DNA of 64,000 bases from Bacteroidales bacterium. GTDB taxonomy: Bacteria; Bacteroidota; Bacteroidia; Bacteroidales; F082. Both the position numbers and the translations under genes were made by a program. The stretch spans positions 82,893 through 146,892 of the forward strand of contig JAFTUF010000030.1 of assembly GCA_017466405.1 (NCBI GenBank), in the 5' to 3' direction. The notes beneath the pieces were generated by a model, which saw only the letters and a list, made by a program, of their open reading frames with translations, was not told where the DNA came from and searched no databases. Below are positions 1-64,000 of this stretch, piece by piece; position 1 is the first letter of the stretch; each line of letters opens with the position of its first letter.

Positions 1-963
1 GTCAGGACCGAAAGCTGCATAATAGAGCGGCTCTCCCCTATCCAAACTCTCACGCAATAAATTTTCCCACTCCGTAATGCCACCATCTAAGTAATCTAAG
101 TATGTTGTGTACATATCACACTCATAACGGAAGCAATACTGCATTGAAAGAGGGACATAGTAAGAATAGGCTCCACTCGCATTCGGACCATACATCATAT
201 CTACGCTAACTCCTGCATGATACTGCAACAACGCCACTGCATCAATTTCAGCCTGAAACGAAGTATAATCTAAAAACTGCGGCATGAGTTCGTAACAATA
301 ATTTGTATTCCCGAAGTCAACGTCCAAAACACCGTAATCACTTTGAAAAGAATACGAACCTTCTCCAACCTGTGGCCATTCCCAGTAGTTCATAATCTGA
401 GCCATAGCATTTGCAACACAACCTGACTTGACATGTCCGCCAAAACCAGCGGGATCTTCGGGACACATCGAGTTATAAATATCAGATTGATTCCATGTTG
501 TTGTGACTAAAGGTTTAACGAAATTATTGGTTTTATTGAATGAAAGTTTTCCAGTCGTTCTGAGACAATCCCAATCTTTTTTAGCGGCTTCACTTCTTTC
601 CAAATTATTATCAACGACATATTCGTAAGCCGACACATAATTACAGAAAAAAGTATTCAGATTAGGATTTATATTATTGCTATTGAATATATTATTGTCA
701 GAATATCCTAGAATCGGGCGCATTCTGTCATCGGCGGAGACTATTACGAAGCCTTTGCCTTTGTTGGCAAATACATAAAAGGCGGTCGCTTCTTTCTGCG
801 TTGACGATGAATAAGTCAGCTCTAAATCTATGTTCTTTAGATTTGTATTATTCTTCAAGAATAGTGTTCCCAACGACTTTGCTGTTTGAACATCAACACT
901 TTGTGAAAAAAGGCCAACATTCATCAGAAACAGCGCAATACAAATAAAAAAGACTTTCTTCAT
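1..963 (-). CDS. C10-family (streptopain-like) secreted cysteine protease, 3' part outside window
   Basis: The reading frame runs from the ATG at 963 to the window edge without a stop (321 residues visible). Residues 1-21 form a signal peptide ending in LFSQ. Residues ~22-130 resemble the Spi-type inhibitory prodomain, including the segment KGFVIVSADDRMRPILGYS. The catalytic cysteine of family C10 is C182 in the motif SGCVANAMAQIMNYW. The visible part stops at AAFGPD, so the GGHA-type segment with the catalytic histidine should lie just outside the window. In Bacteroidales such proteases are secreted, often through the type IX system, but any sorting domain would also be outside. A good promoter sits directly upstream (983-1013), so it is probably transcribed separately from tsaE. 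Confidence 0.88.
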   Translation of the reverse strand, partial: MKKVFFICIALFLMNVGLFSQSVDVQTAKSLGTLFLKNNTNLKNIDLELTYSSSTQKEATAFYVFANKGKGFVIVSADDRMRPILGYSDNNIFNSNNINPNLNTFFCNYVSAYEYVVDNNLERSEAAKKDWDCLRTTGKLSFNKTNNFVKPLVTTTWNQSDIYNSMCPEDPAGFGGHVKSGCVANAMAQIMNYWEWPQVGEGSYSFQSDYGVLDVDFGNTNYCYELMPQFLDYTSFQAEIDAVALLQYHAGVSVDMMYGPNASGAYSYYVPLSMQYCFRYECDMYTTYLDYLDGGITEWENLLRESLDRGEPLYYAAFGPD

Positions 964-982
964 GGCTACAACATTTTAACGA

Positions 983-1013
983 CAAAGATAAGTCTTTTAA
1001 ATATATTTATCAA
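983..1013 (-). promoter_or_regulatory. Bacteroidota-type promoter of the C10 protease gene
   Basis: On the minus strand a -7 box TATCTTTG (complement of 983-990) lies 20 bases downstream of a TTG (complement of 1011-1013). This is the expected spacing for the Bacteroidota sigma factor. The start codon follows about 20 bases after the -7 box. Confidence 0.6.
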
Positions 1014-1047
1014 GATAATTACAGCTAATTTTTCAAAAAAAATGCTG

Positions 1048-1479
1048 TTATATCATCGAGCATTTTATTTTTCTGCTTGTATCGGTATCTCCCAAAGTAA
1101 TCTCAACCTTGATATAATGTTCAGGCATCAGAGGATCAATGAGTTCTGGCCATTCTAAAAGGCATAGACTTCCTCCGTAAAAATAATCTTCATAACCTAT
1201 ATCAAACACCTCTTCGAGACTTTTTATCCTATAAAAATCGAAGTGGAAAATTGAATCGAGTGTATTGGTTTGATATTCATTCACCAAAGCAAAAGTAGGA
1301 CTGTTAACCTCATCGCTAACACCGAGTTTGTTGCAAAGATTCTTTATGAGCGTTGTCTTACCCGCACCCATTGTTCCATAAAAAGCGACGATATTGGAAT
1401 AGTCGCGCCATTTAATCAGCAAATCAGAGACTTTTGATAAATCTTCAATATTGTTTATTTCAAATATTGTTTCTTGCAT
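1048..1479 (-). CDS. tsaE: TsaE, ATPase for tRNA t6A37 synthesis
   Basis: The 143-residue length is normal for the TsaE (YjeE) family. The Walker A motif GTMGAGKTT is at residues 35-43, followed by the family segments SPTFALVNEY and FDFYRI and the late LLEWPEL motif. TsaE is the P-loop ATPase that works with TsaB and TsaD to transfer threonylcarbamoyl to A37 of ANN-decoding tRNAs. It needs threonylcarbamoyl-AMP made by TsaC, which is also encoded here (19667-20278). The gene starts 9 bases after the porX stop codon and is probably co-transcribed with it. Confidence 0.93.
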   Translation of the reverse strand: MQETIFEINNIEDLSKVSDLLIKWRDYSNIVAFYGTMGAGKTTLIKNLCNKLGVSDEVNSPTFALVNEYQTNTLDSIFHFDFYRIKSLEEVFDIGYEDYFYGGSLCLLEWPELIDPLMPEHYIKVEITLGDTDTSRKIKCSMI

Positions 1480-1488
1480 TGTTAAAAA

Positions 1489-3051
1489 TTATTTACTTTT
1501 AAGAAAAGCAACAGGTATCAACATCTCGTTCATAGAGATGCCACCATGTTGGAATGTGTTCTTATAATAATTGACGTAATAGTTATAATTGTTAGGATAA
1601 GCGAAGAAGTCGTTGGAACGACAGAATACGTATGCCGTACTCACATTGACTTTTGGCAAGAAAATCTTTTCCGGGTCACGAATCTCGAAGACTTCTTTGG
1701 CATTATACTTCAAGCTCTTACCATATTTATATCGCAAGTTAGTATTAACATTTTTATCACCGAGAATCTTAACAGCACCTTTAACCCAGACAGAACCGTG
1801 GTCGGTAGTCACGATAACATCACATTTTTTCTGTGAGATAAATTTCATTATGTCGAAGAGCGAAGAATGTTCAAACCAAGAAAGCATCAACGAACGATAA
1901 GCCTCTTCATCAGCGGCTAACTCTCTGATTATCTCCATCTCTGTACGAGCATGCGACAACATATCAACAAAATTATACACTATCACGTTGAGTTTGTTTT
2001 GCATAAGATTCGACATCTGCTCAGCGAGTTTCTTTCCAGCCGCGAGATTCAAGACCTTGTTATACGAATATTTAACATTTTTGCCATAACGACGCAACTG
2101 TTCACCAAGCAACTCACCTTCATATTGATTCTTAGTTCCTTCGTCTTCCTCATCGACCCAATATTTAGGGAAGCGACGACGAATCTCAAGAGGCATCAAG
2201 CCTGCGAATATCGAGTTACGCGCATATTGGGTAGTTGTAGGCAAAATGCTATAATATACATCATCGTTTTCTGTTCTGAAATAAGGTTCCAATAAAGTCT
2301 GTATCGACTTCCATTGGTCGTAACGAAGGTTATCTATAAGTATGAAGAACAACGGCTTATCATTATCATCAAGATGAGGAATCACCTTATCGCGAATCAA
2401 CGTATGAGAAAGAGTCGGTTTGTCATCGGTATTAGGCTGTACCCAGTTCACGTAATTACGTTCAACATAACGAGAGAAAAGATTATCAGCTTCCAATTTC
2501 TGCATAGAGAGAATCTCTTTAATACCCTCGTCGTTAGATTTCTGAAGTTCCAACTCCCAGCGAGTCAGGTTTTTATAAACATCAACCCATTCGTTATAAT
2601 TAAGGTTGTTGTTTATCTCCATTCCAATCTTACGGAATTCCTGCTGATATTTTGAAGTCGATTTCTCATCAACGAGTTGTTTCTTTTCAAGGTTTCTTTT
2701 CAACGAAAGAAGAATCTGGTTCGGATTGACTGGTTTTATCAAATAATCGGCGATATTACTTCCTATGGCATCTTCCATAATACTTTCTTCCTCACTTTTA
2801 GTAATCATCACAATAGGAAGATTAGGATATTCGGCTTTTATTCTTTCCAATGTCTCGACTCCCGAAATACCAGGCATCTGCTCATCTAAGAAAACTATAT
2901 CGAAATGACGCTCACGAACCAAGTCGATCGCTTCGCTGCCGTTATTCGTCGTAACGACTTCATAGCCTTTCTTTTCCAGAAACATTATATGCGGTCTGAG
3001 AAGTTCTATCTCATCGTCAGCCCAAAGAATTGTTGTTTTTACCATAGTCAT
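1489..3051 (-). CDS. porX: PorX-type response regulator with PglZ phosphatase domain
   Basis: An N-terminal receiver domain (about 1-120) has the acidic pair in WADDE, the phospho-acceptor aspartate in FLDEQMPG, and the conserved T/K in ITKS and LIKPV. It is followed by a helical linker and a PglZ (alkaline-phosphatase-like) domain with the segments IDNLRYDQW, ILPTTTQYARNSIF and TTDHGS. This architecture is that of PorX, which with PorY controls expression of the type IX secretion system; PorX of Porphyromonas hydrolyses oligoadenylates. I start at MTMVKTT (3051); MVKTT at 3045 is equally possible. A longer reading to 3084 would consist of translated intergenic repeat and is unlikely. No PorY is visible. 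The secreted proteins at 1-963 and 62489-63727 fit a type IX-secreting cell. Confidence 0.88.
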   Translation of the reverse strand: MTMVKTTILWADDEIELLRPHIMFLEKKGYEVVTTNNGSEAIDLVRERHFDIVFLDEQMPGISGVETLERIKAEYPNLPIVMITKSEEESIMEDAIGSNIADYLIKPVNPNQILLSLKRNLEKKQLVDEKSTSKYQQEFRKIGMEINNNLNYNEWVDVYKNLTRWELELQKSNDEGIKEILSMQKLEADNLFSRYVERNYVNWVQPNTDDKPTLSHTLIRDKVIPHLDDNDKPLFFILIDNLRYDQWKSIQTLLEPYFRTENDDVYYSILPTTTQYARNSIFAGLMPLEIRRRFPKYWVDEEDEGTKNQYEGELLGEQLRRYGKNVKYSYNKVLNLAAGKKLAEQMSNLMQNKLNVIVYNFVDMLSHARTEMEIIRELAADEEAYRSLMLSWFEHSSLFDIMKFISQKKCDVIVTTDHGSVWVKGAVKILGDKNVNTNLRYKYGKSLKYNAKEVFEIRDPEKIFLPKVNVSTAYVFCRSNDFFAYPNNYNYYVNYYKNTFQHGGISMNEMLIPVAFLKSK

Positions 3052-3059
3052 TTTTTTAG

Positions 3060-3322
3060 TCAACGGACAACTGTCAACAGTCAACAGACTTTGTCCACGT
3101 TAATATATTATTCCTAACGGCAGCATTTTAAAATTGTTTTACAAAAATAAAAAAAATATCAGGACGCACATCCACACAATTTTCAATTTTCATCATTCAG
3201 ACGTGTCAACGACATTCTTGTTAATTTCATTGGTGTCGTTGATGTTTCTCTACATTTTTTTATTTCCAGACGTGTCAACGATATATTGTTAATCTTTTTG
3301 GTGTCGTTGACGCGTCTCTACA
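3060..3322. repeat. Repeat cluster upstream of porX: (GACAACA)n type plus two GTAG-foot palindromes
   Basis: 3060-3099 is a GTCAACAG/GACAAC-rich repeat ending in TTTGTCC. Two long palindromes follow, at 3199-3254 and 3268-3322. Each has AGACGTGTCAAC at the left, a T/A-rich loop containing TTGTTAAT, and GTCGTTGA...CTCTACA at the right. The right end read in reverse is TGTAGAGACG. The second copy also forms the end of the nnrD/nnrE gene (see there). Confidence 0.85.
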
Positions 3323-4869
3323 AATTTTAAATTGTTAATTATGTCTCTTGCAATCATCGAATTCTCCCCTATTTCTTCGGCGGCTTTATCGCCAGCTTTT
3401 CCGTGAAGGTAAACACCGAGGAGAGCTGCTTCCTGAGGCAAATAGTGCTGAGCGAGAAGAGAAAGTATGATTCCTGTCAGCACGTCGCCGCTTCCTGCCG
3501 TAGCCATTCCCGGATTGCCTGTCGAGTTGAAGAAACAAGTTCCATTAGGAAAAGTTATTGCAGTATGAGCGCCTTTCAGAACGATGATTATATTATGCAC
3601 GACTGACATCTTTCTCTGAAGTTCAAGACGTTCGTAAGAATTATACGTCCTTCCGAACATACGCTCGAACTCCTTAGGATGAGGCGTAAGTATCGTATTA
3701 TCAGGAAGGAACGAGAGCCATGTCGGGTTATCCGCTATTATATTAAGAGCGTCAGCGTCCAAGACCAAAGGCTGCGTCGCTTCCTGAATTATTTTCTTCA
3801 ACAAAATCACAGTCTCTTCATTTTTTCCAAGACTGGGACCCACTCCTATCGCGTTATAAGACAAAATATCTTTTATTTCGGTGCAATGAGAATCCGATTT
3901 ATCGACCTCTGTCATTGCTTCTGGAAGATATATCTGCATCGGCAGCAAAGCGTCTTTTGGGAGATGCGCCGTGAGAAGACCCACGCCCGACCTGAGACAA
4001 GCCTCCGCAGCGAGAAGAGCAGCGCCTGTCTTGCCAGATGAACCTGCCACCAACAAAGCATGACCGTAAGTTCCTTTATGAGAGAACTTTGCACGCTTAC
4101 GTAATATCGGCATCGCCATCTCTTCCGTAGTGTAGAAATTCATTGTCTCCACATTTTCGATAAAATCCTTGTGAAGATTTATATCCAGAATCTCCCATTT
4201 GCCGACATAAACATCATTTTCCGGAAACATGAAAGCAAGCTTCGGAAATTGGAAACTCAGAGTGTAATCCGCTTTGAAGATTGACTGTGAGATGTGAGCT
4301 ATGAGTTGTGAGTCAGTTGATTTGGACGAAGACTGTTGACCGTTGTCTGTTGACTGTTGACTGCCGCAGGCAAAAAGTCCTGATGGAATATCAATAGCAA
4401 TTCGTATTGCGTTATTATTATTTAGATATTTTATTAAATCAGCTGCGAGACCTTCCAGACCTCTATTTAATCCAGAACCGAAGATTGCATCGACGATTAT
4501 TTCATTATCTTTAATTATAGGGAAGTCATCGTCGGTGAAGATGTCATACATTGGAGTCTCGGTCTCATCTTTCAACCTATTGAAATTCAACTCGCAGTCG
4601 CGACTCATTTTATCGGAAGTACGCACTACGAAAACCTGCGGTATTATTCCAGTGAAGAAAAGCATACGAGCGAGAGCGAGACCGTCGCCGCCATTGTTAC
4701 CCATTCCACAGAAAATCTTGATGACGACTTCCTTCGACTTACATCTTTTCACAATCCATTCATACACCTTAGACGCAGCGCGTTCCATCAAGTCAATGGA
4801 ATCAATTGGTTCATTTTCAATAGTAAAAGCATCAGCTTCTCTTATTTTTTCAACAGAAAGAATCTTCAT
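3289..4869 (-). CDS. nnrD: Bifunctional NAD(P)H-hydrate epimerase / ADP-dependent NAD(P)HX dehydratase
   Basis: The N-terminal half is NnrE (YjeF_N): MKILSVEKIREAD start, and the GMGNNGGDGLALA nucleotide motif. The C-terminal half is NnrD (YjeF_C): KGTYGHALLVAGSSGKTGA, LDADALNI, LTPHPKEFERMFG, KGAHT and GNPGMATAGSGDVLTG. The enzyme repairs hydrated NADH and NADPH. The start at 4869 fits the family; an upstream extension to 4959 has no homology that I recognise. Two oddities are seen. Between IDIPSGLF and KADYTLSFQFPK the loop is built from translated intergenic repeat (4285-4364), giving a Ser/Gln/Thr-rich segment in frame. The last residues (about VETRQRHQKD) and the stop codon come from a palindromic repeat (3268-3322). 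The catalytic motifs are intact, so the protein is probably functional. Confidence 0.93.
   Translation of the reverse strand: MKILSVEKIREADAFTIENEPIDSIDLMERAASKVYEWIVKRCKSKEVVIKIFCGMGNNGGDGLALARMLFFTGIIPQVFVVRTSDKMSRDCELNFNRLKDETETPMYDIFTDDDFPIIKDNEIIVDAIFGSGLNRGLEGLAADLIKYLNNNNAIRIAIDIPSGLFACGSQQSTDNGQQSSSKSTDSQLIAHISQSIFKADYTLSFQFPKLAFMFPENDVYVGKWEILDINLHKDFIENVETMNFYTTEEMAMPILRKRAKFSHKGTYGHALLVAGSSGKTGAALLAAEACLRSGVGLLTAHLPKDALLPMQIYLPEAMTEVDKSDSHCTEIKDILSYNAIGVGPSLGKNEETVILLKKIIQEATQPLVLDADALNIIADNPTWLSFLPDNTILTPHPKEFERMFGRTYNSYERLELQRKMSVVHNIIIVLKGAHTAITFPNGTCFFNSTGNPGMATAGSGDVLTGIILSLLAQHYLPQEAALLGVYLHGKAGDKAAEEIGENSMIARDIINNLKFVETRQRHQKD
4285..4364. repeat. Intergenic-type repeats lying inside nnrD/nnrE
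   Basis: 4285-4316 reads CTGTGAGATGTGAGCTATGAG and continues, matching the 'gtgagctatgag' repeat seen between genes at 29364-29440. 4331-4364 is the GTTGAC/GTTGTCTGTTGAC repeat seen in more than ten gaps. Both are kept in frame within the coding sequence. Confidence 0.85.
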
Positions 4870-4992
4870 CTCAGCAGATATTTTTGTTTTTACAAATATA
4901 GTGAAAAGATTAAAGATATAGGTTGAAAAGGCAAAGAATTTCAATTCACCACTTCCCAACGACCTCCTTAGTCAGGATCTTTCCATTCTTTT

Positions 4993-5087
4993 TCACTTGA
5001 AAAAGTGTATGACTTTACAGTTCATTCATTGGAAAAAGTGTAAAATATTTTGTTTATTCGTTGGAAAAAGTGTAAATTTGCCAGCAA
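4993..5087 (+). promoter_or_regulatory. Promoter with three direct repeats (putative operators) for the DUF4143 ATPase
   Basis: The core GAAAAAGTGTA occurs at 4999-5009, 5032-5042 and 5064-5074, spaced 33 and 32 bases, close to three helical turns. A promoter can be read as TTTTG (5048-5052), 20 bases, TAAATTTG (5073-5080). The third repeat therefore fills the promoter spacer and overlaps the -7 box. The first copy is nearly palindromic (CACTTGAAAAAGTG). This is the layout of an autoregulatory operator, although the ATPase has no recognised HTH domain. Confidence 0.6.
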
Positions 5088-5101
5088 ATAAGATACCAGC
5101 A

Positions 5102-6475
5102 ATGCTTAGAAGAAAAATCGAGTCCATTTTGGCTGAATGGAAAAAATCCGAATATAAGAAGCCAATAGTTATAAAAGGAATACGTCAATGCGGTAAGACA
5201 TATATTGTCCAAAAATTCGCAAAAGAGAATTATGAGAGTGTGATTTATATGAATTTCATCCTCGAACCTGATAAAAAGTCAGCCTTTGCGGGCAATATCG
5301 ATGTCGACACAATAGTACTAAACTTATCCGCCCTGATTCCAGGCAGCCGTTTCATCAGCGAAAAAACCTGTATCATCCTTGATGAGATTCAAGAATGCAG
5401 AGAAGCCAGAACTGCTTTAAAATCATTTCAAATAGATGGTCGTTATGATGTCATAGCAACAGGTTCTCTCTTGGGAGTGAAAGGATATGGAAAGAAAGCG
5501 AAAGATGGACAAGACTCTGTTCCTGTAGGATACGAAACTGTGGTTGAAATGTATCCATTGGATTTTGAGGAGTTTTTGTGGGCAAATGGAATAAATGATA
5601 AGGTTATTGACACAGTAAAATCATGCTTTGAAAAGGAAACAACGGTCCCGGAAGGCATCCATAAGGTCATGACGGAACTTCTGTACAGATATGTCATTGT
5701 TGGAGGCCTTCCTGAAGTTGTAAATAAATTCTTAGAAACCAGAAACATTGAACTCACATATCAAACTCAGCGAAATCTTATATCTGAATATGAAGAAGAT
5801 ATGGTCAAGTATGCTGACGATGCCGACAAAGTTCGTATTCGCGAATGTTTTGAATCCATACCAAAACAATTGGCTAAAGAAAACAAAAAGTTCCAATATT
5901 CTGCAATACGTAAAGGCGGACGAGCATCTCAATACACGGGCAGTATCCAATGGCTTGAGGACGCAGGATTGGTTAAGAGATGTTACAATACGCAGATTAC
6001 GGAATTGCCATTAGAAGGAAATTCCATGAAAGAGTGTTTTAAGCTTTACACCGCTGATATTGGTCTCCTTGTTGCCATGCTTGATTATGGTACTCAGGCT
6101 GATATTTTAAAGGGTAATCTTCTAGGATATAAAGGCGCAATATTTGAAAATCTCATGGCTGATTTTCTTTGTAAATCAGGACAGAAGTTGTACTATTTCC
6201 ATAAAGATAGTGGTTTGGAGTTGGATTTTCTAGTGCGATACAAGGGCGAATGTGTAGTGCTTGAAGTCAAGGCGAAATCAAGCAAAACTAAAAGTCTAAG
6301 AACGGTTCTGAAAAACAAAAATGTTTATCATATCAACAATGCCATTAAACTTGGAAATTATAATATTGGACGTGAAGAAGAAGTGCTAACGATACCTCTT
6401 TACATGGGATTTCTAATAAAAGACAGTATGGCAGATGTTATAGTTCCTGATATTGATTTGAGTTTGCTGACGTAA
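5102..6475 (+). CDS. AAA-type ATP-binding protein with DUF4143 nuclease-like C-terminus
   Basis: About 457 residues. The N-terminal P-loop is GIRQCGKTY, the Walker B region is CIILDEIQECREA, and the sensor segment is VIATGSLLG. DUF4143 features follow: PLDFEEFLWANG and VIVGGLPEVVNKF. Near the C-terminus, GLELDFLVRYKG followed by VVLEVKAKSSK has the D...ExK pattern of a PD-(D/E)XK nuclease fold. The start at 5102 (MLRRKIES) is preferred because it follows the promoter (TAAATTTG at 5073-5080); an earlier ATG at 4997 would lie upstream of it and translate the operator repeats. The biological role of the family is unknown. It is common and often multicopy in Bacteroidota, spreading like a mobile or defence-associated gene. 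Confidence 0.85.
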   Translation: MLRRKIESILAEWKKSEYKKPIVIKGIRQCGKTYIVQKFAKENYESVIYMNFILEPDKKSAFAGNIDVDTIVLNLSALIPGSRFISEKTCIILDEIQECREARTALKSFQIDGRYDVIATGSLLGVKGYGKKAKDGQDSVPVGYETVVEMYPLDFEEFLWANGINDKVIDTVKSCFEKETTVPEGIHKVMTELLYRYVIVGGLPEVVNKFLETRNIELTYQTQRNLISEYEEDMVKYADDADKVRIRECFESIPKQLAKENKKFQYSAIRKGGRASQYTGSIQWLEDAGLVKRCYNTQITELPLEGNSMKECFKLYTADIGLLVAMLDYGTQADILKGNLLGYKGAIFENLMADFLCKSGQKLYYFHKDSGLELDFLVRYKGECVVLEVKAKSSKTKSLRTVLKNKNVYHINNAIKLGNYNIGREEEVLTIPLYMGFLIKDSMADVIVPDIDLSLLT

Positions 6476-6538
6476 AAGATTTTAACATTCAACATCTTTA
6501 TTTTTCATCAAAACATTTGAATCAGATGATACAAAACA

Positions 6539-9160
6539 TTAAAAACGGAACTTCATTGAGCACATTATTTCCATCGGTCTGATTTCATATATCGATTCTT
6601 CTATGGAAAACGCTCCTGAATAATACGACACGTATGATTTGTTATTGAATATATTGGAACATTTTAACTCGAAGTCAATCTTGTGTTTTGGTATAGAATA
6701 CTGATACGACAAATCCACGTAAACATAATGCTCACCCCTATGCGAATATAATTCAGTATCGAGGCTGACAAGATGATTCCGATGAGGAAAAATTCCTATA
6801 TCACAATAATGACGGAAATAACTGACTTTGTTTTTCTCTTCATTACCAATATATGAAATTATATTATTGAAATTGAAGGAATATTCAAGATGAACATAAC
6901 GAGTTAAGCTAATTATGACATTCGGCATTATACTTGACGACATATTTCTATTTTCAACTAAACTGTCGTTCAATATATTATGTCCTTTTGTATATGCAAA
7001 GTTAGACTTCAGTCCTATTGTCGTCTTTATTGGAGAAATGAATTTCTTAATATTGAAATTAACCAAATGATATTGTGTCAAATTGGGGATATTAACTTTT
7101 TGAAGGATAGAAGCTCCTTTATCGTCAATGTCATATTTATACGTCATAGCAGTTTTTCTCTGCTGATAAGTATATATCAATGAAGAATTTATGGCGTAGA
7201 AAGGCTGTTCAAACGTCAATCGCGCATTGGCTCTGATAAGATTGGAGACAGACATCGGCGCCGTCATTCTTGTAATACTTTGATAATTATTTAAAACAAT
7301 ATTATCATAATAATTCTCGAAATTATCTATCTTCTGCTCATATTTACCGTATGCATAGAATTTGAACATATAGTTAAACGCATATTTCAACGACAAAGTA
7401 GGATTGAAAAATAATTTAGGCAGTTCTTGTCTATACCCTTTACTTTCAGTTATTGCATAATCCAACGAAAGCGGAAGATACATGCTAACAGTAGCTTTTC
7501 CATGCTTGTATTCAAGTTTCGTCTTAAGATAAGGTTGTGTATATGAATGAGTCACATCATTAACAAAAATATTGTCATTCGCAGCTGTACTATCCTGAAA
7601 TATCAAAGCATCTGTTTTAATCTTATTTTGATAATAACTAAATCCCAACTTGCTGCTCACAACCAAGCCTCCAAACATAAATATTCCGCTCAAGGCTTCA
7701 TTCGTATAGAAGCGCTCCTTGTCGTATTCTTGTCTTATTTTATTATACGATTTATCAAAATTAAATACATCTTCAAAGACACCAGGTTCCACTTCGAGAG
7801 ATTCCGGCATATTATCGTAGGAGACATAAGATACAAAATCCAAAAGATGCTTTCCGACAGGAAACAAAATTCGCAAATCATTAGATACGGTCATCGCCTG
7901 ATTATTAAGCATTTGATTTATATCTTCATTATCATTCAGTACATATCCATACGATTTATTCCACCTTTTTGAGAAATCAATCTTATCTTTTATATATGCA
8001 TTCTTATCATTCCTATCTATAGCCACGTCTGCTTTCAGATAAGAATCATATATTTTATTATTGATATTTTCAGTATATGAAATTGTATCATCTGGAAGTA
8101 AATAGGTATTTTGACGGAAAGAACTTTGTTTTTGTAAGTCGTTGATATAAGAAAGGTTCACTCTCATCTGAGTTTTTGGGCTTATAGGAGTCAGAATATT
8201 AAAATTAGCGAAATGAGACGTATTATTTAAATATCTGTTTTTCTCGATAAGAGGTGTGGAAGCAGTTTGTATAGCGAGATCTTCCGTTGCATCAGGAGGT
8301 CTTTCTTCAGTATTTTCAGAATAAAAGTTGAGATCACTATTTAGCAAGTCTTTACCTATGTTATTGGATTGAAGTGAAGTCACCATCTGAAGCTTGCTAG
8401 AAAAAAGCATCGGTGTTATATTGGTGTTCCACAAAAGAGGATATGCACCCACACCAACTTCTCCCGTACCGCTAACAGTAACGTTTTTAGATAGTTTTAT
8501 ATTTATGGACGCACGTTCCGTCGAAACCTTGTCTCTCAGCAACTCTATTGGCTGATGGTTTTCATATATCTCCACCGACGCCACCGATTGATGAGGAAGA
8601 TTTTTGCTGACGACCGAATATCTACCGTCCATAAGATCCATTCCTTCCACATAGAATTTCTGTATCGGCAAGCCTTGATATAAGATTTTACCGTTGTTCT
8701 CAACTTCAATGCCTGGCATTTTCTTCAGCACATCTTCAATACTTTTATCTTGCAGGCCCACAAAGGAATCGACAAAATATTCCACCGTATCGCCGGTTTT
8801 CTCAACAGGCTTGGCCATAACGGTAACACCTTTCAGCTGTTTCACTTCTTCTTTGAGAACAAAATCTATTGTCTGGGAGACATTTGGCACACGAAGAGTT
8901 TTCTTCTCAAAGAATGATGAGTTTGTCTTAACATCCAAACTGTCGGCAGTGAGGTTGAAACTTATTGTGTAATTGCCATCGATATCAGAGAAAGCATACG
9001 CCATTATCAAGTCGCTGCCGGCAATATGAACCAGAACGCTGAGATTTGGGATTGGCTCGCCTGAGGTATCGCTAACCCTGCCATTTATGACAGTCTGCGC
9101 TTGAACTCCTATGCCAAACAAAAGCAAAATGAGAACAAATATTAAAGACATTCTTTTCAT
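6539..9160 (-). CDS. Large outer-membrane beta-barrel protein, TonB-receptor-like, with carboxypeptidase-regulatory domain
   Basis: About 873 residues with a signal peptide (MKRMSLIFVLILLLFGIGVQAQ). Residues ~23-110 form a CarboxypepD_reg-like domain (INGRVSDTSGEPIPNL ... SDIDGNYTISF). A plug-like segment follows (SIEDVLKKMPGIEVENNG and YVEGMDLMDGRYS). The long C-terminal half alternates hydrophobic and polar residues and ends in MKFRF, as barrels do. I see no canonical TonB box, so it may be a barrel related to TonB receptors rather than a classic importer. It is the last gene of an apparent operon with a small exported peptide and a GLPGLI protein. Its cargo is unknown. Confidence 0.8.
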   Translation of the reverse strand: MKRMSLIFVLILLLFGIGVQAQTVINGRVSDTSGEPIPNLSVLVHIAGSDLIMAYAFSDIDGNYTISFNLTADSLDVKTNSSFFEKKTLRVPNVSQTIDFVLKEEVKQLKGVTVMAKPVEKTGDTVEYFVDSFVGLQDKSIEDVLKKMPGIEVENNGKILYQGLPIQKFYVEGMDLMDGRYSVVSKNLPHQSVASVEIYENHQPIELLRDKVSTERASINIKLSKNVTVSGTGEVGVGAYPLLWNTNITPMLFSSKLQMVTSLQSNNIGKDLLNSDLNFYSENTEERPPDATEDLAIQTASTPLIEKNRYLNNTSHFANFNILTPISPKTQMRVNLSYINDLQKQSSFRQNTYLLPDDTISYTENINNKIYDSYLKADVAIDRNDKNAYIKDKIDFSKRWNKSYGYVLNDNEDINQMLNNQAMTVSNDLRILFPVGKHLLDFVSYVSYDNMPESLEVEPGVFEDVFNFDKSYNKIRQEYDKERFYTNEALSGIFMFGGLVVSSKLGFSYYQNKIKTDALIFQDSTAANDNIFVNDVTHSYTQPYLKTKLEYKHGKATVSMYLPLSLDYAITESKGYRQELPKLFFNPTLSLKYAFNYMFKFYAYGKYEQKIDNFENYYDNIVLNNYQSITRMTAPMSVSNLIRANARLTFEQPFYAINSSLIYTYQQRKTAMTYKYDIDDKGASILQKVNIPNLTQYHLVNFNIKKFISPIKTTIGLKSNFAYTKGHNILNDSLVENRNMSSSIMPNVIISLTRYVHLEYSFNFNNIISYIGNEEKNKVSYFRHYCDIGIFPHRNHLVSLDTELYSHRGEHYVYVDLSYQYSIPKHKIDFELKCSNIFNNKSYVSYYSGAFSIEESIYEIRPMEIMCSMKFRF

Positions 9161-9198
9161 TTTCAGCAATTTTAAATCGTCAATCGCTCCTAATTATA

Positions 9199-10035
9199 TC
9201 ATCGGTCCAATTCAATAGGATTATTCTTCGACATCTCATATTCCACAGCTTTTTGAACTGCTTTCTCATTAGATGTCATTTCCTTAACGCCGTGGGAGAT
9301 ATTATTTTTCAATCTGTCTTGTTGCCTAAAGAATTCTTTCTTGGTCGTCGGCACTCTATCTTTAATAACATCATAAACCATCATTAATTCAGATGGCTCC
9401 TCTATAGACACAAATTCAAACGAATAATGATTTTCAGTATCAGCAATATTTAAGATTAGACCTGGAAGTCCACAGAATTTATAGGGACCGTCGCTGATAG
9501 GAATTTCTGTAGTGAACCAAGCAAGCCAAGTGCGACCTCCGAAATAGCATATCGCCTTCTGACATATATAATCACTGATTGTATCGGTCTCGGCTGTTAT
9601 CTGCCAATTGAAACTATCAAACGGTTCCTCGTATTCATAAAGTCCCATTTGAAATATATGATCATTGGTTGTTATGATACCTTTATCATAATCTTTGAAG
9701 ATGTCAAATAGATGAGTTGCAACATAATCCATGGAAAAATTTGCGCTTTGTATCCAATCCAATGATGTTCCATCTTCACCTCTTCGTTTAAGTTCCATGT
9801 CAAGTTTATAACTATTGTATGCCCTATATGAAGTTATTTTTCGACTACTACCTATCGACAACATTTGTTTCTCAGTTTGACAATAGTTTAAATGGATTGT
9901 ATCTTCTTTAAATTTTAAATCATACATCACCACATATTCAACAGTATCAAACTCTTTATGCTGAGGTTTCCACCACTGAGCTTTTACACAGAATCCTATC
10001 GATATAAAAACTATCAAAACAAGTATTTTTTTCAT
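9199..10035 (-). CDS. GLPGLI-family exported protein
   Basis: 278 residues with a signal peptide (MKKILVLIVFISIGFCVKAQ). The name-giving motif is present as KFCGLPGLILNI, preceded by the usual GRTWLAWFTTEIPISDGP. The family (TIGR01200) is confined to Bacteroidota, is predicted periplasmic or surface-exposed, and has no established function. It is frequently found beside barrel proteins of the type encoded immediately downstream (39 bases away). The gene lies 64 bases after the small peptide gene, in the same direction. Confidence 0.9.
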   Translation of the reverse strand: MKKILVLIVFISIGFCVKAQWWKPQHKEFDTVEYVVMYDLKFKEDTIHLNYCQTEKQMLSIGSSRKITSYRAYNSYKLDMELKRRGEDGTSLDWIQSANFSMDYVATHLFDIFKDYDKGIITTNDHIFQMGLYEYEEPFDSFNWQITAETDTISDYICQKAICYFGGRTWLAWFTTEIPISDGPYKFCGLPGLILNIADTENHYSFEFVSIEEPSELMMVYDVIKDRVPTTKKEFFRQQDRLKNNISHGVKEMTSNEKAVQKAVEYEMSKNNPIELDR

Positions 10036-10099
10036 TTGTATTATATTAATATTATGTTAAGATAAAATTAGGGTGATTTCTCACCCTAATAAAAACAAA

Positions 10100-10330
10100 T
10101 CAATTAGCAGGAGGATTATCTCCTGGTTTAACTTCTACTTTACAGAAAAGACTTTTCAAAATTGCCAAATCTTCTTCATTACACACAACACCCATTCCTT
10201 GAGTTCCATCAGGACATGTAAAAACGACAGATTGACAATCTTCTTCTGGAGCTGCTGCATTAGAGATTTTCGGAATGGCAATAAACATCATCGCCAATAA
10301 CGATATTAAATAAAGGATTGATTTTTTCAT
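10100..10330 (-). CDS. Small exported peptide with four cysteines
   Basis: 76 residues. A strong signal peptide (MKKSILYLISLLAMMFIA..., cleavage near SNAAA) leaves a mature peptide of about 50 residues. That peptide carries four cysteines (EEDCQ, TCPDG, VVCNEE, LFCKVE) and ends in PGDNPPAN. I do not recognise the family. It is the first gene after a promoter and a structured leader, and precedes GLPGLI and barrel genes. This suggests a secreted product handled by those proteins. Four cysteines allow two disulfides. Confidence 0.65.
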   Translation of the reverse strand: MKKSILYLISLLAMMFIAIPKISNAAAPEEDCQSVVFTCPDGTQGMGVVCNEEDLAILKSLFCKVEVKPGDNPPAN

Positions 10331-10671
10331 TGTTGTAAAAATTTGGTAAAAAAATATGTTTGTTTCTCTATAGTTTAACGTCAGTTCAAAGGCAATTATC
10401 AGACAACTGCCGGAACTGACATTCGTTTAATGAACTTGTTTTTCACAATCATCCAAATATTGGTAAGAACATGTATGTATGTATGTATTATATGTTTGGC
10501 TCTAGTTAACATATTTTTTTCGTTTAGTTATGTTTGCAAATATAATAAATTAAAAAGCAAAAGTCAAGATAAAAATTCATAAAATATTTTAACATTCAAC
10601 GTCTTAATCTTTCATCAAAAAAATCTGTTGTCCGTTGTCTGTTGTCTGTTGTCTTTTATTATCTTTGCGCT
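10331..10671. promoter_or_regulatory. Divergent control region between the peptide operon and rlmD
   Basis: For the minus-strand operon, a -7 box TATATTTG (complement of 10537-10544) has a TTGAC-like box about 19 bases upstream (near 10563-10568). The leader contains a long imperfect hairpin at 10380-10420 (GTCAGTTC ... GAACTGAC, with inner GGCAaTT/AAcTGCC) and a (ATGT)n tract at 10471-10488. For the plus strand, rlmD has TATCTTTG at 10660-10667. The (TGTTGTC)n repeat at 10627-10652 provides TTG boxes upstream. Confidence 0.6.
10380..10420 (-). promoter_or_regulatory. Hairpin in the leader of the small-peptide operon
   Basis: The outer arms GTCAGTTC (10380-10387) and GAACTGAC (10413-10420) are perfectly complementary. 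The inner arms GGCAATT and AACTGCC pair with one mismatch. It lies between the promoter and the start codon at 10330 and is not followed by a T-run on the minus strand, so it is more likely a regulatory or mRNA-stabilising structure than a terminator. Confidence 0.55.
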
Positions 10672-12111
10672 ATGAAGAAAAAAGTTAGACAAGCTGAATT
10701 TTTAGAAGACGTCAGCATCATTGACGCTGGCGCTGAAGGCATGAGCGTTGCCAAACCTGATGAGAAAGTAGTGTTTATCCCTTTCGGAGCTCCTGGCGAT
10801 GTCGTTGACATACAGGTTTTCAAGAAGAAAAAGAATTGTTTCGAAGGTAAGATCGTCAATATGAAACAAGCTTCCGACAAACGCGTCGAGCCTGTCTGCC
10901 AGCACTTCGGTTTGTGCGGCGGCTGCAAATGGCAGCATATAGACTATCAATGGCAACTGTATTACAAGCAGAAACAAGTTAAAGACAACTTGGATAGAAT
11001 CGCGAAAGTGGATTATCCTGAGATTTCCCCTATCTTAGGTTCCGAGAAACAATATTTCTATCGTAACAAGTTGGAATACAGCTTCTCAAATCGCAAGTGG
11101 CTCATTGACGGAGCTCCTGCCGGCACTCACGACGAAGAAGCAGTGAAAGGTTTCGGTTATCATCTTCCAGGTCTCTTCGACAGAGTCATCGACATCGAGA
11201 AATGTTATCTGCAACAAGAGCCTTCCAACGCAATACGCTTGTTTATCAAAGATTTCACCTTAGAACATAAATTATCTTATTATAACGTCCGCGCTCATGA
11301 AGGTCTGATGCGTAACGTGGTGATTCGCTGCAACGGCAAAGGCGAGTTTATGGTCATCATCGTGATAAACGAAGAAAACGACCTGATAAGAAACGTGATG
11401 ATTCCGGAACTGCAGAAACGTTTTCCTGAGATTATCTCCATCATGTTGGTCATAAACAATAAATTCAACGACATCATCACCGACTTGCCTTTCGAATGCG
11501 TCTATGGCGAAGAATGTCTCGTCGAGACGATGAAAGCACCTCGCGAAGGTCACGACGACTTGAGATTCAGAGTCGGACCGGTGTCGTTCTTCCAGACGAA
11601 CGTCTATCAAGGCGAGAGATTATACAAAGCTGCTTTCGACCTCGCCGATGTCAAAGGTGACGAACTGATGTATGACCTTTACACCGGAACAGGAACCATC
11701 GCATTGTATTTCGCGAGATTCGTCAAAGAAGTCGTTGGCGTCGAATATGTCGAAGAAGCAATCGCTGACGCTAAGATAAACAGCGAGTTCAACAATATAA
11801 ATAATGTTAAGTTCTATGCCGGCGACATGGCGAAAGTCTTCACCGACGAGTTCATCGAGAGCAACGGACGTCCCGACCTCATCGTCACCGACCCGCCACG
11901 CGCAGGTATGCACGAGAAAGTCGTCGAACAGATTCTTAAGATAGAACCTAAGAAAGTCGTTTATATCAGCTGCAACCCAGCCACACAAGCCCGCGACCTA
12001 CAGCTTCTCGATGCAAAATACGAGGTGAAAGCCGTGCAGCCTGTTGATATGTTCCCTCATACACACCACGTTGAGAACATAGTACTTTTGGAGTTGAAAG
12101 TTGAAAATTGA
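10672..12111 (+). CDS. rlmD: 23S rRNA (uracil-5-)-methyltransferase, RlmD/RumA type
   Basis: 480 residues. An N-terminal TRAM-like domain is followed by an iron-sulfur cysteine cluster (VCQHFGLCGGCKWQ). The methyltransferase domain has FFQTNVYQGE, LYTGTGTIALYFA, VTDPPRAGM and the catalytic cysteine in YISCNPATQARDL. The family makes m5U in 23S rRNA using SAM. The start is fixed by MKKKVRQAE, only 5 bases after the -7 box, so the mRNA is probably almost leaderless. The C-terminal residues LKVEN and the stop codon are read from the TTGAAAGTTGAAAATTGA repeat that begins there. An alternative assignment would be another member of the RumA/TrmA superfamily. Confidence 0.88.
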   Translation: MKKKVRQAEFLEDVSIIDAGAEGMSVAKPDEKVVFIPFGAPGDVVDIQVFKKKKNCFEGKIVNMKQASDKRVEPVCQHFGLCGGCKWQHIDYQWQLYYKQKQVKDNLDRIAKVDYPEISPILGSEKQYFYRNKLEYSFSNRKWLIDGAPAGTHDEEAVKGFGYHLPGLFDRVIDIEKCYLQQEPSNAIRLFIKDFTLEHKLSYYNVRAHEGLMRNVVIRCNGKGEFMVIIVINEENDLIRNVMIPELQKRFPEIISIMLVINNKFNDIITDLPFECVYGEECLVETMKAPREGHDDLRFRVGPVSFFQTNVYQGERLYKAAFDLADVKGDELMYDLYTGTGTIALYFARFVKEVVGVEYVEEAIADAKINSEFNNINNVKFYAGDMAKVFTDEFIESNGRPDLIVTDPPRAGMHEKVVEQILKIEPKKVVYISCNPATQARDLQLLDAKYEVKAVQPVDMFPHTHHVENIVLLELKVEN

Positions 12112-12160
12112 AAGTTGAAAATTGTAGGGACGTATCGCATACGTCCTAATCATACAATAT
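12100..12160. repeat. Repeats between rlmD and aroK: TTGAAA tract and short GTAG palindrome
   Basis: An alternating TTGAAAGT/TTGAAAAT tract overlaps the rlmD stop codon. It is followed by GTAGGGACGTAT-CGC-ATACGTCC (12124-12146), a perfect hairpin with a GTAG foot. Confidence 0.9.
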
Positions 12161-12165
12161 ACATT

Positions 12166-12669
12166 ATGAATCTTGAATCAAAAAGAATCTATCTCATCGG
12201 TTATATGGGTTCGGGGAAATCGTCGGCGATGAAGCATCTCGCGAAATATCTGTCGTGGGACGCTTTCGACCTCGACCAGCTTTTCGAGGAGAGATATAAG
12301 ATTTCGGTTCAGGATTTCTTTCATAAATACGACGAAGCCGCTTTCCGTAAGTTAGAGTCGCAGCTGCTGAAGGAGACGGCGCAATTAGAGAATGCCGTCA
12401 TCGCCACTGGCGGAGGCACGCCTTGTTTCTACGACAATATGGACTGGATGAACGCCAACGGAACAACAGTATTTCTAAAGGTTTCGACAAAGACAGCCGT
12501 CGTCAGGCTGCTCAACTCCAAGAAGAAACGTCCGCTCCTCGAAGGCAAGAGCGAGGAACAACTCTACGAATATGTAGAGAAACATTACGGCGAGAGAATG
12601 CCGTTTTACGAGAAAGCACACATCACGGTGAAGGGAGAGAATTTGGATGTTAGTAAGATACTGAGTTGA
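12166..12669 (+). CDS. aroK: Shikimate kinase
   Basis: 168 residues from MNLESKRIYLIG. Walker A is GYMGSGKSS, the shikimate-binding segment is FDLDQLFE, then FRKLES, the TGGGTP motif and the lid KKRPLLEG. It phosphorylates shikimate at O3 in the chorismate pathway. A start at 12115 would begin inside the repeats and is rejected. No other aro gene is near. It probably shares the rlmD transcript unless the hairpin in the gap stops it. Confidence 0.93.
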   Translation: MNLESKRIYLIGYMGSGKSSAMKHLAKYLSWDAFDLDQLFEERYKISVQDFFHKYDEAAFRKLESQLLKETAQLENAVIATGGGTPCFYDNMDWMNANGTTVFLKVSTKTAVVRLLNSKKKRPLLEGKSEEQLYEYVEKHYGERMPFYEKAHITVKGENLDVSKILS

Positions 12670-12699
12670 TGAGTTGCTAAGTTACTGAGTTGCTAAGTT

Positions 12700-12860
12700 A
12701 CTAAGTTGATGAGACACCGAAGTGCTTTGAAACAATTCCTTACATCTATTTCGTGTCGATTCGTGTAAATTAGTGGACCTTTTTAGTCCACTAACAATCA
12801 CAAACGAAGCACTAATTCTTACATCTATTTCGTGTTGATTCGCGTAAATTAGTGGACCGT
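12700..12860. repeat. Two copies of the 'TCGTGT-GATTCGTGTAAATTAGTGGAC' repeat
   Basis: Copies around 12751-12778 and 12828-12856 lie between the convergent aroK and ltaE genes. They belong to the same family as the GTCCACGAATTGACACGAATT array at 29154-29350. Confidence 0.8.
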
Positions 12861-13877
12861 CAATTCCTTAACTTTTTCCACAAACATCTCAATATCTTCT
12901 TCTGTGGTATCGAAAGAGCAGAGCCATCTCACCACGTCATTGTCATAATCCCAGTCGTAGAAGAAATAATGTTTCTGAAGTTCGGTCCATATCTCGCGAG
13001 GCAGCTGTACGAATACGCCGTTAGCCTGCACAGGATACATCACCTTCAGCTGCGGAATGTCTTTCACTTTGTTATATAAAAGCTGCGCCATCCTGTTAGA
13101 ATGCTCAGCGTTCTTCTTCCAAAGTTCGTCTTTGAAATAAGCCTCGAACTGCACCGCCAAGAACCGCATCTTACTGCAGAGCTGCAGCGCTTGTTTTCTG
13201 CGATATTTGAAATCTTTCGCGAGTTCAGGATTAAGGAACACTATCGCCTCTCCTATCATCAGACCGTTTTTCGTTCCGCCGAAAGAAACCACATCGACGC
13301 CCAAGTCGGTGGTCATCTCTTTAAAGGAGCAGCCGAGAGCGACAGCCGCATTTGCGAGGCGAGCACCGTCGATATGAAGATACATATTATATTCGTGAGC
13401 GAGATCGACGAGCGTCTTAATCTCTTCCAAAGTGTATAAAGTACCGAGTTCTGTTGACTGCGTTATCGTTATCGCTTTAGGCTGCGAATGATGTTCAAAT
13501 CCGAATCCATGAAGCTGTGTCTTGACAAGTTGAGGAGTGAGTTTTCCGTCTGGTGTCGCTACCGTGAGGAGACGACAACCCACCACACGCTGCACCGAGC
13601 CGCACTCATCTACATTGACATGAGCCGACTCCGCGCATACGACAGCCTCGTGCGAACGACACATAGCATCGATACATAAAGTGTTGGCACCTGTGCCGTT
13701 GAAGACGAAAAACACAGAAGCCTGCTCGCCAAAATTCTCCTTGAATATATTTTCCACCCTCGCACAATATTCGTCGTCGCCATACGCAAGAGCGTGATTT
13801 ACATTAGCATCAGAAATTGCCTTTAAAACTTCCGGACAAATACCCGAGTGATTGTCACTGCCGAAACCTCTTTTCAT
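12849..13877 (-). CDS. ltaE: Low-specificity L-threonine aldolase (beta-eliminating lyase family)
   Basis: 342 residues with the start MKRGFGSDNHSG. The PLP-binding aspartate is in LHIDGARLANA (D170) and the Schiff-base lysine is K203 in SFGGTKNGLMIGE. The family cleaves L-threonine or L-allo-threonine to glycine and acetaldehyde. Length is normal. The last codons (ELTVH, stop TAA) run into the repeat GTCCACTAATTTACGCGAATC that fills the gap toward aroK, so the repeat supplies the stop. Confidence 0.9.
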   Translation of the reverse strand: MKRGFGSDNHSGICPEVLKAISDANVNHALAYGDDEYCARVENIFKENFGEQASVFFVFNGTGANTLCIDAMCRSHEAVVCAESAHVNVDECGSVQRVVGCRLLTVATPDGKLTPQLVKTQLHGFGFEHHSQPKAITITQSTELGTLYTLEEIKTLVDLAHEYNMYLHIDGARLANAAVALGCSFKEMTTDLGVDVVSFGGTKNGLMIGEAIVFLNPELAKDFKYRRKQALQLCSKMRFLAVQFEAYFKDELWKKNAEHSNRMAQLLYNKVKDIPQLKVMYPVQANGVFVQLPREIWTELQKHYFFYDWDYDNDVVRWLCSFDTTEEDIEMFVEKVKELTVH

Positions 13878-14479
13878 GATTGTAATAATTTAGATTGTAA
13901 AGATAGGGAAAAAGTCAAAAAACGAAAGATAAAAGGGGAAAGATTTTTTTGAAACTGAAAATCTGAAAAATTGAAAACCTGAGAATGCTTTAGTCGTAGA
14001 TGGAGCGCTTACTTCGAACGTAAATATTTTTTCTCGCGCAGAGACGCTGAGTAACGCAGAGGTTTTGCGTTTGGATTTTCTTTGCGGTCTTTGCGCCTTT
14101 GCGAGAGACATCTTGTGACCACGAATTAACACAAATCGGCACGAATTATTTTTTTTGTATCGTTCAGGTAGAGACGTATCAACAACACCAATGAAAATTA
14201 ACAATATGTTGTTGCTGCGTCTCCTCGTCTTTGACGACAACAGTCAACAATCAACGGACAACAGACATTGTCCACGGAAGGTGTTTTTGTGTTGTAATTC
14301 ATTCCCATATATTATTGAGAGCCACGTCCGTACAAATTCTAAAATTCTAGAATTTTGAAATTTTAAAAATTTCTCCTCGCTCAATGTATTCCGTGTCGCT
14401 TGCTTCGTTCGTCCCTCACTACGCCGCTCACTACATTCATTGAGCTCGGTTTTTTTAGCTTAGTACAAAATGATGAATG
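13878..14479. repeat. Gene-free stretch made of several repeat families
   Basis: No convincing gene. In order: AT-rich tracts with GAAAAT units to ~14000; a long imperfect palindrome at 14031-14108 (TTCTCGCGCAGAGACGC ... CTTTGCGAGAGA); a CACGAATTAACACAAATCGG unit; a GTAG-foot palindrome at 14168-14223 (arms CAACAAC/GTTGTTG); the CAACAATCAACGGACAACAG repeat at 14241-14277; and an imperfect hairpin at 14379-14442 (CTCAATG ... CATTGAG) after ltaE and the PEGA gene converge on it. Confidence 0.75.
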
Positions 14480-16855
14480 TTATTGTAGCTCCTGTAAGGC
14501 AAGGCGAAAACCGTAGTGGTTGAGCCTGCTGGCGGGATCGTTGAGGTTACGATCCGACACTCGACAGAACCATGCGTTGTAGTACCAGCCGCCGCCACGA
14601 AGAACGCGGTAAGAGCCTGAAGATGGTCCTGTTGGATTGGTCTGTGAACTGCTGCTGTAATCTCCATACCAGTCCTGACACCATTCCCATACATTTCCAC
14701 TCATATCATATATTCCTAATTCGTTTGCCTGTTTTGTCTTTACATCATGTGTTCGCGAACTGCTATTATTAGTGTACCAAGCAACATTGCCTATACTATT
14801 GCTACCGCTGTATTTGTAACCTTTGGATTTGTTTCCTCCTCGTGCTGCATATTCCCATTCAGCTTCAGTTGGGAGTCGAAAGTTCTTGCCTGTGAGTTGG
14901 TTTAACTTCTTTACAAACTCTTGGCAATCGTTCCATGAAACACTCTCAACTGGCCTTTGAGAACCTTTGAAGGAACTTGGGTTACTGCCCATAACAGCTT
15001 CCCAAAGTTCTTGTGTCACCTCAGTCTCGCCAATGTAGTAGTCTGAAAGAGTAACTGAATGAACCGGTTTTTCATCACCATAAGCATCACTGTCATAGTT
15101 ATCTCTTTTTGTTTTTTTACCTTGTGCTCCCATTTGGAAAGTGCCGCCTTCAACTTTTATCATAGTGAAGGTAACGCCTTTTACGGTAAAGGTTTCGTTA
15201 GACGAAAACGTCAAAACATATTCGCCAGAAGACACAGATTGAGACACTTCTATATTCTTGCTCACCGTCTTGCCATCTCTTTCGGCTTTTATTTCATGAG
15301 AGCCAAAGGAAAGATTGGAAGTAATTGGAGACATGCCTACATAATTTCCATCAACAAAAATTCTGTCGCCAGATTTGTCGGTCTTTATAGTTATTTCCTT
15401 TCCTGTTTGAAGTTTTTCATTGATATTTAAGGTCTCTCCTTCTTTTATTGTAATGGTTTTTGTTATCGAGGCACAGCCTTGTTTCTCAAGTTTCAGTTCG
15501 TGTGTTCCTATGATAATTTCGTTAATGTAGTTAGGAGTCTCGCCATAATGTTTTCCATCTATATATATTGTCGCTCCCATAGGCGAGCTGTTAACATCAA
15601 CGCTTCCGTTTATAGGTTTTGGCGCGTCTAAGGTGATGGTCTTTGTCTCGCCCAAGACTAATTCCAAAGTTTTAACCGTTGGTTTATGGTTAGCTTTTCT
15701 CGCCTCGAAGTTATGAAGTCCATCAGATAGTCTTCCAGTCCATTTACCCTTGCCTTTATATTCTTCATCAACGTAAATGTCAGAGTCAGAGCCGGCATTT
15801 ATCGTCACACTTACGAAGTTCGCTGTCATGTTAAGAGATGCATTTGCAGTCTGTCCGTCGCTAACTGTAAATGCCTGCTCTTTCATCTTATACATTTCCT
15901 TCATAACTCTCACGGTATGAGTTCCGCTCGCGAGTTTATCTGTCTTTATCGGAGAGACACCAATATATTCGCCATCAACAAATACCTTCGCGCCTTGTTC
16001 CGGTGAAGTCGTCACATTGATATATCCGAAGTTGGGACGCAGCGTCTTGTTAATCGTGGTTCTTTCATTTACTGTCACACTGCCGCTTTCTACATGATAA
16101 AGTTTACACTCTATCTTATACGTATGCGTACTTCCTATGTTAACTGATTTAGAAGCTTCGCCGGTGTTTATAGGTTCATCGTCAATATAAATCATAGCGT
16201 CTGGCTGGTCTGCCTTAACTATAAGATATGTCTTTTGAGAACTTATGGTCTGTAAGGTTTCGTTAAGTTTCAAGGTCTCGCCTTTCACTATGTTAATGGT
16301 TTTTGTCAGCGTCACATAGCCTTGTTTTTCAAGTTTCAAAGTATGGGAGCCTTCTGCGAGGTCTGTAATAACTGTTGTTGTTTTGCCGTAATGTTTTCCA
16401 CCAACATAAACGTCTGCCTCATCAGGTTCACTGCTTATAGCGAGGAAACCATACTCTGGTTCTATCTGTGTACGCTGCACAACCATCTCGTAGCCGCAGT
16501 AGTCTTTAAGAGTCTCTGGCAACCAATATTCCGTCTTGCCGTAGTCGGGATGATGAATCTCAATGAAAGTCGCTGATTTAGCCGTGATATAAAGATATAT
16601 TTCTGAAGGTTCAAATTGCACGTCGAAATAGGTGGCGAGGTTTCCCTTAAAGGTAATACGACGTCTCTCTTCTGCTGTGATATTTTCGGTAGAAATCTTT
16701 ATCAACGCCATCGGAACGTCGTTAACATCTATGTGGTCTTCCTTATCCATCATCACATATCCATCGATTTTATGAAAAGAACCTTCCTTAACTTGAATCT
16801 GTGCAAACGAACTCAACGATATAAATATCAATAATAACAGCAAAAACTTCTTCAT
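14480..16855 (-). CDS. Exported protein with six PEGA repeats and a C-terminal SUMF1 (formylglycine-enzyme-like) domain
   Basis: 791 residues from MKKFLLLLLIFISLSSFAQ (signal peptide). After an N-terminal region come about six PEGA-type units, each with a pattern such as GATIYIDGKHYGETP followed by GTHELKLEKQG. From about residue 555 there is a SUMF1/FGE-like domain: VEGGTFQMG, YYIGETEVTQELWEAVMG, RPVESVSWNDC, FRLPTEAEWEYAARGG, GNVWEWCQDWYG, RVLRGGGW and GFRLAL. The start at 16855 leaves the better signal peptide; an ATG at 16879 is also in frame. PEGA domains are surface-anchoring or protein-binding modules. The SUMF1 fold here is more likely a ligand-binding module than a true sulfatase activator, since no sulfatase is nearby. 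Confidence 0.88.
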   Translation of the reverse strand: MKKFLLLLLIFISLSSFAQIQVKEGSFHKIDGYVMMDKEDHIDVNDVPMALIKISTENITAEERRRITFKGNLATYFDVQFEPSEIYLYITAKSATFIEIHHPDYGKTEYWLPETLKDYCGYEMVVQRTQIEPEYGFLAISSEPDEADVYVGGKHYGKTTTVITDLAEGSHTLKLEKQGYVTLTKTINIVKGETLKLNETLQTISSQKTYLIVKADQPDAMIYIDDEPINTGEASKSVNIGSTHTYKIECKLYHVESGSVTVNERTTINKTLRPNFGYINVTTSPEQGAKVFVDGEYIGVSPIKTDKLASGTHTVRVMKEMYKMKEQAFTVSDGQTANASLNMTANFVSVTINAGSDSDIYVDEEYKGKGKWTGRLSDGLHNFEARKANHKPTVKTLELVLGETKTITLDAPKPINGSVDVNSSPMGATIYIDGKHYGETPNYINEIIIGTHELKLEKQGCASITKTITIKEGETLNINEKLQTGKEITIKTDKSGDRIFVDGNYVGMSPITSNLSFGSHEIKAERDGKTVSKNIEVSQSVSSGEYVLTFSSNETFTVKGVTFTMIKVEGGTFQMGAQGKKTKRDNYDSDAYGDEKPVHSVTLSDYYIGETEVTQELWEAVMGSNPSSFKGSQRPVESVSWNDCQEFVKKLNQLTGKNFRLPTEAEWEYAARGGNKSKGYKYSGSNSIGNVAWYTNNSSSRTHDVKTKQANELGIYDMSGNVWEWCQDWYGDYSSSSQTNPTGPSSGSYRVLRGGGWYYNAWFCRVSDRNLNDPASRLNHYGFRLALQELQ

Positions 16856-17163
16856 AAAAATATTTGATTTAGAGTTCACAAAGATAGGGAAAAAGTCGAA
16901 AGACGAAAGATAAAAAACGAAAGAATTTTGCAGCGGCGGAAATCCCGTACGGACGTGGCTTGCCGCGTCCCTACGCGCCTACACTTTCAATTTTCAGACG
17001 TGTCAATCACATTCTTGTTTATTTTTCATTGTTCAGACGCATCAACATTAATACGTCTCAACAATAACAATTGTCATAAAGAAAAAGCCGCATCAACATT
17101 CTTTTATTTTCATAGGCATTGTTGATACGGCTCTACCAAATTTCAATTTTCAATTTTCAACTT
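16856..17163. repeat. Gene-free stretch with palindromic repeats
   Basis: 16952-16975 is a short palindrome GGACGTGGC-TT-GCCGCGTCC followed by CTAC (GTAG foot on the other strand), with GC-rich arms. 16996-17060 holds partial long palindromes. 17086-17136 is a full copy in which the outer arm is AGCCG/CGGCT instead of AGACG/CGTCT. 17140-17176 is a CAATTTTCAACTTTCAA tract that enters the 3' end of the symporter gene. Confidence 0.8.
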
Positions 17164-18654
17164 TCAACTTTCAATTCTCCGCGCTCCCATCAAACAGCAA
17201 ATCACTCCTACTCCTAAACCTACAAAGATTCCATCGACAGGGAGTTTTAAAATTTGTGTGATGATAAGCGCAGCAGTTCCAGCAATGATGGAAATTAAAA
17301 TCCATTGCGATTTAATTTTTCTTGAGAAAAACAACGCCAATGTCAAAGGGATGAACACCGCCGTAGCACGGAGTCCCATCGACAGGAATCCTAAGTCGTT
17401 GATGAACGAGCCTGAGAACGTTGCTGCGAAAACCACAGACAACAATAAAATCCCGACTATCGTCATTCTCGAGACTCTCAGATTTCTTGAAGATTCGTTT
17501 AAAGAAGGATTTATCTTTGTAAACACGTCACGCACAAGAATCGTCGATGCTCCGAGAGTAAGTCCCGAACCACCTATTATTATAGTAATCAATAATGTTC
17601 CGAGTACGATACCACCGAGAAACTCAGGGATATGATGCGTTATGAAAAGAGGAAACGCCTGAGCCGTCGTCGCCATAACGCCTACTTTTTCAGGCAGCGT
17701 TGCTCCGACGGCAGCAAGAGCCGACATCTCTTCCATTGTAACGTAATGACCTCTCATATAAAGACCTATCAGCACGCAAGCCGCTCCAATAGGTATCGTC
17801 AGCACAGCAGAAATCATCGCACCTTTACGAGCAACGCTGTCGGTCTTGGCTGCCCAAATACCTTGAGCGTAGCTCTGCGTAGCCAAAATGCCGAGTATCA
17901 CAGAAAGACACGAGCCTATATCTTTGCCTGCTCCACGCGACAATAAATTATTATAACGTTCTTGTACAAAATCTTCAGACGCACGTCCGTGTGTTACTAC
18001 GAGAGTTTGCATCATCTCCTCTATGGAAGTCATAAGTCCATGATAGCCATCGGTAAGAGAAAGAACTATAACACCTCCTGCAAGTGAAGATACGCATAAA
18101 AGTACAAGTTTCACAATCCCGCCAATACCGGCGCTCCACAAGCCGCCGAAGACGACATACGCCATCATTATCAAGCACGACAATGCGGCGGCAAGATAAA
18201 ATTTAATCGGAAAGAGCGTCATCAAAAGCGCTGACGCTGAAAGTATCTGCGCCACCACACTGACAAACATTCCAATAGAGCACAAGACAGATCCTAAGAC
18301 CTCTGCTTTCTTTCCGTATTCTTTAGAAACGACTTCTAGGAGCGTCGAGCATCCGCTTCTTCTCAAAGGAATTACATACCCTATCGCTAAAAAAACGCAT
18401 CCTAGTGCCGCGCCGAGAGTAAACCACCAAGCCGACAATCCGTATGTGAAAGCGAGCTGCGCCGTTCCGACAGTCGATTGTCCGCCAATCAAAGTTCCCA
18501 TAATGGTGCCGCAGACGACCCAAGTACCCGCTTTACCACCCGCGTGCGAGAAGTCGGCAGCTGTCTTCACTTTCCTCGACGACAAAATTCCCACTACTTC
18601 TATCAAGACGACAGACAAAATGATTCCTAATATGTGATATAAAGAAACTTCCAT
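17164..18654 (-). CDS. Sodium:solute symporter family transporter
   Basis: 496 residues with about 13 hydrophobic helices. The N-terminus resembles SSS (PutP/PanF/SglT) members: SSRKVKTAADFSHAGGKAGTW, GTLIGGQSTVGTAQLAFTYG, then FVSVVAQILSASALLMTLFP and a late GGSGLTLGASTILVRD segment. Substrate cannot be assigned from sequence. It starts 4 bases after the stop of the metallopeptidase gene, so the two form an operon. The final residues (RRIES) and the stop are contributed by the ATTGAAAGTTGA repeat. Confidence 0.88.
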   Translation of the reverse strand: MEVSLYHILGIILSVVLIEVVGILSSRKVKTAADFSHAGGKAGTWVVCGTIMGTLIGGQSTVGTAQLAFTYGLSAWWFTLGAALGCVFLAIGYVIPLRRSGCSTLLEVVSKEYGKKAEVLGSVLCSIGMFVSVVAQILSASALLMTLFPIKFYLAAALSCLIMMAYVVFGGLWSAGIGGIVKLVLLCVSSLAGGVIVLSLTDGYHGLMTSIEEMMQTLVVTHGRASEDFVQERYNNLLSRGAGKDIGSCLSVILGILATQSYAQGIWAAKTDSVARKGAMISAVLTIPIGAACVLIGLYMRGHYVTMEEMSALAAVGATLPEKVGVMATTAQAFPLFITHHIPEFLGGIVLGTLLITIIIGGSGLTLGASTILVRDVFTKINPSLNESSRNLRVSRMTIVGILLLSVVFAATFSGSFINDLGFLSMGLRATAVFIPLTLALFFSRKIKSQWILISIIAGTAALIITQILKLPVDGIFVGLGVGVICCLMGARRIES

Positions 18655-18658
18655 TTAA

Positions 18659-19351
18659 TTATAAGAATTTCAATTGCTTATCCCAAACCTTCCAGTCGGG
18701 CATCTCCGCAGTCATCAAGGCATAGAATTCTTTAGAGTGATTCATGTGAACAAGATGACATAGCTCATGTAAGATTACAGCTTTGATACAGCCTTCTGGA
18801 AGTTTTATCAAATCTAAATTTAAATTAATACTTCCTTTCGAGGAACAACTTCCCCATCGTGTCTTCATCTTCTTTATCGTAAAAGATTTAGGAAAGACAT
18901 TGTATTTCTCTATCTGTTTCATCAAAGGTTCTGCGCATCTCTTAAAAACCGTACGTGCTTGTTCAAAATACCAGCTATCGAGCAGAAACGAAATATCAAC
19001 GGACGTATGTGATACGTCCCTACAGTATATGTGAATAACGTCATTAATAAACGTAACTGAATTTCTCGTCGCAGCTTCAATTTTCAGTGGATATTGTTCT
19101 CCGAGGAAATAATGCAGTTCGCCATCGACATATTTCTTAGGCTCGTGCGTTTTCTTTTCAGGAGCATCTAGACGATTGAATATCCATCTGTGATGTTTGA
19201 CGAGAAAAGGTTCCACTTCATCAATATTATAAAGGAGAGGCACTTTCAATTCGATGCGTTTGTCGGGATGAATCTGAATGGCGACAGTTCTTCTCTGCGA
19301 GCGAACTATCTCGCAGTTCAATGTTCTTCCTTTTATGATGAAAGTCTTCAT
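18659..19351 (-). CDS. YgjP/M48-like zinc metallopeptidase (DUF45 family)
   Basis: 230 residues. The zinc motif is HELCHLVHMNH (H195, E196, H199, H205), preceded by the family signature MKTRWGSCSSKGSINLN. These proteins are predicted soluble zinc peptidases related to SprT; cellular targets are unknown. Codons for residues 110-117 (19001-19024) are exactly a short GTAG-foot palindrome that elsewhere is intergenic, so eight residues (CRDVSHTS) are repeat-derived. The reading frame and catalytic site are intact. The symporter gene follows after 4 bases. Confidence 0.88.
   Translation of the reverse strand: MKTFIIKGRTLNCEIVRSQRRTVAIQIHPDKRIELKVPLLYNIDEVEPFLVKHHRWIFNRLDAPEKKTHEPKKYVDGELHYFLGEQYPLKIEAATRNSVTFINDVIHIYCRDVSHTSVDISFLLDSWYFEQARTVFKRCAEPLMKQIEKYNVFPKSFTIKKMKTRWGSCSSKGSINLNLDLIKLPEGCIKAVILHELCHLVHMNHSKEFYALMTAEMPDWKVWDKQLKFL
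19001..19024 (-). repeat. Short GTAG palindrome inserted in frame in the metallopeptidase gene
   Basis: On the coding strand it reads TGTAGGGACGTATCACATACGTCC. The hairpin arms GGACGTAT/ATACGTCC are perfect and match the intergenic copies at 12124-12146 and 28056-28078. Its length of 24 bases equals eight codons. Confidence 0.92.
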
Positions 19352-19475
19352 TTTAGTTTAGTTGAAAATTGAAAACTGAAAGTTGAAAGTTTATATGTTA
19401 AAATTATAAAAAAATATTCGTGTTTAATTCGTGTATATTCGTTGACAAAAATAAAAAATCCATTCGTGGACAGAA

Positions 19476-19505
19476 ACAAAAAAAAGGGTTTCAAATGAAA
19501 CCCTT
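19476..19505 (-). terminator. Rho-independent terminator after tRNA-Lys
   Basis: Hairpin AAGGGTTTC/GAAACCCTT at 19484-19505, followed on the minus strand by a run of T (complement of 19476-19484). Confidence 0.8.
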
Positions 19506-19510
19506 AGTTT

Positions 19511-19586
19511 TGGTGACCCGCCTGAGGCTCGAACTCAGGACCCCCACATTAAAAGTGTGATGCTCTACCTACTGAGCTAGCGAGTC
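19511..19586 (-). tRNA. tRNA-Lys (anticodon TTT)
   Basis: The 76-base cloverleaf includes an encoded CCA. The acceptor arms GACTCGC/GCGGGTC pair with one G-T. The D arm GCTCAGTAGGTAGAGC, anticodon loop CTTTTAA and T loop TTCGAGC are all standard. Confidence 0.97.
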
Positions 19587-19666
19587 ATCCTCTTGTTTGC
19601 GAGTGCAAAGGTACAACATTTTTTAACACTTCCAACATTTTTTCAAAAAAAATTAAAAAAAATTTT

Positions 19667-20278
19667 TCAATCCAAAATTCCTTTTCCCTCGCGAATTATA
19701 ATTATTTCATTTTCAGTACAATCAACAATAGTGCTTTCTTCTTTATCTCCGAAACCGCCGTCTATAATTATATCAACTTTGTCTTTATAAACCTCATTTA
19801 TTTCCTCTGGATCGGTCATAAATCCCGAAATTTCGTCCTCATCTACGATAGAAGTCGTCAAAATAGGACATCCGAGTTCACGAACTATGTTAGTAATTAT
19901 AGGTTGGTCCGGAATACGAATACCTATAGTTTTTTTATTATTCTTAAAAAGTTTCGGTACATTATTATTAGCTTCGACGATAAAAGTGAAAGGACCAGGA
20001 AGGTTTCGTTTCATCATTTTGAAGACGTCATTATTAATAGGTCTCGTAAAATCCGACAGCATACTTAGGTCGTGAAATATGAAAGAGAAGTTAGCTTTCT
20101 CCTTCTTTATGCCTTTGATTCTTGCAATACGTTCGAGAGCTTTGTTGCTATTAATACTACAACCAATACCGTAAATAGTATCTGTCGGGAATATAATCAC
20201 GCCGTCGTTTTCAAGACACTCAAGTATCATCTTTATATAACGAGGATTGGGATTTTCGGGATATAGTTTAAGAAACAT
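19667..20278 (-). CDS. tsaC: L-threonylcarbamoyladenylate synthase (TsaC/Sua5/YrdC family)
   Basis: 203 residues with the YrdC core: GGVIIFPTDTIYGIG-like DGVIIFPTDTIYGIGC, IKGIKKEKANFSFIFHD, the LPGPFTFI segment, and IGIRIPDQPI. It makes threonylcarbamoyl-AMP from threonine, bicarbonate and ATP, the substrate used with TsaE (1048-1479), TsaB and TsaD in t6A synthesis. No Sua5 extension domain is present. The promoter reads TATATTTG (complement of 20301-20308), with the -33 TTG drawn from the repeat at 20321-20357. Confidence 0.93.
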   Translation of the reverse strand: MFLKLYPENPNPRYIKMILECLENDGVIIFPTDTIYGIGCSINSNKALERIARIKGIKKEKANFSFIFHDLSMLSDFTRPINNDVFKMMKRNLPGPFTFIVEANNNVPKLFKNNKKTIGIRIPDQPIITNIVRELGCPILTTSIVDEDEISGFMTDPEEINEVYKDKVDIIIDGGFGDKEESTIVDCTENEIIIIREGKGILD

Positions 20279-20300
20279 AACATTACATTATTTAAAGGTG

Positions 20301-20357
20301 CAAATATAATATTTTTCAAGTCAACAGACAACAGACAACGGACAACAGATTTTGTTC
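20301..20357 (-). promoter_or_regulatory. tsaC promoter with -33 box inside a GACAACA repeat
   Basis: The -7 box is the complement of CAAATATA at 20301-20308. With a 20-base spacer the -33 TTG is the complement of CAA at 20329-20331. That CAA belongs to the repeat GTCAACAGACAACAGACAACGG, which offers a TTG every 7 bases. Confidence 0.55.
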
Positions 20358-20432
20358 ACGACATAATTATTTCTAATCTGAATGTCCTGATATTATGAGT
20401 TTCTGAATTTCTGAGATTTATATAAAAAAACT

Positions 20433-20598
20433 GTTGTTTATTCAAGAAAAAAATATTACCTTTGCACACGTTTTCAGATTCATTCCGAAATTGATTTAAG
20501 CAATTAGATATCAATAATTTGAAACAGAGTAATAAGTTTAACAATCCTTAACGCTTATTCGGAATAGTTGTTAAGTACAAATTAAAATCATTTAATAA
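20433..20598 (+). promoter_or_regulatory. rpsA promoter and structured leader
   Basis: A promoter reads TTG (20433-20435), 21 bases, TACCTTTG (20457-20464). The resulting leader is about 125 bases long. It contains the perfect inverted pair ATTCCGAA (20482-20489) and TTCGGAAT (20558-20565), which would close a 68-base loop shortly before the start codon. This is a likely site for S1 autoregulation, inferred from position and structure only. Confidence 0.6.
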
Positions 20599-22455
20599 AT
20601 GAGCGAAAATCAAAACATCATCAACGAAAACGTTGTTGAAAAAGCAGAAAAACAAGTAAGAGTAAAACCAACTCCAGATGCAAACTTCGATTGGAGCAGC
20701 GATCACAAAAAATTTGACAACTACAAGTCAGAAGAACGCAAGCAATTAGAAGCAATGTACGAAAAGACAATGAGTCAAATTGCTGACCATGAAGTCGTTG
20801 AAGGTACAGTTGTTGGTAAGACATCACGTGAAGTTGTTGTCAACATCGGATTCAAATCAGATGGTGTTATCCCAGTAGCAGAATTCCGTCACAATCCTAA
20901 CTTAAAAGTTGGTGACAAGATCGAAGTTTACGTAGAAAACCAAGAAGGCATCAATGGCCAATTAGTTTTATCACACAAAAAAGCTCGCATCTTGAAATCA
21001 TGGGATCGCGTTAACGAAGCTTTCGACAAACAAGAAATCGTTCAAGGTTATGTTAAGAGCCGCACAAAAGGTGGCTTAATCGTCGATGTATTCGGAATCG
21101 AAGCATTCTTGCCAGGTTCACAAATCGATGTTAAACCTATCCGCGACTATGACGTATTCGTTGACAGCATCATGGAATTCAAAGTTGTTAAAATCAACCA
21201 AGAATACAAAAACGTCGTTGTTTCACACAAAGCTCTTATCGAAGATGAAATCGAACAACAAAAGATGGAAATCATCGGTAAACTTGAAAAAGGTCAAGTT
21301 CTCGAAGGCATCGTGAAGAACATCACTTCATACGGTGTATTCATCGACCTCGGTGGCGTTGATGGTTTGATCCACATCACAGACCTCTCATGGGGCCGCA
21401 TCAACCACCCAGAAGAAATCGTTAAACTCGACGAACAAATCAAAGTCGTTATCCTCGACTTCGACGATAACAAGAAACGTATCGCTCTCGGTTTGAAACA
21501 ACTCACTCCTCACCCATGGGACGCTTTAGATCCTAACCTCAACGTTGGTGACGTTGTAAGCGGTAAAGTTGTTGTCATCGCTGACTACGGCGCATTCATC
21601 GAAATCGCTCCTGGCGTAGAAGGTTTAATCCACGTTTCAGAAATGTCATGGTCACAACACTTACGTACAGCTCAAGACTTCTTGAAGATCGGTGACGACG
21701 TACAAGCTAAGATTTTGACATTAGACCGCGAAGAACGCAAAATGTCTTTGGGCATGAAACAACTCATCCCAGATCCATGGGCAAACATCAAAGAACGTTA
21801 CGCTATCGGTTCAAAACAAACTGCTACAGTTCGTAACTTCACTAACTTCGGTATCTTCGTAGAAATCGAAGAAGGCGTTGATGGCTTGATCCACATCTCA
21901 GACCTCAGCTGGTCAAAGAAAATCAAACATCCAGCAGAATTCACAAAGATCGGTGATACTATCGAAGTAGTCGTTCTCGACGTCGATGAAGAAAACCGCC
22001 GCCTCAGCTTAGGCCACAAACAACTTGAAGAAAACCCATGGGATGTTTTCGAAAGCATCTTCACAGTAGGTTCAATTCAACAAGGTACAATCATCAGCTC
22101 AAGCGATAAAGGTGTTGTAGTTTCATTACCTTACGGCGTTGAAGGTTTCTGTCCAAACCGTCACCTCAAGAAAGAAGACGGCTCAAATGCTAAGATGGAC
22201 GAAACAATCGACTTCAAAGTTATCGAATTCTCAAAAGAAAACAAGAAGATCATCCTCTCCCATTCACGTATTTGGGAAGACAAAGTAGTTGCTGACCGCG
22301 AAGTTGAAACAGAAGCTAAAGAAAAAGCTGCAAAATCAACAAAACGCACTGTAAAACAAATCAACGACAATGTTGAACGCACTACTTTAGGCGACTTAGA
22401 CGTTTTCGCAGAATTGAAAGAAAAAATGGAAGCTCAAGAAGCTAAAGGTGAATAA
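20599..22455 (+). CDS. rpsA: 30S ribosomal protein S1
   Basis: 618 residues with six S1 (OB-fold) repeats. The first begins at about 60 (VVEGTVVGKTSREVVVNIGF). Repeats 3 to 5 carry the canonical pattern YGVFIDLGGVDGLIHITDLSW. The sixth is divergent (KGVVVSLPYGVEGFCPNRHL). The N-terminal extension and charged C-terminal tail are as in Bacteroidota S1. Codon use is strikingly biased (CAA, GAA, ATC, TCA) compared with neighbours, as expected for a very highly expressed gene. It ends at a strong terminator (22482-22514). Confidence 0.97.
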   Translation: MSENQNIINENVVEKAEKQVRVKPTPDANFDWSSDHKKFDNYKSEERKQLEAMYEKTMSQIADHEVVEGTVVGKTSREVVVNIGFKSDGVIPVAEFRHNPNLKVGDKIEVYVENQEGINGQLVLSHKKARILKSWDRVNEAFDKQEIVQGYVKSRTKGGLIVDVFGIEAFLPGSQIDVKPIRDYDVFVDSIMEFKVVKINQEYKNVVVSHKALIEDEIEQQKMEIIGKLEKGQVLEGIVKNITSYGVFIDLGGVDGLIHITDLSWGRINHPEEIVKLDEQIKVVILDFDDNKKRIALGLKQLTPHPWDALDPNLNVGDVVSGKVVVIADYGAFIEIAPGVEGLIHVSEMSWSQHLRTAQDFLKIGDDVQAKILTLDREERKMSLGMKQLIPDPWANIKERYAIGSKQTATVRNFTNFGIFVEIEEGVDGLIHISDLSWSKKIKHPAEFTKIGDTIEVVVLDVDEENRRLSLGHKQLEENPWDVFESIFTVGSIQQGTIISSSDKGVVVSLPYGVEGFCPNRHLKKEDGSNAKMDETIDFKVIEFSKENKKIILSHSRIWEDKVVADREVETEAKEKAAKSTKRTVKQINDNVERTTLGDLDVFAELKEKMEAQEAKGE

Positions 22456-22481
22456 TTAGAATAAATCACTTCATAAGTAGA

Positions 22482-22514
22482 AAGCCTCTGATATTATTTC
22501 GGAGGCTTTTTTAT
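22482..22514 (+). terminator. rpsA terminator
   Basis: Hairpin AAGCCTC (22482-22488) / GAGGCTT (22502-22508) followed by TTTTATTT. Confidence 0.85.
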
Positions 22515-22527
22515 TTAACATCTTCGA

Positions 22528-22599
22528 GCGGATAACGGGGTTCGAACCCGCGACCTGAAGCTTGGGAAGCTTCCGCTCTGCCAACTGAGCTATATCCGC
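22528..22599 (-). tRNA. tRNA-Gly (anticodon CCC)
   Basis: 72-base cloverleaf: acceptor GCGGATA/TATCCGC, D arm GCTCAGTTGGCAGAGC, anticodon stem GAAGC/GCTTC with loop TTCCCAA, and T loop TTCGAAC. CCA is not encoded, unlike the tRNA-Lys nearby. Confidence 0.96.
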
Positions 22600-22666
22600 A
22601 TTCTACGTCAGCAAAAATATGAATAATTTCGTTTCCTTTTCCATTTAGAAAACAGAAAAAAATCCT

Positions 22667-22674
22667 TACCTTTG
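22667..22674 (+). promoter_or_regulatory. -7 box of the fucosidase promoter
   Basis: TACCTTTG 39 bases before the start codon at 22714. A convincing -33 box is not obvious. Confidence 0.45.
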
Positions 22675-22713
22675 CCAAAAGTTAATCTTATTTTAAACAA
22701 ACACTAATTTATA

Positions 22714-24231
22714 ATGAAACACATTATCTATGTACTTCTAGCAGCGATGTTTTTTATGTCGTCATGCAATTCTTCTTCCAATTCACAAAATGGAAATAAG
22801 ATGGAGACTTCGTCTTCCGAAAATCCTACCGTCGATGAGATAACACAAAAAGCCTTGGAAGAATGGCGCTCCGAACACTTCGGAATGTTCATCCACTTCG
22901 GAATCTACTCCGAACTCGCAGGATGGTGGAAAGGCGAGAAAATACCTTTCTACGGAGAACAAATCATGAACCATGCCCGTATTCCAATCGACGAATATGA
23001 AGCCGTCGCTAAACAATTCAACCCTAAAGATTTCAACGCCGACGAGATAGTAAAACTCGCTAAGGACGCCGGCATGAAATATATCGTCATGACTTCCAAA
23101 CATCACGACGGTTTCTGTATGTTCCACACCGAGACAACTGATTATAATATCGTTGACTTTACTCCTTTCGGTCGCGACGTCGTGAAAGAATTATCAGAAG
23201 CCTGTCAACGTCAAGGAATGAAGTTTGGTCTCTATTATTCACTTCCAGACTGGCACTATCCTCTCGGAATACCACGCCTTGCTCCAGATCCGACAACAAA
23301 ATGTCATGAATACGTAAACCAAGTTTATTCACCCCTTGAAATAGTAACTCCTGAACTTGAAGATTATATCGTCGCTCAAGTCACTGAACTCCTCACCAAT
23401 TACGGCGACATCAACACATTATGGTTCGATATGGGTCTCGTGACTCCAGAACAAAGCAAACGTTTCCGCGAGACAGTGAAATCGCTCCAGCCAGACTGTA
23501 TCATCAACGGAAGAATCATGAACAACCAAGGCGACTATATGACTTTACCTGACAATGGCGACGTTGCTGGTTACGAAAACATCTTCTGGGACAACCCTGC
23601 TTCTATGTACGGAACATGGGGTTATAAGTCATGGATTAATCGTCCAGACGTTGACAAACAAGTCGCTGCTCAGTTAGGAAGATTATTCAGCACAGTACGT
23701 CACGGCGGAGTTTTCTTGCTCAACATCGGCCCTGACGGAATGGGTAACGTCATCCCATACGAAAAAGAAGTGTTGACAAAAATCGGCGACTTCCTCGCAC
23801 AACATCCTGACACCTTAAATAAAATAGAAGTCAGCTATAAAGAAGTTCCTGTCGTGAAATCGGAAAACGGAGCTTTTGAATTGACAGAAGCTAACGGCAT
23901 AATGCACGCAGCAATCGATGGAACAGGATATATGAGTACACAAGTAGATTCATGGCGTTCATGGCAAATCGATGTCACCGAAGAAGGAAACTACGATATT
24001 TTCATCGTTTATATTCCAGAATATCTCGACAAGAAATATTCATTTGAATGTGGCGACCAAGTCATTGAGCACACATTGCCAGGCGTTGACCCAATGGTAC
24101 AGACTTCATACGCAGGAAAGATGAACCTCAAAAAAGGATACAACACCTTCCGCCTCGACTTGGCAGAAAGATGTTATCCTTTGGAACCACTTGGTTTGAA
24201 AGTGGAAAAAATAATTTTGAGAAAGAAATGA
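22714..24231 (+). CDS. GH29 alpha-L-fucosidase, lipoprotein
   Basis: 505 residues. The signal peptide ends in a lipobox (FFMSSC, C18), so it is likely membrane-anchored in the periplasm or on the surface. The GH29 catalytic domain has HFGMFIHFGIYS, MTSKHHDGFCMFHT, KFGLYYSLPDWHYP and the nucleophile D239 in NTLWFDMG. A C-terminal beta-rich domain follows from about residue 390. It removes alpha-L-fucose from glycans, such as host mucin or plant polymers. It is not part of a visible polysaccharide-utilisation locus: no SusC/SusD pair is adjacent. Confidence 0.93.
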   Translation: MKHIIYVLLAAMFFMSSCNSSSNSQNGNKMETSSSENPTVDEITQKALEEWRSEHFGMFIHFGIYSELAGWWKGEKIPFYGEQIMNHARIPIDEYEAVAKQFNPKDFNADEIVKLAKDAGMKYIVMTSKHHDGFCMFHTETTDYNIVDFTPFGRDVVKELSEACQRQGMKFGLYYSLPDWHYPLGIPRLAPDPTTKCHEYVNQVYSPLEIVTPELEDYIVAQVTELLTNYGDINTLWFDMGLVTPEQSKRFRETVKSLQPDCIINGRIMNNQGDYMTLPDNGDVAGYENIFWDNPASMYGTWGYKSWINRPDVDKQVAAQLGRLFSTVRHGGVFLLNIGPDGMGNVIPYEKEVLTKIGDFLAQHPDTLNKIEVSYKEVPVVKSENGAFELTEANGIMHAAIDGTGYMSTQVDSWRSWQIDVTEEGNYDIFIVYIPEYLDKKYSFECGDQVIEHTLPGVDPMVQTSYAGKMNLKKGYNTFRLDLAERCYPLEPLGLKVEKIILRKK

Positions 24232-24260
24232 TATCAAGATATTAAATTTATCATAAAATT

Positions 24261-24286
24261 AAAGCCCGACCAAAATCGGGCTTTAT
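24261..24286. terminator. Terminator between fucosidase and hicB
   Basis: Hairpin AAAGCCCG-ACCAAAAT-CGGGCTTT at 24261-24284, T-rich on both sides. It is identical base for base to the hairpin at 25114-25137. Confidence 0.8.
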
Positions 24287-24334
24287 CGTTCTTGATATAT
24301 TTGGGATAATTAACAAGTCCTCTACAGACAAGCA

Positions 24335-24727
24335 TCATCTCACATTCAATAACTCCTCACCTATTTTATGCAATCCTTTGATAATTATTTCTCTTTTGTC
24401 TTTTCGCGGATTTCTGTAACCGCTTAAATAATGTCCCAACTGTCTCTGATTGATACCCGTAATTCTGCTTAATGCAGCTCTAGTTAGAATCTTGTCATAA
24501 TAATGAAGCAATGCTGATACAGAAAGTTCAAACTCCAATTCATAATCTTCTTTGAGACATTGCGGCAAATCTTCATAATCTGAACCCTCGATATGGAATT
24601 CCAAAGCAGATTTAAAGGCTTCTTTTACGCCATCAATAGTCGTCTCTGTTGCGACACAACCCGGGACTTCATCAGAATATGCTCCATAATTATCATTCCA
24701 TACAATGTTAACCAAAATCTTATTCAT
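24335..24727 (-). CDS. hicB: HicB-family antitoxin
   Basis: 130 residues. The N-terminal HicB-like fold (VNIVWNDNYGAYSDEVPGCVATETTIDGVKEAFKSAL, residues ~5-41) is a degraded RNase-H-like domain. The C-terminal part has a helix-turn-helix (TRAALSRITGINQRQLGHYLSG) for operator binding. It neutralises HicA and probably represses the pair. It starts 1 base after the hicA stop, so the order is toxin first. Confidence 0.9.
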   Translation of the reverse strand: MNKILVNIVWNDNYGAYSDEVPGCVATETTIDGVKEAFKSALEFHIEGSDYEDLPQCLKEDYELEFELSVSALLHYYDKILTRAALSRITGINQRQLGHYLSGYRNPRKDKREIIIKGLHKIGEELLNVR

Positions 24728-24728
24728 A

Positions 24729-24923
24729 TTATCTTAATCCAGCTTGTTTAAATATACTTATTAATAATTCTTGATCTTGAGTGTCATTCATCTTGCCATT
24801 AATAGTAACCGTCCCTTTTTTCGTTGGATGTTTATATTGCCTATGACTACCTTTCTGTCTGACAAAATACCAACCATCCGCCTCCAGTATCTTAATAACC
24901 GTCTTAGTCTTTAACTTCTCCAC
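24729..24923 (-). CDS. hicA: HicA-family mRNA interferase toxin
   Basis: 64 residues with the dsRBD-like HicA fold and the catalytic histidine H27 in RQKGSHRQYKHP. The start codon is GTG, preceded by a strong Shine-Dalgarno (GGAGGAGG, 6 bases away). That is rare in this window and suggests either tight translational tuning or foreign origin. The minus-strand promoter is TATCTTTG (complement of 24947-24954) with TTG 20 bases upstream. Confidence 0.9.
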   Translation of the reverse strand: MEKLKTKTVIKILEADGWYFVRQKGSHRQYKHPTKKGTVTINGKMNDTQDQELLISIFKQAGLR

Positions 24924-24946
24924 AATTTTCCTCCTCCGACATTTTG

Positions 24947-24977
24947 CAAAGATAGTAATTTTACTAACAAATCACAA
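24947..24977 (-). promoter_or_regulatory. hicAB promoter
   Basis: The -7 box is the complement of CAAAGATA (24947-24954). The -33 TTG is the complement of CAA at 24975-24977. Spacer 20 bases. Confidence 0.55.
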
Positions 24978-25113
24978 TCATTTTTTCTTCAAAAATAATA
25001 GTTTTAACATGCATTTGTCAAGAGATTTAACGGAGAAAATTCTGATTTTAACAATTTTTAACGTAATTGCTAATAAATTATAAGATTTACGTTAATAATT
25101 GTTTAGAACAACT

Positions 25114-25139
25114 AAAGCCCGACCAAAATCGGGCTTTAT
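25114..25139. terminator. Terminator downstream of ferritin
   Basis: Hairpin AAAGCCCG-ACCAAAAT-CGGGCTTT at 25114-25137, an exact duplicate of that at 24261-24284. The two copies bracket hicAB. Confidence 0.8.
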
Positions 25140-25216
25140 TATATCTCGCAAGAATCGCACAAAATATACACAAAAAAATTTCGTGCAGAATTCGTATTGA
25201 TTTATGGACTAAATCA

Positions 25217-25741
25217 TCACTCAGCAGCTGTTGCCAATGGTGATGCCTGTGTATATGTTCTTGCTGCTAATTCCTTGTCGAACATATAGATTGCGTAAGG
25301 ATTGTCTTTAATCATGCGGAGACTGTCGATCATCTTTTGAGCTGATTCTTCTTCCTCAACTTGTTCGTCGATGAACCATACAAGACGATTTTGTGTTGCA
25401 TAGTCTTTCAACTCAACAGCTAAAGCATTGATGTCATTGATTAAAGATGTAACTTTTTGTTCATGTTGAAGTGTATCTTCAAAAGCTTCCAATGGTGAAG
25501 CCCATTCTGTCTTGACAGCGTCAATAGCCTTAAGTTCTACACGACCTCCACGTGAAACCAAGTAGTTATAGAATATCATGGCGTGGTCTTGTTCTTCTTT
25601 AAACTGAACTTCAAACCAGTTAGCGATACCGCCTAAACCTTGTGCATGGAAATTTGTTGCCATCGACAAATAAAGATAAGCCGACCATAACTCAGCATTT
25701 ATCTGCGCATTGATAGCGTCTTCTAATTTCTTGTTAATCAT
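25217..25741 (-). CDS. ftnA: Ferritin (iron-storage)
   Basis: 174 residues, normal for bacterial non-haem ferritin. Ferroxidase ligands are visible: E17 (NAELWSAYLYLSMA), E49/E50 and H53 (FKEEQDHAMIF), and the later acidic EEQ-type cluster (DEQVEEEESAQ). It stores iron as ferric oxide in a 24-subunit shell. It stands alone. A -7-like CAAATATA lies on the complementary side at 25882-25889. Confidence 0.95.
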   Translation of the reverse strand: MINKKLEDAINAQINAELWSAYLYLSMATNFHAQGLGGIANWFEVQFKEEQDHAMIFYNYLVSRGGRVELKAIDAVKTEWASPLEAFEDTLQHEQKVTSLINDINALAVELKDYATQNRLVWFIDEQVEEEESAQKMIDSLRMIKDNPYAIYMFDKELAARTYTQASPLATAAE

Positions 25742-25792
25742 TTTTACAATATTTTGCGTTTATAATTCTAAAAAACTTTTAACTTCAGTTGG

Positions 25793-25847
25793 AGACGCAT
25801 TGATTACATATTGTTTATTTACGTAGGTGTAATTAGTACGTCTCTAC
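25793..25847. repeat. GTAG-foot long palindrome
   Basis: Begins AGACGCATTGATTACA, has a loop TATTGTTTATTTACG, and ends TGTAATTAGTACGTCTCTAC. The middle arm GATTAC/GTAATT differs from other copies but still pairs. Confidence 0.85.
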
Positions 25848-25910
25848 ATTTGAGACTTTTGACATCTGCCAATCATCGTTGCAAATATATACAATTTTTT
25901 TCTTCATTTG

Positions 25911-25943
25911 TTTTGAAATAATTAAGAATAATTTATAACTTTG
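25911..25943 (+). promoter_or_regulatory. Promoter of the DUF4301 gene
   Basis: TTTTG (25911-25915), 20-base spacer, TAACTTTG (25936-25943), 20 bases before the ATG at 25963. It is one of the best matches to the Bacteroidota consensus in the window. Confidence 0.7.
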
Positions 25944-25962
25944 TGATGTTCTTTAAAAAACG

Positions 25963-27534
25963 ATGATTATGTTAACTCTCACAAACAACGACAAGCAACA
26001 ACTTGAAAAGTTAAATATCTCAACAGAGCAAGTTGAACGACAGGTAAATCAATTTAAAACGGGATTCCCATTCAGCGATTTGATTGCTCCAGCAACAATC
26101 GGCAATGGCATAATAAGATTCAGCGAAGCTGAAGTTCAAGAACTTATAAAACAGTTCGATGAAGATAAACAATATTATGATATTCTGAAGTTCATACCTG
26201 CGTCGGGAGCCGCAAGCCGTATGTTTAAAAACATTTACTCTTTCGTCGAGGAATATAAAGGCAAGGAAATACCATCAGATTTTTTGAGAAAGGAAAATAT
26301 AAAACCCGACTCCATCGAGAATTTCTTTCTAAGTATCAAAGAGTTTGCCTTTTATGAGGATTTGAAAGCAAAGATGGCGGAGAACGGAAAAGAGATAGAC
26401 ACTTTGATACAAGAAAACCGTCTTGTCGAGATAGCGGAGTTTCTGCTTGAAAATGAAGGTCTCGGTTATGGCAAACTTCCTAAAGCCTTACTTAAATTCC
26501 ACAGATACAAAGAGATTTCACGTTTTGCTTTTGAAGAACATTTGGTTGAAGCTGCTCAATACAGCACAGCAGAGACAGAAGACGGCATCGTTGCTCAGTT
26601 ACATTTCACCGTTTCACAAGAACATCTCGACATATTCAAAAAAACTGTTGACGAAGTCGTTCCTAGATGCGAAGAAATGTTCGGAATACGTTACGACATC
26701 AGTTATTCTGTACAGAAACCTTCAACAGACACCATCGCTGTCGATATGAACAACGAGCCATTCCGTAATAGCGACGGCAGCCTTCTCTTCCGTCCTGGAG
26801 GTCACGGCGCTCTGATACAGAATCTCAACGACTTACATAAGGAAATAATTTTCATAAAGAACATTGATAACGTAGTTCCTGACAGATTGAAACAAACGAC
26901 ATACGATTATAAGAAAGTATTAGGAGGTTATCTTTTTAAATTACAACAACAACAATTTGAATACCTTAACTTATTAGACGAAGGTTGTCTAGCAAATGAT
27001 GAGATAGATATGATTGCCGCCTTCGCCAAGGAAAAGTTAATGATAGACATACCTATTTATTATAAGACATACAACGAGATAGAAAAGATTGACTTCCTTT
27101 ATGGTAAGCTAAACCGTCCGATGAGAATATGCGGTATGGTGAAAAACGAAGGTGAGCCAGGCGGCGGTCCTTATTGGGTGAGAAACAGCAACGACGAAAT
27201 ATCATTACAAATAGTCGAGTCATCACAGATGAATCATAAAGATGAGAAACAAGAAGCCATCTTCCAGTCGGCGACACACTTCAACCCTGTCGATTTGGTC
27301 TGTGCCACACAAGATTTCAAAGGCGACAGCTTCGACCTCAACGACTTCATCGATTACAACACAGGATTTATCTCACAGAAGTCTAAAGACGGCAAAGAAC
27401 TTAAAGCGTTGGAATTGCCTGGATTATGGAATGGTGCCATGGCAGACTGGATTAACATATTCGTCGAAGTGCCAATCATAACATTCAATCCTGTCAAGAC
27501 TGTGAATGATTTATTGAGAGACAATCATCAATGA
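25963..27534 (+). CDS. DUF4301-family protein
   Basis: 523 residues, the usual length. Recognisable family segments are FIPASGAASRMFKNIYSF, LLFRPGGHGALIQNLNDL, IIFIKNIDNVVPDRLK, MVKNEGEPGGGPYWV and the C-terminal FNPVKTVNDLLR. The SGAASRMFK and GGHGALI segments resemble the nucleotide-sugar pyrophosphorylase fold, so a nucleotidyltransferase role is plausible but unproven. Its substrate is unknown. A second ATG at 25969 is also possible as the start. Confidence 0.87.
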   Translation: MIMLTLTNNDKQQLEKLNISTEQVERQVNQFKTGFPFSDLIAPATIGNGIIRFSEAEVQELIKQFDEDKQYYDILKFIPASGAASRMFKNIYSFVEEYKGKEIPSDFLRKENIKPDSIENFFLSIKEFAFYEDLKAKMAENGKEIDTLIQENRLVEIAEFLLENEGLGYGKLPKALLKFHRYKEISRFAFEEHLVEAAQYSTAETEDGIVAQLHFTVSQEHLDIFKKTVDEVVPRCEEMFGIRYDISYSVQKPSTDTIAVDMNNEPFRNSDGSLLFRPGGHGALIQNLNDLHKEIIFIKNIDNVVPDRLKQTTYDYKKVLGGYLFKLQQQQFEYLNLLDEGCLANDEIDMIAAFAKEKLMIDIPIYYKTYNEIEKIDFLYGKLNRPMRICGMVKNEGEPGGGPYWVRNSNDEISLQIVESSQMNHKDEKQEAIFQSATHFNPVDLVCATQDFKGDSFDLNDFIDYNTGFISQKSKDGKELKALELPGLWNGAMADWINIFVEVPIITFNPVKTVNDLLRDNHQ

Positions 27535-27558
27535 TTCTATAAATCAATAATATAATAA

Positions 27559-27588
27559 AATGAGATTCTACCTAGGATCTCATTTTTT
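27559..27588 (+). terminator. Terminator after the DUF4301 gene
   Basis: Hairpin AATGAGAT (27559-27566) / ATCTCATT (27577-27584) followed by a T-run. Confidence 0.85.
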
Positions 27589-27600
27589 ATATCTATTAGG

Positions 27601-28135
27601 CGCAGCAAAATTCTGTCGAATTTGATTGAGACGCAGCAAAATTCTGTCGAATTTTGATACGTCTCTACAGGATTGCTACCAAATAAAAGGAATCTTCAAG
27701 ACTCAATAATACGAGTAGAAATTATTTAAAAGCAGCGCCCTTCGCGTTAGGGATTGGAGCGGCATCCTTTGCGAGCTTTAGCGGGGACGGGGGTTGGGTG
27801 CGGGGACGGGTGTTGGGAGCGGGAGCGGGATTTGGGAGCGGGAACGGGATTTGGGTGCGGGAATGGGTGTTGGGAGCGGGGATAGATTAGCGAGCAAAGA
27901 TATAGCGGAAAGCCCGACGGCGATAGCAGGAACGCCAAAAAAAAGTCAACAGACAACGGACAACAGTCAACAGAGTTTGTCCACGATAATTTAGGGACGT
28001 ATCTCGTAAAGTTGAAAATTGAAAATTGAAAGTTGAAAGTTGAAAATTGAAAATTGTAGGGACGTATTGCATACGTCCAAATTGAAAATTTAAAATTGAC
28101 AATCTATAAGAATGTACATCTATAGAAATAAATCT
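27601..28135. repeat. Repeat-filled gap with a G-rich tract
   Basis: No gene. 27601-27668 holds one and a half palindromes with arms CAAAATT/AATTTTG. 27782-27881 is a G-rich tract of GGGAGC/GGGAAC/GGGTG units with well over ten GGG runs on the plus strand, a strong G-quadruplex candidate. 27950-27990 is a GACAACA repeat. 28010-28055 is a TTGAAA tract. 28056-28078 is a short GTAG palindrome. The stretch before 28170 also holds the promoter of the next gene. Confidence 0.85.
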
Positions 28136-28143
28136 TACCTTTG
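28136..28143 (+). promoter_or_regulatory. -7 box of the metallophosphoesterase promoter
   Basis: TACCTTTG, 48 bases before the ATG at 28191. Confidence 0.45.
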
Positions 28144-28190
28144 CAACAGTTATAATTATAAATTGTAAATTGTTAATTGTAAATTCCTTT

Positions 28191-29168
28191 ATGGTAACAC
28201 TAATAGAAATAATAGCCAACATAATAATCGTCGCTTTCGCGATGTTAGTCGTTGCATTGATTGTAGCGTTGGTGTCGTTAGTAGCGACATTATTCGGGAA
28301 GAAATTCAAATCGTTTTTCAAGAAAGGTCTGTGGTTCACGCTCATCGCTCCTCTCCTATTCGCTTACGGAATTCTTATCGAGAGAAACCAATGTCAGGTC
28401 ACAAACGTTGAGATAGAAAGCGAGAAGATTCCAGCTTCCTTTGACGGTTATAAAATCGTTCAAATATCTGATTTACATCTTCATTCTTTCAAAAACAGAA
28501 GCAAGACTTTACAGAAATTCGTCGATGAGATAAACGCTCAAAACGCTGACATCGTTGTTTTTACCGGCGACTTGGTCTCATACGGGCCTTGGGAATTGGA
28601 CAACTTAGAAGAAATTCTGTCGAAGATAAAAGCCAAAGACGGCGTGTTTTCCATCTTGGGCAACCACGACTATAGTGCATACAGCAACTTTCCCGATTCC
28701 ATTCAGTGGCAATATGTTGCGGAACTAAAGCAGCGTCAGGAAGATATGGGATGGAATCTGCTTTTAGACGAAAACGTCCCTTTGACTCGTGGCAACGACA
28801 CAATATCATTAATAGGAGTCGAGAATATCTCAACGCACAGGTCGTTCCTATCTTACGGCAGTCTTCAGAAAGCCATGCTGGGCGCCGACGGAAGATATAA
28901 GATACTTTTAAGTCACGACCCAACACATTGGGAGTTAGAGGTGAAAGACACTCCCGCAATCGACTTAATGTTATCAGGACACACCCACGCCATGCAGTTT
29001 TCCATCTTAGGATGGTCGCCTTCATCGTTCATCTTCAAGGAAGTGGCAGGACTGTTCCGCCACGAGAACCAATATCTTTACGTCAACATTGGTTTGGGAG
29101 AGACACTGATGAAAGCCAGAATCGGCACTAAACCAGAGATTACGGTGATAGTTCTGTCCACGAAATGA
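28191..29168 (+). CDS. Membrane-anchored metallophosphoesterase (YkuE/YaeI type)
   Basis: 325 residues. Two hydrophobic segments near the N-terminus (residues ~3-30 and ~45-62) anchor it. The calcineurin-like domain has the metal motifs QISDLHLHSF, VVFTGDLVSYG, ILGNHDYSAY, LLSHDPTHWE and MLSGHTHAMQF. Related enzymes act on lipid A precursors or phospholipids; the substrate here is unknown. A TTG start at 28170 is rejected in favour of the ATG. The last codons (LSTK, TGA) are the start of the TGTCCACGAAATGATTG repeat array. Confidence 0.88.
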   Translation: MVTLIEIIANIIIVAFAMLVVALIVALVSLVATLFGKKFKSFFKKGLWFTLIAPLLFAYGILIERNQCQVTNVEIESEKIPASFDGYKIVQISDLHLHSFKNRSKTLQKFVDEINAQNADIVVFTGDLVSYGPWELDNLEEILSKIKAKDGVFSILGNHDYSAYSNFPDSIQWQYVAELKQRQEDMGWNLLLDENVPLTRGNDTISLIGVENISTHRSFLSYGSLQKAMLGADGRYKILLSHDPTHWELEVKDTPAIDLMLSGHTHAMQFSILGWSPSSFIFKEVAGLFRHENQYLYVNIGLGETLMKARIGTKPEITVIVLSTK

Positions 29169-29684
29169 TTGTTTTTTGTCCACGAATTGATTGTTTTTTT
29201 GTCCACGAATTGACACGAATTGGCACTAATAATTTTTTTCGTGTTGATTCGTGTTGATTTGTGGTTTGAGTTCCGTCCACGAATTGATTGTGGGTTGTCC
29301 ACGAATTGATTGTTTTTTTTGTCCACGAATTGACACGAATTGGCACTAATATTTTTTTTGCGGTGAGCTATGGGCTGTGAGCAGTGAGCATTTCGAATTG
29401 CTCAGAGCTCGTGGCTCATTGTTCACTGCTATCAAAGTTTAAAGTTAAACCTTTTATCAAACTATGTCAAGAAAAAAATCTATGCGTTTTTTTACCAAAT
29501 CTTTTATCGATTTTTTCTTCCAAAAACGTCAAATCTTTTTTTTATTCTTCGTAAAATATTTCGTAAATTTGTCGTTGAATTAATAGCCTTGTGCTATGAG
29601 CTTTGAGCCACTAGCCACACTGAAAATCCTCGACATGTGACTTTCAGTTCAATACAGAAAAACAACAACAAATTAAGATTGAAA
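29154..29684. repeat. Array of GTCCACGAATT repeats and a large imperfect palindrome
   Basis: 29154-29350 contains at least five units starting TGTCCACGAA, some ending TTGATTGTTTTTT and two continuing as TTGACACGAATTGGCACTAAT. 29364-29440 is an imperfect palindrome of GTGAGCTATGGG/CTGTGAGCAGTGAGCA units, the same family as the insert in nnrD/nnrE. No gene is supported here. The mRNA of the RND operon probably starts in the last 100 bases. Confidence 0.8.
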
Positions 29685-30860
29685 ATGAGTAATTTAGGCA
29701 AGTTAAGAAAATTATTTTTTATTGGAATTATCGGTTTGTCTTTGACTTCATGTCAAGAGCAAGTCGCTCCTCAGAAGAAAGCTGAAACTATTTATAAAAC
29801 TCTCACCGTCGAGAAAAGCAACCAAGTCTTGCGAAGCGGTTTCGCCGCTACCATAAACGGATGCCAGACTGTCGAGGTGCGTCCTCAGGTCAGCGGCATG
29901 ATTACAGACATTCGTATCAACGAAGGCGATTTTGTCCGCAAAGACTCTACCCTCTTCGTCATCGACCAGACTCCATACAAGGCAGCCTACGAAATTGCAT
30001 CTGCCAACGTGATGAGCGCGGAGGCAAATCTCTCTACTGCTCAGTTAGTTTTGGAAAGTAGTAAAGAACTCTTCGAACAGGATGTCGTCTCAGAATTCGA
30101 GCTGATGACAGCACAGAACGACCTCGCCGAAGCTGAAGCTAAACTTGCATTGGCAAAAGCAGAGAAAAACAGCGCGTACAACAACCTTTCTTATACTATG
30201 GTAAAGTCGCCTGTTAACGGCGTCGCTTCTATGATACCTTATCGCGTCGGCGCATTGGTAAACAGCAACATAAGCCAACCTTTGGTAACTGTCTCCGACG
30301 ACAGCAAGATTTTCGCTTATTTCTCTATGGCTGAAAATCAGATGCTCGACTTGATTCAAGAATATGGATCTTTAAAAGAAGCCATCAAGAATATGCCACC
30401 TGTCGAGTTAGTCATGAGTAACGGCAAGACATACAACCACAAAGGCAAAATCAATGCTGTGAGTGGAACCATCAGTGCCAGCACAGGTGCCGTGAGTTTC
30501 CGCGCAGTATTTCCAAATCCAGACCGTCTCTTACGCGACGGCGGCAGCGGAACAGTCATAATCCCAACATCACACGAAGACTGCATCGTCATACCACAGA
30601 CAGCCACCTTTGAATTACAAGAAAAGATTTTCGTTTATAAAGTCATTGACGGCAAAGCACATTCAGCAGCCATCACCGTCATGCCTCGTAACAACGGTAT
30701 CGATTATATCGTAGAAAGCGGACTCGAAGTCGGCGACGTCATCATCGCAGAAGGCGCAGGTCTCGTCCGCGAAGGCGCTACTATTAAGACTGGGAACGGG
30801 AACGGGAGCGAGAACGGGAACGGGAACGAGATTGGGTCTGAAGAAGAAGGAGGTAATTGA
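29685..30860 (+). CDS. RND efflux pump periplasmic adaptor (MFP), pump 1
   Basis: 391 residues from MSNLGKLRK, with a lipobox LSLTSC. The barrel-sandwich/lipoyl halves are VEVRPQVSGMITDIRINEGDFV and YTMVKSPVNGVASM. Between them a long coiled-coil hairpin (~105-175) contacts the outer-membrane channel. The C-terminal beta-barrel and membrane-proximal parts follow. Odd: after GATIKTG the tail NGNGSENGNGNEIGSEEEGGN is coded by GGGAACG units (30790-30836), the same low-complexity repeat found between genes at 27782-27881. The stop lies 2 bases before the ATG of the permease, whose Shine-Dalgarno (AAGGAGGT) is inside this gene. Confidence 0.92.
   Translation: MSNLGKLRKLFFIGIIGLSLTSCQEQVAPQKKAETIYKTLTVEKSNQVLRSGFAATINGCQTVEVRPQVSGMITDIRINEGDFVRKDSTLFVIDQTPYKAAYEIASANVMSAEANLSTAQLVLESSKELFEQDVVSEFELMTAQNDLAEAEAKLALAKAEKNSAYNNLSYTMVKSPVNGVASMIPYRVGALVNSNISQPLVTVSDDSKIFAYFSMAENQMLDLIQEYGSLKEAIKNMPPVELVMSNGKTYNHKGKINAVSGTISASTGAVSFRAVFPNPDRLLRDGGSGTVIIPTSHEDCIVIPQTATFELQEKIFVYKVIDGKAHSAAITVMPRNNGIDYIVESGLEVGDVIIAEGAGLVREGATIKTGNGNGSENGNGNEIGSEEEGGN
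30790..30836 (+). repeat. GGGAACG tandem repeat forming the adaptor C-terminus
   Basis: Tandem units GGGAACGGGAACGGGAGC and GGGAACGGGAACGAG in frame with the gene. The same unit type recurs in the gap at 27782-27881. Confidence 0.85.
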
Positions 30861-30862
30861 TT

Positions 30863-33800
30863 ATGAATATCAGGACATTCATCGACCGACCTATTTTCGC
30901 CGGTGTCATCTCTGTGATAATAGTATTATTAGGTCTCATCTGTCTCGTCGGACTTCCTGTCGAGCAGTTTCCAGAGATTGCACCACCTACCGTAAGCGTG
31001 TCAGCGAACTACGCCGGAGCTAATGCCGAGACCGTTCAGAACAGCGTCGTCGTGCCTTTGGAAGAAGCCATCAACGGTGTGGAAGACATGATGTATATGA
31101 CATCATCGGCTAACAACAACGGCTCCGCCAACATTCAGATTTATTTCCGTCAAGGAACGAACGCCGACATGGCGACAGTCAACGTTCAGAACCGTATCGC
31201 ATCGGCGCAAGGTTTATTGCCTGCAGAGGTAACTCGTAGCGGTGTCTCCGTTAAGAAAAGACAGACAAGCCGTATTAAAGTTCTCGCTGTATATAGTCCA
31301 GACGATTCTTTCGACGAGAGATTCATAAGCAATTATTTAAAAATCAATATCGAGCCACGTCTGTCACGTATCGCTGGCGTCGGTGAAGTCGATGTCAGAG
31401 GTGCCGACTACTCACTCCGTATCTGGTTAGATCCAGCCAAGATGGCGAAATATTCTCTGATACCTTCCGACATCACAGCTGTTTTAGCAGAACAAAATCT
31501 CGAGGCTGCGACAGGAACTCTCGGCGCAGATTCCGAGAATACTTTCCGTTATACCTTAAAATATAGAGGTCGCTACGACAAAGAAGAAGACTACGCCAAT
31601 ATGGTCATTCGCGCCGATAACGACGGTACTTTATTAAGGCTCAAAGACGTAGGAACAGTAGAATTAGGTTCAAGAAGCTATGACTATATCGGTAAAGTAA
31701 ACGGACATCCTGGAACAACATTGATGATTTCTCAGACTTCAGGTTCCAACGCCAATGAAATCATCGACGCCATCGACAAGGAAGTGGAAGAGATTCGTAA
31801 GACATTACCTAAAGGAATCGAAATCGTTGACTTGATGAGTACCAAAGACTTCTTGGATGCTTCTATCGACAACGTCATCGAGACACTCATATTGGCGGTT
31901 ATCTTAGTTATCTTAATCGTTTATATATTCTTACAGAGTTTCCGTTCCACCTTCATCCCAGCAATTGCAATTGTGGTGTCGCTCATCGGAACATTCGCAT
32001 TCTTGATGGTAGCGGGATTCAGTCTCAACATGATTACACTCTTCGCTTTGGTGCTCGTCATCGGTACTGTCGTTGACAATGCAATCGTTGTAGTTGAGGC
32101 AGTACAAGCCAAATTCGACGCAGGTTACACATCACCATACAAAGCAACCATCGATGCTATGCAAGGCATCTCCAACGCATTGATTGCTACTACATTCGTA
32201 TTCATGGCGGTGTTTATCCCAGTATGTTTCATGGGCGGAACGACAGGTACATTCTACACGCAATTCGGTCTTACGATGGCCGTCGCTGTAGGTATCTCAC
32301 TCATCAACTCCATCACATTAAGTCCGGCATTGTGCGCGTTATTGATGCAGCCTTACGTCATAAGAGAAGACGGAAGCATGTCGTTCTCAACACGTTTCCA
32401 CATTGTCTTCGATGCTGGTTTCCAAGGCGTTGTCAAGAAATATCAAAAAGGCGTCCTCTTCATGTTTAAAAACAAATGGTTGTCGGTGATATTAGTCATC
32501 GTTGCTCTCGGAGGACTTTTCTATATGCTCGAGCACACAAAGACAGGTCTCGTTCCAAAAGAAGATATGGGTTCAATAAACATTGACGTTCAGACACCTC
32601 CAGGAACCAACTTAGGAGAGACAGTGCGCGTCATGGAATTGATAGCATCACGCTTAGACGAGATTCCACAGATTGAATCATATTCTTATACAACAGGTTA
32701 CGGAATGATGAGCGGCGCAGGTCCTTCATGCGGAGGTTTCACCATACGTCTCAAGCCTTGGGATCAACGTCCTGAAATAGAAGACAATATCGACTATGTA
32801 ATGGAAGATATCTATGCAAAGACATCCGACATCACTTCGGCAAAGATAATTGTCTTCACCCGCGGTATGATTCCTGGATACGGAGCAAGTAGCGGTTTTG
32901 AAGTTCATATCCAAGACCAGAAAGGCGGCAAACTCGAAGACTTACAGAAAATCACCAACGACATCATCGCTGCCTTAAACGAGAGACCAGAAATCAGCAG
33001 AGCATCAACATCTTTCGATACTAAATATCCGCAATATCTTTTGGAAGTCGATGCTGCAAGATGTAAACGTAACGGCGTCTCCCCTGGTGATGTTTTGAAT
33101 GTTATGGCGGGTTATGTAGGCGGAAGTTACGCTTCAAATATGAACCGATTCTCAAAATTATACCGCGTCATGGTACAAGCATCCGCAGAACATCGTCTCG
33201 ACACAGAATCGCTCAACAATATGTTCGTACGCAACAAAAACGGAGAGATGTCGCCTATAGGACAATACGTTACATTGACACGCGTCTATGGACCGCAATC
33301 AATCTCACGTTTCAACCTCTTCTCATCAATACAAATCAACGGACAAGCAGCGGCAGGATATTCATCAGGCGAGGCAATTCAAGCTGTGAGAGAAGTCACC
33401 GACGAATATTTGCCAGCAGGCTACGGTTATGAATTCGGCGGAATGTCGAGAGAAGAAGCATCAACAGGAAGCTCAACAGCGATAATATTTGTTATATGTA
33501 TCGTATTCATCTACCTGATACTTTGCGCTTTATACGAAAGCATCTTCATACCTATCGTGGTTATCTTGTCAGTACCGTTTGGACTTGCAGGTAGTTTCTT
33601 ATTCGCCAATATGTTCGGATTAGAGAACAACATCTACTTACAAATCGGACTTTTGATGCTGATAGGATTGTTAGCAAAGACCGCAATTTTGATTACAGAA
33701 TACGCTTCAGCAAGAAGAGCAGAAGGAATGTCGATACCAATGGCAGCCATGTCGGCAGCGAAGGCTAGATTAAGAGCTATCTTAATGACTTCATTGACAA

Positions 33801-33997
33801 TGGTATTCGGTATGCTACCAATGATGTTCGCCACTGGCGTAGGCGCTAACGGCAACATCTCAATCGGAGTTGGTACAGTAGGCGGAATGCTCATCGGAAC
33901 GATAGCACTTCTGTTTGTCGTGCCAGTCTTATTCATCATCTTTAGAAACATAGAAGAAAAAGTAATGCCTCAAAGAAACAAGGAGTTAGAATCATGA
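30863..33997 (+). CDS. RND efflux permease (HAE1/AcrB family), pump 1
   Basis: 1044 residues. Two sets of six helices flank two large periplasmic loops. Family signatures are present (FIDRPIFAGVISVIIVLLG, APPTVSVSANYAGANAETV and MLIGTIALLFVVPVLF). The TM4 proton-relay motif reads GTVVDNAIVVVEAV: the aspartate corresponding to AcrB D407 is kept (D405 here) but the D408 position is Asn (N406). In TM10 the lysine is kept as LLAKTAIL (K then T instead of K-N). Pump 2 has the normal VVDDAIVVV and LLAKNAIL. It starts from ATG at 30863, behind a perfect Shine-Dalgarno, and overlaps the next gene by ATGA. Confidence 0.95.
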   Translation: MNIRTFIDRPIFAGVISVIIVLLGLICLVGLPVEQFPEIAPPTVSVSANYAGANAETVQNSVVVPLEEAINGVEDMMYMTSSANNNGSANIQIYFRQGTNADMATVNVQNRIASAQGLLPAEVTRSGVSVKKRQTSRIKVLAVYSPDDSFDERFISNYLKINIEPRLSRIAGVGEVDVRGADYSLRIWLDPAKMAKYSLIPSDITAVLAEQNLEAATGTLGADSENTFRYTLKYRGRYDKEEDYANMVIRADNDGTLLRLKDVGTVELGSRSYDYIGKVNGHPGTTLMISQTSGSNANEIIDAIDKEVEEIRKTLPKGIEIVDLMSTKDFLDASIDNVIETLILAVILVILIVYIFLQSFRSTFIPAIAIVVSLIGTFAFLMVAGFSLNMITLFALVLVIGTVVDNAIVVVEAVQAKFDAGYTSPYKATIDAMQGISNALIATTFVFMAVFIPVCFMGGTTGTFYTQFGLTMAVAVGISLINSITLSPALCALLMQPYVIREDGSMSFSTRFHIVFDAGFQGVVKKYQKGVLFMFKNKWLSVILVIVALGGLFYMLEHTKTGLVPKEDMGSINIDVQTPPGTNLGETVRVMELIASRLDEIPQIESYSYTTGYGMMSGAGPSCGGFTIRLKPWDQRPEIEDNIDYVMEDIYAKTSDITSAKIIVFTRGMIPGYGASSGFEVHIQDQKGGKLEDLQKITNDIIAALNERPEISRASTSFDTKYPQYLLEVDAARCKRNGVSPGDVLNVMAGYVGGSYASNMNRFSKLYRVMVQASAEHRLDTESLNNMFVRNKNGEMSPIGQYVTLTRVYGPQSISRFNLFSSIQINGQAAAGYSSGEAIQAVREVTDEYLPAGYGYEFGGMSREEASTGSSTAIIFVICIVFIYLILCALYESIFIPIVVILSVPFGLAGSFLFANMFGLENNIYLQIGLLMLIGLLAKTAILITEYASARRAEGMSIPMAAMSAAKARLRAILMTSLTMVFGMLPMMFATGVGANGNISIGVGTVGGMLIGTIALLFVVPVLFIIFRNIEEKVMPQRNKELES

Positions 33998-35346
33998 AAA
34001 AGATATTAATCCCTATTATATTATTACTCGTCATCGCGACAAACAGCTGTAGTCTTTATAAAGACTTCGAACGTCCCGACATCACTTTCGTTGACAGTCT
34101 ATATAACAGAATCCCTTCAGCAGATGACTATGAATCAATAGCTTCACTCACATGGAGAGAATTGTTTGTCGACACACTTCTTCAAGATTGGATTGAAGTA
34201 GGTTTGAAAAACAATACCGATTTAGAGATAGCACGTTTGAAAGTAGAACAAGCTGAGACTACGCTAAAGAGTTCTAAATTAGCATTTTATCCCAATATCT
34301 CATTTACGGCACAAGCCAACGCAAACAGCAACGGTTTCAATTACAGCCTCACTCCTACCGCATCATGGGAATTAGACATATTTGGAAAACTTCATAACAC
34401 AAAAGAAGGAGCAAAAGCAGCATTGGCATCAACAGAAGCATACCAACAAGCCGTTGAAACCCAGCTCATAGCAACAATCGCCGACTCATATTACACGCTC
34501 CTTATGCTCGATGAACAATTGGACATCAGCAAGAGAACACTCAAGACTTGGGAAGAAAACATCAGAACATTGTCGGCATTAAAGAGAGCCGGAAAGACCA
34601 ACGAGGCTGCTGTTCTTCAAGCTAAGGCTAACAAAGTCAATGTCGAAGCTTCTATTTTAACATTACAAGAACGTATCATTGAACAAGAAAATTCGTTATC
34701 TGCATTATTAGGACTCGTGCCACAAGAATTAGAACGCGGCGTTTTGTCAGAGCAAATATTTCCAGACACATTATTAATGGGACTTCCACTTTCGAGTCTC
34801 ATCAACCGTCCTGACGTAAGACAAGCAGAATATCAATTAGTTGAAGCATATTACGCCACTAATGTAGCACGTTCATACTTCTACCCTAGCATCACTTTAA
34901 GCGGCAATGCAGGCTGGTCAGGAACTAGCGGAAACATTGGTAATCCTGGCGATTGGATCTTCAACGCAGTAGGCTCTTTGATGCAGCCTATCTTCAATCA
35001 AGGAAAGAACAAAGCGAGACTGAAGATTAGCGAGTCGCAACAACAAGAAGCCTTGCTTAATTTCAAGCAGACATTGTTAGACGCAGGAACGGAAGCCAAC
35101 AACGCATTAGTATCGTGGCAGACAGCACGTAAGAGATTGGACAGCGACAAGTTACAGATTATGTATTTAAAAGGAGCCGTCATGAATACGCAGCTTCTTA
35201 TGAAAAACGGACAAGCCGATTATCTTGAAGTATTGACAGCGCAAAAGAATCTCTTGCAAGCAGAGCTCACAGGAACTAACGATAAATTTATTGAGATACA
35301 AAGTGTTATTTCATTGTATCACGCATTAGGAGGAGGAAGAGAGTAA
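33994..35346 (+). CDS. TolC-like outer-membrane channel lipoprotein, pump 1
   Basis: 450 residues, lipobox ATNSC (NodT-type). The N-terminus KDFERPDITFVDS and the repeat halves with TASWELDIFGKL, RPDVRQAEYQL and ending SLYHALGGGRE are typical of RND-linked outer-membrane factors. The ATG overlaps the permease stop (ATGA), so the three genes form a tightly coupled operon. The C-terminus is nearly identical to that of the pump 2 channel, so the two operons probably arose by duplication. Confidence 0.93.
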   Translation: MKKILIPIILLLVIATNSCSLYKDFERPDITFVDSLYNRIPSADDYESIASLTWRELFVDTLLQDWIEVGLKNNTDLEIARLKVEQAETTLKSSKLAFYPNISFTAQANANSNGFNYSLTPTASWELDIFGKLHNTKEGAKAALASTEAYQQAVETQLIATIADSYYTLLMLDEQLDISKRTLKTWEENIRTLSALKRAGKTNEAAVLQAKANKVNVEASILTLQERIIEQENSLSALLGLVPQELERGVLSEQIFPDTLLMGLPLSSLINRPDVRQAEYQLVEAYYATNVARSYFYPSITLSGNAGWSGTSGNIGNPGDWIFNAVGSLMQPIFNQGKNKARLKISESQQQEALLNFKQTLLDAGTEANNALVSWQTARKRLDSDKLQIMYLKGAVMNTQLLMKNGQADYLEVLTAQKNLLQAELTGTNDKFIEIQSVISLYHALGGGRE

Positions 35347-35374
35347 TATAATTTTGCCACTTTTCCAAGATTTT

Positions 35375-36349
35375 TCACAGAACTTCCCAGTGACCTCCTT
35401 TGGCGCCTCCAACTCTTGATATCAAACCATCATTTTTAAGTTGGCGTAAAACTTTTTTAACACCACTCTCCGATAATCCTATCAAATCTTGCAATTCTTT
35501 AATTGTTATCTTAGGATTAGCAGTGAGGGCGTTAAGGATTTTCTGGTTACTTTTCTGGTTACTTTTCTGGTTACTTTCATACATTTCATTCAAAGAAGAA
35601 AGGATACATTTAAGCATAAAAGTAATAAAGATTGTACTATCACCTTTTTTATCGCACAGAGCAATAGCTTTGTAATAATCTTGCTGATATTCCTTAACGA
35701 TTGTCTCTACAGGAAGCCACGCAAATAATGGTTTCCAGCGCATTAGCAACAATGTTTGCCACAAACGTCCCATTCTGCCATTACCATCAGAAAACGGATG
35801 AATGAACTCGAACTCATAATGAAACACGCAGCTACGAATTAAAGGATGTACTTTAGTACTTTTCACCCACAACAACAAATCTCGAATAAGATATGGAACA
35901 CGCGTTGGAGGAGGTGCCATGTGAATGCACCTTTGTCCGTCGAATACACCAACACCGTCACTACGATATTTACCATTCTCTTTGATTAATCCAGAAGTCA
36001 TTATGCCATGTGCTTTAAGAAGATCCTTTTCTTTATACGGGTCTAATTCAAAAAGAAGGTTATAAGCATCAATAGCATTTGTTACTTCCTTTATTTCATC
36101 AGGTGCACCCAAAACTCTCTTACCATCCATAATGGCTGTCACCTGCTCTATTGTCATAGAATTATTCTCAATTGCCAACGAAGAATGAATTGTTCTAATA
36201 CGATTTTGTTTCCGCAACATAGGAGCGGATAATTTTTCATCATTAACATTCATCTTACCCAACATCTCAGCAATTTCTGCAACAAGAGATGTTATTTCAT
36301 CTGTCACCGTAAAAGGCGGGATATAAGAAGGTTCTTTAGATTTGCTCAT
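35375..36349 (-). CDS. Fic-family AMP-transferase with N-terminal inhibitory helix and C-terminal winged helix
   Basis: 324 residues. The inhibitory motif (S/T)xxxE(G/N) is S57-LAI-E61-N62, before the Fic core, which makes this a class II Fic protein. The active site is HPFSDGNGRMGR (H184 to R195). A C-terminal DNA-binding-like domain reads ITIKELQDLIGLSESGVKKVLRQLKNDGLISRV. Between them, three perfect 12-base repeats (35541-35576) encode NQKS units, a linker that can change length by slippage without breaking the frame. Fic enzymes AMPylate proteins; the target is unknown. Confidence 0.92.
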   Translation of the reverse strand: MSKSKEPSYIPPFTVTDEITSLVAEIAEMLGKMNVNDEKLSAPMLRKQNRIRTIHSSLAIENNSMTIEQVTAIMDGKRVLGAPDEIKEVTNAIDAYNLLFELDPYKEKDLLKAHGIMTSGLIKENGKYRSDGVGVFDGQRCIHMAPPPTRVPYLIRDLLLWVKSTKVHPLIRSCVFHYEFEFIHPFSDGNGRMGRLWQTLLLMRWKPLFAWLPVETIVKEYQQDYYKAIALCDKKGDSTIFITFMLKCILSSLNEMYESNQKSNQKSNQKILNALTANPKITIKELQDLIGLSESGVKKVLRQLKNDGLISRVGGAKGGHWEVL

Positions 36350-36502
36350 TGGTTTCCTTAATATTATCTTACAAAGATAAGAAAAAGAGTAATGACAAAG
36401 GCCAAAGACTAAAGATTTTTTGAAGAAAAATGAGATGAAAATATCATCATTATTTTTTCCATAAACCTAAAAAATTAATGTAAAAACATCAAGATTTTTC
36501 CT

Positions 36503-36510
36503 TATCTTTG
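36503..36510 (+). promoter_or_regulatory. -7 box of the small secreted protein gene
   Basis: TATCTTTG ten bases before the ATG at 36521. Confidence 0.5.
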
Positions 36511-36520
36511 TGGCAAGAAG

Positions 36521-36895
36521 ATGAAAAAATCGTCGAAATATATAATACTCATTATCACACTCTTTGCTATCTTATATTGCAAAGGTGAAATGGTTTCGCC
36601 GAAAGATAATATCCCAGAATTGATTAAACAACTTGCTGCAGAGACAGAATCGCTCTCAACAGATTTTCCAGATTCGTGCAACGCACAACTAATCAACTTC
36701 ACAAACTCACAATCCTTAAACAAAAGCACATTACGACGCGACAATAGCCAGCGTCATCTTTCATACCTATTAAAAGTTAATAAGACAGCTTTCGAAAAAG
36801 TGTCTTATTGTATAATCAACAAATCTACATTAAAACAATCCCTATCTTCCGAACCAACTCATCGCCTGATAAGTCTCGGAAAACTAATTATTTGA
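36521..36895 (+). CDS. Small exported protein of unknown function
   Basis: 124 residues. A hydrophobic N-terminus (YIILIITLFAILYC) can act as a signal or anchor; the C at the end of that stretch could be a lipobox, though the spacing is imperfect. The rest is Ser/Leu-rich with two later cysteines. I do not recognise a family. The adjacent promoter (TATCTTTG at 36503-36510) supports a real gene. A repeat follows at 36905-36965. Confidence 0.55.
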   Translation: MKKSSKYIILIITLFAILYCKGEMVSPKDNIPELIKQLAAETESLSTDFPDSCNAQLINFTNSQSLNKSTLRRDNSQRHLSYLLKVNKTAFEKVSYCIINKSTLKQSLSSEPTHRLISLGKLII

Positions 36896-37049
36896 TAAAG
36901 AATTGAAAGTGACACATCAATTACACCTATATATTATTAAACTGTAATTGCTGCGTCTCTAAATGTGAGTTAATTAATAAACTTTCAACTCACAACCTCC
37001 AACTTTATAACTACTCTAAACTATTAACAATAAACAATAAACTTTAAAA

Positions 37050-38804
37050 ATGGGTATATTACAAATCTTCACATTATTAGGAGCATTGGGTATGTTCCTC
37101 TACGGAATGAATTTAATGAGTTCCGGCTTACAAAAAGCAGCTGGCGATAGACTCCGCGGCTTGCTGTCAGCAATGACATCTAATCCTTTCAAAGGTGTAC
37201 TCACCGGTTTAGGAATCACATCAGTAATACAATCGTCGAGCGCCACTACCGTCATGGTAGTCAGCTTCGTCAATGCAGGACTTCTTACCTTAGCACAAGC
37301 TATCAGCGTCATCATGGGCGCCAACATCGGTACTACGGTGACAGCTTGGTTAGTGTCGTGGCTCGGTTTCAAAGCCGACATCTCTATCCTCACAGTTCCG
37401 CTGATGGCGTTGGGTTTCATCATGTCAATCTCAAAGAAAAGCCAAAGAAGAAACATCTCCGAACTTATCGTAGGTTTCTCACTCCTCTTCTTAGGTCTTT
37501 CTCTAATGAAAAACTCCGTCCCTGACTTACAACAAACTCCAGAAGTTCTTTCATTCATTCAAGGCTGGCAAGGTCACGGATTCGGATCTGTCATAATATT
37601 CCTTTTGTTTGGAACAATATTAACACTCGTATTACAATCATCGAGCGCAACGATGGCTTTGACACTCATCATGTTAAATATGGGATGGATTAGATTCGAC
37701 ATGGCTTGTGCTATGGTTCTTGGTGAAAACATCGGTACTACAATCACAGCTAATATAGCAGCCGCCGTCGGTAACACCTCCGCCAAGAGATCAGCGTTGG
37801 CTCACACCGTATTTAACGTATTCGGTGTGATTTGGGCGCTCATCACCTTCCCATTCTTCCTTAGATTCATCGGTTTCATAACAGAAAATCTCTTCGGCGT
37901 GCCGAATCCTGCTTCAGAAGGCTTCGTCGTTGAAGTATCTAAAGACGCCGACGGCAATATGTTACAGAGCGACTCACAGACAGCAGCGCTCTACGGACTT
38001 TCAATGCTGCACACTCTCTTCAACACAATCAACACACTCATTCTTATATGGTTAATTCCTGTTATAGAGAAAATTGTATGCACTATTATCAAGGAATCGA
38101 AGAATCAAGAGAACGAGAATTTCCGTCTCAAATATATCTCCGCAGGTCCTATGGCAACGCCAGAACTCGCATCAGAACAAGCACTCGACGAGATAATCCA
38201 TTTCGCTCAGATCTCAAAGAACGGAATGCTCTACGCTAAAGACGCTATCAACGAAAACGACAGCGATAAATTTGAAACATTGAGAGAGAAACTCGTTAAA
38301 TATGAAGAAATTGCAGACCGCATCGAACACGAAATAGCTGTTTTCCTTAACGCGCTCTCTGCAGAGGAAATAAGCCAAAGTACCTCTGTAAAAGTCAAGG
38401 CTTTGTACAAGATAATCGGCGAACTCGAGTCGTTGGGCGACTCTGGCGAGACAATAAGCCGCATTCTTTCTAGAAAGAATATCCACAACAAGAAATTCGA
38501 TGCTGAGACTATCAAGAAACTCAACAATATGGCTGATTATATCCTCAACGCATACGACGTTATGATTGAGAATCTTAACGCTGCCAAAAACAGCGCGCTC
38601 TCCGAGATTTCCAACGCATACAACGCTGAAGACCGCATCAACAGTCTCAGAAACAACCTCCGCGATGCTGAAATCGAAGACATCGAAAACGGAAGCAAAA
38701 ACTATCAGACAAGCGTCTATTACATGGATATCGTCAATGAGATGGAAAGAATGGGCGACTTTATGATCAACGTATCTCAAGATTTAGAAAGAGCTTTTAA
38801 ATAG
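37050..38804 (+). CDS. Na/Pi-cotransporter family protein with PhoU-like tail
   Basis: 584 residues. Two inverted-repeat transporter halves carry the QSSSATT motifs (VIQSSSATTVMVVSF and LQSSSATMALTLIM), each followed by GANIGTT or GENIGTT. About nine membrane helices end near residue 340. The C-terminal ~230 residues are helical, with two PhoU-like bundles, ending GDFMINVSQDLERAFK. The family exports or imports phosphate with sodium. It stands alone and ends at a strong terminator. Confidence 0.93.
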   Translation: MGILQIFTLLGALGMFLYGMNLMSSGLQKAAGDRLRGLLSAMTSNPFKGVLTGLGITSVIQSSSATTVMVVSFVNAGLLTLAQAISVIMGANIGTTVTAWLVSWLGFKADISILTVPLMALGFIMSISKKSQRRNISELIVGFSLLFLGLSLMKNSVPDLQQTPEVLSFIQGWQGHGFGSVIIFLLFGTILTLVLQSSSATMALTLIMLNMGWIRFDMACAMVLGENIGTTITANIAAAVGNTSAKRSALAHTVFNVFGVIWALITFPFFLRFIGFITENLFGVPNPASEGFVVEVSKDADGNMLQSDSQTAALYGLSMLHTLFNTINTLILIWLIPVIEKIVCTIIKESKNQENENFRLKYISAGPMATPELASEQALDEIIHFAQISKNGMLYAKDAINENDSDKFETLREKLVKYEEIADRIEHEIAVFLNALSAEEISQSTSVKVKALYKIIGELESLGDSGETISRILSRKNIHNKKFDAETIKKLNNMADYILNAYDVMIENLNAAKNSALSEISNAYNAEDRINSLRNNLRDAEIEDIENGSKNYQTSVYYMDIVNEMERMGDFMINVSQDLERAFK

Positions 38805-38860
38805 AATCTGAGAATTTTAAAAAACTGAAAATCTGAGAAATTCATAAATCTCTAAATAAA

Positions 38861-38894
38861 AAAGTCGCTGCCTCGATTGAAGCAGCGACTTTTG
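38861..38894 (+). terminator. Terminator after the Na/Pi gene
   Basis: Hairpin AAAGTCGCTGC (38861-38871) / GCAGCGACTTT (38882-38892) followed by TTGTTTG. Confidence 0.85.
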
Positions 38895-38914
38895 TTTGTA
38901 AGACATTTGGACTT

Positions 38915-38971
38915 GTAGAGACGTACCAATTACACCTAAAAAAATTAACAATATGTAATTGTTGCGTCTCT
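38915..38971 (+). repeat. GTAG-foot long palindrome
   Basis: GTAGAGACGTACCAATTAC, loop CTAAAAAAATTAACAATAT, then GTAATTGTTGCGTCTC. Middle arm AATTAC/GTAATT. Confidence 0.88.
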
Positions 38972-38983
38972 TTGGATTTCGTC

Positions 38984-41848
38984 TTATTTATAAATCTCAT
39001 CAAATTTCACCATTCTCACCTCGCCGTATTTTTCCAACGCCTTCATATCGACATCTTTCTTATTGCCGACAATCATAATGACGATAGGTCTGTCCTGGAC
39101 TTTGTCTTGATAGAATTTCTCAATGTCATCGTATGATGTCTCTTTGATGTAGTTTGTTGTTTCGATTCTTGGATCGTGGTCGTAACCCATTTCAATCCAC
39201 GATTTTACACTTGAAGGCATATTGCCTGGCATGATGTAATCCGCTGCTCTCGACATGATGAGCGCCTCTTTTGAAGTGTCGAATTTCTCCATCTTCTCTG
39301 GCATGTCAACGATAAGAGCTCTCATTGCATCGACAGCTTCATTGGTCTTGTCGGATTGTGTTCCGACGTAAGCGAATTGATAACCTGGATATCTGTTGAG
39401 ATAATCGTAGTGATAATATGAATATGCAGTATATCCTAAAGAACGTAACTCTCTTATTTCTTGGAAGACAATCGAATACATATCTGTACCGAAATATTTG
39501 TTAAAGACATTCGACAAGGCTTGTTCTTGTTCATTCAATTTCTCGCCAGGAACATACATTCTGATATTGCTTTGTCTAAACTTCTTGTTATGAGCGAAAT
39601 AGACGATATTCTTGCTTTGTTCTTGAGGAACATTTATCTTCTTCTCTGCCTTAATCGCGTCGTTCTTTATAAGGTTATGAGAATTCAAAGAAGCGATAAC
39701 TTCTTTTGTATCAAGGTTTCCATTGAAAGTTATATCTCCGCAGTAATTAAATATCTCTTTGAAATCGTTGAGGATTTCTTCACCGCTGCGTTTTGCCCAT
39801 TTCTCAATATCTGTATTGTTGAGATAATTTGAATTCTCGCCATAGAGAACATACTGATTCAAGGCGCTGCTCCATGTGTCAGGAGACGTCTTGTCGGTCT
39901 TTCTGTTCATTTTGTCAGCGTCAATCAAGATGTTAAGTTTGCTTGCGTCGTATTTTGCATTGAAGACCTTATCTTCACAGATTGCTAAAATCTTATCCAA
40001 ATTTTCTTCAAAACCAGAGATTGTCAACACTGTTGCTCCATTACCTGCGTTAACGTAGATAGACGCTCCCATCTTTTGCAATTCGAGTTCTAATTCTTCA
40101 AAACTCTTTGATTCTGTGCCGAGTACCGACCATAAACTTATAGCGTTGTCTAAATCAGGATTGTTAATCAAACCGTGATGGTAAGTAATCGTCATATTGA
40201 AAATGTTGTTATATGGATTCTTTGAAGAATACATTGTGAAAGCGTCGTTAGCTTTTTCAATGATTACATCTTTACCAAATTCTAGGACCTGAGGTTGAAC
40301 TTCAGCCACTTCCTGTGCTTCAATCTGTTTTGCAAACTCTGATTTAAGCTCTGTGTTCTTAACATCAACAGCCTTCCAATTTGGTTTCTCAACCTTATCT
40401 TTTTCAGGGAATCCCATACTTGATCTTAAGATGGTACGGTTCTCTGTGAAATATTTATTCGCTACTGCGACAATATCTTCCTTAGTGAGATTCTTAATCT
40501 TATCTGTCTCAGAAACATATTCTTCAAAAGTAATTCCTCTCGATTCCAAATCCATCAAGACGTATGAAAGATTATCGATGCCAGCTAAGTTCTGAAGTCT
40601 GTCTTTTAAGATTGTAGTCTTTGCTGCTTCAACTAAATCTTCGCTGAAGTCGCCTGATTTAATTTTGTTTACAGCATCGAACACTATCGCTTCAGCTTCT
40701 TCATGCGACTGTCCAATAAGTTTTGGAACATATAAGAAAATATTAACGCCGTGGTCTTCCAACGACAAAGGCATCATCATGGCAGCCATAATCTCGTTGT
40801 TAACCATAGCTTTATCCAAGATACCTGTTGCGCCGTTCATTATCAGATTCATCATTACGTTCAAGGCGAGATTGTCTTCGTGAGCATTGTCAACACCTTT
40901 ATAAGCAACGATACCCATCTTCATCGGAGTGAGTTTCACCTCCTTAACTACTTCCTTATCGAAAGCTGGAAGTTCAAATTCAGGAAATTCAGGCAATTCT
41001 CTTTTCTCCCAGACAGAGAATTTCTCTTCAATCATAGGTTTGATTTCTTCTGGAACGAAGTCACCGACCATAATGAGAGTCATGTTGTTAGCGACGTAAT
41101 AAGTGTTGAAGAACTCGCGCATCTTTGTTGTCTGCGGATTTTTAAGATGCTCGGTGAGACCGATGACTGGACGTCCGTAAGGATGTTCTCCGAAACATTC
41201 TTTAAACATCATTTCCATAAAAGCATTTGTAGGGTCGTCGCCGTACATGTTTTTCTCTTCATAGACAGTCTCGAGTTCGCTTTGGAAGAGACGGAACACA
41301 GGATTGCGGAAACGCTCCACATAAACATCCATCCATTTTGCGACTTGGTTGGAAGGGAAACTGTTGAAATAAACGGTGCAGTCGTAAGAAGTTCCGGCGT
41401 TGAGACCTTCGCCGCCCATCTTAGTAAGAATCAAGTCCACCTCATTAGGAATAGCATAGTCGGTTGAAGCTATTGACAATTCATTGATTTTCTGTTGAAT
41501 TGCAGCTCGTTCTTCTGGCACGTCAGTCTCGTGCAATTTATCGTACATAATGTCGATGCTGTCTAAAAAGACTTTCTCCTTTTCCCAGTCGATGGTTCCG
41601 ATTTTGTCGGTTCCCTTGAACATGATATGCTCGAAATAGTGAGCCATGCCCGTCGCGTCTAATGGGTCGTTCTTACTTCCGGCATGGACATACACCATAC
41701 CATGAATTGTCGGTGCCGAGTGATCTTCACACAAGACCACTTTCAAGCCATTGTCGAGGTAAAACGTCTCGACTTTCAGATTTTCCTGAGCGTTTGCCGT
41801 CAAAAAAGTAAACAAGACAGCAAACAATAACATTGATAAACGTTTCAT
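38984..41848 (-). CDS. M16-family zinc protease, exported, two-domain
   Basis: 954 residues with a signal peptide (MKRLSMLLFAVLFTFLTANAQ). The inverted zinc motif HxxEH is H70-YF-E73-H74, in TGMAHYFEHIMFKG, and the downstream glutamate is in LETVYEEKNMYG. A second, inactive M16 domain occupies the C-terminal half. Periplasmic M16 proteases of this type degrade peptides. It stands alone, with repeats on both sides. The intergenic segment 41849-42028 contains a GACAACA repeat (41882-41919) and a long palindrome (41955-42011). Confidence 0.93.
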   Translation of the reverse strand: MKRLSMLLFAVLFTFLTANAQENLKVETFYLDNGLKVVLCEDHSAPTIHGMVYVHAGSKNDPLDATGMAHYFEHIMFKGTDKIGTIDWEKEKVFLDSIDIMYDKLHETDVPEERAAIQQKINELSIASTDYAIPNEVDLILTKMGGEGLNAGTSYDCTVYFNSFPSNQVAKWMDVYVERFRNPVFRLFQSELETVYEEKNMYGDDPTNAFMEMMFKECFGEHPYGRPVIGLTEHLKNPQTTKMREFFNTYYVANNMTLIMVGDFVPEEIKPMIEEKFSVWEKRELPEFPEFELPAFDKEVVKEVKLTPMKMGIVAYKGVDNAHEDNLALNVMMNLIMNGATGILDKAMVNNEIMAAMMMPLSLEDHGVNIFLYVPKLIGQSHEEAEAIVFDAVNKIKSGDFSEDLVEAAKTTILKDRLQNLAGIDNLSYVLMDLESRGITFEEYVSETDKIKNLTKEDIVAVANKYFTENRTILRSSMGFPEKDKVEKPNWKAVDVKNTELKSEFAKQIEAQEVAEVQPQVLEFGKDVIIEKANDAFTMYSSKNPYNNIFNMTITYHHGLINNPDLDNAISLWSVLGTESKSFEELELELQKMGASIYVNAGNGATVLTISGFEENLDKILAICEDKVFNAKYDASKLNILIDADKMNRKTDKTSPDTWSSALNQYVLYGENSNYLNNTDIEKWAKRSGEEILNDFKEIFNYCGDITFNGNLDTKEVIASLNSHNLIKNDAIKAEKKINVPQEQSKNIVYFAHNKKFRQSNIRMYVPGEKLNEQEQALSNVFNKYFGTDMYSIVFQEIRELRSLGYTAYSYYHYDYLNRYPGYQFAYVGTQSDKTNEAVDAMRALIVDMPEKMEKFDTSKEALIMSRAADYIMPGNMPSSVKSWIEMGYDHDPRIETTNYIKETSYDDIEKFYQDKVQDRPIVIMIVGNKKDVDMKALEKYGEVRMVKFDEIYK

Positions 41849-42028
41849 TTGTTTTTATTTATTAGTTGTTAAAATATTTTAAGTCAACAGACAACGGGAC
41901 ACAACAGACTTTGTCCAAAACTTTCAATTTTCCATTTTCAACTTTCAATTTATCAGACGTGTCAACAACATTATTGTTTATTTTCATAGGTGTTACCGAC
42001 GCGTCTCTACAATTTCCAATTGTATTTC

Positions 42029-43021
42029 TCATTCTCTCAGAAATCTTTGCAATCTTTCTTGGTATGATCGTTTGTACATTCGCTTGCATCGGTCATCTAA
42101 GAATGAATTGTCAATGAGTTTGTAAACCATCTCATATTCTTTTGAAAACAATTCTACTATAGCATCAACTTTTTTCGGCACGACTCCTATTCTATATCCA
42201 AAAGTAATGAAATCTTCTTTGCAAGGATGCGTGGTGTTTTTATATACTTCGGAATATAATTCACTTGGAATCAATCCTTTTTGCAAGGCGAAATCACCAT
42301 CGTCAACATGAACGGAAGTATTAAGCAAATCGTATGCTGGTGAAAGTATATAATCACCATCAACTGACTGTTGCAGGGAAAAATTCTTCAGATGTGCATC
42401 GCCATTTGCAAAGATGTAGTTGAATATCACAATACTAAAGAACTTGCTCATTTCGACGCGCCATGCCGAAACATTATCACGTATTATCTTTGCTGCATCT
42501 TCATAGCTTCCGCTATATTTATAATTCTCGCCGTGACTCTTGCTTGTCTTTCCTGCCAAAGAAGCGAAGTCTTCCTGAGGCACTTTATCACCAAACTTAT
42601 CGTAATCAAAACGTTTTGTTATATATGCAGGTTTACCATCCTTAAAAAACACTATTCCGTTCTCAGCTGTGTTAATCTTAAAGACTTGTTTAGCAATCTG
42701 CATTGTAAGATGTTCATTGGCAGGTATCTGATCTCTATAACGTAAATATTTATAATTCGGTGCAGGCTTGATGATGTATCTTCCGTGACTTCCTTGTGGC
42801 GTAACTTGAATTTTCTTATCAATGATTATTGCTGACATTTTTTCTTGTACACCCGAAATAGAAATATGATTTATCGAATCAAAGAAAAAATCGTTTTCAT
42901 CGTAAGTGAAATCCAATATATGACTAACATTAATTCCATCAAAAAGTCGTTTGATACAAGCTGGGCTGTATTTGTCAAAACCAGGCGATAAGGTTCCAGG
43001 GCAAACTTCAATTTTGTTCAT
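42029..43021 (-). CDS. hipT: HipT-like serine/threonine kinase toxin (HipA core without N-subdomain)
   Basis: 330 residues. The HipA kinase core starts near the N-terminus. The residues S54-I-S56 (NHISISGVQEK) match the Ser-x-Ser autophosphorylation motif of HipT. The catalytic loop is FANGDAHLKNFSL (D208, N213) and the metal aspartate is D231 in LSPAYDLLNT. It is the third gene of a hipB-hipS-hipT set, 3 bases after hipS. Family knowledge predicts phosphorylation of an aminoacyl-tRNA synthetase (Glu or Trp), causing growth arrest. Confidence 0.88.
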   Translation of the reverse strand: MNKIEVCPGTLSPGFDKYSPACIKRLFDGINVSHILDFTYDENDFFFDSINHISISGVQEKMSAIIIDKKIQVTPQGSHGRYIIKPAPNYKYLRYRDQIPANEHLTMQIAKQVFKINTAENGIVFFKDGKPAYITKRFDYDKFGDKVPQEDFASLAGKTSKSHGENYKYSGSYEDAAKIIRDNVSAWRVEMSKFFSIVIFNYIFANGDAHLKNFSLQQSVDGDYILSPAYDLLNTSVHVDDGDFALQKGLIPSELYSEVYKNTTHPCKEDFITFGYRIGVVPKKVDAIVELFSKEYEMVYKLIDNSFLDDRCKRMYKRSYQERLQRFLRE

Positions 43022-43024
43022 AAA

Positions 43025-43351
43025 TTATTGATTTAGTTCTTTTATAGTTATTGTTCCTATTGTATCGTATTTTGCTGTCGCCAACAATAATCCAAAATCA
43101 TCATTCTCGTCTATTTTCAGCTTACTACATTGAAAAACCTTGTTAGCACCTTCCGATAACATATTGAAAAAAAATGGAAAAAGAAAATCAGAAACAAACT
43201 CCATCCGACTTTTAGGAAACGACAATGAAATTGCTCGACGACTTGCATCAACAAGATACGACTCGTCATACTTGAAAATATATTTCCCTTCGTCTGTCTC
43301 CGTTAATATTCCAGCGAGAACGCCATTTGAATATACCTCTGCTTTTCTCAT
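43025..43351 (-). CDS. hipS: HipS-like protein (separate HipA N-subdomain)
   Basis: 108 residues matching the N-terminal subdomain normally fused to HipA: EVYSNGVLAGILTE, YVDASRRAISLSFPKS-like YLVDASRRAISLSFPKS, and FFFNMLSEGANK. In HipBST systems this piece is an independent protein and the actual antitoxin. Its ATG overlaps the hipB stop (ATGA). Confidence 0.85.
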   Translation of the reverse strand: MRKAEVYSNGVLAGILTETDEGKYIFKYDESYLVDASRRAISLSFPKSRMEFVSDFLFPFFFNMLSEGANKVFQCSKLKIDENDDFGLLLATAKYDTIGTITIKELNQ

Positions 43352-43548
43352 TTATTTAACTCCTTGACTTTCATCATTATTTCTAAACCCAATACGTCAG
43401 TTATTTTTGTCAATGTAGAAACTGACGGATTAGCTTTTCCGTTCTCTATACTTTTAATGATTCTTACGCTCAGACCTGAGTAATCTGCCAAATCCTGCTG
43501 CGTAAGTCCCAATAACGCTCGACGTTCCTTGATAATTTCAAAATTCAT
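43348..43548 (-). CDS. hipB: HipB-like HTH regulator
   Basis: 66 residues from MNFEIIKERRALLGLTQ, an XRE-type helix-turn-helix (LTQQDLADYSGLSVRIIKSIENG). The start at 43548 is preferred because the promoter -7 box lies at 43574-43581; a longer reading from 43626 would translate the operators. It probably represses the operon through the two palindromes at 43550 and 43611. Confidence 0.88.
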   Translation of the reverse strand: MNFEIIKERRALLGLTQQDLADYSGLSVRIIKSIENGKANPSVSTLTKITDVLGLEIMMKVKELNK

Positions 43549-43549
43549 A

Positions 43550-43628
43550 GTGCAATATATTTCACTTCTTTTGCAAAGATACATAATAATTTCAAACAGG
43601 AGCAACAATTGTGCAATATATTTCACTT
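43550..43628 (-). promoter_or_regulatory. hipBST promoter with two identical operators
   Basis: GTGCAATATATTTCAC occurs twice, at 43550-43565 and 43611-43626, 61 bases apart. It is a near-perfect 16-base palindrome with a single mismatched pair. Between the copies lies the minus-strand -7 box (complement of CAAAGATA, 43574-43581) with TTG (complement of 43603-43605) 21 bases upstream. One operator therefore covers the transcription start and the other lies just upstream of the -33 box. Confidence 0.75.
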
Positions 43629-43885
43629 TTATATAAAACCTGAAAATTTTAGATTATTTTTTGCTTTGAACTCATGCCTTCATTTTATGCAAATTTGGAA
43701 TCCAATGCCAAAATTACATAAAAATTAAATACGAAATAATGTTCTAATATTTTTTTATAAAGTCAACAGACAACGGACAACAGTCAACAGACTTTGTCCC
43801 TACAATTTTCAACTTTCAATTTATCAGACGTGTCAACAACATTATTGTTTATTTTCATTAGGTGTTGTTGACGCGTCTCTACAAA
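43629..43885. repeat. Gap with GACAACA repeat and long palindrome
   Basis: AT-rich to ~43758. A GTCAACAGACAACGGACAACAG repeat spans 43759-43798. A GTAG-foot palindrome spans 43826-43882 (arms CAACAACA/TGTTGTTG), ending 3 bases before the stop codon of the next gene. Confidence 0.85.
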
Positions 43886-44347
43886 TTATTTCCCAGGAAA
43901 CTGTATCGACCATTTGTTAAAATCAAAAACAATTCCTTCTATATGGAAGGTGAATTCCCCGAAATTATTCCTATCGAACAAGTCTTTAACAGGCAATCCG
44001 TCAATCTTGATATCCTCACCTTTGATTGTCACATTAAATGGCTTTAACGGCATCCATTTGTAAGCCGACATATCCAAATCGTTGGTTATGAATATCGTCT
44101 TGTCTTTGAGATAATTCTTTTCTACCCCATTCAAACAGTTTGCTACGGAAATCATCCACGCAAAACTTTCTGCATCGGAGATTGTGACATTTCCGTCTTC
44201 ACCGATGACAAATCCTTCTGGCTGTGACGTCACGACTTCTGACCAATATTTTTTATCTTCAGTTTCTTGTGCGAAACATGCTGTTAAAAATGACATAACA
44301 AACAAAATCATCATGATTCGTACTGAATTCTTACACTGAGTTTTCAT
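43886..44347 (-). CDS. Exported protein of unknown function, GLUG/adhesin-like fragment
   Basis: 153 residues with a signal peptide (IMMILFVMSFLTACFAQ; a lipobox at TAC is possible). The segment VTISDAESFAWMISVANCLNG ... LKDKTIFITNDLDMSAYKWMPL resembles the N-terminal unit of Bacteroidota surface proteins built from GLUG-type repeats. Here it stops after one unit, so it may be a truncated relative. The stop is directly next to a GTAG palindrome, which is consistent with truncation by, or insertion of, a repeat. Confidence 0.55.
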   Translation of the reverse strand: MKTQCKNSVRIMMILFVMSFLTACFAQETEDKKYWSEVVTSQPEGFVIGEDGNVTISDAESFAWMISVANCLNGVEKNYLKDKTIFITNDLDMSAYKWMPLKPFNVTIKGEDIKIDGLPVKDLFDRNNFGEFTFHIEGIVFDFNKWSIQFPGK

Positions 44348-44390
44348 AATTCTAATTTTTAATTGTTAATATTTATTTTATTTTTGTCTC

Positions 44391-44530
44391 TACGGTAGAG
44401 AAACACAGACATACGTCTTCGCATTTTTATTGTTCAGTCACACGTCCGTGTGACTCTACATGAGATTCTGCAATTTTCAATTTGGACGTATGCGATACGC
44501 CCCTACAATTTTCACCTTTCAATTTTCAAT
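44391..44530. repeat. Two short GTAG palindromes and a TTGAAA tract
   Basis: 44436-44459 is AGTCACAC-GTCC-GTGTGACT followed by CTAC. 44484-44506 is GGACGTAT-GCG-ATACGCCC followed by CTAC. A CAATTTTCACCTTTCAA tract then enters the 3' end of the next gene and supplies its stop. Confidence 0.88.
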
Positions 44531-45693
44531 TTTTCAATGATTTCCCCATAATCTTCGATCTTCCAATTTTTATAAACGACTTTCTTATCAGGAGAAATGA
44601 GATAGTAATTATAATACGTAGCATCTATTGCGTTATAAATTCCTTTTGCTGAATATATAATATCCTCACAATCGTACTTACCCGCATATCGTTTGATATA
44701 TTCCATATTATTCGATCTCGGCTCTATCGCTAAGATTTTAACGCCTTCATTCTCAAGAATCCTGTAGCCTAATGAATCTTTTTCCTGCGCATATCTCTCT
44801 AATTGATCGACATACGAATCTTCACATCTCCAGAAATTCAAAAGCACCCAGCCATCTTGTTCTCTCAATGTCGTGGTGTCGTTTTTCAAATCAACGATAG
44901 GAAAATCAAGGAGTTTGTCGGTTACGATTGTATCTAAAGAATGATATGGTTCCGGATTTGCCACATCATATCTCGAATATTTCTCATATTCCTTATTGTC
45001 GTAATTGAAAATCGAGTCGATATAATCCTGACGATTTTCATAGCTGAAATCATAGAAAGTATAGTAATCCTTCGATAGATAACCGTGTTCTTCTTGATAC
45101 GCGCTATCCATGATGTTTGTGGCTGCGTTCACATAAAGACGAAGGCTCTCTTTATGATCGTCATATTTATAGACTTTGTAGAGTTCACCTTTTATCTCCA
45201 TCTCTTCCACATCACTGAAAAGACGCGTTATTGACAGGGAATGGGCGAAGTCGATAGGATATAAATAATAAGGTATGTGGATGAAATATCTCGATATAAA
45301 ACCGTGCTTCCCCAATGCCTCATAATGTTGGCTAAGGTCAAAGATTGTGTTTTCATATTTTATCAGCGAACCCTCATGCTTCTCTATATTCTGATAACAA
45401 TTTCTGTCAAGAAGATAGAGCCATTCTAGATCTTTTATGTTGTAAAACACCAACGAATTCTTGCCGTCATATTTTATTATGACCTCATATTCATTTTCCC
45501 AGCTAAGCTTGTCGTCATAATAATGAAGATTCTTATATTTGAAAGTAACCCATTCATGCTTATCTGCGAAAGACTCAGCCTGTTTCTTAAATTGCTTATG
45601 ATAATGTATGAAATCACTTATTGACTTATTCTGAGCGTTTGCCGCCATAATTAAAAACAAGACAGCAAACAATAATGATATTATACGTTTCAT
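44512..45693 (-). CDS. Exported thioredoxin-fold protein lacking the CxxC motif
   Basis: 393 residues with a signal peptide (MKRIISLLFAVLFLIMAANAQ). The N-terminal ~250 residues are of unknown fold. The C-terminal ~135 residues resemble TlpA/AhpC-TSA-type proteins (LLDFPIVDLKNDTTTL, VLLNFWRCEDSY, NEGVKILAIEPRSNN, NYYLISPDKKVVY). The redox site is lost: where the paralogue at 48690-49895 has NFWTTNCGPC, this one has NFWRCEDSY. The last residues (LKIER) and the TGA come from the TTGAAAATTGAAAGGTGA repeat. Confidence 0.75.
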   Translation of the reverse strand: MKRIISLLFAVLFLIMAANAQNKSISDFIHYHKQFKKQAESFADKHEWVTFKYKNLHYYDDKLSWENEYEVIIKYDGKNSLVFYNIKDLEWLYLLDRNCYQNIEKHEGSLIKYENTIFDLSQHYEALGKHGFISRYFIHIPYYLYPIDFAHSLSITRLFSDVEEMEIKGELYKVYKYDDHKESLRLYVNAATNIMDSAYQEEHGYLSKDYYTFYDFSYENRQDYIDSIFNYDNKEYEKYSRYDVANPEPYHSLDTIVTDKLLDFPIVDLKNDTTTLREQDGWVLLNFWRCEDSYVDQLERYAQEKDSLGYRILENEGVKILAIEPRSNNMEYIKRYAGKYDCEDIIYSAKGIYNAIDATYYNYYLISPDKKVVYKNWKIEDYGEIIEKLKIER

Positions 45694-45721
45694 TTTTTTA
45701 AAGTTTAGAGTTTAATTTAAA

Positions 45722-45866
45722 GTCAACAGACAACGGACAACAGTCAACAGATTTTGTCCATAATTTTTATGTCAACAGACAACGGACAACAGTCAACAGA
45801 TTATGTCCAAAATTTTTATGTCAACAGACAACGGACAACAGTCAACAGATTATGTCCAAAATTTTC
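45722..45866. repeat. Three perfect-period tandem copies of the GACAACA repeat
   Basis: The unit starts GTCAACAGACAACGGACAAC and occurs at 45722, 45771 and 45820, a period of exactly 49 bases. It ends each time in TTTTGTCC or TTATGTCC plus an AATTTTTAT spacer. Confidence 0.93.
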
Positions 45867-45885
45867 AATTTTCAATTTTCAACTT

Positions 45886-46248
45886 TCAATTTTCACCTTT
45901 CAACTGTCTTTCGATTTCCTCAATTGAAATTCCGAACATCTTCAGTTTCTTGATTATCTCTGGGAGTTCCTCTTCGATGAATTGCTTCTTCTGTTCTTCG
46001 AGGATTATTTCTTTTGCGTTCTCGCTGACATTAAAGCCGATGCCGCGCTTGTTGATTATGATGTCTTTGCTTTGCAGCAGCTCATACGAACGCATCACTG
46101 TGTTGGGATTGACACCGACTTCTATCGCCATCTCCCTGACCGACATTATCTTGTCGCCAATCTTATATTTTCCGTTCAATATCATCTCGCAGATGTGAAG
46201 ATAAATCTGCAAGTATATCGGTTGATGTGCCTTGAATTCCATAATCAA
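45886..46248 (-). CDS. GntR-family transcriptional regulator, YtrA type
   Basis: 120 residues. A winged helix (MSVREMAIEVGVNPNTVMRSYELLQSKDIIINKRGIGFNV) is followed by a short helical tail rather than a ligand-binding domain, as in YtrA regulators, which control adjacent ABC transporters. The start overlaps the permease stop by 4 bases. The tail LKGEN and stop come from the TTGAAAGGTGAAAATTGA repeat. Confidence 0.9.
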   Translation of the reverse strand: MIMEFKAHQPIYLQIYLHICEMILNGKYKIGDKIMSVREMAIEVGVNPNTVMRSYELLQSKDIIINKRGIGFNVSENAKEIILEEQKKQFIEEELPEIIKKLKMFGISIEEIERQLKGEN

Positions 46249-47063
46249 TATTTTTGTTTTCTGATTTTATAATATGTGAAATATAAAAGGCTTGTCGATA
46301 TTATCAGGTTAATGAGATAACCTCCATAGTATATGACTCTTATAAGATATTTCTCAAATTCCAACATATCATCAGAGGTCATTGTGCCGTCAAAACCTTC
46401 AAACTTAATTACAAGTCTTACGATGAATACCATAAAAATTATTCCTATAAGAGCAAGTATTCCTATGGTTTTGCTGAGCTTACGTTTCTTGAAGAGCATA
46501 TTGATGAACATAAAGATAGAGGCGTACGACAGAAATGCGAAGAACTTAAACAATGGCAGTTTTATATCTTGAGCATAACTATCTAATTCTCCTGTCGATG
46601 AAAACTCAACGACTTCAGTGTTGAAAATCTGATTGAAGACGAATCCCTCATAAGGATTGTTACCAGGAACCAAAACGAGTATGCTGTCGATGAGCACCGC
46701 TCCTACTAAATATAATATAGGTGTCACTACGACGCAGTAGAGCAACATGCTGAGGAACTTCTCCAAGGTAGAAGCCGGCAACATAGCATATTGAATCCCT
46801 TTTCTCGGGTCGTTGATGTTTTTGTAAAGTCGCGACGGGACAATCATCACGGCAAGATACATAATCAGCTGCAATATTCCAAAACGACCTTCCGACATGT
46901 ACGCCTCAAAATCGTTTATGCTCATATTGGTATAAAGCAAGAACCACAACCCGATAGGAAGTGCGAGAAGAACCGCCAAGGTCAAACCGAAATTCTGAAA
47001 ATAACTCATGGCATCGTACCTCACGACATTGCCAAATCTTTTGATATCAAATGTACTATTCAT
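46245..47063 (-). CDS. ABC-transporter membrane protein
   Basis: 272 residues from MNSTFDIKRFG, with about six hydrophobic helices (for example FGLTLAVLLALPIGLWFLLY and ILALIGIIFMVFIVRLVI). No signature that I recognise. It lies between the ABC ATPase and the YtrA-type regulator, so it is probably the permease of that system. Confidence 0.75.
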   Translation of the reverse strand: MNSTFDIKRFGNVVRYDAMSYFQNFGLTLAVLLALPIGLWFLLYTNMSINDFEAYMSEGRFGILQLIMYLAVMIVPSRLYKNINDPRKGIQYAMLPASTLEKFLSMLLYCVVVTPILYLVGAVLIDSILVLVPGNNPYEGFVFNQIFNTEVVEFSSTGELDSYAQDIKLPLFKFFAFLSYASIFMFINMLFKKRKLSKTIGILALIGIIFMVFIVRLVIKFEGFDGTMTSDDMLEFEKYLIRVIYYGGYLINLIISTSLLYFTYYKIRKQKY

Positions 47064-47212
47064 AATTTTTATTTTTAATGTCAACAGACAACAGACAACA
47101 GACAACGGACAACAGTCTTAGTCCACAGTATTTTATCTCGTAGAGACGTACGGACGTACGTCTTAAAAAATTCCTGCAAACCATTAGTCATTTGTCTTTA
47201 GTCATTTGTCTT
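47064..47212. repeat. Gap with GACAACA repeat and short GTAG palindrome
   Basis: GACAACAGACAACAGACAACGG at 47082-47123, then GTAGAGACGTAC-GG-ACGTACGTCT at 47140-47163. Confidence 0.85.
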
Positions 47213-48115
47213 TTAATTGTTAAATATTTCTTTAATTCTCTTCTTATTATTTCTCACTGCGTTGAAGAGTGCTTCCACGTTCACTTTGCTTTCCATCTCG
47301 AATTTGTTAGGAAGCACGTTGATGTAACCGCCCGGCATCATCTCCGAATAGAGAGCGTCGTCCGACTTTTCAGTACCGTAGTCGAAATAAAGTTTTGAAG
47401 AAATCTCTTCGAAAGTAGCGTTAAGCAGCACCTCGTCGTGGTCGAGAATCACTATAGGGTCGATGAGATTCTCCACGTCCTTCACCTGATGCGTAGAGAT
47501 GATTATCGTAGGATTATCACTCCACGCATCTTGTGTATCACCCGTATTGTTTTGACAAGATGAAGATAGGTGCTGATTCGCGTGATTCGTGGAGACTGAA
47601 TGTTGCAGGATCACTTTTCTGAAGAGAGCCTTCGATGGGATGTCGAGACCGTTGGTAGGTTCATCCAAGAGCAGATAATCGGTACGTAACGAGAGCGCGC
47701 ATGCCAAGAGAGCCTTCTTCTTCTGTCCGTAAGAAAGAGTGGAGAATTTCTTTGCGGCATCTACTTCCAATTCCTGCATGAGATCTCTGAAATATTGTTG
47801 GTCGTAGCGAGGATAGAACACGCCTAACTTCTTGACAAATAGTTCCGGTGTGGTGTCGTCGGTAATTACTTCCTCTGGAAGATAAAATATGTTTTGCAAG
47901 AAATAAGGATTTCTTTCTGAAGGGATGAACTCATCTACGGTGCAAGAACCGGCGTTTGCCTGTTGCAGACCGCATATAAGTTTAAGGAGAGTTGTCTTTC
48001 CGACGCCGTTTTCGCCGAGAAGACCATAAACGTTGCCTTCTTTAAAATCGAGGCTTATGTTTTTGAAGACAGCTGCGTTTTTGTAGCTGAAATCGAGATT
48101 TTTTATTGTAATCAT
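47213..48115 (-). CDS. ABC-transporter ATP-binding protein
   Basis: 300 residues from MITIKNLDFSY. Walker A is GENGVGKTTLLKL, the signature is TLSYGQKKKALL, Walker B is YLLLDEPTNGLD and the H-loop is IISTHQV. Odd: between FRKVILQ and the H-loop there is an extra low-complexity stretch (about 30 residues, rich in N, S, H, Q) coded by a palindromic repeat (47521-47593). The Walker B to H-loop distance is correspondingly long. Whether ATPase activity survives is uncertain, but all catalytic motifs remain in frame. Confidence 0.88.
   Translation of the reverse strand: MITIKNLDFSYKNAAVFKNISLDFKEGNVYGLLGENGVGKTTLLKLICGLQQANAGSCTVDEFIPSERNPYFLQNIFYLPEEVITDDTTPELFVKKLGVFYPRYDQQYFRDLMQELEVDAAKKFSTLSYGQKKKALLACALSLRTDYLLLDEPTNGLDIPSKALFRKVILQHSVSTNHANQHLSSSCQNNTGDTQDAWSDNPTIIISTHQVKDVENLIDPIVILDHDEVLLNATFEEISSKLYFDYGTEKSDDALYSEMMPGGYINVLPNKFEMESKVNVEALFNAVRNNKKRIKEIFNN
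47521..47593. repeat. Palindromic repeat inserted in the ABC ATPase gene
   Basis: Nested arms TCCACG (47521-47526) / CGTGGA (47588-47593) and CATCTTGT (47527-47534) / ACAAGATG (47555-47562). The right end contains GATTCGCGTGATTCGTGG, which belongs to the intergenic GTCCACGAATT family. Confidence 0.8.
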
Positions 48116-48233
48116 AATTTTTATTTTTTTAAAGACCACTCCCGTAGAGACGCGCGGACGTGCGACTAAAAACCTGATTGTTCATTTCAGTCACACGTCC
48201 GTGTGACTCTACAAGAGATTATGCTAATTAAAT
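48116..48233. repeat. Two short GTAG palindromes
   Basis: 48144-48167 GTAGAGACGCGCGGACGTGCGACT, and 48189-48212 AGTCACAC-GTCC-GTGTGACT followed by CTAC (opposite orientation). Confidence 0.88.
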
Positions 48234-48551
48234 TCACACTTTACTATTTTTAAAATTATTCCAGAATTTAACGATACATGCTAATGTCAGAACTATCAGC
48301 AATATCAGGTTAAAGTAATTTTGATTCTCATCTTGCCATCTTTGCACTAATCCGTTCCAAAGGAACACGATTAAACCAAACATCATCGCGGCGCTGACGA
48401 TATTTGTCACCATGATAATTTTCTTTGAATTATCATTCTGTTTTCTTTTCTCATTAGAATAGATTGTCTTGGCGATAAAATTTCTTAATGCAAGATACGC
48501 CAAGAAAATCGCTACCACTGTTATGGTAAATAAAACACTGTTGTTCATCAT
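48234..48551 (-). CDS. Small membrane protein, three predicted helices
   Basis: 105 residues with three hydrophobic stretches (VLFTITVVAIFLAYLAL, VSAAMMFGLIVFLWNGL, LILLIVLTLACIVKFW). No family recognised. A strong Shine-Dalgarno (AAGGAGGT, complement of 48556-48563) precedes two possible ATG codons. It lies directly upstream of the ABC ATPase, so a role as accessory subunit is plausible. Confidence 0.65.
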   Translation of the reverse strand: MMNNSVLFTITVVAIFLAYLALRNFIAKTIYSNEKRKQNDNSKKIIMVTNIVSAAMMFGLIVFLWNGLVQRWQDENQNYFNLILLIVLTLACIVKFWNNFKNSKV

Positions 48552-48634
48552 AAAGACCTCCTTTTTTAGTTTAGAATTTATTATTTTGCTTCGAGCTGTG
48601 AGCTCATTACTTAATTTTCAATTATTATCAATAA

Positions 48635-48688
48635 GACGCGGCAATTACATATTGTTAATCTTTTTTGGTGTAATTGATACGTCTCTAC
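48635..48688. repeat. GTAG-foot long palindrome
   Basis: AGACGCGGCAATTACATATTG ... GTGTAATTGATACGTCTCTACA, middle arm AATTAC/GTAATT. It ends 1-2 bases before the stop of the next gene. Confidence 0.88.
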
Positions 48689-48689
48689 A

Positions 48690-49895
48690 TTAATTTTCAA
48701 CTTTCAATTTATTAATGATTTCAGAGTAGTCTCCCAAGTCTCCTGTTTCATAGACGATTTCCTTATTGGGAGAAACCAAATAATAATATCCCAATGTCGG
48801 AATATTGATGACTGTCATAATATCTTTTGCAGAATACGCTATATCTTCGGAATTTGATTTTGAGGCAATTTGTCTTATGTGTTCTAAATTATTGGAACGA
48901 TGTTCTATTGCCAAAATCTTAATTCCTTCATTTTCAAGAATCCTATATCCTAACGAATCTTTTTCGTGAGAATATTCCTTAAGATGTTGCAGACACGGAC
49001 CGCAATTTGTAGTCCAGAAGTTAAGCAATATCCAGCCGTCTTGTTCTCTGATGGAAGTGGTGTCGCCTTCAAGATTTACGAGAGGATAATCTAACAAACC
49101 TTGCGACATCTGATTTGACAGTGTCTTTACCGGCATCGTAAACTCATCATATTTTGAATAAGACGTGTATTCTACATTACTGAAATCAAAGATAGAGTCG
49201 ATATAGCCTTGTCGATTTTCATAACTCACATCATAAAAAGTCATGTATCTGCGCACTGTAGATCCATCATCTAAGTTTTGTTCCATATACAAACTATCCA
49301 AAAAATTTGTTTCATTATTCACAAAAGATGTAACCATATCACCATAACCTGCGAGTTTAGATCTGTATTTGTTGTATGTACTTCCGTTTAGGTCTATGGT
49401 TTCAACATTATAAAATATGTGTAATAATGCCCATGTATTTGCAAAATCGATAGGTTTCATAAAGTAAGCCGGATCACAGAAATAATTTGCAATCTTGCCG
49501 AAAATTGCCAATTCCTTATATTTCTTACTTTTATCTTTTCTGTTTTTACTTATATCGTACAGATTGTTCTTGGCAACATCTATTCTTTTATAATGATTGT
49601 TCGTTATCAAAATATAATCAAGATTGTTGTCATTCAAAAAAATCATCGAATTATCATCGTCGTATTTTATAATAACATCCGTTACAATATCCCAATAGAG
49701 AGAATCATTGTAATAATTCATTATCCTATATTTAAACGAAACCCATTCGTGAGAATCTGCGAAAGCTGCAGCCTGTTGCTTGTATTGTTTAGAAACTTTG
49801 AGATTCATTTTATCTTCAGTTTCTTGCGCATTGCTATAATCGGCAAATATTAAGATGAATGAAAATAAGCAAATTAATTTTAGAAATGTTTTCAT
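48690..49895 (-). CDS. Exported thioredoxin-fold protein with CGPC
   Basis: 401 residues with a signal peptide (MKTFLKLICLFSFILIFADYSNAQ). An N-terminal ~260-residue unknown domain is shared with the paralogue at 44512-45693. It is followed by a TlpA-type thioredoxin fold with redox motif C298-GP-C301 (LLNFWTTNCGPCLQHLKEY). It is expected in the periplasm or on the surface. The tail LKVEN is followed by TAA at the edge of a repeat. Confidence 0.8.
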   Translation of the reverse strand: MKTFLKLICLFSFILIFADYSNAQETEDKMNLKVSKQYKQQAAAFADSHEWVSFKYRIMNYYNDSLYWDIVTDVIIKYDDDNSMIFLNDNNLDYILITNNHYKRIDVAKNNLYDISKNRKDKSKKYKELAIFGKIANYFCDPAYFMKPIDFANTWALLHIFYNVETIDLNGSTYNKYRSKLAGYGDMVTSFVNNETNFLDSLYMEQNLDDGSTVRRYMTFYDVSYENRQGYIDSIFDFSNVEYTSYSKYDEFTMPVKTLSNQMSQGLLDYPLVNLEGDTTSIREQDGWILLNFWTTNCGPCLQHLKEYSHEKDSLGYRILENEGIKILAIEHRSNNLEHIRQIASKSNSEDIAYSAKDIMTVINIPTLGYYYLVSPNKEIVYETGDLGDYSEIINKLKVEN

Positions 49896-50170
49896 ATTGT
49901 GAGTTTTCGTCTCGCGGTTCCTTACTCCGCTTTGTTGGTGAGACGATTCTTTTTTTTATGTCAACAGACAACGGACAACAGTCAACAGACTTTGTCCAAA
50001 ATTCTCAATTTTCAATTTTCTTTCCATTACGTCAAAGAACCTTTTACCTATCTGCTGTATTAATTAACTAATACACTGCAAATATAGAGATAATTTTTTA
50101 CATGTCAAGAGAAAAATGAAAAATTTTGAAAAAAAATTTAAAAGCTTAGTTATATATATATTATTCTTTT
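49896..50170. repeat. Repeat-containing gap left of the candidate small RNA
   Basis: 49907-49947 can fold (CGTCTC ... GAGACG). 49960-49998 is a GACAACA repeat. The remainder to 50170 is AT-rich. No gene seen. Confidence 0.7.
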
Positions 50171-50256
50171 TATCTTTGCAGTTGAAATTAGATTTGAAAG
50201 ACGTGGTTCAAGCTAAAGCGCGATACTTGCATTATCTTTCAAATCTATTTTTATTT
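50171..50256 (+). ncRNA. Candidate small RNA with terminator-like stem
   Basis: A -7 box TATCTTTG (50171-50178) on the plus strand precedes a segment with perfect 11-base arms AGATTTGAAAG (50190-50200) and CTTTCAAATCT (50236-50246), followed by ATTTTTATTT. The inner CAAG/CTTG may extend pairing. No open frame fits between. A transcript of about 70 bases is possible. The -33 box is weak. The hairpin could instead be the terminator of the convergent gene at 50251. Confidence 0.45.
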
Positions 50257-50769
50257 AACCTCCACTTTATTAACTGAATATTGAATATACTTTCCATCAA
50301 CATTAACACCTATTGTCAACTTTACACTAAAGTTCATATACTCAAATTCATCATTTGTAAATTTATAATATAACATCAACATCTGTTTATAACCGTTTTT
50401 AACTTGTGTACCCGTTTTGGGTTCATCAAATTCTATTGATTCATTTAACGGCTTCGCATTTCTAACAACGATATCGAGATATTTTACAGCATAGGTAGAT
50501 TGCCATTTCCTTGGAGCAATGGCTTTGACCTTCTTATCGCTTTCGTTCTTTTTTATGTATATATTGGCATGTAAAAACTTATTATAAATATAGTGACTAC
50601 GTTTCCAAAGCTTTGTATAATAAGTTTCTATCAGTTTACGTCGTTCACAAATGAGAGTTTTCATTGTTGGTATTCCCTCTATAAATTCGGGAATAGAATG
50701 AGCATTAATTATATCTTTCATAAAACTTGATTTTTGGTATATTGGTAAATCACACACACCTTTCTTCAT
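50251..50769 (-). CDS. Protein of unknown function
   Basis: 172 residues, no signal peptide and no recognised domain. It is lysine-rich in the middle (KWRSHYIYNK-like KLWKRSHYIYNKFLHANIYIK), with a beta-rich C-terminal half. The start at 50769 is supported by a minus-strand -7 box (complement of CAAAGATA, 50801-50808). A later ATG at 50721 is also in frame. Base composition is more AT-rich than neighbouring pump genes. Confidence 0.6.
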   Translation of the reverse strand: MKKGVCDLPIYQKSSFMKDIINAHSIPEFIEGIPTMKTLICERRKLIETYYTKLWKRSHYIYNKFLHANIYIKKNESDKKVKAIAPRKWQSTYAVKYLDIVVRNAKPLNESIEFDEPKTGTQVKNGYKQMLMLYYKFTNDEFEYMNFSVKLTIGVNVDGKYIQYSVNKVEVK

Positions 50770-50864
50770 TTATTTGCAGGATGCATAACTTTACCTTTTG
50801 CAAAGATAATATTTTTCTATATTTTGATGTCATATTATTACAAACATTTTCTTCTCAAAATAAA

Positions 50865-50888
50865 AAAAGCGACTCGAAAGTCGCTTTT
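50865..50888 (-). terminator. Terminator of RND operon 2
   Basis: Hairpin AAAAGCGACT (50865-50874) / AGTCGCTTTT (50879-50888), followed by T-runs on the minus strand. Confidence 0.85.
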
Positions 50889-50893
50889 AATCT

Positions 50894-52222
50894 TTATTCT
50901 CTGCCGCCACCTAAGGCGTGGTATAAGGAAGTGATGGCATTGAGTTTATTCAACTGGTCGTCGGTCTTGGAAATCAAAGCCGATAACAACGACTGCTGGG
51001 CTTCTATCACTTCGAGGTATGTTGATGTTCCTAACTTCAACAATTCGTTGGTATATTCAACAGCATTGTAAAGTGACATTATCTGCTTGTCGCGCGACAC
51101 TTCTTTCTGAACTTCAGCATCGTATGCTATAAGAGCGTTGCTTACTTCCATAGCAGCGTCGGTGAGCGTCTGCTTGAACTGAAGTCTCGCCTCTTCTTCT
51201 TGTGCCTTGGCAATCGCCAACTTGGCTTTGTTAGCTCCTCTGTAGAACAAAGGCTGCGTCAATGAAGCGAGCGCGCCAAAAGCTGCATTCCATCCTAAAG
51301 AAGCATCGATGACGATACTCGGATAAAAGGCTGCACGTGCTGTATTTGTATTGTAATACATCGAGGCTAAATAATGTTCGGCGTTTTTCACGTCAGGACG
51401 ATTGGAGAGTAACTGCATCGGCACGCCTGCCTTGATATCGAAATCCACTTTCTGATCATCCAACTTACCTCTTTTGATAGGCTCTGTGTAATCGCCAAGC
51501 AAGGCCGCCAAAGCGTTTTCCTGCTTCATGATGGCAGCTTTTATCTCAGGAATCGCGGCTTGTATCGAAGCATAATATGCCTCATATTGAACGACAGCAG
51601 CTTCTGTTGTCATGCCACCTTCTTTCATCGCCTTGATGGTCTCGACACTGGCAGCCCAGCTTTTCTCCGTTGCGAGATAGATATTCAATTGCTTATCCAA
51701 AGCGAGAAGGCTGAAATAATAATCGGCTATTGTCGCGACGAGTTGTGTTCTCACTGCCTGCTGATATTCTTGTGTCATCAGAAGAGCAACTTGCGACTTC
51801 CTCTTTTCATTCAATAACTTACCGAATAAATCTATCTCCCAGCTCGCGGTGACTGAAGCATCGTAATTGACTCCGAAATTGCCTTTTGAGTAAGTGAAAT
51901 TTGTAGGGAGATAAAGTCCTACCGCAGGAAAGAACGCCAATTTAGAACTCATGAGAGCAGCCTTGGCTTCATTGACTTTCTCAACAGCGACTAAGAGATC
52001 CGTATTGTTTTCAAGACCGTAATTAATCAATGTCTGAAGATTAGGGTCGGTGTAGATTTCCGTCCAGCTTAAATCCGCTATGCTTGCAGTGTCGGTCGAT
52101 TGTGTTCCATCAGGATTACGATACGACTCAGCGACATTCATTTCTGGACGCTCGAACTTTCTGTAGATGTTGCAGCTGCTGAACACAAGCATACATAGAA
52201 CGATATATATTATTCTTTTCAT
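50894..52222 (-). CDS. TolC-like outer-membrane channel lipoprotein, pump 2
   Basis: 442 residues, lipobox LVFSSC. RKFERPEMNV near the N-terminus, TASWEIDLFGKLL, RPDVKNAEHYL and the end SLYHALGGGRE match the pump 1 channel. Third gene of the operon, separated from the permease by a long palindrome (52259-52313). Confidence 0.93.
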   Translation of the reverse strand: MKRIIYIVLCMLVFSSCNIYRKFERPEMNVAESYRNPDGTQSTDTASIADLSWTEIYTDPNLQTLINYGLENNTDLLVAVEKVNEAKAALMSSKLAFFPAVGLYLPTNFTYSKGNFGVNYDASVTASWEIDLFGKLLNEKRKSQVALLMTQEYQQAVRTQLVATIADYYFSLLALDKQLNIYLATEKSWAASVETIKAMKEGGMTTEAAVVQYEAYYASIQAAIPEIKAAIMKQENALAALLGDYTEPIKRGKLDDQKVDFDIKAGVPMQLLSNRPDVKNAEHYLASMYYNTNTARAAFYPSIVIDASLGWNAAFGALASLTQPLFYRGANKAKLAIAKAQEEEARLQFKQTLTDAAMEVSNALIAYDAEVQKEVSRDKQIMSLYNAVEYTNELLKLGTSTYLEVIEAQQSLLSALISKTDDQLNKLNAITSLYHALGGGRE

Positions 52223-52258
52223 TGTTGTTATTATTTTAATTTTATTTCCAAATTCATG

Positions 52259-52313
52259 AGACGCAGCAATGACATATTATATATTCTATAGGAGTCATTG
52301 ATACGTCTCTACA
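52259..52313. repeat. GTAG-foot long palindrome inside RND operon 2
   Basis: AGACGCAGCAATGACATATTA ... GGAGTCATTGATACGTCTCTAC, middle arm CAATGAC/GTCATTG. It begins 1 base after the permease stop codon and lies within the transcribed region between permease and channel. Confidence 0.88.
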
Positions 52314-52314
52314 G

Positions 52315-55300
52315 TCATTCGTTACTTTCTATCGGTTTGAATTTCTCCTGAATTGCCTCGAAGATAACGAACAATGCAGGAACGATAAATATCTGGCATA
52401 TCATACCGATGAGCATACCGCCGATGGCTCCGGTTCCTAATGCGCTGTTGCCGTTGGCTCCTACGCCGTGAGCGAACATCATCGGAAGAAGACCTATAAT
52501 CATAGCGAGCGACGTCATCAGGATTGGACGGAGACGAGCGGCTGCAGCATCGACAGCAGCTTCTACTATCGACATTCCGCTCTGACGTCTCGCGACAGCG
52601 AACTCGGTAATCAAGATGGCGTTCTTTGCCAACAAACCGATAAGCATGATGAGACCAATCTGTAAGTAGATGTTGTTGTTGATATCCATCATCCTTGCAA
52701 AGATGAATGTTCCAGCAAGACCAAAAGGTATCGACAAGATAACAACCAACGGCAGGATGTAGCTTTCATATTGTGCGCTCAACAAGAGATAAACGAACAT
52801 GATACAGATGACGAGAATCATGCCGAGACCGCCGCTCTGACTTTGTTCTTCTCTTGTCATACCAGAATATTCGTAGGCGTAACCTGTCGGGAGATATTGC
52901 TCAGCAGTCTCTTCAATAGCTTGAATTGCTTGACCTGAGCTATATCCAGGAGCAGGCGTTCCATTGACGAGAATTGATGTAAACAAGTTGAATCTCTTGA
53001 TGAGGTCAGGGCCATAAACTCTTTCAAGATTGATGAACTGTGTTATAGGAGCCATCTCTTTTCCGTTTCTGATCTTTATGCCGTTGAGCGATTCTTTATC
53101 GACTCTTAACTCTGGGCGAGCCTGTACCATAACTCGATATAACTTACCGAAACGGTTGAAGTTAGAAGCGTAGATACCACCGAAATATCCTTGTAATGTC
53201 GTGAGAATATCTGATGGAGAAACGCCGGCCTGCTTACATTTAGCAGCGTCAATCTCAACCAAATATTGCGGATAAGTAGGATTGAAACTCGTGCTAGCCT
53301 GCGCTATCTCAGGACGTTCGCTAAGCTTTGCAAGAAACTCTTGTGTCATGGCATAGAACGACTCGATAGAGCCACCTGTCTTATCTTGGAGGTTAAATTC
53401 AAAACCGTCGGAGAGACTATAACCCGAAATCATCGGCATTGAGAAAGTGATGACACGTCCGTCTTTCACGAGCTCCCTCGCTTCCTTCATAAGTTTCATA
53501 TTTATAGCGTCGGCGCTTTCTGTCTCGTCGCGCTCTTCCCAATCGTGGAGCTTGCAGATGAAAGAACCATACGACGAACCCATAGCCGTGCTCAACAAGC
53601 TATAACCCGAAATTGCAGTGTAAGTCTTGATAGCCGGTGTGTTAGCGACCAACTTCTCAATTTTGTCCATGTTTTCTTTTGTCTTATCCAATGAAGTTCC
53701 AGGAGGCATATCCAAACTTACGAAGATAGTTCCGGTGTCTTCGTTTGGCACCAAAGCCGATGGTGTTGTTGACATAAGATAGAAGAACAATCCTGCGCCG
53801 ACAACGACAGCTCCCATCGACAATGCTTTATTCTTGATGAAGAAACGTACGCCATTGCTATATTTCTTCACTGTAACATCGTAAGCTGTATTAAAAGCGA
53901 CGAAGAATCTCTTGAGGAGACCTTGTTTCTCGCCTTCGTGATTTGCGTGTGGTTTAAGGAAGATGGCGCATAAAGCAGGTGACAATGTCAAGGCGTTGAT
54001 AGCGGAGAACGCAATGGAGAACGCCATCGTGAGACCGAACTGACGGTAGAACGTACCTGTGATTCCCGACATGAAACTTACAGGGATAAACACAGCCATC
54101 ATAACTAAAGTGATAGAAATCAATGCGCCAGATATTTCACCCATAGCTTCGAGAGAGGCGTCACGCGCCGACTTAGCGCCTTTTTCCAGTTTCTCGTGAA
54201 CCGCCTCCACCACAACAATTGCGTCGTCAACGACAATAGCGATGGCAAGTACCATAGCGCAGAGTGTAAGAAGGTTGATACTGAATCCCATGAGTTTCAA
54301 CATGAAGAAAGTACCGATCAATGCGACTGGAATCGCGATGGCTGGGATGAGTGTCGAACGGAAATCTTGCAAGAAGATAAACACCACCAAGAACACAAGC
54401 ACGAATGCTTCTAACAACGTCTTGATAACTTCATGAATAGAAGCGAAGAGGAAGTCGTTGGAGTCTAATAAAATGTCGTAAGTGACACCTGGAGGGAAGT
54501 TTCTCTTTTCGGCTTCGAGCAATGCCTTAATCTCGTTGATAATCTGTGTTGCGTTAGAACCTGCCGACTGATAAATCATAGCCGTCACGCCTTCATGACC
54601 TTTGGAACGAGTGTCGATGGCGTAGCTGAGAGAACCTAATTCTACGTCAGCGATTGTCTTGAGACGTAACACTTCTCCGCTTTCATTAGCTCTGATGACG
54701 ATGTCGCCGAATTCCTCAGGTGTCACCAATCTTCCTTTGTATTTCAGCATATATTGGAAAGTGACGCCTTTGGCATTCTCGCCGAACTGACCTGGAGCGG
54801 CCTCGATATTCTGTTCATTGAGAGCGGCGATGACATCGGAAGGAATGAGTCCATATTGAGCCATGACATCTGGCTTGAGCCATATTCTCATAGAATATTC
54901 TGCGCCAAGAAGCTGAGCGTCGCCGACACCAGTAACGCGCTTAATCTGAGGCAGAATATTAATCTTCATATAGTTGAACAAGAAACTCTGATCATATTTG
55001 TCGTCCTCGCTATAAACCGTGAAAGCGAGTAAAACACTCGATTGTTTCTTGCTCGTCGTCACGCCGGCTTTTGTAACTTCAGAAGGAAGAAAGCCCTGCG
55101 CTTTAGTGACGCGGTTTTGAACGTTGACAGCTGCCATGTCGGGGTCGCTGCCTGGTTTGAAATAAACAGTTATTGTAGCATCTCCGGTGTTAGTAGCCGT
55201 CGATGTCATATAAGTCATGTTCTCCACACCGTTGATTTCTTCTTCAAGAGGAGCAATAACGCTATTGACAACAGTCTGAGCATTAGCACCCTGATATGTA

Positions 55301-55443
55301 GCCTTGACCTCGACGGTAGGTGGAGCGATATCTGGATATTGCGAGATAGGAAGCGTCATAAGTCCGATGAGACCGAGCACCACGATGAGAATGGAGATGA
55401 CGGTAGAGAGAACCGGACGCTTAATAAATGTATCTAATTTCAT
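52315..55443 (-). CDS. RND efflux permease (HAE1/AcrB family), pump 2
   Basis: 1042 residues. FIKRPVLSTVISILIVVLG start, APPTVEVKATYQGANAQTV, the canonical relay AIVVDDAIVVVEAV in TM4 and LLAKNAILITEF in TM10. It exports drugs, bile salts or similar compounds with the adaptor and channel. The adaptor gene is 18 bases upstream, and the start follows a GAGGAG ribosome-binding site. Confidence 0.96.
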   Translation of the reverse strand: MKLDTFIKRPVLSTVISILIVVLGLIGLMTLPISQYPDIAPPTVEVKATYQGANAQTVVNSVIAPLEEEINGVENMTYMTSTATNTGDATITVYFKPGSDPDMAAVNVQNRVTKAQGFLPSEVTKAGVTTSKKQSSVLLAFTVYSEDDKYDQSFLFNYMKINILPQIKRVTGVGDAQLLGAEYSMRIWLKPDVMAQYGLIPSDVIAALNEQNIEAAPGQFGENAKGVTFQYMLKYKGRLVTPEEFGDIVIRANESGEVLRLKTIADVELGSLSYAIDTRSKGHEGVTAMIYQSAGSNATQIINEIKALLEAEKRNFPPGVTYDILLDSNDFLFASIHEVIKTLLEAFVLVFLVVFIFLQDFRSTLIPAIAIPVALIGTFFMLKLMGFSINLLTLCAMVLAIAIVVDDAIVVVEAVHEKLEKGAKSARDASLEAMGEISGALISITLVMMAVFIPVSFMSGITGTFYRQFGLTMAFSIAFSAINALTLSPALCAIFLKPHANHEGEKQGLLKRFFVAFNTAYDVTVKKYSNGVRFFIKNKALSMGAVVVGAGLFFYLMSTTPSALVPNEDTGTIFVSLDMPPGTSLDKTKENMDKIEKLVANTPAIKTYTAISGYSLLSTAMGSSYGSFICKLHDWEERDETESADAINMKLMKEARELVKDGRVITFSMPMISGYSLSDGFEFNLQDKTGGSIESFYAMTQEFLAKLSERPEIAQASTSFNPTYPQYLVEIDAAKCKQAGVSPSDILTTLQGYFGGIYASNFNRFGKLYRVMVQARPELRVDKESLNGIKIRNGKEMAPITQFINLERVYGPDLIKRFNLFTSILVNGTPAPGYSSGQAIQAIEETAEQYLPTGYAYEYSGMTREEQSQSGGLGMILVICIMFVYLLLSAQYESYILPLVVILSIPFGLAGTFIFARMMDINNNIYLQIGLIMLIGLLAKNAILITEFAVARRQSGMSIVEAAVDAAAARLRPILMTSLAMIIGLLPMMFAHGVGANGNSALGTGAIGGMLIGMICQIFIVPALFVIFEAIQEKFKPIESNE

Positions 55444-55461
55444 AATATTATCTCCTCGTTA

Positions 55462-56613
55462 TTACTTCTTGGTTGCATTCTTGAACTTAGCCTCAGACTC
55501 TTCTACTGTGATAGGTCTTATCTTCATGCCGTTTTTGACAGAAGAGCCGACGCCTTCGACAACGATGACATCACCGACTTCAAGACCGTCTGTCACGATG
55601 AAGTTCTCTCCGTAAGTAAGGTTATCGACCATAATCTCACGCATCACAGTTGTGCTGTCGTTGAAGACATAGACGAATTTCTTGTCTTGCATCTCGAAGG
55701 TAGCTTTTTGAGGAACTAAACGAGCGTTGAGTATCTCGCGAGGGAGATATACTGTTCCTGTCGCGCCGCTACGTAACAACTTAGCCGGATTAGGGAATCG
55801 TGCACTCATGTTGGCAGCACCGGTCTTAGTATCGATAGAACCAGCGACAGACTCTACCCTACCCTTGTATTCATACATCGTTCCGTCGGCGAGTTTGAGT
55901 TCGACTTCTGGCATCAATTTAAGAATATCTTTGACACCGCCTTTGGAAGTATAGAAAAGCACGAATTTCTCATTGATAGAGAAGTCGGCATAGACAGCGT
56001 CAATTTGCGACACGACTGTCAGAGGTTCAGCTGATGAAGGACCGACCAAACTTCCAACGCCGATTGAGATAGAACCAACCACGCCGTCGATAGGACTTGT
56101 GATATAACTGTAGTCGAGGTTGATTTTCGCGTTTTCCAATTGTGCCTCGGCTTGTTCAAGTTTAGCTTTAGCAGCTTTCAGCTGATTCTCGGCGAGTTTG
56201 CTTTCATACTCGCTGATGATTCCCTTTTCACAAAGATTTGCCTTGCTGGCTGCCGTCAGTTCTGAGGTCTCGACTTCTATCTTGGCAGCGTTGACGTTAG
56301 CGACAGCCATGTTGTAAGCGGCTTGATAAGGAGCGTGATCCACTTCCATGAGGAGTTCGCCTTTTTTCACCATATCGCCTTCATCGACATGTTTCTTGAT
56401 AATCATACCAGAGACGTTGCTTCTCACTTCAGCGTCGGTGTCGCCGGATATCAAAGCAGGGAAAGCATTCTTTACTATAACAGGTTCTTCTTCAATAACC
56501 ATCACTGCATATTCAGGAATCACCTGTTGCACTTTATTGTTTTCCTGACATGAAAAAAGCGAAGCCGCGAGGAAAAACAACGACATCGCCTTGAATGTAA
56601 ATTTTCTTTTCAT
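55462..56613 (-). CDS. RND efflux pump periplasmic adaptor (MFP), pump 2
   Basis: 383 residues, lipobox AASLFSC. Lipoyl halves (EVRSNVSGMIIKKHVDEGDMV and YITSPIDGVVGSI) flank a coiled coil. The C-terminus is lysine-rich and lacks the GN-repeat tail of pump 1. First gene of operon 2. The likely promoter has a TATATTCG-like -7 box near 56656-56663. Confidence 0.93.
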   Translation of the reverse strand: MKRKFTFKAMSLFFLAASLFSCQENNKVQQVIPEYAVMVIEEEPVIVKNAFPALISGDTDAEVRSNVSGMIIKKHVDEGDMVKKGELLMEVDHAPYQAAYNMAVANVNAAKIEVETSELTAASKANLCEKGIISEYESKLAENQLKAAKAKLEQAEAQLENAKINLDYSYITSPIDGVVGSISIGVGSLVGPSSAEPLTVVSQIDAVYADFSINEKFVLFYTSKGGVKDILKLMPEVELKLADGTMYEYKGRVESVAGSIDTKTGAANMSARFPNPAKLLRSGATGTVYLPREILNARLVPQKATFEMQDKKFVYVFNDSTTVMREIMVDNLTYGENFIVTDGLEVGDVIVVEGVGSSVKNGMKIRPITVEESEAKFKNATKK

Positions 56614-56769
56614 ACAATAAATTATTTTCAGTTATAAATATTTACAATTAGTTTGCGAATATAATAAATTTGGAGATAATAGTGAAATATTTTTTTATGT
56701 CTTTTAGATATGGAGAAAGACAGTTAGCGTATCGTATCAAGTTGAAAGTTGAAAATGTTGTCCTTTTAT
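56614..56769. promoter_or_regulatory. Upstream region of RND operon 2
   Basis: AT-rich. A CGAATATA-like -7 box on the complementary side lies near 56656. A TTGAAAGTTGAAAATG tract at 56740-56756 leads into the remnant gene. Confidence 0.4.
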
Positions 56770-56946
56770 ATGAATAAGATTCCTAACTCAAATTCAATAA
56801 TGACTCTAAAAGCGCTGACATATTTTCACGACATTAACTTTGACGAGACCATACTTCTGACTAGTACAGAAATAGTATGGAATGATATCACAGAACGTTT
56901 GATTCAAATGACAAAAAATCCCGATAGAATCTTTAATGAATTCTGA
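56770..56946 (+). pseudogene. Probable C-terminal remnant of an AbiEii-like nucleotidyltransferase gene
   Basis: A 58-residue frame (MNKIPNSNS ... NPDRIFNEF). The core LKALTYFHDINFDETI followed by WNDITERLIQMTKNPDRIF resembles the C-terminal end of AbiEii/AbiGii-type proteins, where ALxYFxD is a recurring signature. No N-terminal domain is present upstream, where repeats and the pump 2 promoter lie. It may be a remnant or an unrelated small gene. Confidence 0.35.
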
Positions 56947-56973
56947 TTAAATTCCATCACCTGCATAAAATCA

Positions 56974-57765
56974 TTATTCCCATTTCTCCCCTCGGATTAC
57001 CGGCATAAGATTCTGTTGGATGAAGTCGGAATAGGAAATCATCGAATAGGTGTTTTTATGCCATTCATATTTATCAATCATATCCTTCACAGATATTGAC
57101 TGTTTTAATCTTGTACTCTTTTTCTCTATGATAACATCACATTCGCAGGAAACCGAACTCAGTAATACCGTAATGTCTTGTTTTAATCTGTAATTGACGA
57201 ATGTAAGCGAAACATTCTTTCCGATATTAAATTCAGAGCTATGGTAACCTTCGATGTAAAGGAAACTGAATGTATTGTACATCTCCCAAAACAGTTTCTC
57301 TTCTTCCGACAAATCATTTATATCATTACATTTGACTATATTATTCCTTAATTCTTGATGTTGGCAATAATCAATTTGTTTCCACTTTTCACCTCTAACA
57401 ATTGTCATAATATTTTCACGTATAAATTGCGAATATACAATCAATTGTTCAGTTAAGTTTAAATTTGCTGGCAATTCCAAGCAGTCTGTAATTGATATTG
57501 TTTTTGTAAACCAAAAAACTTTTTTATTGATTACGATTTGCCATTTCCATCTCATGAAAGTTTTTTCGTTAGGTTCGGGAAGAGAAATTGTTATTGTTTG
57601 ATTTATTCTGGGATTTTTATAAACGACATATACGTCTCGTCCAGTGAAAAACTCGGAAGTTATATATCCCTCGCTTTTCAAAAAATCAAAAGCCCTACAT
57701 ATTTCTATAAAGGTACAGAATCCAGACGATAGATTACGCTCTTTTATTTCCATAAAACAATTCAC
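56974..57765 (-). CDS. Protein of unknown function with an internal duplication
   Basis: 263 residues. Two homologous halves are visible. Each has F-x-FLK/YIEGY-x-(T/S)SEF, a basic beta-rich middle, and a closing block: YSQFIRENIMTIVRGEKW (ends ~122) and YSDFIQQNLMPVIRGEKW (end). No signal peptide. I recognise no family. It lies between a nuclease-like remnant and a toxin-antitoxin module, an accessory-type neighbourhood. ATG at 57753 is an alternative start. Confidence 0.7.
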   Translation of the reverse strand: MNCFMEIKERNLSSGFCTFIEICRAFDFLKSEGYITSEFFTGRDVYVVYKNPRINQTITISLPEPNEKTFMRWKWQIVINKKVFWFTKTISITDCLELPANLNLTEQLIVYSQFIRENIMTIVRGEKWKQIDYCQHQELRNNIVKCNDINDLSEEEKLFWEMYNTFSFLYIEGYHSSEFNIGKNVSLTFVNYRLKQDITVLLSSVSCECDVIIEKKSTRLKQSISVKDMIDKYEWHKNTYSMISYSDFIQQNLMPVIRGEKWE

Positions 57766-57968
57766 TAAAAATTAATAATTTAACAACATTTTCGCATTTT
57801 TATTGTGTAGGAAAAATAACAAAACGTTATGTTATCCGACAACAAAGTTAATTAAATTATCTATTTTGTGATGATTTCTATCTATAAAAATATTGTATGA
57901 TTATACTTTAGTTGTTTATATCAAACTCACATTAATTTATAAAAAAATTCAGAAAAAATCTTGCATAA

Positions 57969-58001
57969 AATTACCAATTTCGGTAATTATTATTATCTTT
58001 G
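57969..58001 (+). promoter_or_regulatory. higBA promoter with palindromic operator
   Basis: A perfect inverted repeat AATTACC (57969-57975) - 6 bases - GGTAATT (57982-57988) lies just upstream of the -7 box TATCTTTG (57994-58001). Repressor binding there would block the promoter. Confidence 0.7.
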
Positions 58002-58028
58002 CGACTGAGAAACGAATACCACTATTGT

Positions 58029-58355
58029 ATGAAAATAACATTTAAAGATAAGGCCTTATCTGATTTATATGAGAACGGTAAAACCGAAGATCGAAAATAT
58101 AAGAAAATATGCAGAAACATAAGGCTAATCGAAGGTTATCAAAGAGCTGTCTCTATAATGTATGATGTAGAATCGACGGAAGAACTTAGATATTTTAGTT
58201 TTTTGCATTATGAAAAACTGAAATATCAAAAAGAAGCCAAAAGTTCTGTACGGATCGTGAACGGAATGGTGGAACGTTTGTTATTTACTGAGACAGATGA
58301 CGGAATTGAAGTTGAACTTTTAGAAATAGATAGTACTCATTATGGCAACAAATAA
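58029..58355 (+). CDS. higB: HigB-family toxin (RelE-like mRNA interferase)
   Basis: 108 residues from MKITFKDKALSDLYENG. The RelE/HigB fold is indicated by DRKYKKICRNIRLIEGYQRAVSIM, LHYEKLKYQKEAKSSVRIVNGMVERLLFTE and the closing EVELLEIDSTHYG. An earlier in-frame ATG at 57999 would overlap the -7 box and is rejected. The gene overlaps higA by 14 bases. Confidence 0.87.
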   Translation: MKITFKDKALSDLYENGKTEDRKYKKICRNIRLIEGYQRAVSIMYDVESTEELRYFSFLHYEKLKYQKEAKSSVRIVNGMVERLLFTETDDGIEVELLEIDSTHYGNK

Positions 58356-58944
58356 TAACAGATTAACTTCCAACAGAGCTATTCATCCGGGAGAAATTCT
58401 ACGTGAAGAATTGAAGGAACGCGGTATAAAACAAAAAGATTTCGCTCAGGCTATCGGTTGGCAAGCAACTCACCTTAATGAATTTATAAAAGGCAAGCGT
58501 AATCTGAACGAGGATCTGGCAATGAGATTTGAATCACAGCTTGGCATTCCATTTAAGACGTGGATGAGTCTGCATAGCGGATATATCTATGAATGTAAGG
58601 TTTTGGAGAAAAAGAACGCTGACTATAAAATGTATGCCAACAAACTTGAACCTTCAAAACCGTTTCATCCTGGTGAAGTACTAAGGGAAGAGTTGGAATA
58701 TAGAAGCATCTCACAAAAGCAATTCGCAGAACAAATCGGCATGCCATACAAGAATCTGAACGACATTTTAAACTGCCGTAAGCCTATCTCAGCTGATATT
58801 GCACTACTAATAGAAGCCGCTTTAGGAATACCTGCGCACATATTCACTGGAATGCAGATGGACTATGACATGCAGGTCATCAAACAAGACTCTTCTTTTC
58901 TTGAACGTCTCGCTAATATTAGGAAGATGGCAGCATTGCTATGA
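58342..58944 (+). CDS. higA: HigA-family antitoxin with two HTH domains
   Basis: 200 residues, about twice the usual ~100. Two homologous XRE/HigA units are seen: residues ~15-90 (AIHPGEILREELKERGIKQ ... LGIPFKTWMSL) and ~110-180 (PFHPGEVLREELEYRSISQ ... LGIPAHIFTGM). Each begins with the HigA signature HPGExLREEL. It looks like a tandem duplication fused in one chain, so one protein could bind both half-sites of the operator. Confidence 0.87.
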   Translation: MATNNNRLTSNRAIHPGEILREELKERGIKQKDFAQAIGWQATHLNEFIKGKRNLNEDLAMRFESQLGIPFKTWMSLHSGYIYECKVLEKKNADYKMYANKLEPSKPFHPGEVLREELEYRSISQKQFAEQIGMPYKNLNDILNCRKPISADIALLIEAALGIPAHIFTGMQMDYDMQVIKQDSSFLERLANIRKMAALL

Positions 58945-58961
58945 GCCTCATAAACAAAAAA

Positions 58962-58985
58962 AAGCCGCTTCACAGCGGCTTCCTT
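58962..58985 (-). terminator. Terminator of the thrS-rplT operon, shared with higA
   Basis: Hairpin AAGCCGCT (58962-58969) / AGCGGCTT (58974-58981). The minus strand has a long T-run after it; the plus strand has CCTTTT. Confidence 0.85.
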
Positions 58986-59005
58986 TTACACTCATTCAGT
59001 TATTA

Positions 59006-59350
59006 TTACTTAATTTTTTCAACGATAGCTTTAAATGCTTCTGGATTATTCAAAGCTAAGTCGGCTAAAACCTTACGATTAAGGTCGATGTTAGCTGCGT
59101 GAAGTTTACCCATGAATGTGCTGTATGTCATGCCGTATTCATGTGCTGCGGCATTGATACGGATAATCCATAAGGATCTGAAATCACGTTTCTTGTTTCT
59201 TCTGTCGCGATATGCGTATTGTAAACCCTTTTCGTAAGAGTTCTTAGCTACAGTCCAAACGTTTTTACGTGCGCTGAACTGGCCCTTTGTCTGTTTTAAA
59301 ACTTTTTTGCGTCTTGCTCTTGAAGCGACTGCGTTAACTGATCTTGGCAT
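59006..59350 (-). CDS. rplT: 50S ribosomal protein L20
   Basis: 114 residues: [24 protein letters not shown], the RNA-binding basic helix and [24 protein letters not shown]. Last gene of the operon. Confidence 0.98.
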
Positions 59351-59369
59351 TTTTTTACTTTTTATTCCG

Positions 59370-59410
59370 TTAGAGTGCCTCGCCCTTTCGAGAACTTTTC
59401 TACTCTAACA
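59370..59410 (-). promoter_or_regulatory. Hairpin between rpmI and rplT
   Basis: GTTAGAGT (59370-59377) pairs perfectly with ACTCTAAC (59403-59410). An internal hairpin CTCG/CGAG (59380-59393) closes a CCCTTT loop. The position matches sites where L20 represses its own operon in other bacteria. Confidence 0.5.
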
Positions 59411-59433
59411 AGAGTTAAACAATTAATTTAAAA

Positions 59434-59628
59434 TTACATGAGAAGCATTTCTTTCACAGCTTTCATATTAGCTGGCTCAACAATAGTAGCGTGGCGTAAG
59501 TTACGTTTACGTTTTACTGACTTCTTTGTCAAGATGTGGCTTTTATAAGCGTGCTTTCTCTTTACTAAACCGGTGCCTGTTACTCTGAAACGTTTCTTGG
59601 CAGCGGATTTTGTTTTCATTTTTGGCAT
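59434..59628 (-). CDS. rpmI: 50S ribosomal protein L35
   Basis: 64 residues: [43 protein letters not shown]. Standard gene order with rplT. Confidence 0.97.
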
Positions 59629-59663
59629 TGTAATATACTTTTTTTTAAAATGAGTGTCTATCT

Positions 59664-60221
59664 TTATTTCTTAGGAGCAATCATCATAAGCATTCTCTTG
59701 CCTTCCAACTTAGGCATCGACTCCACCTTGCCGTAGTCGGCCAATGCTTGCGCGAACTTCAACAAGATAATCTCGCCTTGGTCTTTGTAAGCAATGGAGC
59801 GTCCGTGGAAGAATACGTCAACCTTGACCTTTGCACCATCTTCTAAAAATCTCTTGGCATGATTCAACTTGAACTCGAAATCATGGTCGTCGGTTTGTGG
59901 TCCCAAACGAATCTCTTTGATGACGACTTTCGTTGTCTTTGCCTTGATTTCCTTTTGTTTCTTCTTTTGGTCGAAGAGGAATTTCTTATAATCCATCAGC
60001 TTACATACCGGAGGATTGGCATTAGGTGAAATCTCAACTAAATCGAGTCCCATCTCGTCAGCAATCTTGAGAGCCTCTCTTATCGAGTGAATCTCATTGT
60101 CAACGCCTTCTCCAACAACTCTCACCATAGGTGAAGTGATTCTCTCGTTGATACGATGTGGATCTTCGTTCTTCTGTCCTCTCTGTGGACCTCTTCCGTT
60201 ATTAACAGGTAGTGCTATGAT
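59664..60221 (-). CDS. infC: Translation initiation factor IF-3, non-AUG start
   Basis: The body is a complete IF-3 (NGRGPQRGQ ... [48 protein letters not shown], then the C-terminal domain). The first in-frame ATG (60128) falls in the middle of the N-terminal domain and would remove the conserved RINERI segment. Upstream there is a stop (TAG) and then ATC-ATA directly behind GGAGACACAA. The start is therefore ATC (60219-60221) or ATA (60216-60218), giving 185 or 184 residues. This matches the AUU start of E. coli infC, which lets IF-3 repress its own translation. Confidence 0.9.
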
Positions 60222-60256
60222 TTGTGTCTCCTATATTAATTTAACAATCTTTATAT

Positions 60257-62197
60257 TTATTTTATTTTTTGTTCTTCTTTGACTTGCTTGTCGATGAATG
60301 CGACAAACTCTTCTGCCGACATAGATCCCAAGTCGCCTTGTCCGTGTTTTCTTACAGAGACTGAGTTTTCGTTCATCTCTTTCTCACCGACGATGAGCAT
60401 ATAAGGAACTTTCTTCATTTCAGCGTCACGGATCTTACGGCCTATCTTCTCGCTTCTCATGTCGATCAAAGTACGGATTTCGTTTCTCTTCAACATCTCG
60501 TTGAGTTTCTCTGCATGTTCGTGATATTTCTCACTTACAGGCAAAATCATGACTTGATCTGGTGTGAGCCACAATGGGAAGTCGCCGGCGCAGTGTTCTA
60601 ACAATACAGCCACGAAACGTTCCATTGAACCGAAAGGTGCTCTGTGAATCATGACAGGACGATGTTTCTCGTTGTCAGAACCGATGTAAGTCAAGTCGAA
60701 ACGTTCTGGCAAGTTGTAGTCAACTTGGATTGTACCGAGTTGCCATCTTCTTCCGAGAGCGTCTTTTACCATGAAGTCCAACTTAGGACCGTAGAAAGCT
60801 GCCTCGCCGTATTCAACGACTGCTGGAAGACCTTTTTCCTTGCAAGCCTCAACGATAGCTGCTTCTGCTCTTTCCCAGTTTTCGTCTGTACCAACATATT
60901 TCTCTGTGTCTTCAGGGTCGCGTAAAGAAATCTGTGCTTCGAAGTTTTCAAAGTTCAAAGCCTTGAAGATAATCTCGATGATTTCCATCACGCGGATGAA
61001 TTCGTCTTTTACTTGATCTGGACGGCAGAAGATATGAGCGTCATCTTGTGTGAAAGAACGTACACGTGTTAAACCGTGAAGCTCGCCACTTTGTTCATAA
61101 CGATATACTGTTCCGAATTCTGCGAGACGCAAAGGAAGGTCTTTGTATGAACGAGGCTGCCATTTATATATCATACAGTGATGAGGACAGTTCATAGGTT
61201 TCAACAAATACACTTCGCCTTCTTCAGGAGTTGTGATTGGCTGGAAGCTGTCGTGTCCGTAATGATCCCAGTGACCTGAGGTAACGTAAAGTTGTTTGTT
61301 ACCGATGTGAGGAGTCATCACTTGTTCATAACCGTATTGTTTTTGAATCTTTGTCAAGAATTCTTGAAGACGGAGACGCAATGCTGTACCTTTTGGCAAC
61401 CACATTGGGAGGCCCTTACCTACCATCTCGCTGAACATGAAGAGTTCGAGTTCTTTGCCGAGTTTACGGTGATCGCGTTTCTTAGCTTCTTCCAAGAGAA
61501 CGAGATATTCTTCGAGTTCTTTCTTCTTCAAGAATGTGATACCATAGATACGAGTGAGCTGTTTGCGTTTCTCATCGCCGCGCCAGTAAGCACCTGCTAT
61601 GGATAATAATTTTATAGCTTTGATGCAGCTTGTGTCAGGAATGTGAGGTCCGCGGCATAAGTCGGTGAAGGTTCCAGTTTTATAATAGGTGATGGTTCCG
61701 TCCTCTAACTCACTGATGAGTTCTTGTTTATATTCGTCGCCTTTGTCGGTGAAATGTTTCAAAGCTTCAGCTTTAGAGACATCGATACGTTCGAAGGCTT
61801 GTTTCTCGTGAGCGAGTTCCATCATACGTTTCTCGATCTTGGCGAGGTCTTCTTCTGTGATTACGTTCTCGCCGAAGTCAACGTCATAATAGAAACCGTT
61901 TTCGATGCTTGGTCCGATTCCGAACTTGACACCTGTGTAAAGCTGTTCGATAGCTTCAGCCATCAAGTGAGCTGATGAGTGCCATACGGTTGCCTTGCCT
62001 TCTGGGTCGTTCCATGTGAAGAGCTGGATTTCTGCGTCTTCATTAACAGGACGCATAGCATCCCACATTACGCCATTAACTTTGGCTGACAACACGTTAC
62101 GAGCTAAACCTTCGCTGATGCTCTTAGCTATATCGAGAGGCGTTACACCTGCTTCAAACTGTCTGACAGTCTTATCCGGAAATGTTATGTTTATCAT
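60257..62197 (-). CDS. thrS: Threonyl-tRNA synthetase
   Basis: 646 residues: TGS-type N-terminus ([17 protein letters not shown]), editing-domain [15 protein letters not shown], catalytic domain with [30 protein letters not shown] and a C-terminal anticodon-binding domain. A start 12 bases earlier (62209) is also possible. The promoter -7 box is the complement of 62224-62231. First gene of thrS-infC-rpmI-rplT. Confidence 0.97.
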
Positions 62198-62209
62198 CTT
62201 TATAATCAT

Positions 62210-62488
62210 CTAAAAAACGGGTGCAAATATAAACATTTTTTTCAATGAATAATGCATAATTAACAATGCAATGCGAAATTATTTTTTTTGTAAGACTTGG
62301 AAGGTTAAAAGGATAAAAATTGTGTAAAAAAATTTAACAAATTCTTTTTTTTTCAAAATAAAATTCTAAACTTTGTACCACCAAATCAAGGTAACAAAGA
62401 CACCCTCCTGATGATGGAAACAGGGTTCTGCCAACTGATGAAGGGAAATTTATTTTTACAAATAGAACCCATCTAAACCTATTTTATT
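62210..62488. promoter_or_regulatory. Divergent control region, thrS and the secreted protein
   Basis: The thrS -7 box TATATTTG is the complement of 62224-62231. On the plus strand, TAAACTTTG (62368-62376) is an imperfect -7 box for the next gene. The leader 62377-62488 holds inverted arms GGGTTCT (62423-62429) / AGAACCC (62464-62470), a CCCT/AGGG pair, and two CTGATGA...GAAA-like direct repeats (62408-62450). Confidence 0.5.
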
Positions 62489-63727
62489 ATGAAAAAACTT
62501 TACAATTTTTCAGTCGCTATGGCATTGTTAATTTTATGTGCCATCAGCGTAAAAGCTCAAAACCCAGACGTCTATGTCGGAGGTATTTTAAACATTCAAG
62601 CTGCGATATGGGAAAATGAAGTCCCTCGAACAATTGACGGCTCTGAAGTTAACACCATCGTTACAGTCGGAGAAGACTTTTATATTGCTGGTTTAGATAA
62701 AGATTATTCACCTGTGGTATGGAAGAATGACGAATTATTATATTCTCTCAATGAAGGTGATTACAACTACTTTGGCAGGTCTGTTTCTTCTATGATAGTT
62801 CACGAAGGTGACGTTTATGTAACCACAATCGACTTAATCTCTAGCGGATTTATTGGCAGATTATGGGTTAATGGAGTTGTTGTTGAAGGTTACGAAGATG
62901 CTATAGAGTTGTATGCTGTTGTCATTGATGGAGATGATATTTATGTAGCAGGCAGAACAAACGAATTAGCTGTGATATGGAAAAATGCAGAGCCTCTATA
63001 CACATACGATTCTCCTTACACAGGACTTTTCGCTGATGTTAAAGTCGTCGATGGTGACGTATATTACGTTGGTGGCGATTTTGGTGGCGGCGCAGGTAAA
63101 AACGCTACTATAAAGAGTAAAGACGATGTTATAGTAAATCAAGACAACAACAGAAATTCCATCAATGTTTGGAAAAACGGAGAAGTAATTTATACTCTTG
63201 CAAATGAAGTATATGGAGCAAAAATAGTCGTTTCTGATGGTAATGTTTATGCTTGTGGTCAAATACCTAATGGCGGCGTATATAAAGCTGTTGTCTGGAT
63301 TAATGGTGAAATGAACATAATCACTGACGTCTGGAGTGGAGCTCACGGATTGTGCGTATATAACAACGATTTATATGTAACGGGATTTATGGGTAACGAC
63401 CCTGAATTAGACGCTTTCATATGGAAAAACGGAGAACTCTCAACTCTTACTTCTCCAGGATATGATATGGGATATTGTATCTTGGTAATGGGTGATAACA
63501 CATCTGTAGAAGAGATAAACGACTACTGCAATATTTATCCTAATCCAGCAGACGATTATGTTTTAATTGAAGGTGTTGAATTTGAGAAAGCTGTTCTCTA
63601 CAACAGTTTAGGTCAATTGGTTTTAACTACCACCAGCAACAGGATAGATGTATCATCTTTAGAATCTGGACTTTATTTGTTAAAACTCGATGACAATATT
63701 ACAAGAAATATTATCGTCAAACACTAA
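62489..63727 (+). CDS. Secreted repeat protein with type IX C-terminal sorting domain
   Basis: 412 residues with a signal peptide (MKKLYNFSVAMALLILCAISVKAQ). About seven beta units of the form VWKNGExxY ... DVYVTG suggest a propeller-like fold. The C-terminal ~75 residues match the type A sorting domain: NIYPNPADDYVLIEG, LYNSLGQLVL, IDVSSLESGLYLLKL. It should be exported by the type IX system, which PorX (1489-3051) regulates. Ligand unknown. Confidence 0.9.
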   Translation: MKKLYNFSVAMALLILCAISVKAQNPDVYVGGILNIQAAIWENEVPRTIDGSEVNTIVTVGEDFYIAGLDKDYSPVVWKNDELLYSLNEGDYNYFGRSVSSMIVHEGDVYVTTIDLISSGFIGRLWVNGVVVEGYEDAIELYAVVIDGDDIYVAGRTNELAVIWKNAEPLYTYDSPYTGLFADVKVVDGDVYYVGGDFGGGAGKNATIKSKDDVIVNQDNNRNSINVWKNGEVIYTLANEVYGAKIVVSDGNVYACGQIPNGGVYKAVVWINGEMNIITDVWSGAHGLCVYNNDLYVTGFMGNDPELDAFIWKNGELSTLTSPGYDMGYCILVMGDNTSVEEINDYCNIYPNPADDYVLIEGVEFEKAVLYNSLGQLVLTTTSNRIDVSSLESGLYLLKLDDNITRNIIVKH

Positions 63728-63770
63728 CATTTAACAATTATATTTCACTCCAAAAGGACGCCGCTCCTTT

Positions 63771-63860
63771 GTAAAGACGCGTCGATAATACCTTAAAAAT
63801 TAACAATATATTATCGACACGTCTCAAAAAACATCCGAAAACAATGAGACGTGTCAATTA
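63771..63860. repeat. One full and one truncated long palindrome
   Basis: 63771-63825: GTAAAGACGCGTCGATAATA ... TATTATCGACACGTCTC (middle arm GATAAT/ATTATC). 63846-63860: GAGACGTGTCAATTA, cut off where the IS element starts. Confidence 0.85.
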
Positions 63861-64000
63861 TGAAGTGACCCCAAAAGTTTGGACAAAAAACTTTTGGGGT
63901 TTTATTATGCGTAAAAAACATGAACGTGAAGCATTGCTCAAATATATGGCGATGCTTGAGGAAGGTCGCTCCTTTAGATCTATCAGCGACGAATTCGGCA
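63861..64000 (+). mobile_element. Left end of an IS3-family insertion sequence
   Basis: A terminal sequence TGAAGTGACCCCAAAAGTTT and a 12-base inverted pair CCCCAAAAGTTT (63869-63880) / AAACTTTTGGGG (63888-63899) are followed by the start of an orfA-like gene. The right end is outside. Confidence 0.8.
63907..64000 (+). CDS. IS3-type transposase orfA, N-terminus only
   Basis: 31 residues visible (MRKKHEREALLKYMAM ... SFRSISDEFG), the start of the helix-turn-helix of an IS3 orfA. It follows the IS end hairpin, which protects the gene from incoming transcription. Confidence 0.78.
   Translation, partial: MRKKHEREALLKYMAMLEEGRSFRSISDEFG

Follow-up and report, generated by a model that had tools for sequence, protein, structure and literature searches.

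GTAG-tagged REPs have been sorted into 24 families, and the sections of PMC3733652 that describe them place GTAG at one end of a stem-loop, record alternative complementary residues in the stems, locate the elements mostly downstream of genes and hypothesise their movement by RAYTs. In the same sections, loop sizes are mostly 2–3, with large ones of 9–15, and one type has a self-complementary inner part of up to 27. In vitro work on how RAYTs recognise REPs covers a few pairs from Proteobacteria (PMC8266576). According to the parts of that work used here, E. coli REP, which belongs with TnpA-REP group 2, has a GTAG foot and a conserved mid-stem mismatch (A12A13-G26C27); activity was lost or severely impaired when the stem was made regular, SELEX selected the mismatch only moderately, and the group 3 REPs are perfect and are harmed by a mismatch. 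Among TnpA Y1 transposases, subclass 2.6 is described in portions of PMC6006769 as mostly from Bacteroidetes, with atypical flanking structures that have copies elsewhere in the genome.

We analysed palindromes, here named R1, in a 64,000-nucleotide stretch of Bacteroidales DNA (hereafter the window, meaning the whole stretch) and in same-genus genomes. We consider it highly probable (about 0.88) that they are REPs, non-autonomous elements of a RAYT (TnpA-REP, Y1 HUH) transposase. The evidence supports a REP/RAYT family in which the loops are long and a T·G/C·A mismatch is kept, and whose members would be moved by such enzymes. The elements resemble the GTAG-tagged REPs of PMC3733652, as far as the sections cited extend, in the GTAG at one end of the stem-loop, the alternative complementary stem residues and the position mostly downstream of genes, but differ from them in the longer loop and in the mismatch.

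Copies, hairpin arms and orthologous sites

A preliminary description of this DNA had claimed at least 11 palindromes in the window. A covariance model derived from 12 copies in the window placed a copy at each of the 11 positions listed there and at one unlisted position (Table 1), with scores of 50.7 to 79.1 bits (E 1.1e-10 to 4.6e-18) that are partly due to construction, because these same copies were used to build the model. The window's genome yielded at least 150 matches, with 150 of 3714 candidates scored; across 100 sources there were 163 matches, the best 150 of which were aligned. Removal of eight opposite-strand repeats left 142 copies from the window's genome (138 distinct), which is a lower bound: loci L134, L145 and L148 (29 to 43 bits), one 24-bit match (C55), matches under threshold and at least one further copy (L147) lie outside the set. 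The pairs L003/L004 and L098/L115 have common flanks, and each may be one place assembled twice.

Table 1. R1 copies and a short-loop form in the window
Positions	Strand	Features
3199..3253	-	R1 copy, GTAG on minus strand; outer stem GAGAAAC
3268..3321	-	R1 copy, C·A type, stem CAACGA/TCGTTG
14168..14223	+	R1 copy, T·G type, stem CAACAAC/GTTGTTG
17082..17136	-	R1 copy, AGCCG/CGGCT subfamily
25792..25847	-	R1 copy, T·G type
27628..27668	-	Short-loop form, 41 nt
36909..36962	-	R1 copy missing from the preliminary description, foot TTAG
38915..38970	+	R1 copy, T·G type, stem CAATTAC/GTAATTG
41955..42010	-	R1 copy, C·A type
43826..43882	-	R1 copy, C·A type, stem CAACAAC/GTTGTTG
48633..48688	-	R1 copy, T·G type
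52258..52312	-	R1 copy, T·G type, stem CAATGAC/GTCATTG
63771..63825	+	R1 copy, C·A type, foot GTAA, stem GATAATA/TATTATC

GTAG forms the exact start of 131 of the 142 copies, next to the stem-loop as in GTAG-REPs, and GTAGAGACG that of 108. The outer-arm variant AGCCG/CGGCT, previously noticed in one copy, is real and defines a subfamily (5/142). The elements end at GTAG and CGTCT(C), with flanks carrying 0.09 to 0.42 bits per position, and their AT-rich loop has a median length of 19 nt (10–90%: 17 to 21). High copy number and extragenic location are further traits of GTAG-REPs: of the 142 copies collected, six lay inside an ORF according to a crude ORF caller, with 14 at locus edges left unclassified. 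DNA folds of eight copies gave z values of -3.8 to -6.6, and Rfam at gathering thresholds identified nothing but two tRNAs across the window. The copies starting at 3268 and 3199 are arranged head-to-tail with 15 nt between them, and the short-loop form is one base longer than 40-mers adjoining the RAYT genes of genomes G068 and G080.

The claim that the arms change while staying complementary was borne out, as pairing survives changes on both arms in the window copies and in the 138-copy set. Among the window copies (n = 12), the paired fraction of cells is 90.3%, which none of 500 shuffles attained. Changes on both arms occur in 19 cells, compared with a mean of 8.2 after shuffling; however, 34 of the 500 shuffles did as well for pairs showing a double change, and 437 did so for additional pair types. 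In the 138 copies, with position 10 set aside, 93.0% of cells are Watson-Crick, against 83.0% after shuffling and 84.7% in the largest of 1000 shuffles; the shuffles overstate the significance, since related copies share ancestry. The signal sits at the strongly varying arm positions 11, 16 and 17, which change together, and all four Watson-Crick pairs occur at position 17. Positions 7, 8, 13, 19 and 20 are slightly above the shuffled level, whereas positions 4, 5, 6, 9, 14, 15 and 18 differ little or not at all from it, as they show almost no variation or change while the partner does not. Inner and middle stem modules are found in many combinations. The preliminary description had offered two refutations, pairing at chance level and arms no more variable than loops. 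Pairing is above chance, but mean entropy is 0.68 bits for the inner arm and 0.83 bits for the loop, so the arms are not more variable than the loop. It is the kept pairing, rather than arm variability, that argues against chance.

A comparison for empty sites, also suggested earlier, was productive: the element is present at some orthologous sites and these are empty in other species. The copies at 36909 and 48633 have no counterpart at the orthologous sites of L204. The copy at 52258 is common to L204, with other or shorter forms at this site in G009, L202, L205 and L206, and none seen in G027, L203 and L207 to L210. These differences could also come from loss.

A kept mismatch at position 10

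One stem position is kept mismatched, and the mismatch itself covaries. At position 10, the pair following GTAGAGACG, 130 of the 138 copies have T·G or C·A (TG 81, CA 49, CG 4, TA 4); only eight are Watson-Crick, against a shuffled mean of about 65. The tally in other genomes is TG 16, CA 13, CG 2 and TA 1 (32 parsed of 35), in which some copies are identical and one place (L035, L193) was entered twice, accounting for both CG. As in the E. coli REP of group 2, a GTAG foot is combined with a conserved mid-stem mismatch; however, compared with what the cited parts of PMC8266576 describe, the irregularity here is one pair, which alternates between T·G and C·A, and the hairpin is AT-rich with a long loop.

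The mismatch is no general rule, because short, perfect palindromes accompany other RAYTs of the genus; a mismatch common to all RAYT hairpins of the genus was rejected, as many are perfect. Double-foot palindromes, as described for subclass 2.4 in the portions of PMC6006769 used here, adjoin other RAYTs of the genus, and in these double-footed hairpins a single element reads as T·G on one strand and as C·A on the other.

In the RAYT clade considered here, nine intact loci with scanned hairpins (L287, L291, L293, L327, L328, L331, L332, L334 and L335) have one mismatch type per locus in 42 of 43 hairpins, and the odd one pairs across two neighbouring elements; these amount to about nine observations, not 43, because hairpins within a locus are near copies. 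The split-gene locus L329 has T·G plus one degenerate C·A copy. Tentatively, and at slightly less than even odds, each RAYT of the clade might demand one non-Watson-Crick pair at a fixed stem position; this demand could switch between T·G and C·A, and the mismatch itself would therefore covary. The kept mismatch was absent from the preliminary description, and among the open-licence papers brought up by searches worded otherwise, none was seen to describe a stem position covarying between T·G and C·A.

RAYT-like genes adjoining the elements

The earlier proposal of a RAYT link is upheld by relatives, in which a RAYT-like transposase gene adjoins the same elements. R1 occurs in 11 of 99 same-genus genomes, and a search with profile A4 found a RAYT-like Y1 gene in seven of these 11; in all seven, at least one such gene is next to the elements. 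At the nine gene-element loci, the elements lie on both sides, inverted, with GTAG feet towards the gene in eight; at L293 one of the two sides is represented by a 30-nt match truncated where the contig stops, and the gene at L329 is split. Between L327 (G068) and L331 (G080) there is a 93% alignment of 1.19 kb that runs to the end of the L331 contig. In the tree, a 98/98 branch separates 27 RAYTs without a directly adjoining element from the eight RAYTs in the tree that are flanked by R1, a further two that have short T·G hairpins, and L296 on its very long branch. L288, which has an element at a distance of 700 nt, falls among the 27.

MPNHxH, W and Y-I-x-x-N are invariant in 9/9 aligned RAYTs, a predicted HUH motif with one catalytic tyrosine. 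The best solved-structure match of the RAYT profile was PDB 4er8, E. coli TnpA-REP (whole-sequence E 5e-5); a phmmer search with a single RAYT yielded no PDB relative of convincing score (best E 0.62). NF047646 was the best family for each of five proteins (E 9e-11 to 3e-14), but all five missed its cut-off (42 to 53 bits vs 80), and we therefore call them RAYT-like. Only two of five reached the Pfam cut-off; scores near or below it caused a Pfam-only search to miss or split many RAYTs that profile A4 found. Two RAYTs had no match in a defence library. With a length near 180 aa, NH[VI]H and WQ, the proteins resemble TnpA Y1 subclasses 2.6/2.4 as set out in parts of PMC6006769, although the tyrosine motif is YIxNN in 7/9, against YIH[QN]NP in that description; by these motifs they would be linked to subclass 2.6.

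A tnpA-REP gene elsewhere in the window's own genome, which the preliminary description had advised looking for, was not found with profile A4. A search of this genome with the RAYT region gave a single 36-nt match (E 0.03), taken as chance. G009, G027 and G062 had no RAYT match either, even though G009 is rated 100% complete and identical copies occur in G027.

Alternative explanations and proposed movement

The only Y1 genes found in the window's genome are two transposases with the motif YIxNQxxHH, as in subclass 1.2, and these might be thought to move the elements. However, their loci (L001, L002), where R1 should stand at the ends, gave no R1 match up to E 5 and carry repeats of another kind, and G027, G062 and G072 carry R1 but have no PF01797 match up to E 0.05. 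With a different motif and no such element nearby, we rejected these genes as the source, which is very improbable. Another possibility is that the palindromes act as RNA hairpins at gene 3' ends (mRNA stabilisers or terminators), pairing being kept for the transcript. Of the 142 copies, 87 lie between same-direction genes; of these, 71 lie closer to the end of the upstream gene (median 37 nt) and 69 point in the direction of transcription. Part of this placement is background, because most window gaps lie between same-direction genes (gaps of 60 bp or more: 21 same-direction, 8 divergent, 5 convergent). In RNA, T·G would become a U·G pair and C·A a mismatch, predicting that C·A copies face against transcription; the proportions facing with transcription are 26/28 for C·A and 41/56 for T·G (Fisher p 0.044), and this orientation disfavours an RNA-level reason for T·G. 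RAYT genes are, moreover, flanked on both sides by the same hairpins, and we regard the RNA reading as unlikely.

Hairpin-templated correction is a known mutational path for quasi-palindromes, and repair copying one arm from the other would yield paired changes for free, making the complementarity without selection. It should also fix position 10, yet T·G or C·A is kept there in 130/138 copies. We therefore consider this origin improbable, although such repair may still contribute to the inner stem.

Under the preferred REP/RAYT reading, one strand, exposed as single-stranded DNA, would fold into a hairpin made up of the GTAG foot, a basal stem of GAGACG, a single imperfect T·G or C·A pair, the covarying inner stem and the AT-rich loop. 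A cognate RAYT would recognise GTAG, the hairpin and its irregular spot on the hairpin strand, and would then cut the element and move or copy it, with most target sites lying directly downstream of genes. Preference for T·G or for C·A may differ from one RAYT to another, in which case the window's genome would hold products of at least two RAYT specificities; it may have lost its RAYT gene, or the assembly misses this gene.

Across this genus of uncultured gut Bacteroidales there are dozens of RAYT loci and several hairpin families, which makes recognition readable by comparison; the kept mismatch, which covaries, offers a precise determinant open to testing. The genomes with hairpins but no RAYT found illustrate what may befall REPs once the transposase is gone.

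The repeat element and its setting

The eleven places listed in the preliminary description each held a copy of one element, and a twelfth was found in the window (see table). Read on the GTAG strand, the element has the form GTAG-AGACG-Y-inner arm-loop-inner arm-R-CGTCT(C). At least 142 copies (138 distinct) were collected from the genome, an assembly of 69 contigs totalling 2.43 Mb at 95% completeness; the count is a lower bound, as 150 of 3714 candidates were scored. The copies were 47 to 61 nt long in 140 cases, the other two (88 and 107 nt) carrying insertions, and 131 of the 142 began with GTAG. The ends were sharp and flanks of different copies had little sequence in common, except for AT-rich tracts preceding many copies.

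By crude ORF calling, 87 of the 142 copies lay between same-direction genes, 25 between convergent and 10 between divergent genes, 6 inside ORFs and 14 at locus edges; the corresponding background of window gaps of at least 60 bp was 21, 5 and 8 for the first three classes. Copies between same-direction genes were located close behind the upstream gene and ran with transcription in 69/87 cases. Neighbours less than 150 nt apart were head-to-tail in 11 of 12 pairs, unlike most GTAG REPs described in PMC3733652.

Other repeats were also recorded (see table). Genome G027 had GGAATTAGGAATTA tracts where our genome has GTCAACAGACAACGGACAACAGTCAACAG/TTGAAAATTGAAAGTTGAAAATT repeats, and tracts resembling CACCGAGTCACCAAGTC were seen at further copies in our genome.

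Coordinates of the element and of other features
Feature	Location	Observation
Twelfth copy	window 36909-36962	absent from the preliminary list
40-nt form	window 27628-27668	six further places in the genome
Truncated REP half (apparent)	window 16996-17062	adjoins 28-nt short form; suggests a trace of deletion between copies
Second GTAG-footed family	window 12124-12147, 28056-28078, 19001-19023	short palindromes GTAGGGACGTATYRCATACGTCC
Palindrome GTAGAGACGTACGGACGTACGTCT	window 47140-47164	relative at 48144-48199; the 47140 palindrome also adjoins a RAYT of genome G078 (L296)
Repeats GTCAACAGACAACGGACAACAGTCAACAG and TTGAAAATTGAAAGTTGAAAATT	window 45715-45880, 49953-50020, others	adjoin many REPs
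1-kb stretch	window 48974-49998	matches G027 C129:27125-28148
Interrupted REP copy	locus L146 1201-1307	3' arm broken by ~45-nt palindrome with ends GAAGTGACCCCAAAAGTTTGGAC, which we take to resemble IS ends
Repeats GCGCYGTAGGCGCGA, a separate family	loci L001 1366-1480, L002 2140-2250	near subclass 1.2-like Y1 genes

Pairing and mismatch in the stem

Eight forms were folded as single-stranded DNA (six full-length hairpins, one of 82 nt and one of 40 nt), with z-scores of -3.8 to -6.6. The stems had been described as changing between copies while remaining complementary, and pairing was indeed far above the shuffled level at positions 11, 16 and 17. Watson-Crick pairs were found in 121/138 copies at position 11 (shuffled mean 71; AT 81, GC 38, TA 2), 135/138 at position 16 (mean 91; TA 106, CG 29) and 130/136 at position 17 (mean 50; TA 71, GC 26, AT 21, CG 12). 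Pairing slightly exceeded the shuffled level at positions 7, 8, 13, 19 and 20, and was equal or close to it at positions 4, 5, 6, 9, 14, 15 and 18, because these are almost invariant or change on one side. Position 12, adjoining the mismatch, was loosely paired: of 138 copies, 56 had T-A, 54 had T·C and 19 had C·A. The arm-versus-loop comparison did not bear out greater variation of the arms, the inner arm (0.68 bits) not being more variable than the loop (0.83 bits).

The pair just inside GAGACG was T·G in 81 and C·A in 49 of the 138 copies (C-G 4, T-A 4); the two mismatches thus accounted for 130/138, against a maximum of 92 and a mean of 73 in 10000 shuffles. Several inner stems occurred with T·G and likewise with C·A. 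Copies from other genomes (32 parsed out of 35) had T·G 16, C·A 13, C-G 2 and T-A 1, counts in which one place was entered twice, giving both C-G pairs, and some copies are identical. As wobble pairs, T·G and protonated A·C are close to isosteric.

According to PMC8266576, mid-stem mismatches are conserved in E. coli REPs and their removal eliminated or severely affected activity, SELEX selected them only moderately, and group 3 REPs are perfect palindromes. By analogy, the mismatch may have an E. coli-like role here.

Distribution and site differences

The element was detected in 11/99 same-genus genomes, ours included (E up to 1e-6), and in 1/295 genomes of an order-wide sample, namely ours (E up to 1e-7), both surveys using stricter filters with few candidates scored per genome. 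Another family yielded a single weak match (G057, E 2.8e-5). The nearest named records were gut metagenome assemblies, several of ruminant origin.

Comparison of filled and empty sites showed that sites differ between genomes, but gain is not distinguishable from loss in these data. The copy at 52258-52312 was common to our genome and locus L204; G009, L202, L205 and L206 had other or shorter forms there, and no copy was seen in G027, L203, L207, L208, L209 or L210 (L208 to L210 judged by eye). L204 lacked the copies found at 48633 and 36909 in our genome, and had one near 47140, where ours has a different short palindrome. An identical pair of copies occupied two different sites in our genome (L010, L011). 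We infer that these REP elements have moved. Separately, the 1-kb stretch in the table was 98% identical to another species, G027, whereas the longest neighbouring match reached only 78%, and it is possibly a recent transfer.

RAYT-like genes and linked elements

The two Y1 genes of our genome carry the motif YIxNQxxHH and adjoin repeats of another kind; in PMC6006769, this type of motif belongs with Y1 subclass 1.2. The RAYT gene sought elsewhere in the genome was not found by profile search, nor was one in the carriers G009, G027 and G062, and a search of our genome with the RAYT region gave only one 36-nt match (E 0.03). An assembly gap may explain the absence from our genome, since contig ends fall within 300 nt of several copies (those on C28, C33, C38, C51, C67 and C69 among others).

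The same profile search identified such genes in 71/99 genomes of the genus and in 7/11 carriers, one of them split (G072). The weak Y1 matches of other carriers were proteins of 165 to 189 aa, lengths resting on start codons that we chose (L293 has no start). Nine carrier proteins contained NH[VI]H (9/9), WQ (8/9) and YIxNN (7/9). NF047646 (REP-associated tyrosine transposase) was the top family in 5/5 scanned proteins (E 9e-11 to 3e-14); we use the term "RAYT-like" because its curated cut-off was not reached. Among solved structures the best match to the profile was TnpA-REP 4er8 (E 5e-5 over the whole sequence and 0.014 for the best single stretch).

When 41 RAYT loci were scanned (E up to 0.001), elements of at least 40 nt adjoined the gene in nine (L287, L291, L293, L327, L328, L329, L331, L332, L333), which cover all seven RAYT-bearing carriers and agree with the RAYT attribution originally proposed. 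The nearest elements were inverted, with GTAG feet facing the gene, in 8/9 linked loci; L333 had a match on the upstream side only, and one flank of L293 was a 30-nt match truncated by the contig end. L288 had one element ~700 nt from the gene, L319 and L320 matched through pairs of short palindromes, seven other loci had 25-nt matches and the rest none. At several linked loci one basal stem was common to elements of about 40, 55 and 82 nt; the 82-nt form is present in our genome as a decayed copy (contig C44). RAYTs at L303, L304, L305 and L315 were adjoined by apparently double-foot palindromes GTAGAGACGYGCCATGGCRCGTCTC, in which the T·G of one strand is the C·A of the other.

In the RAYT tree (38 rows, 13/35 inner branches open), a 98/98 branch separated 27 sequences from a group of 11, comprising eight flanked by the element, two (L334, L335) that have short T·G hairpins, and L296 on a very long branch. 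The element showed REP characteristics on the features tested, and we conclude that it represents a REP family belonging to a divergent RAYT clade of the Bacteroidales. Analogy and linkage lend good support to the way this family would work.
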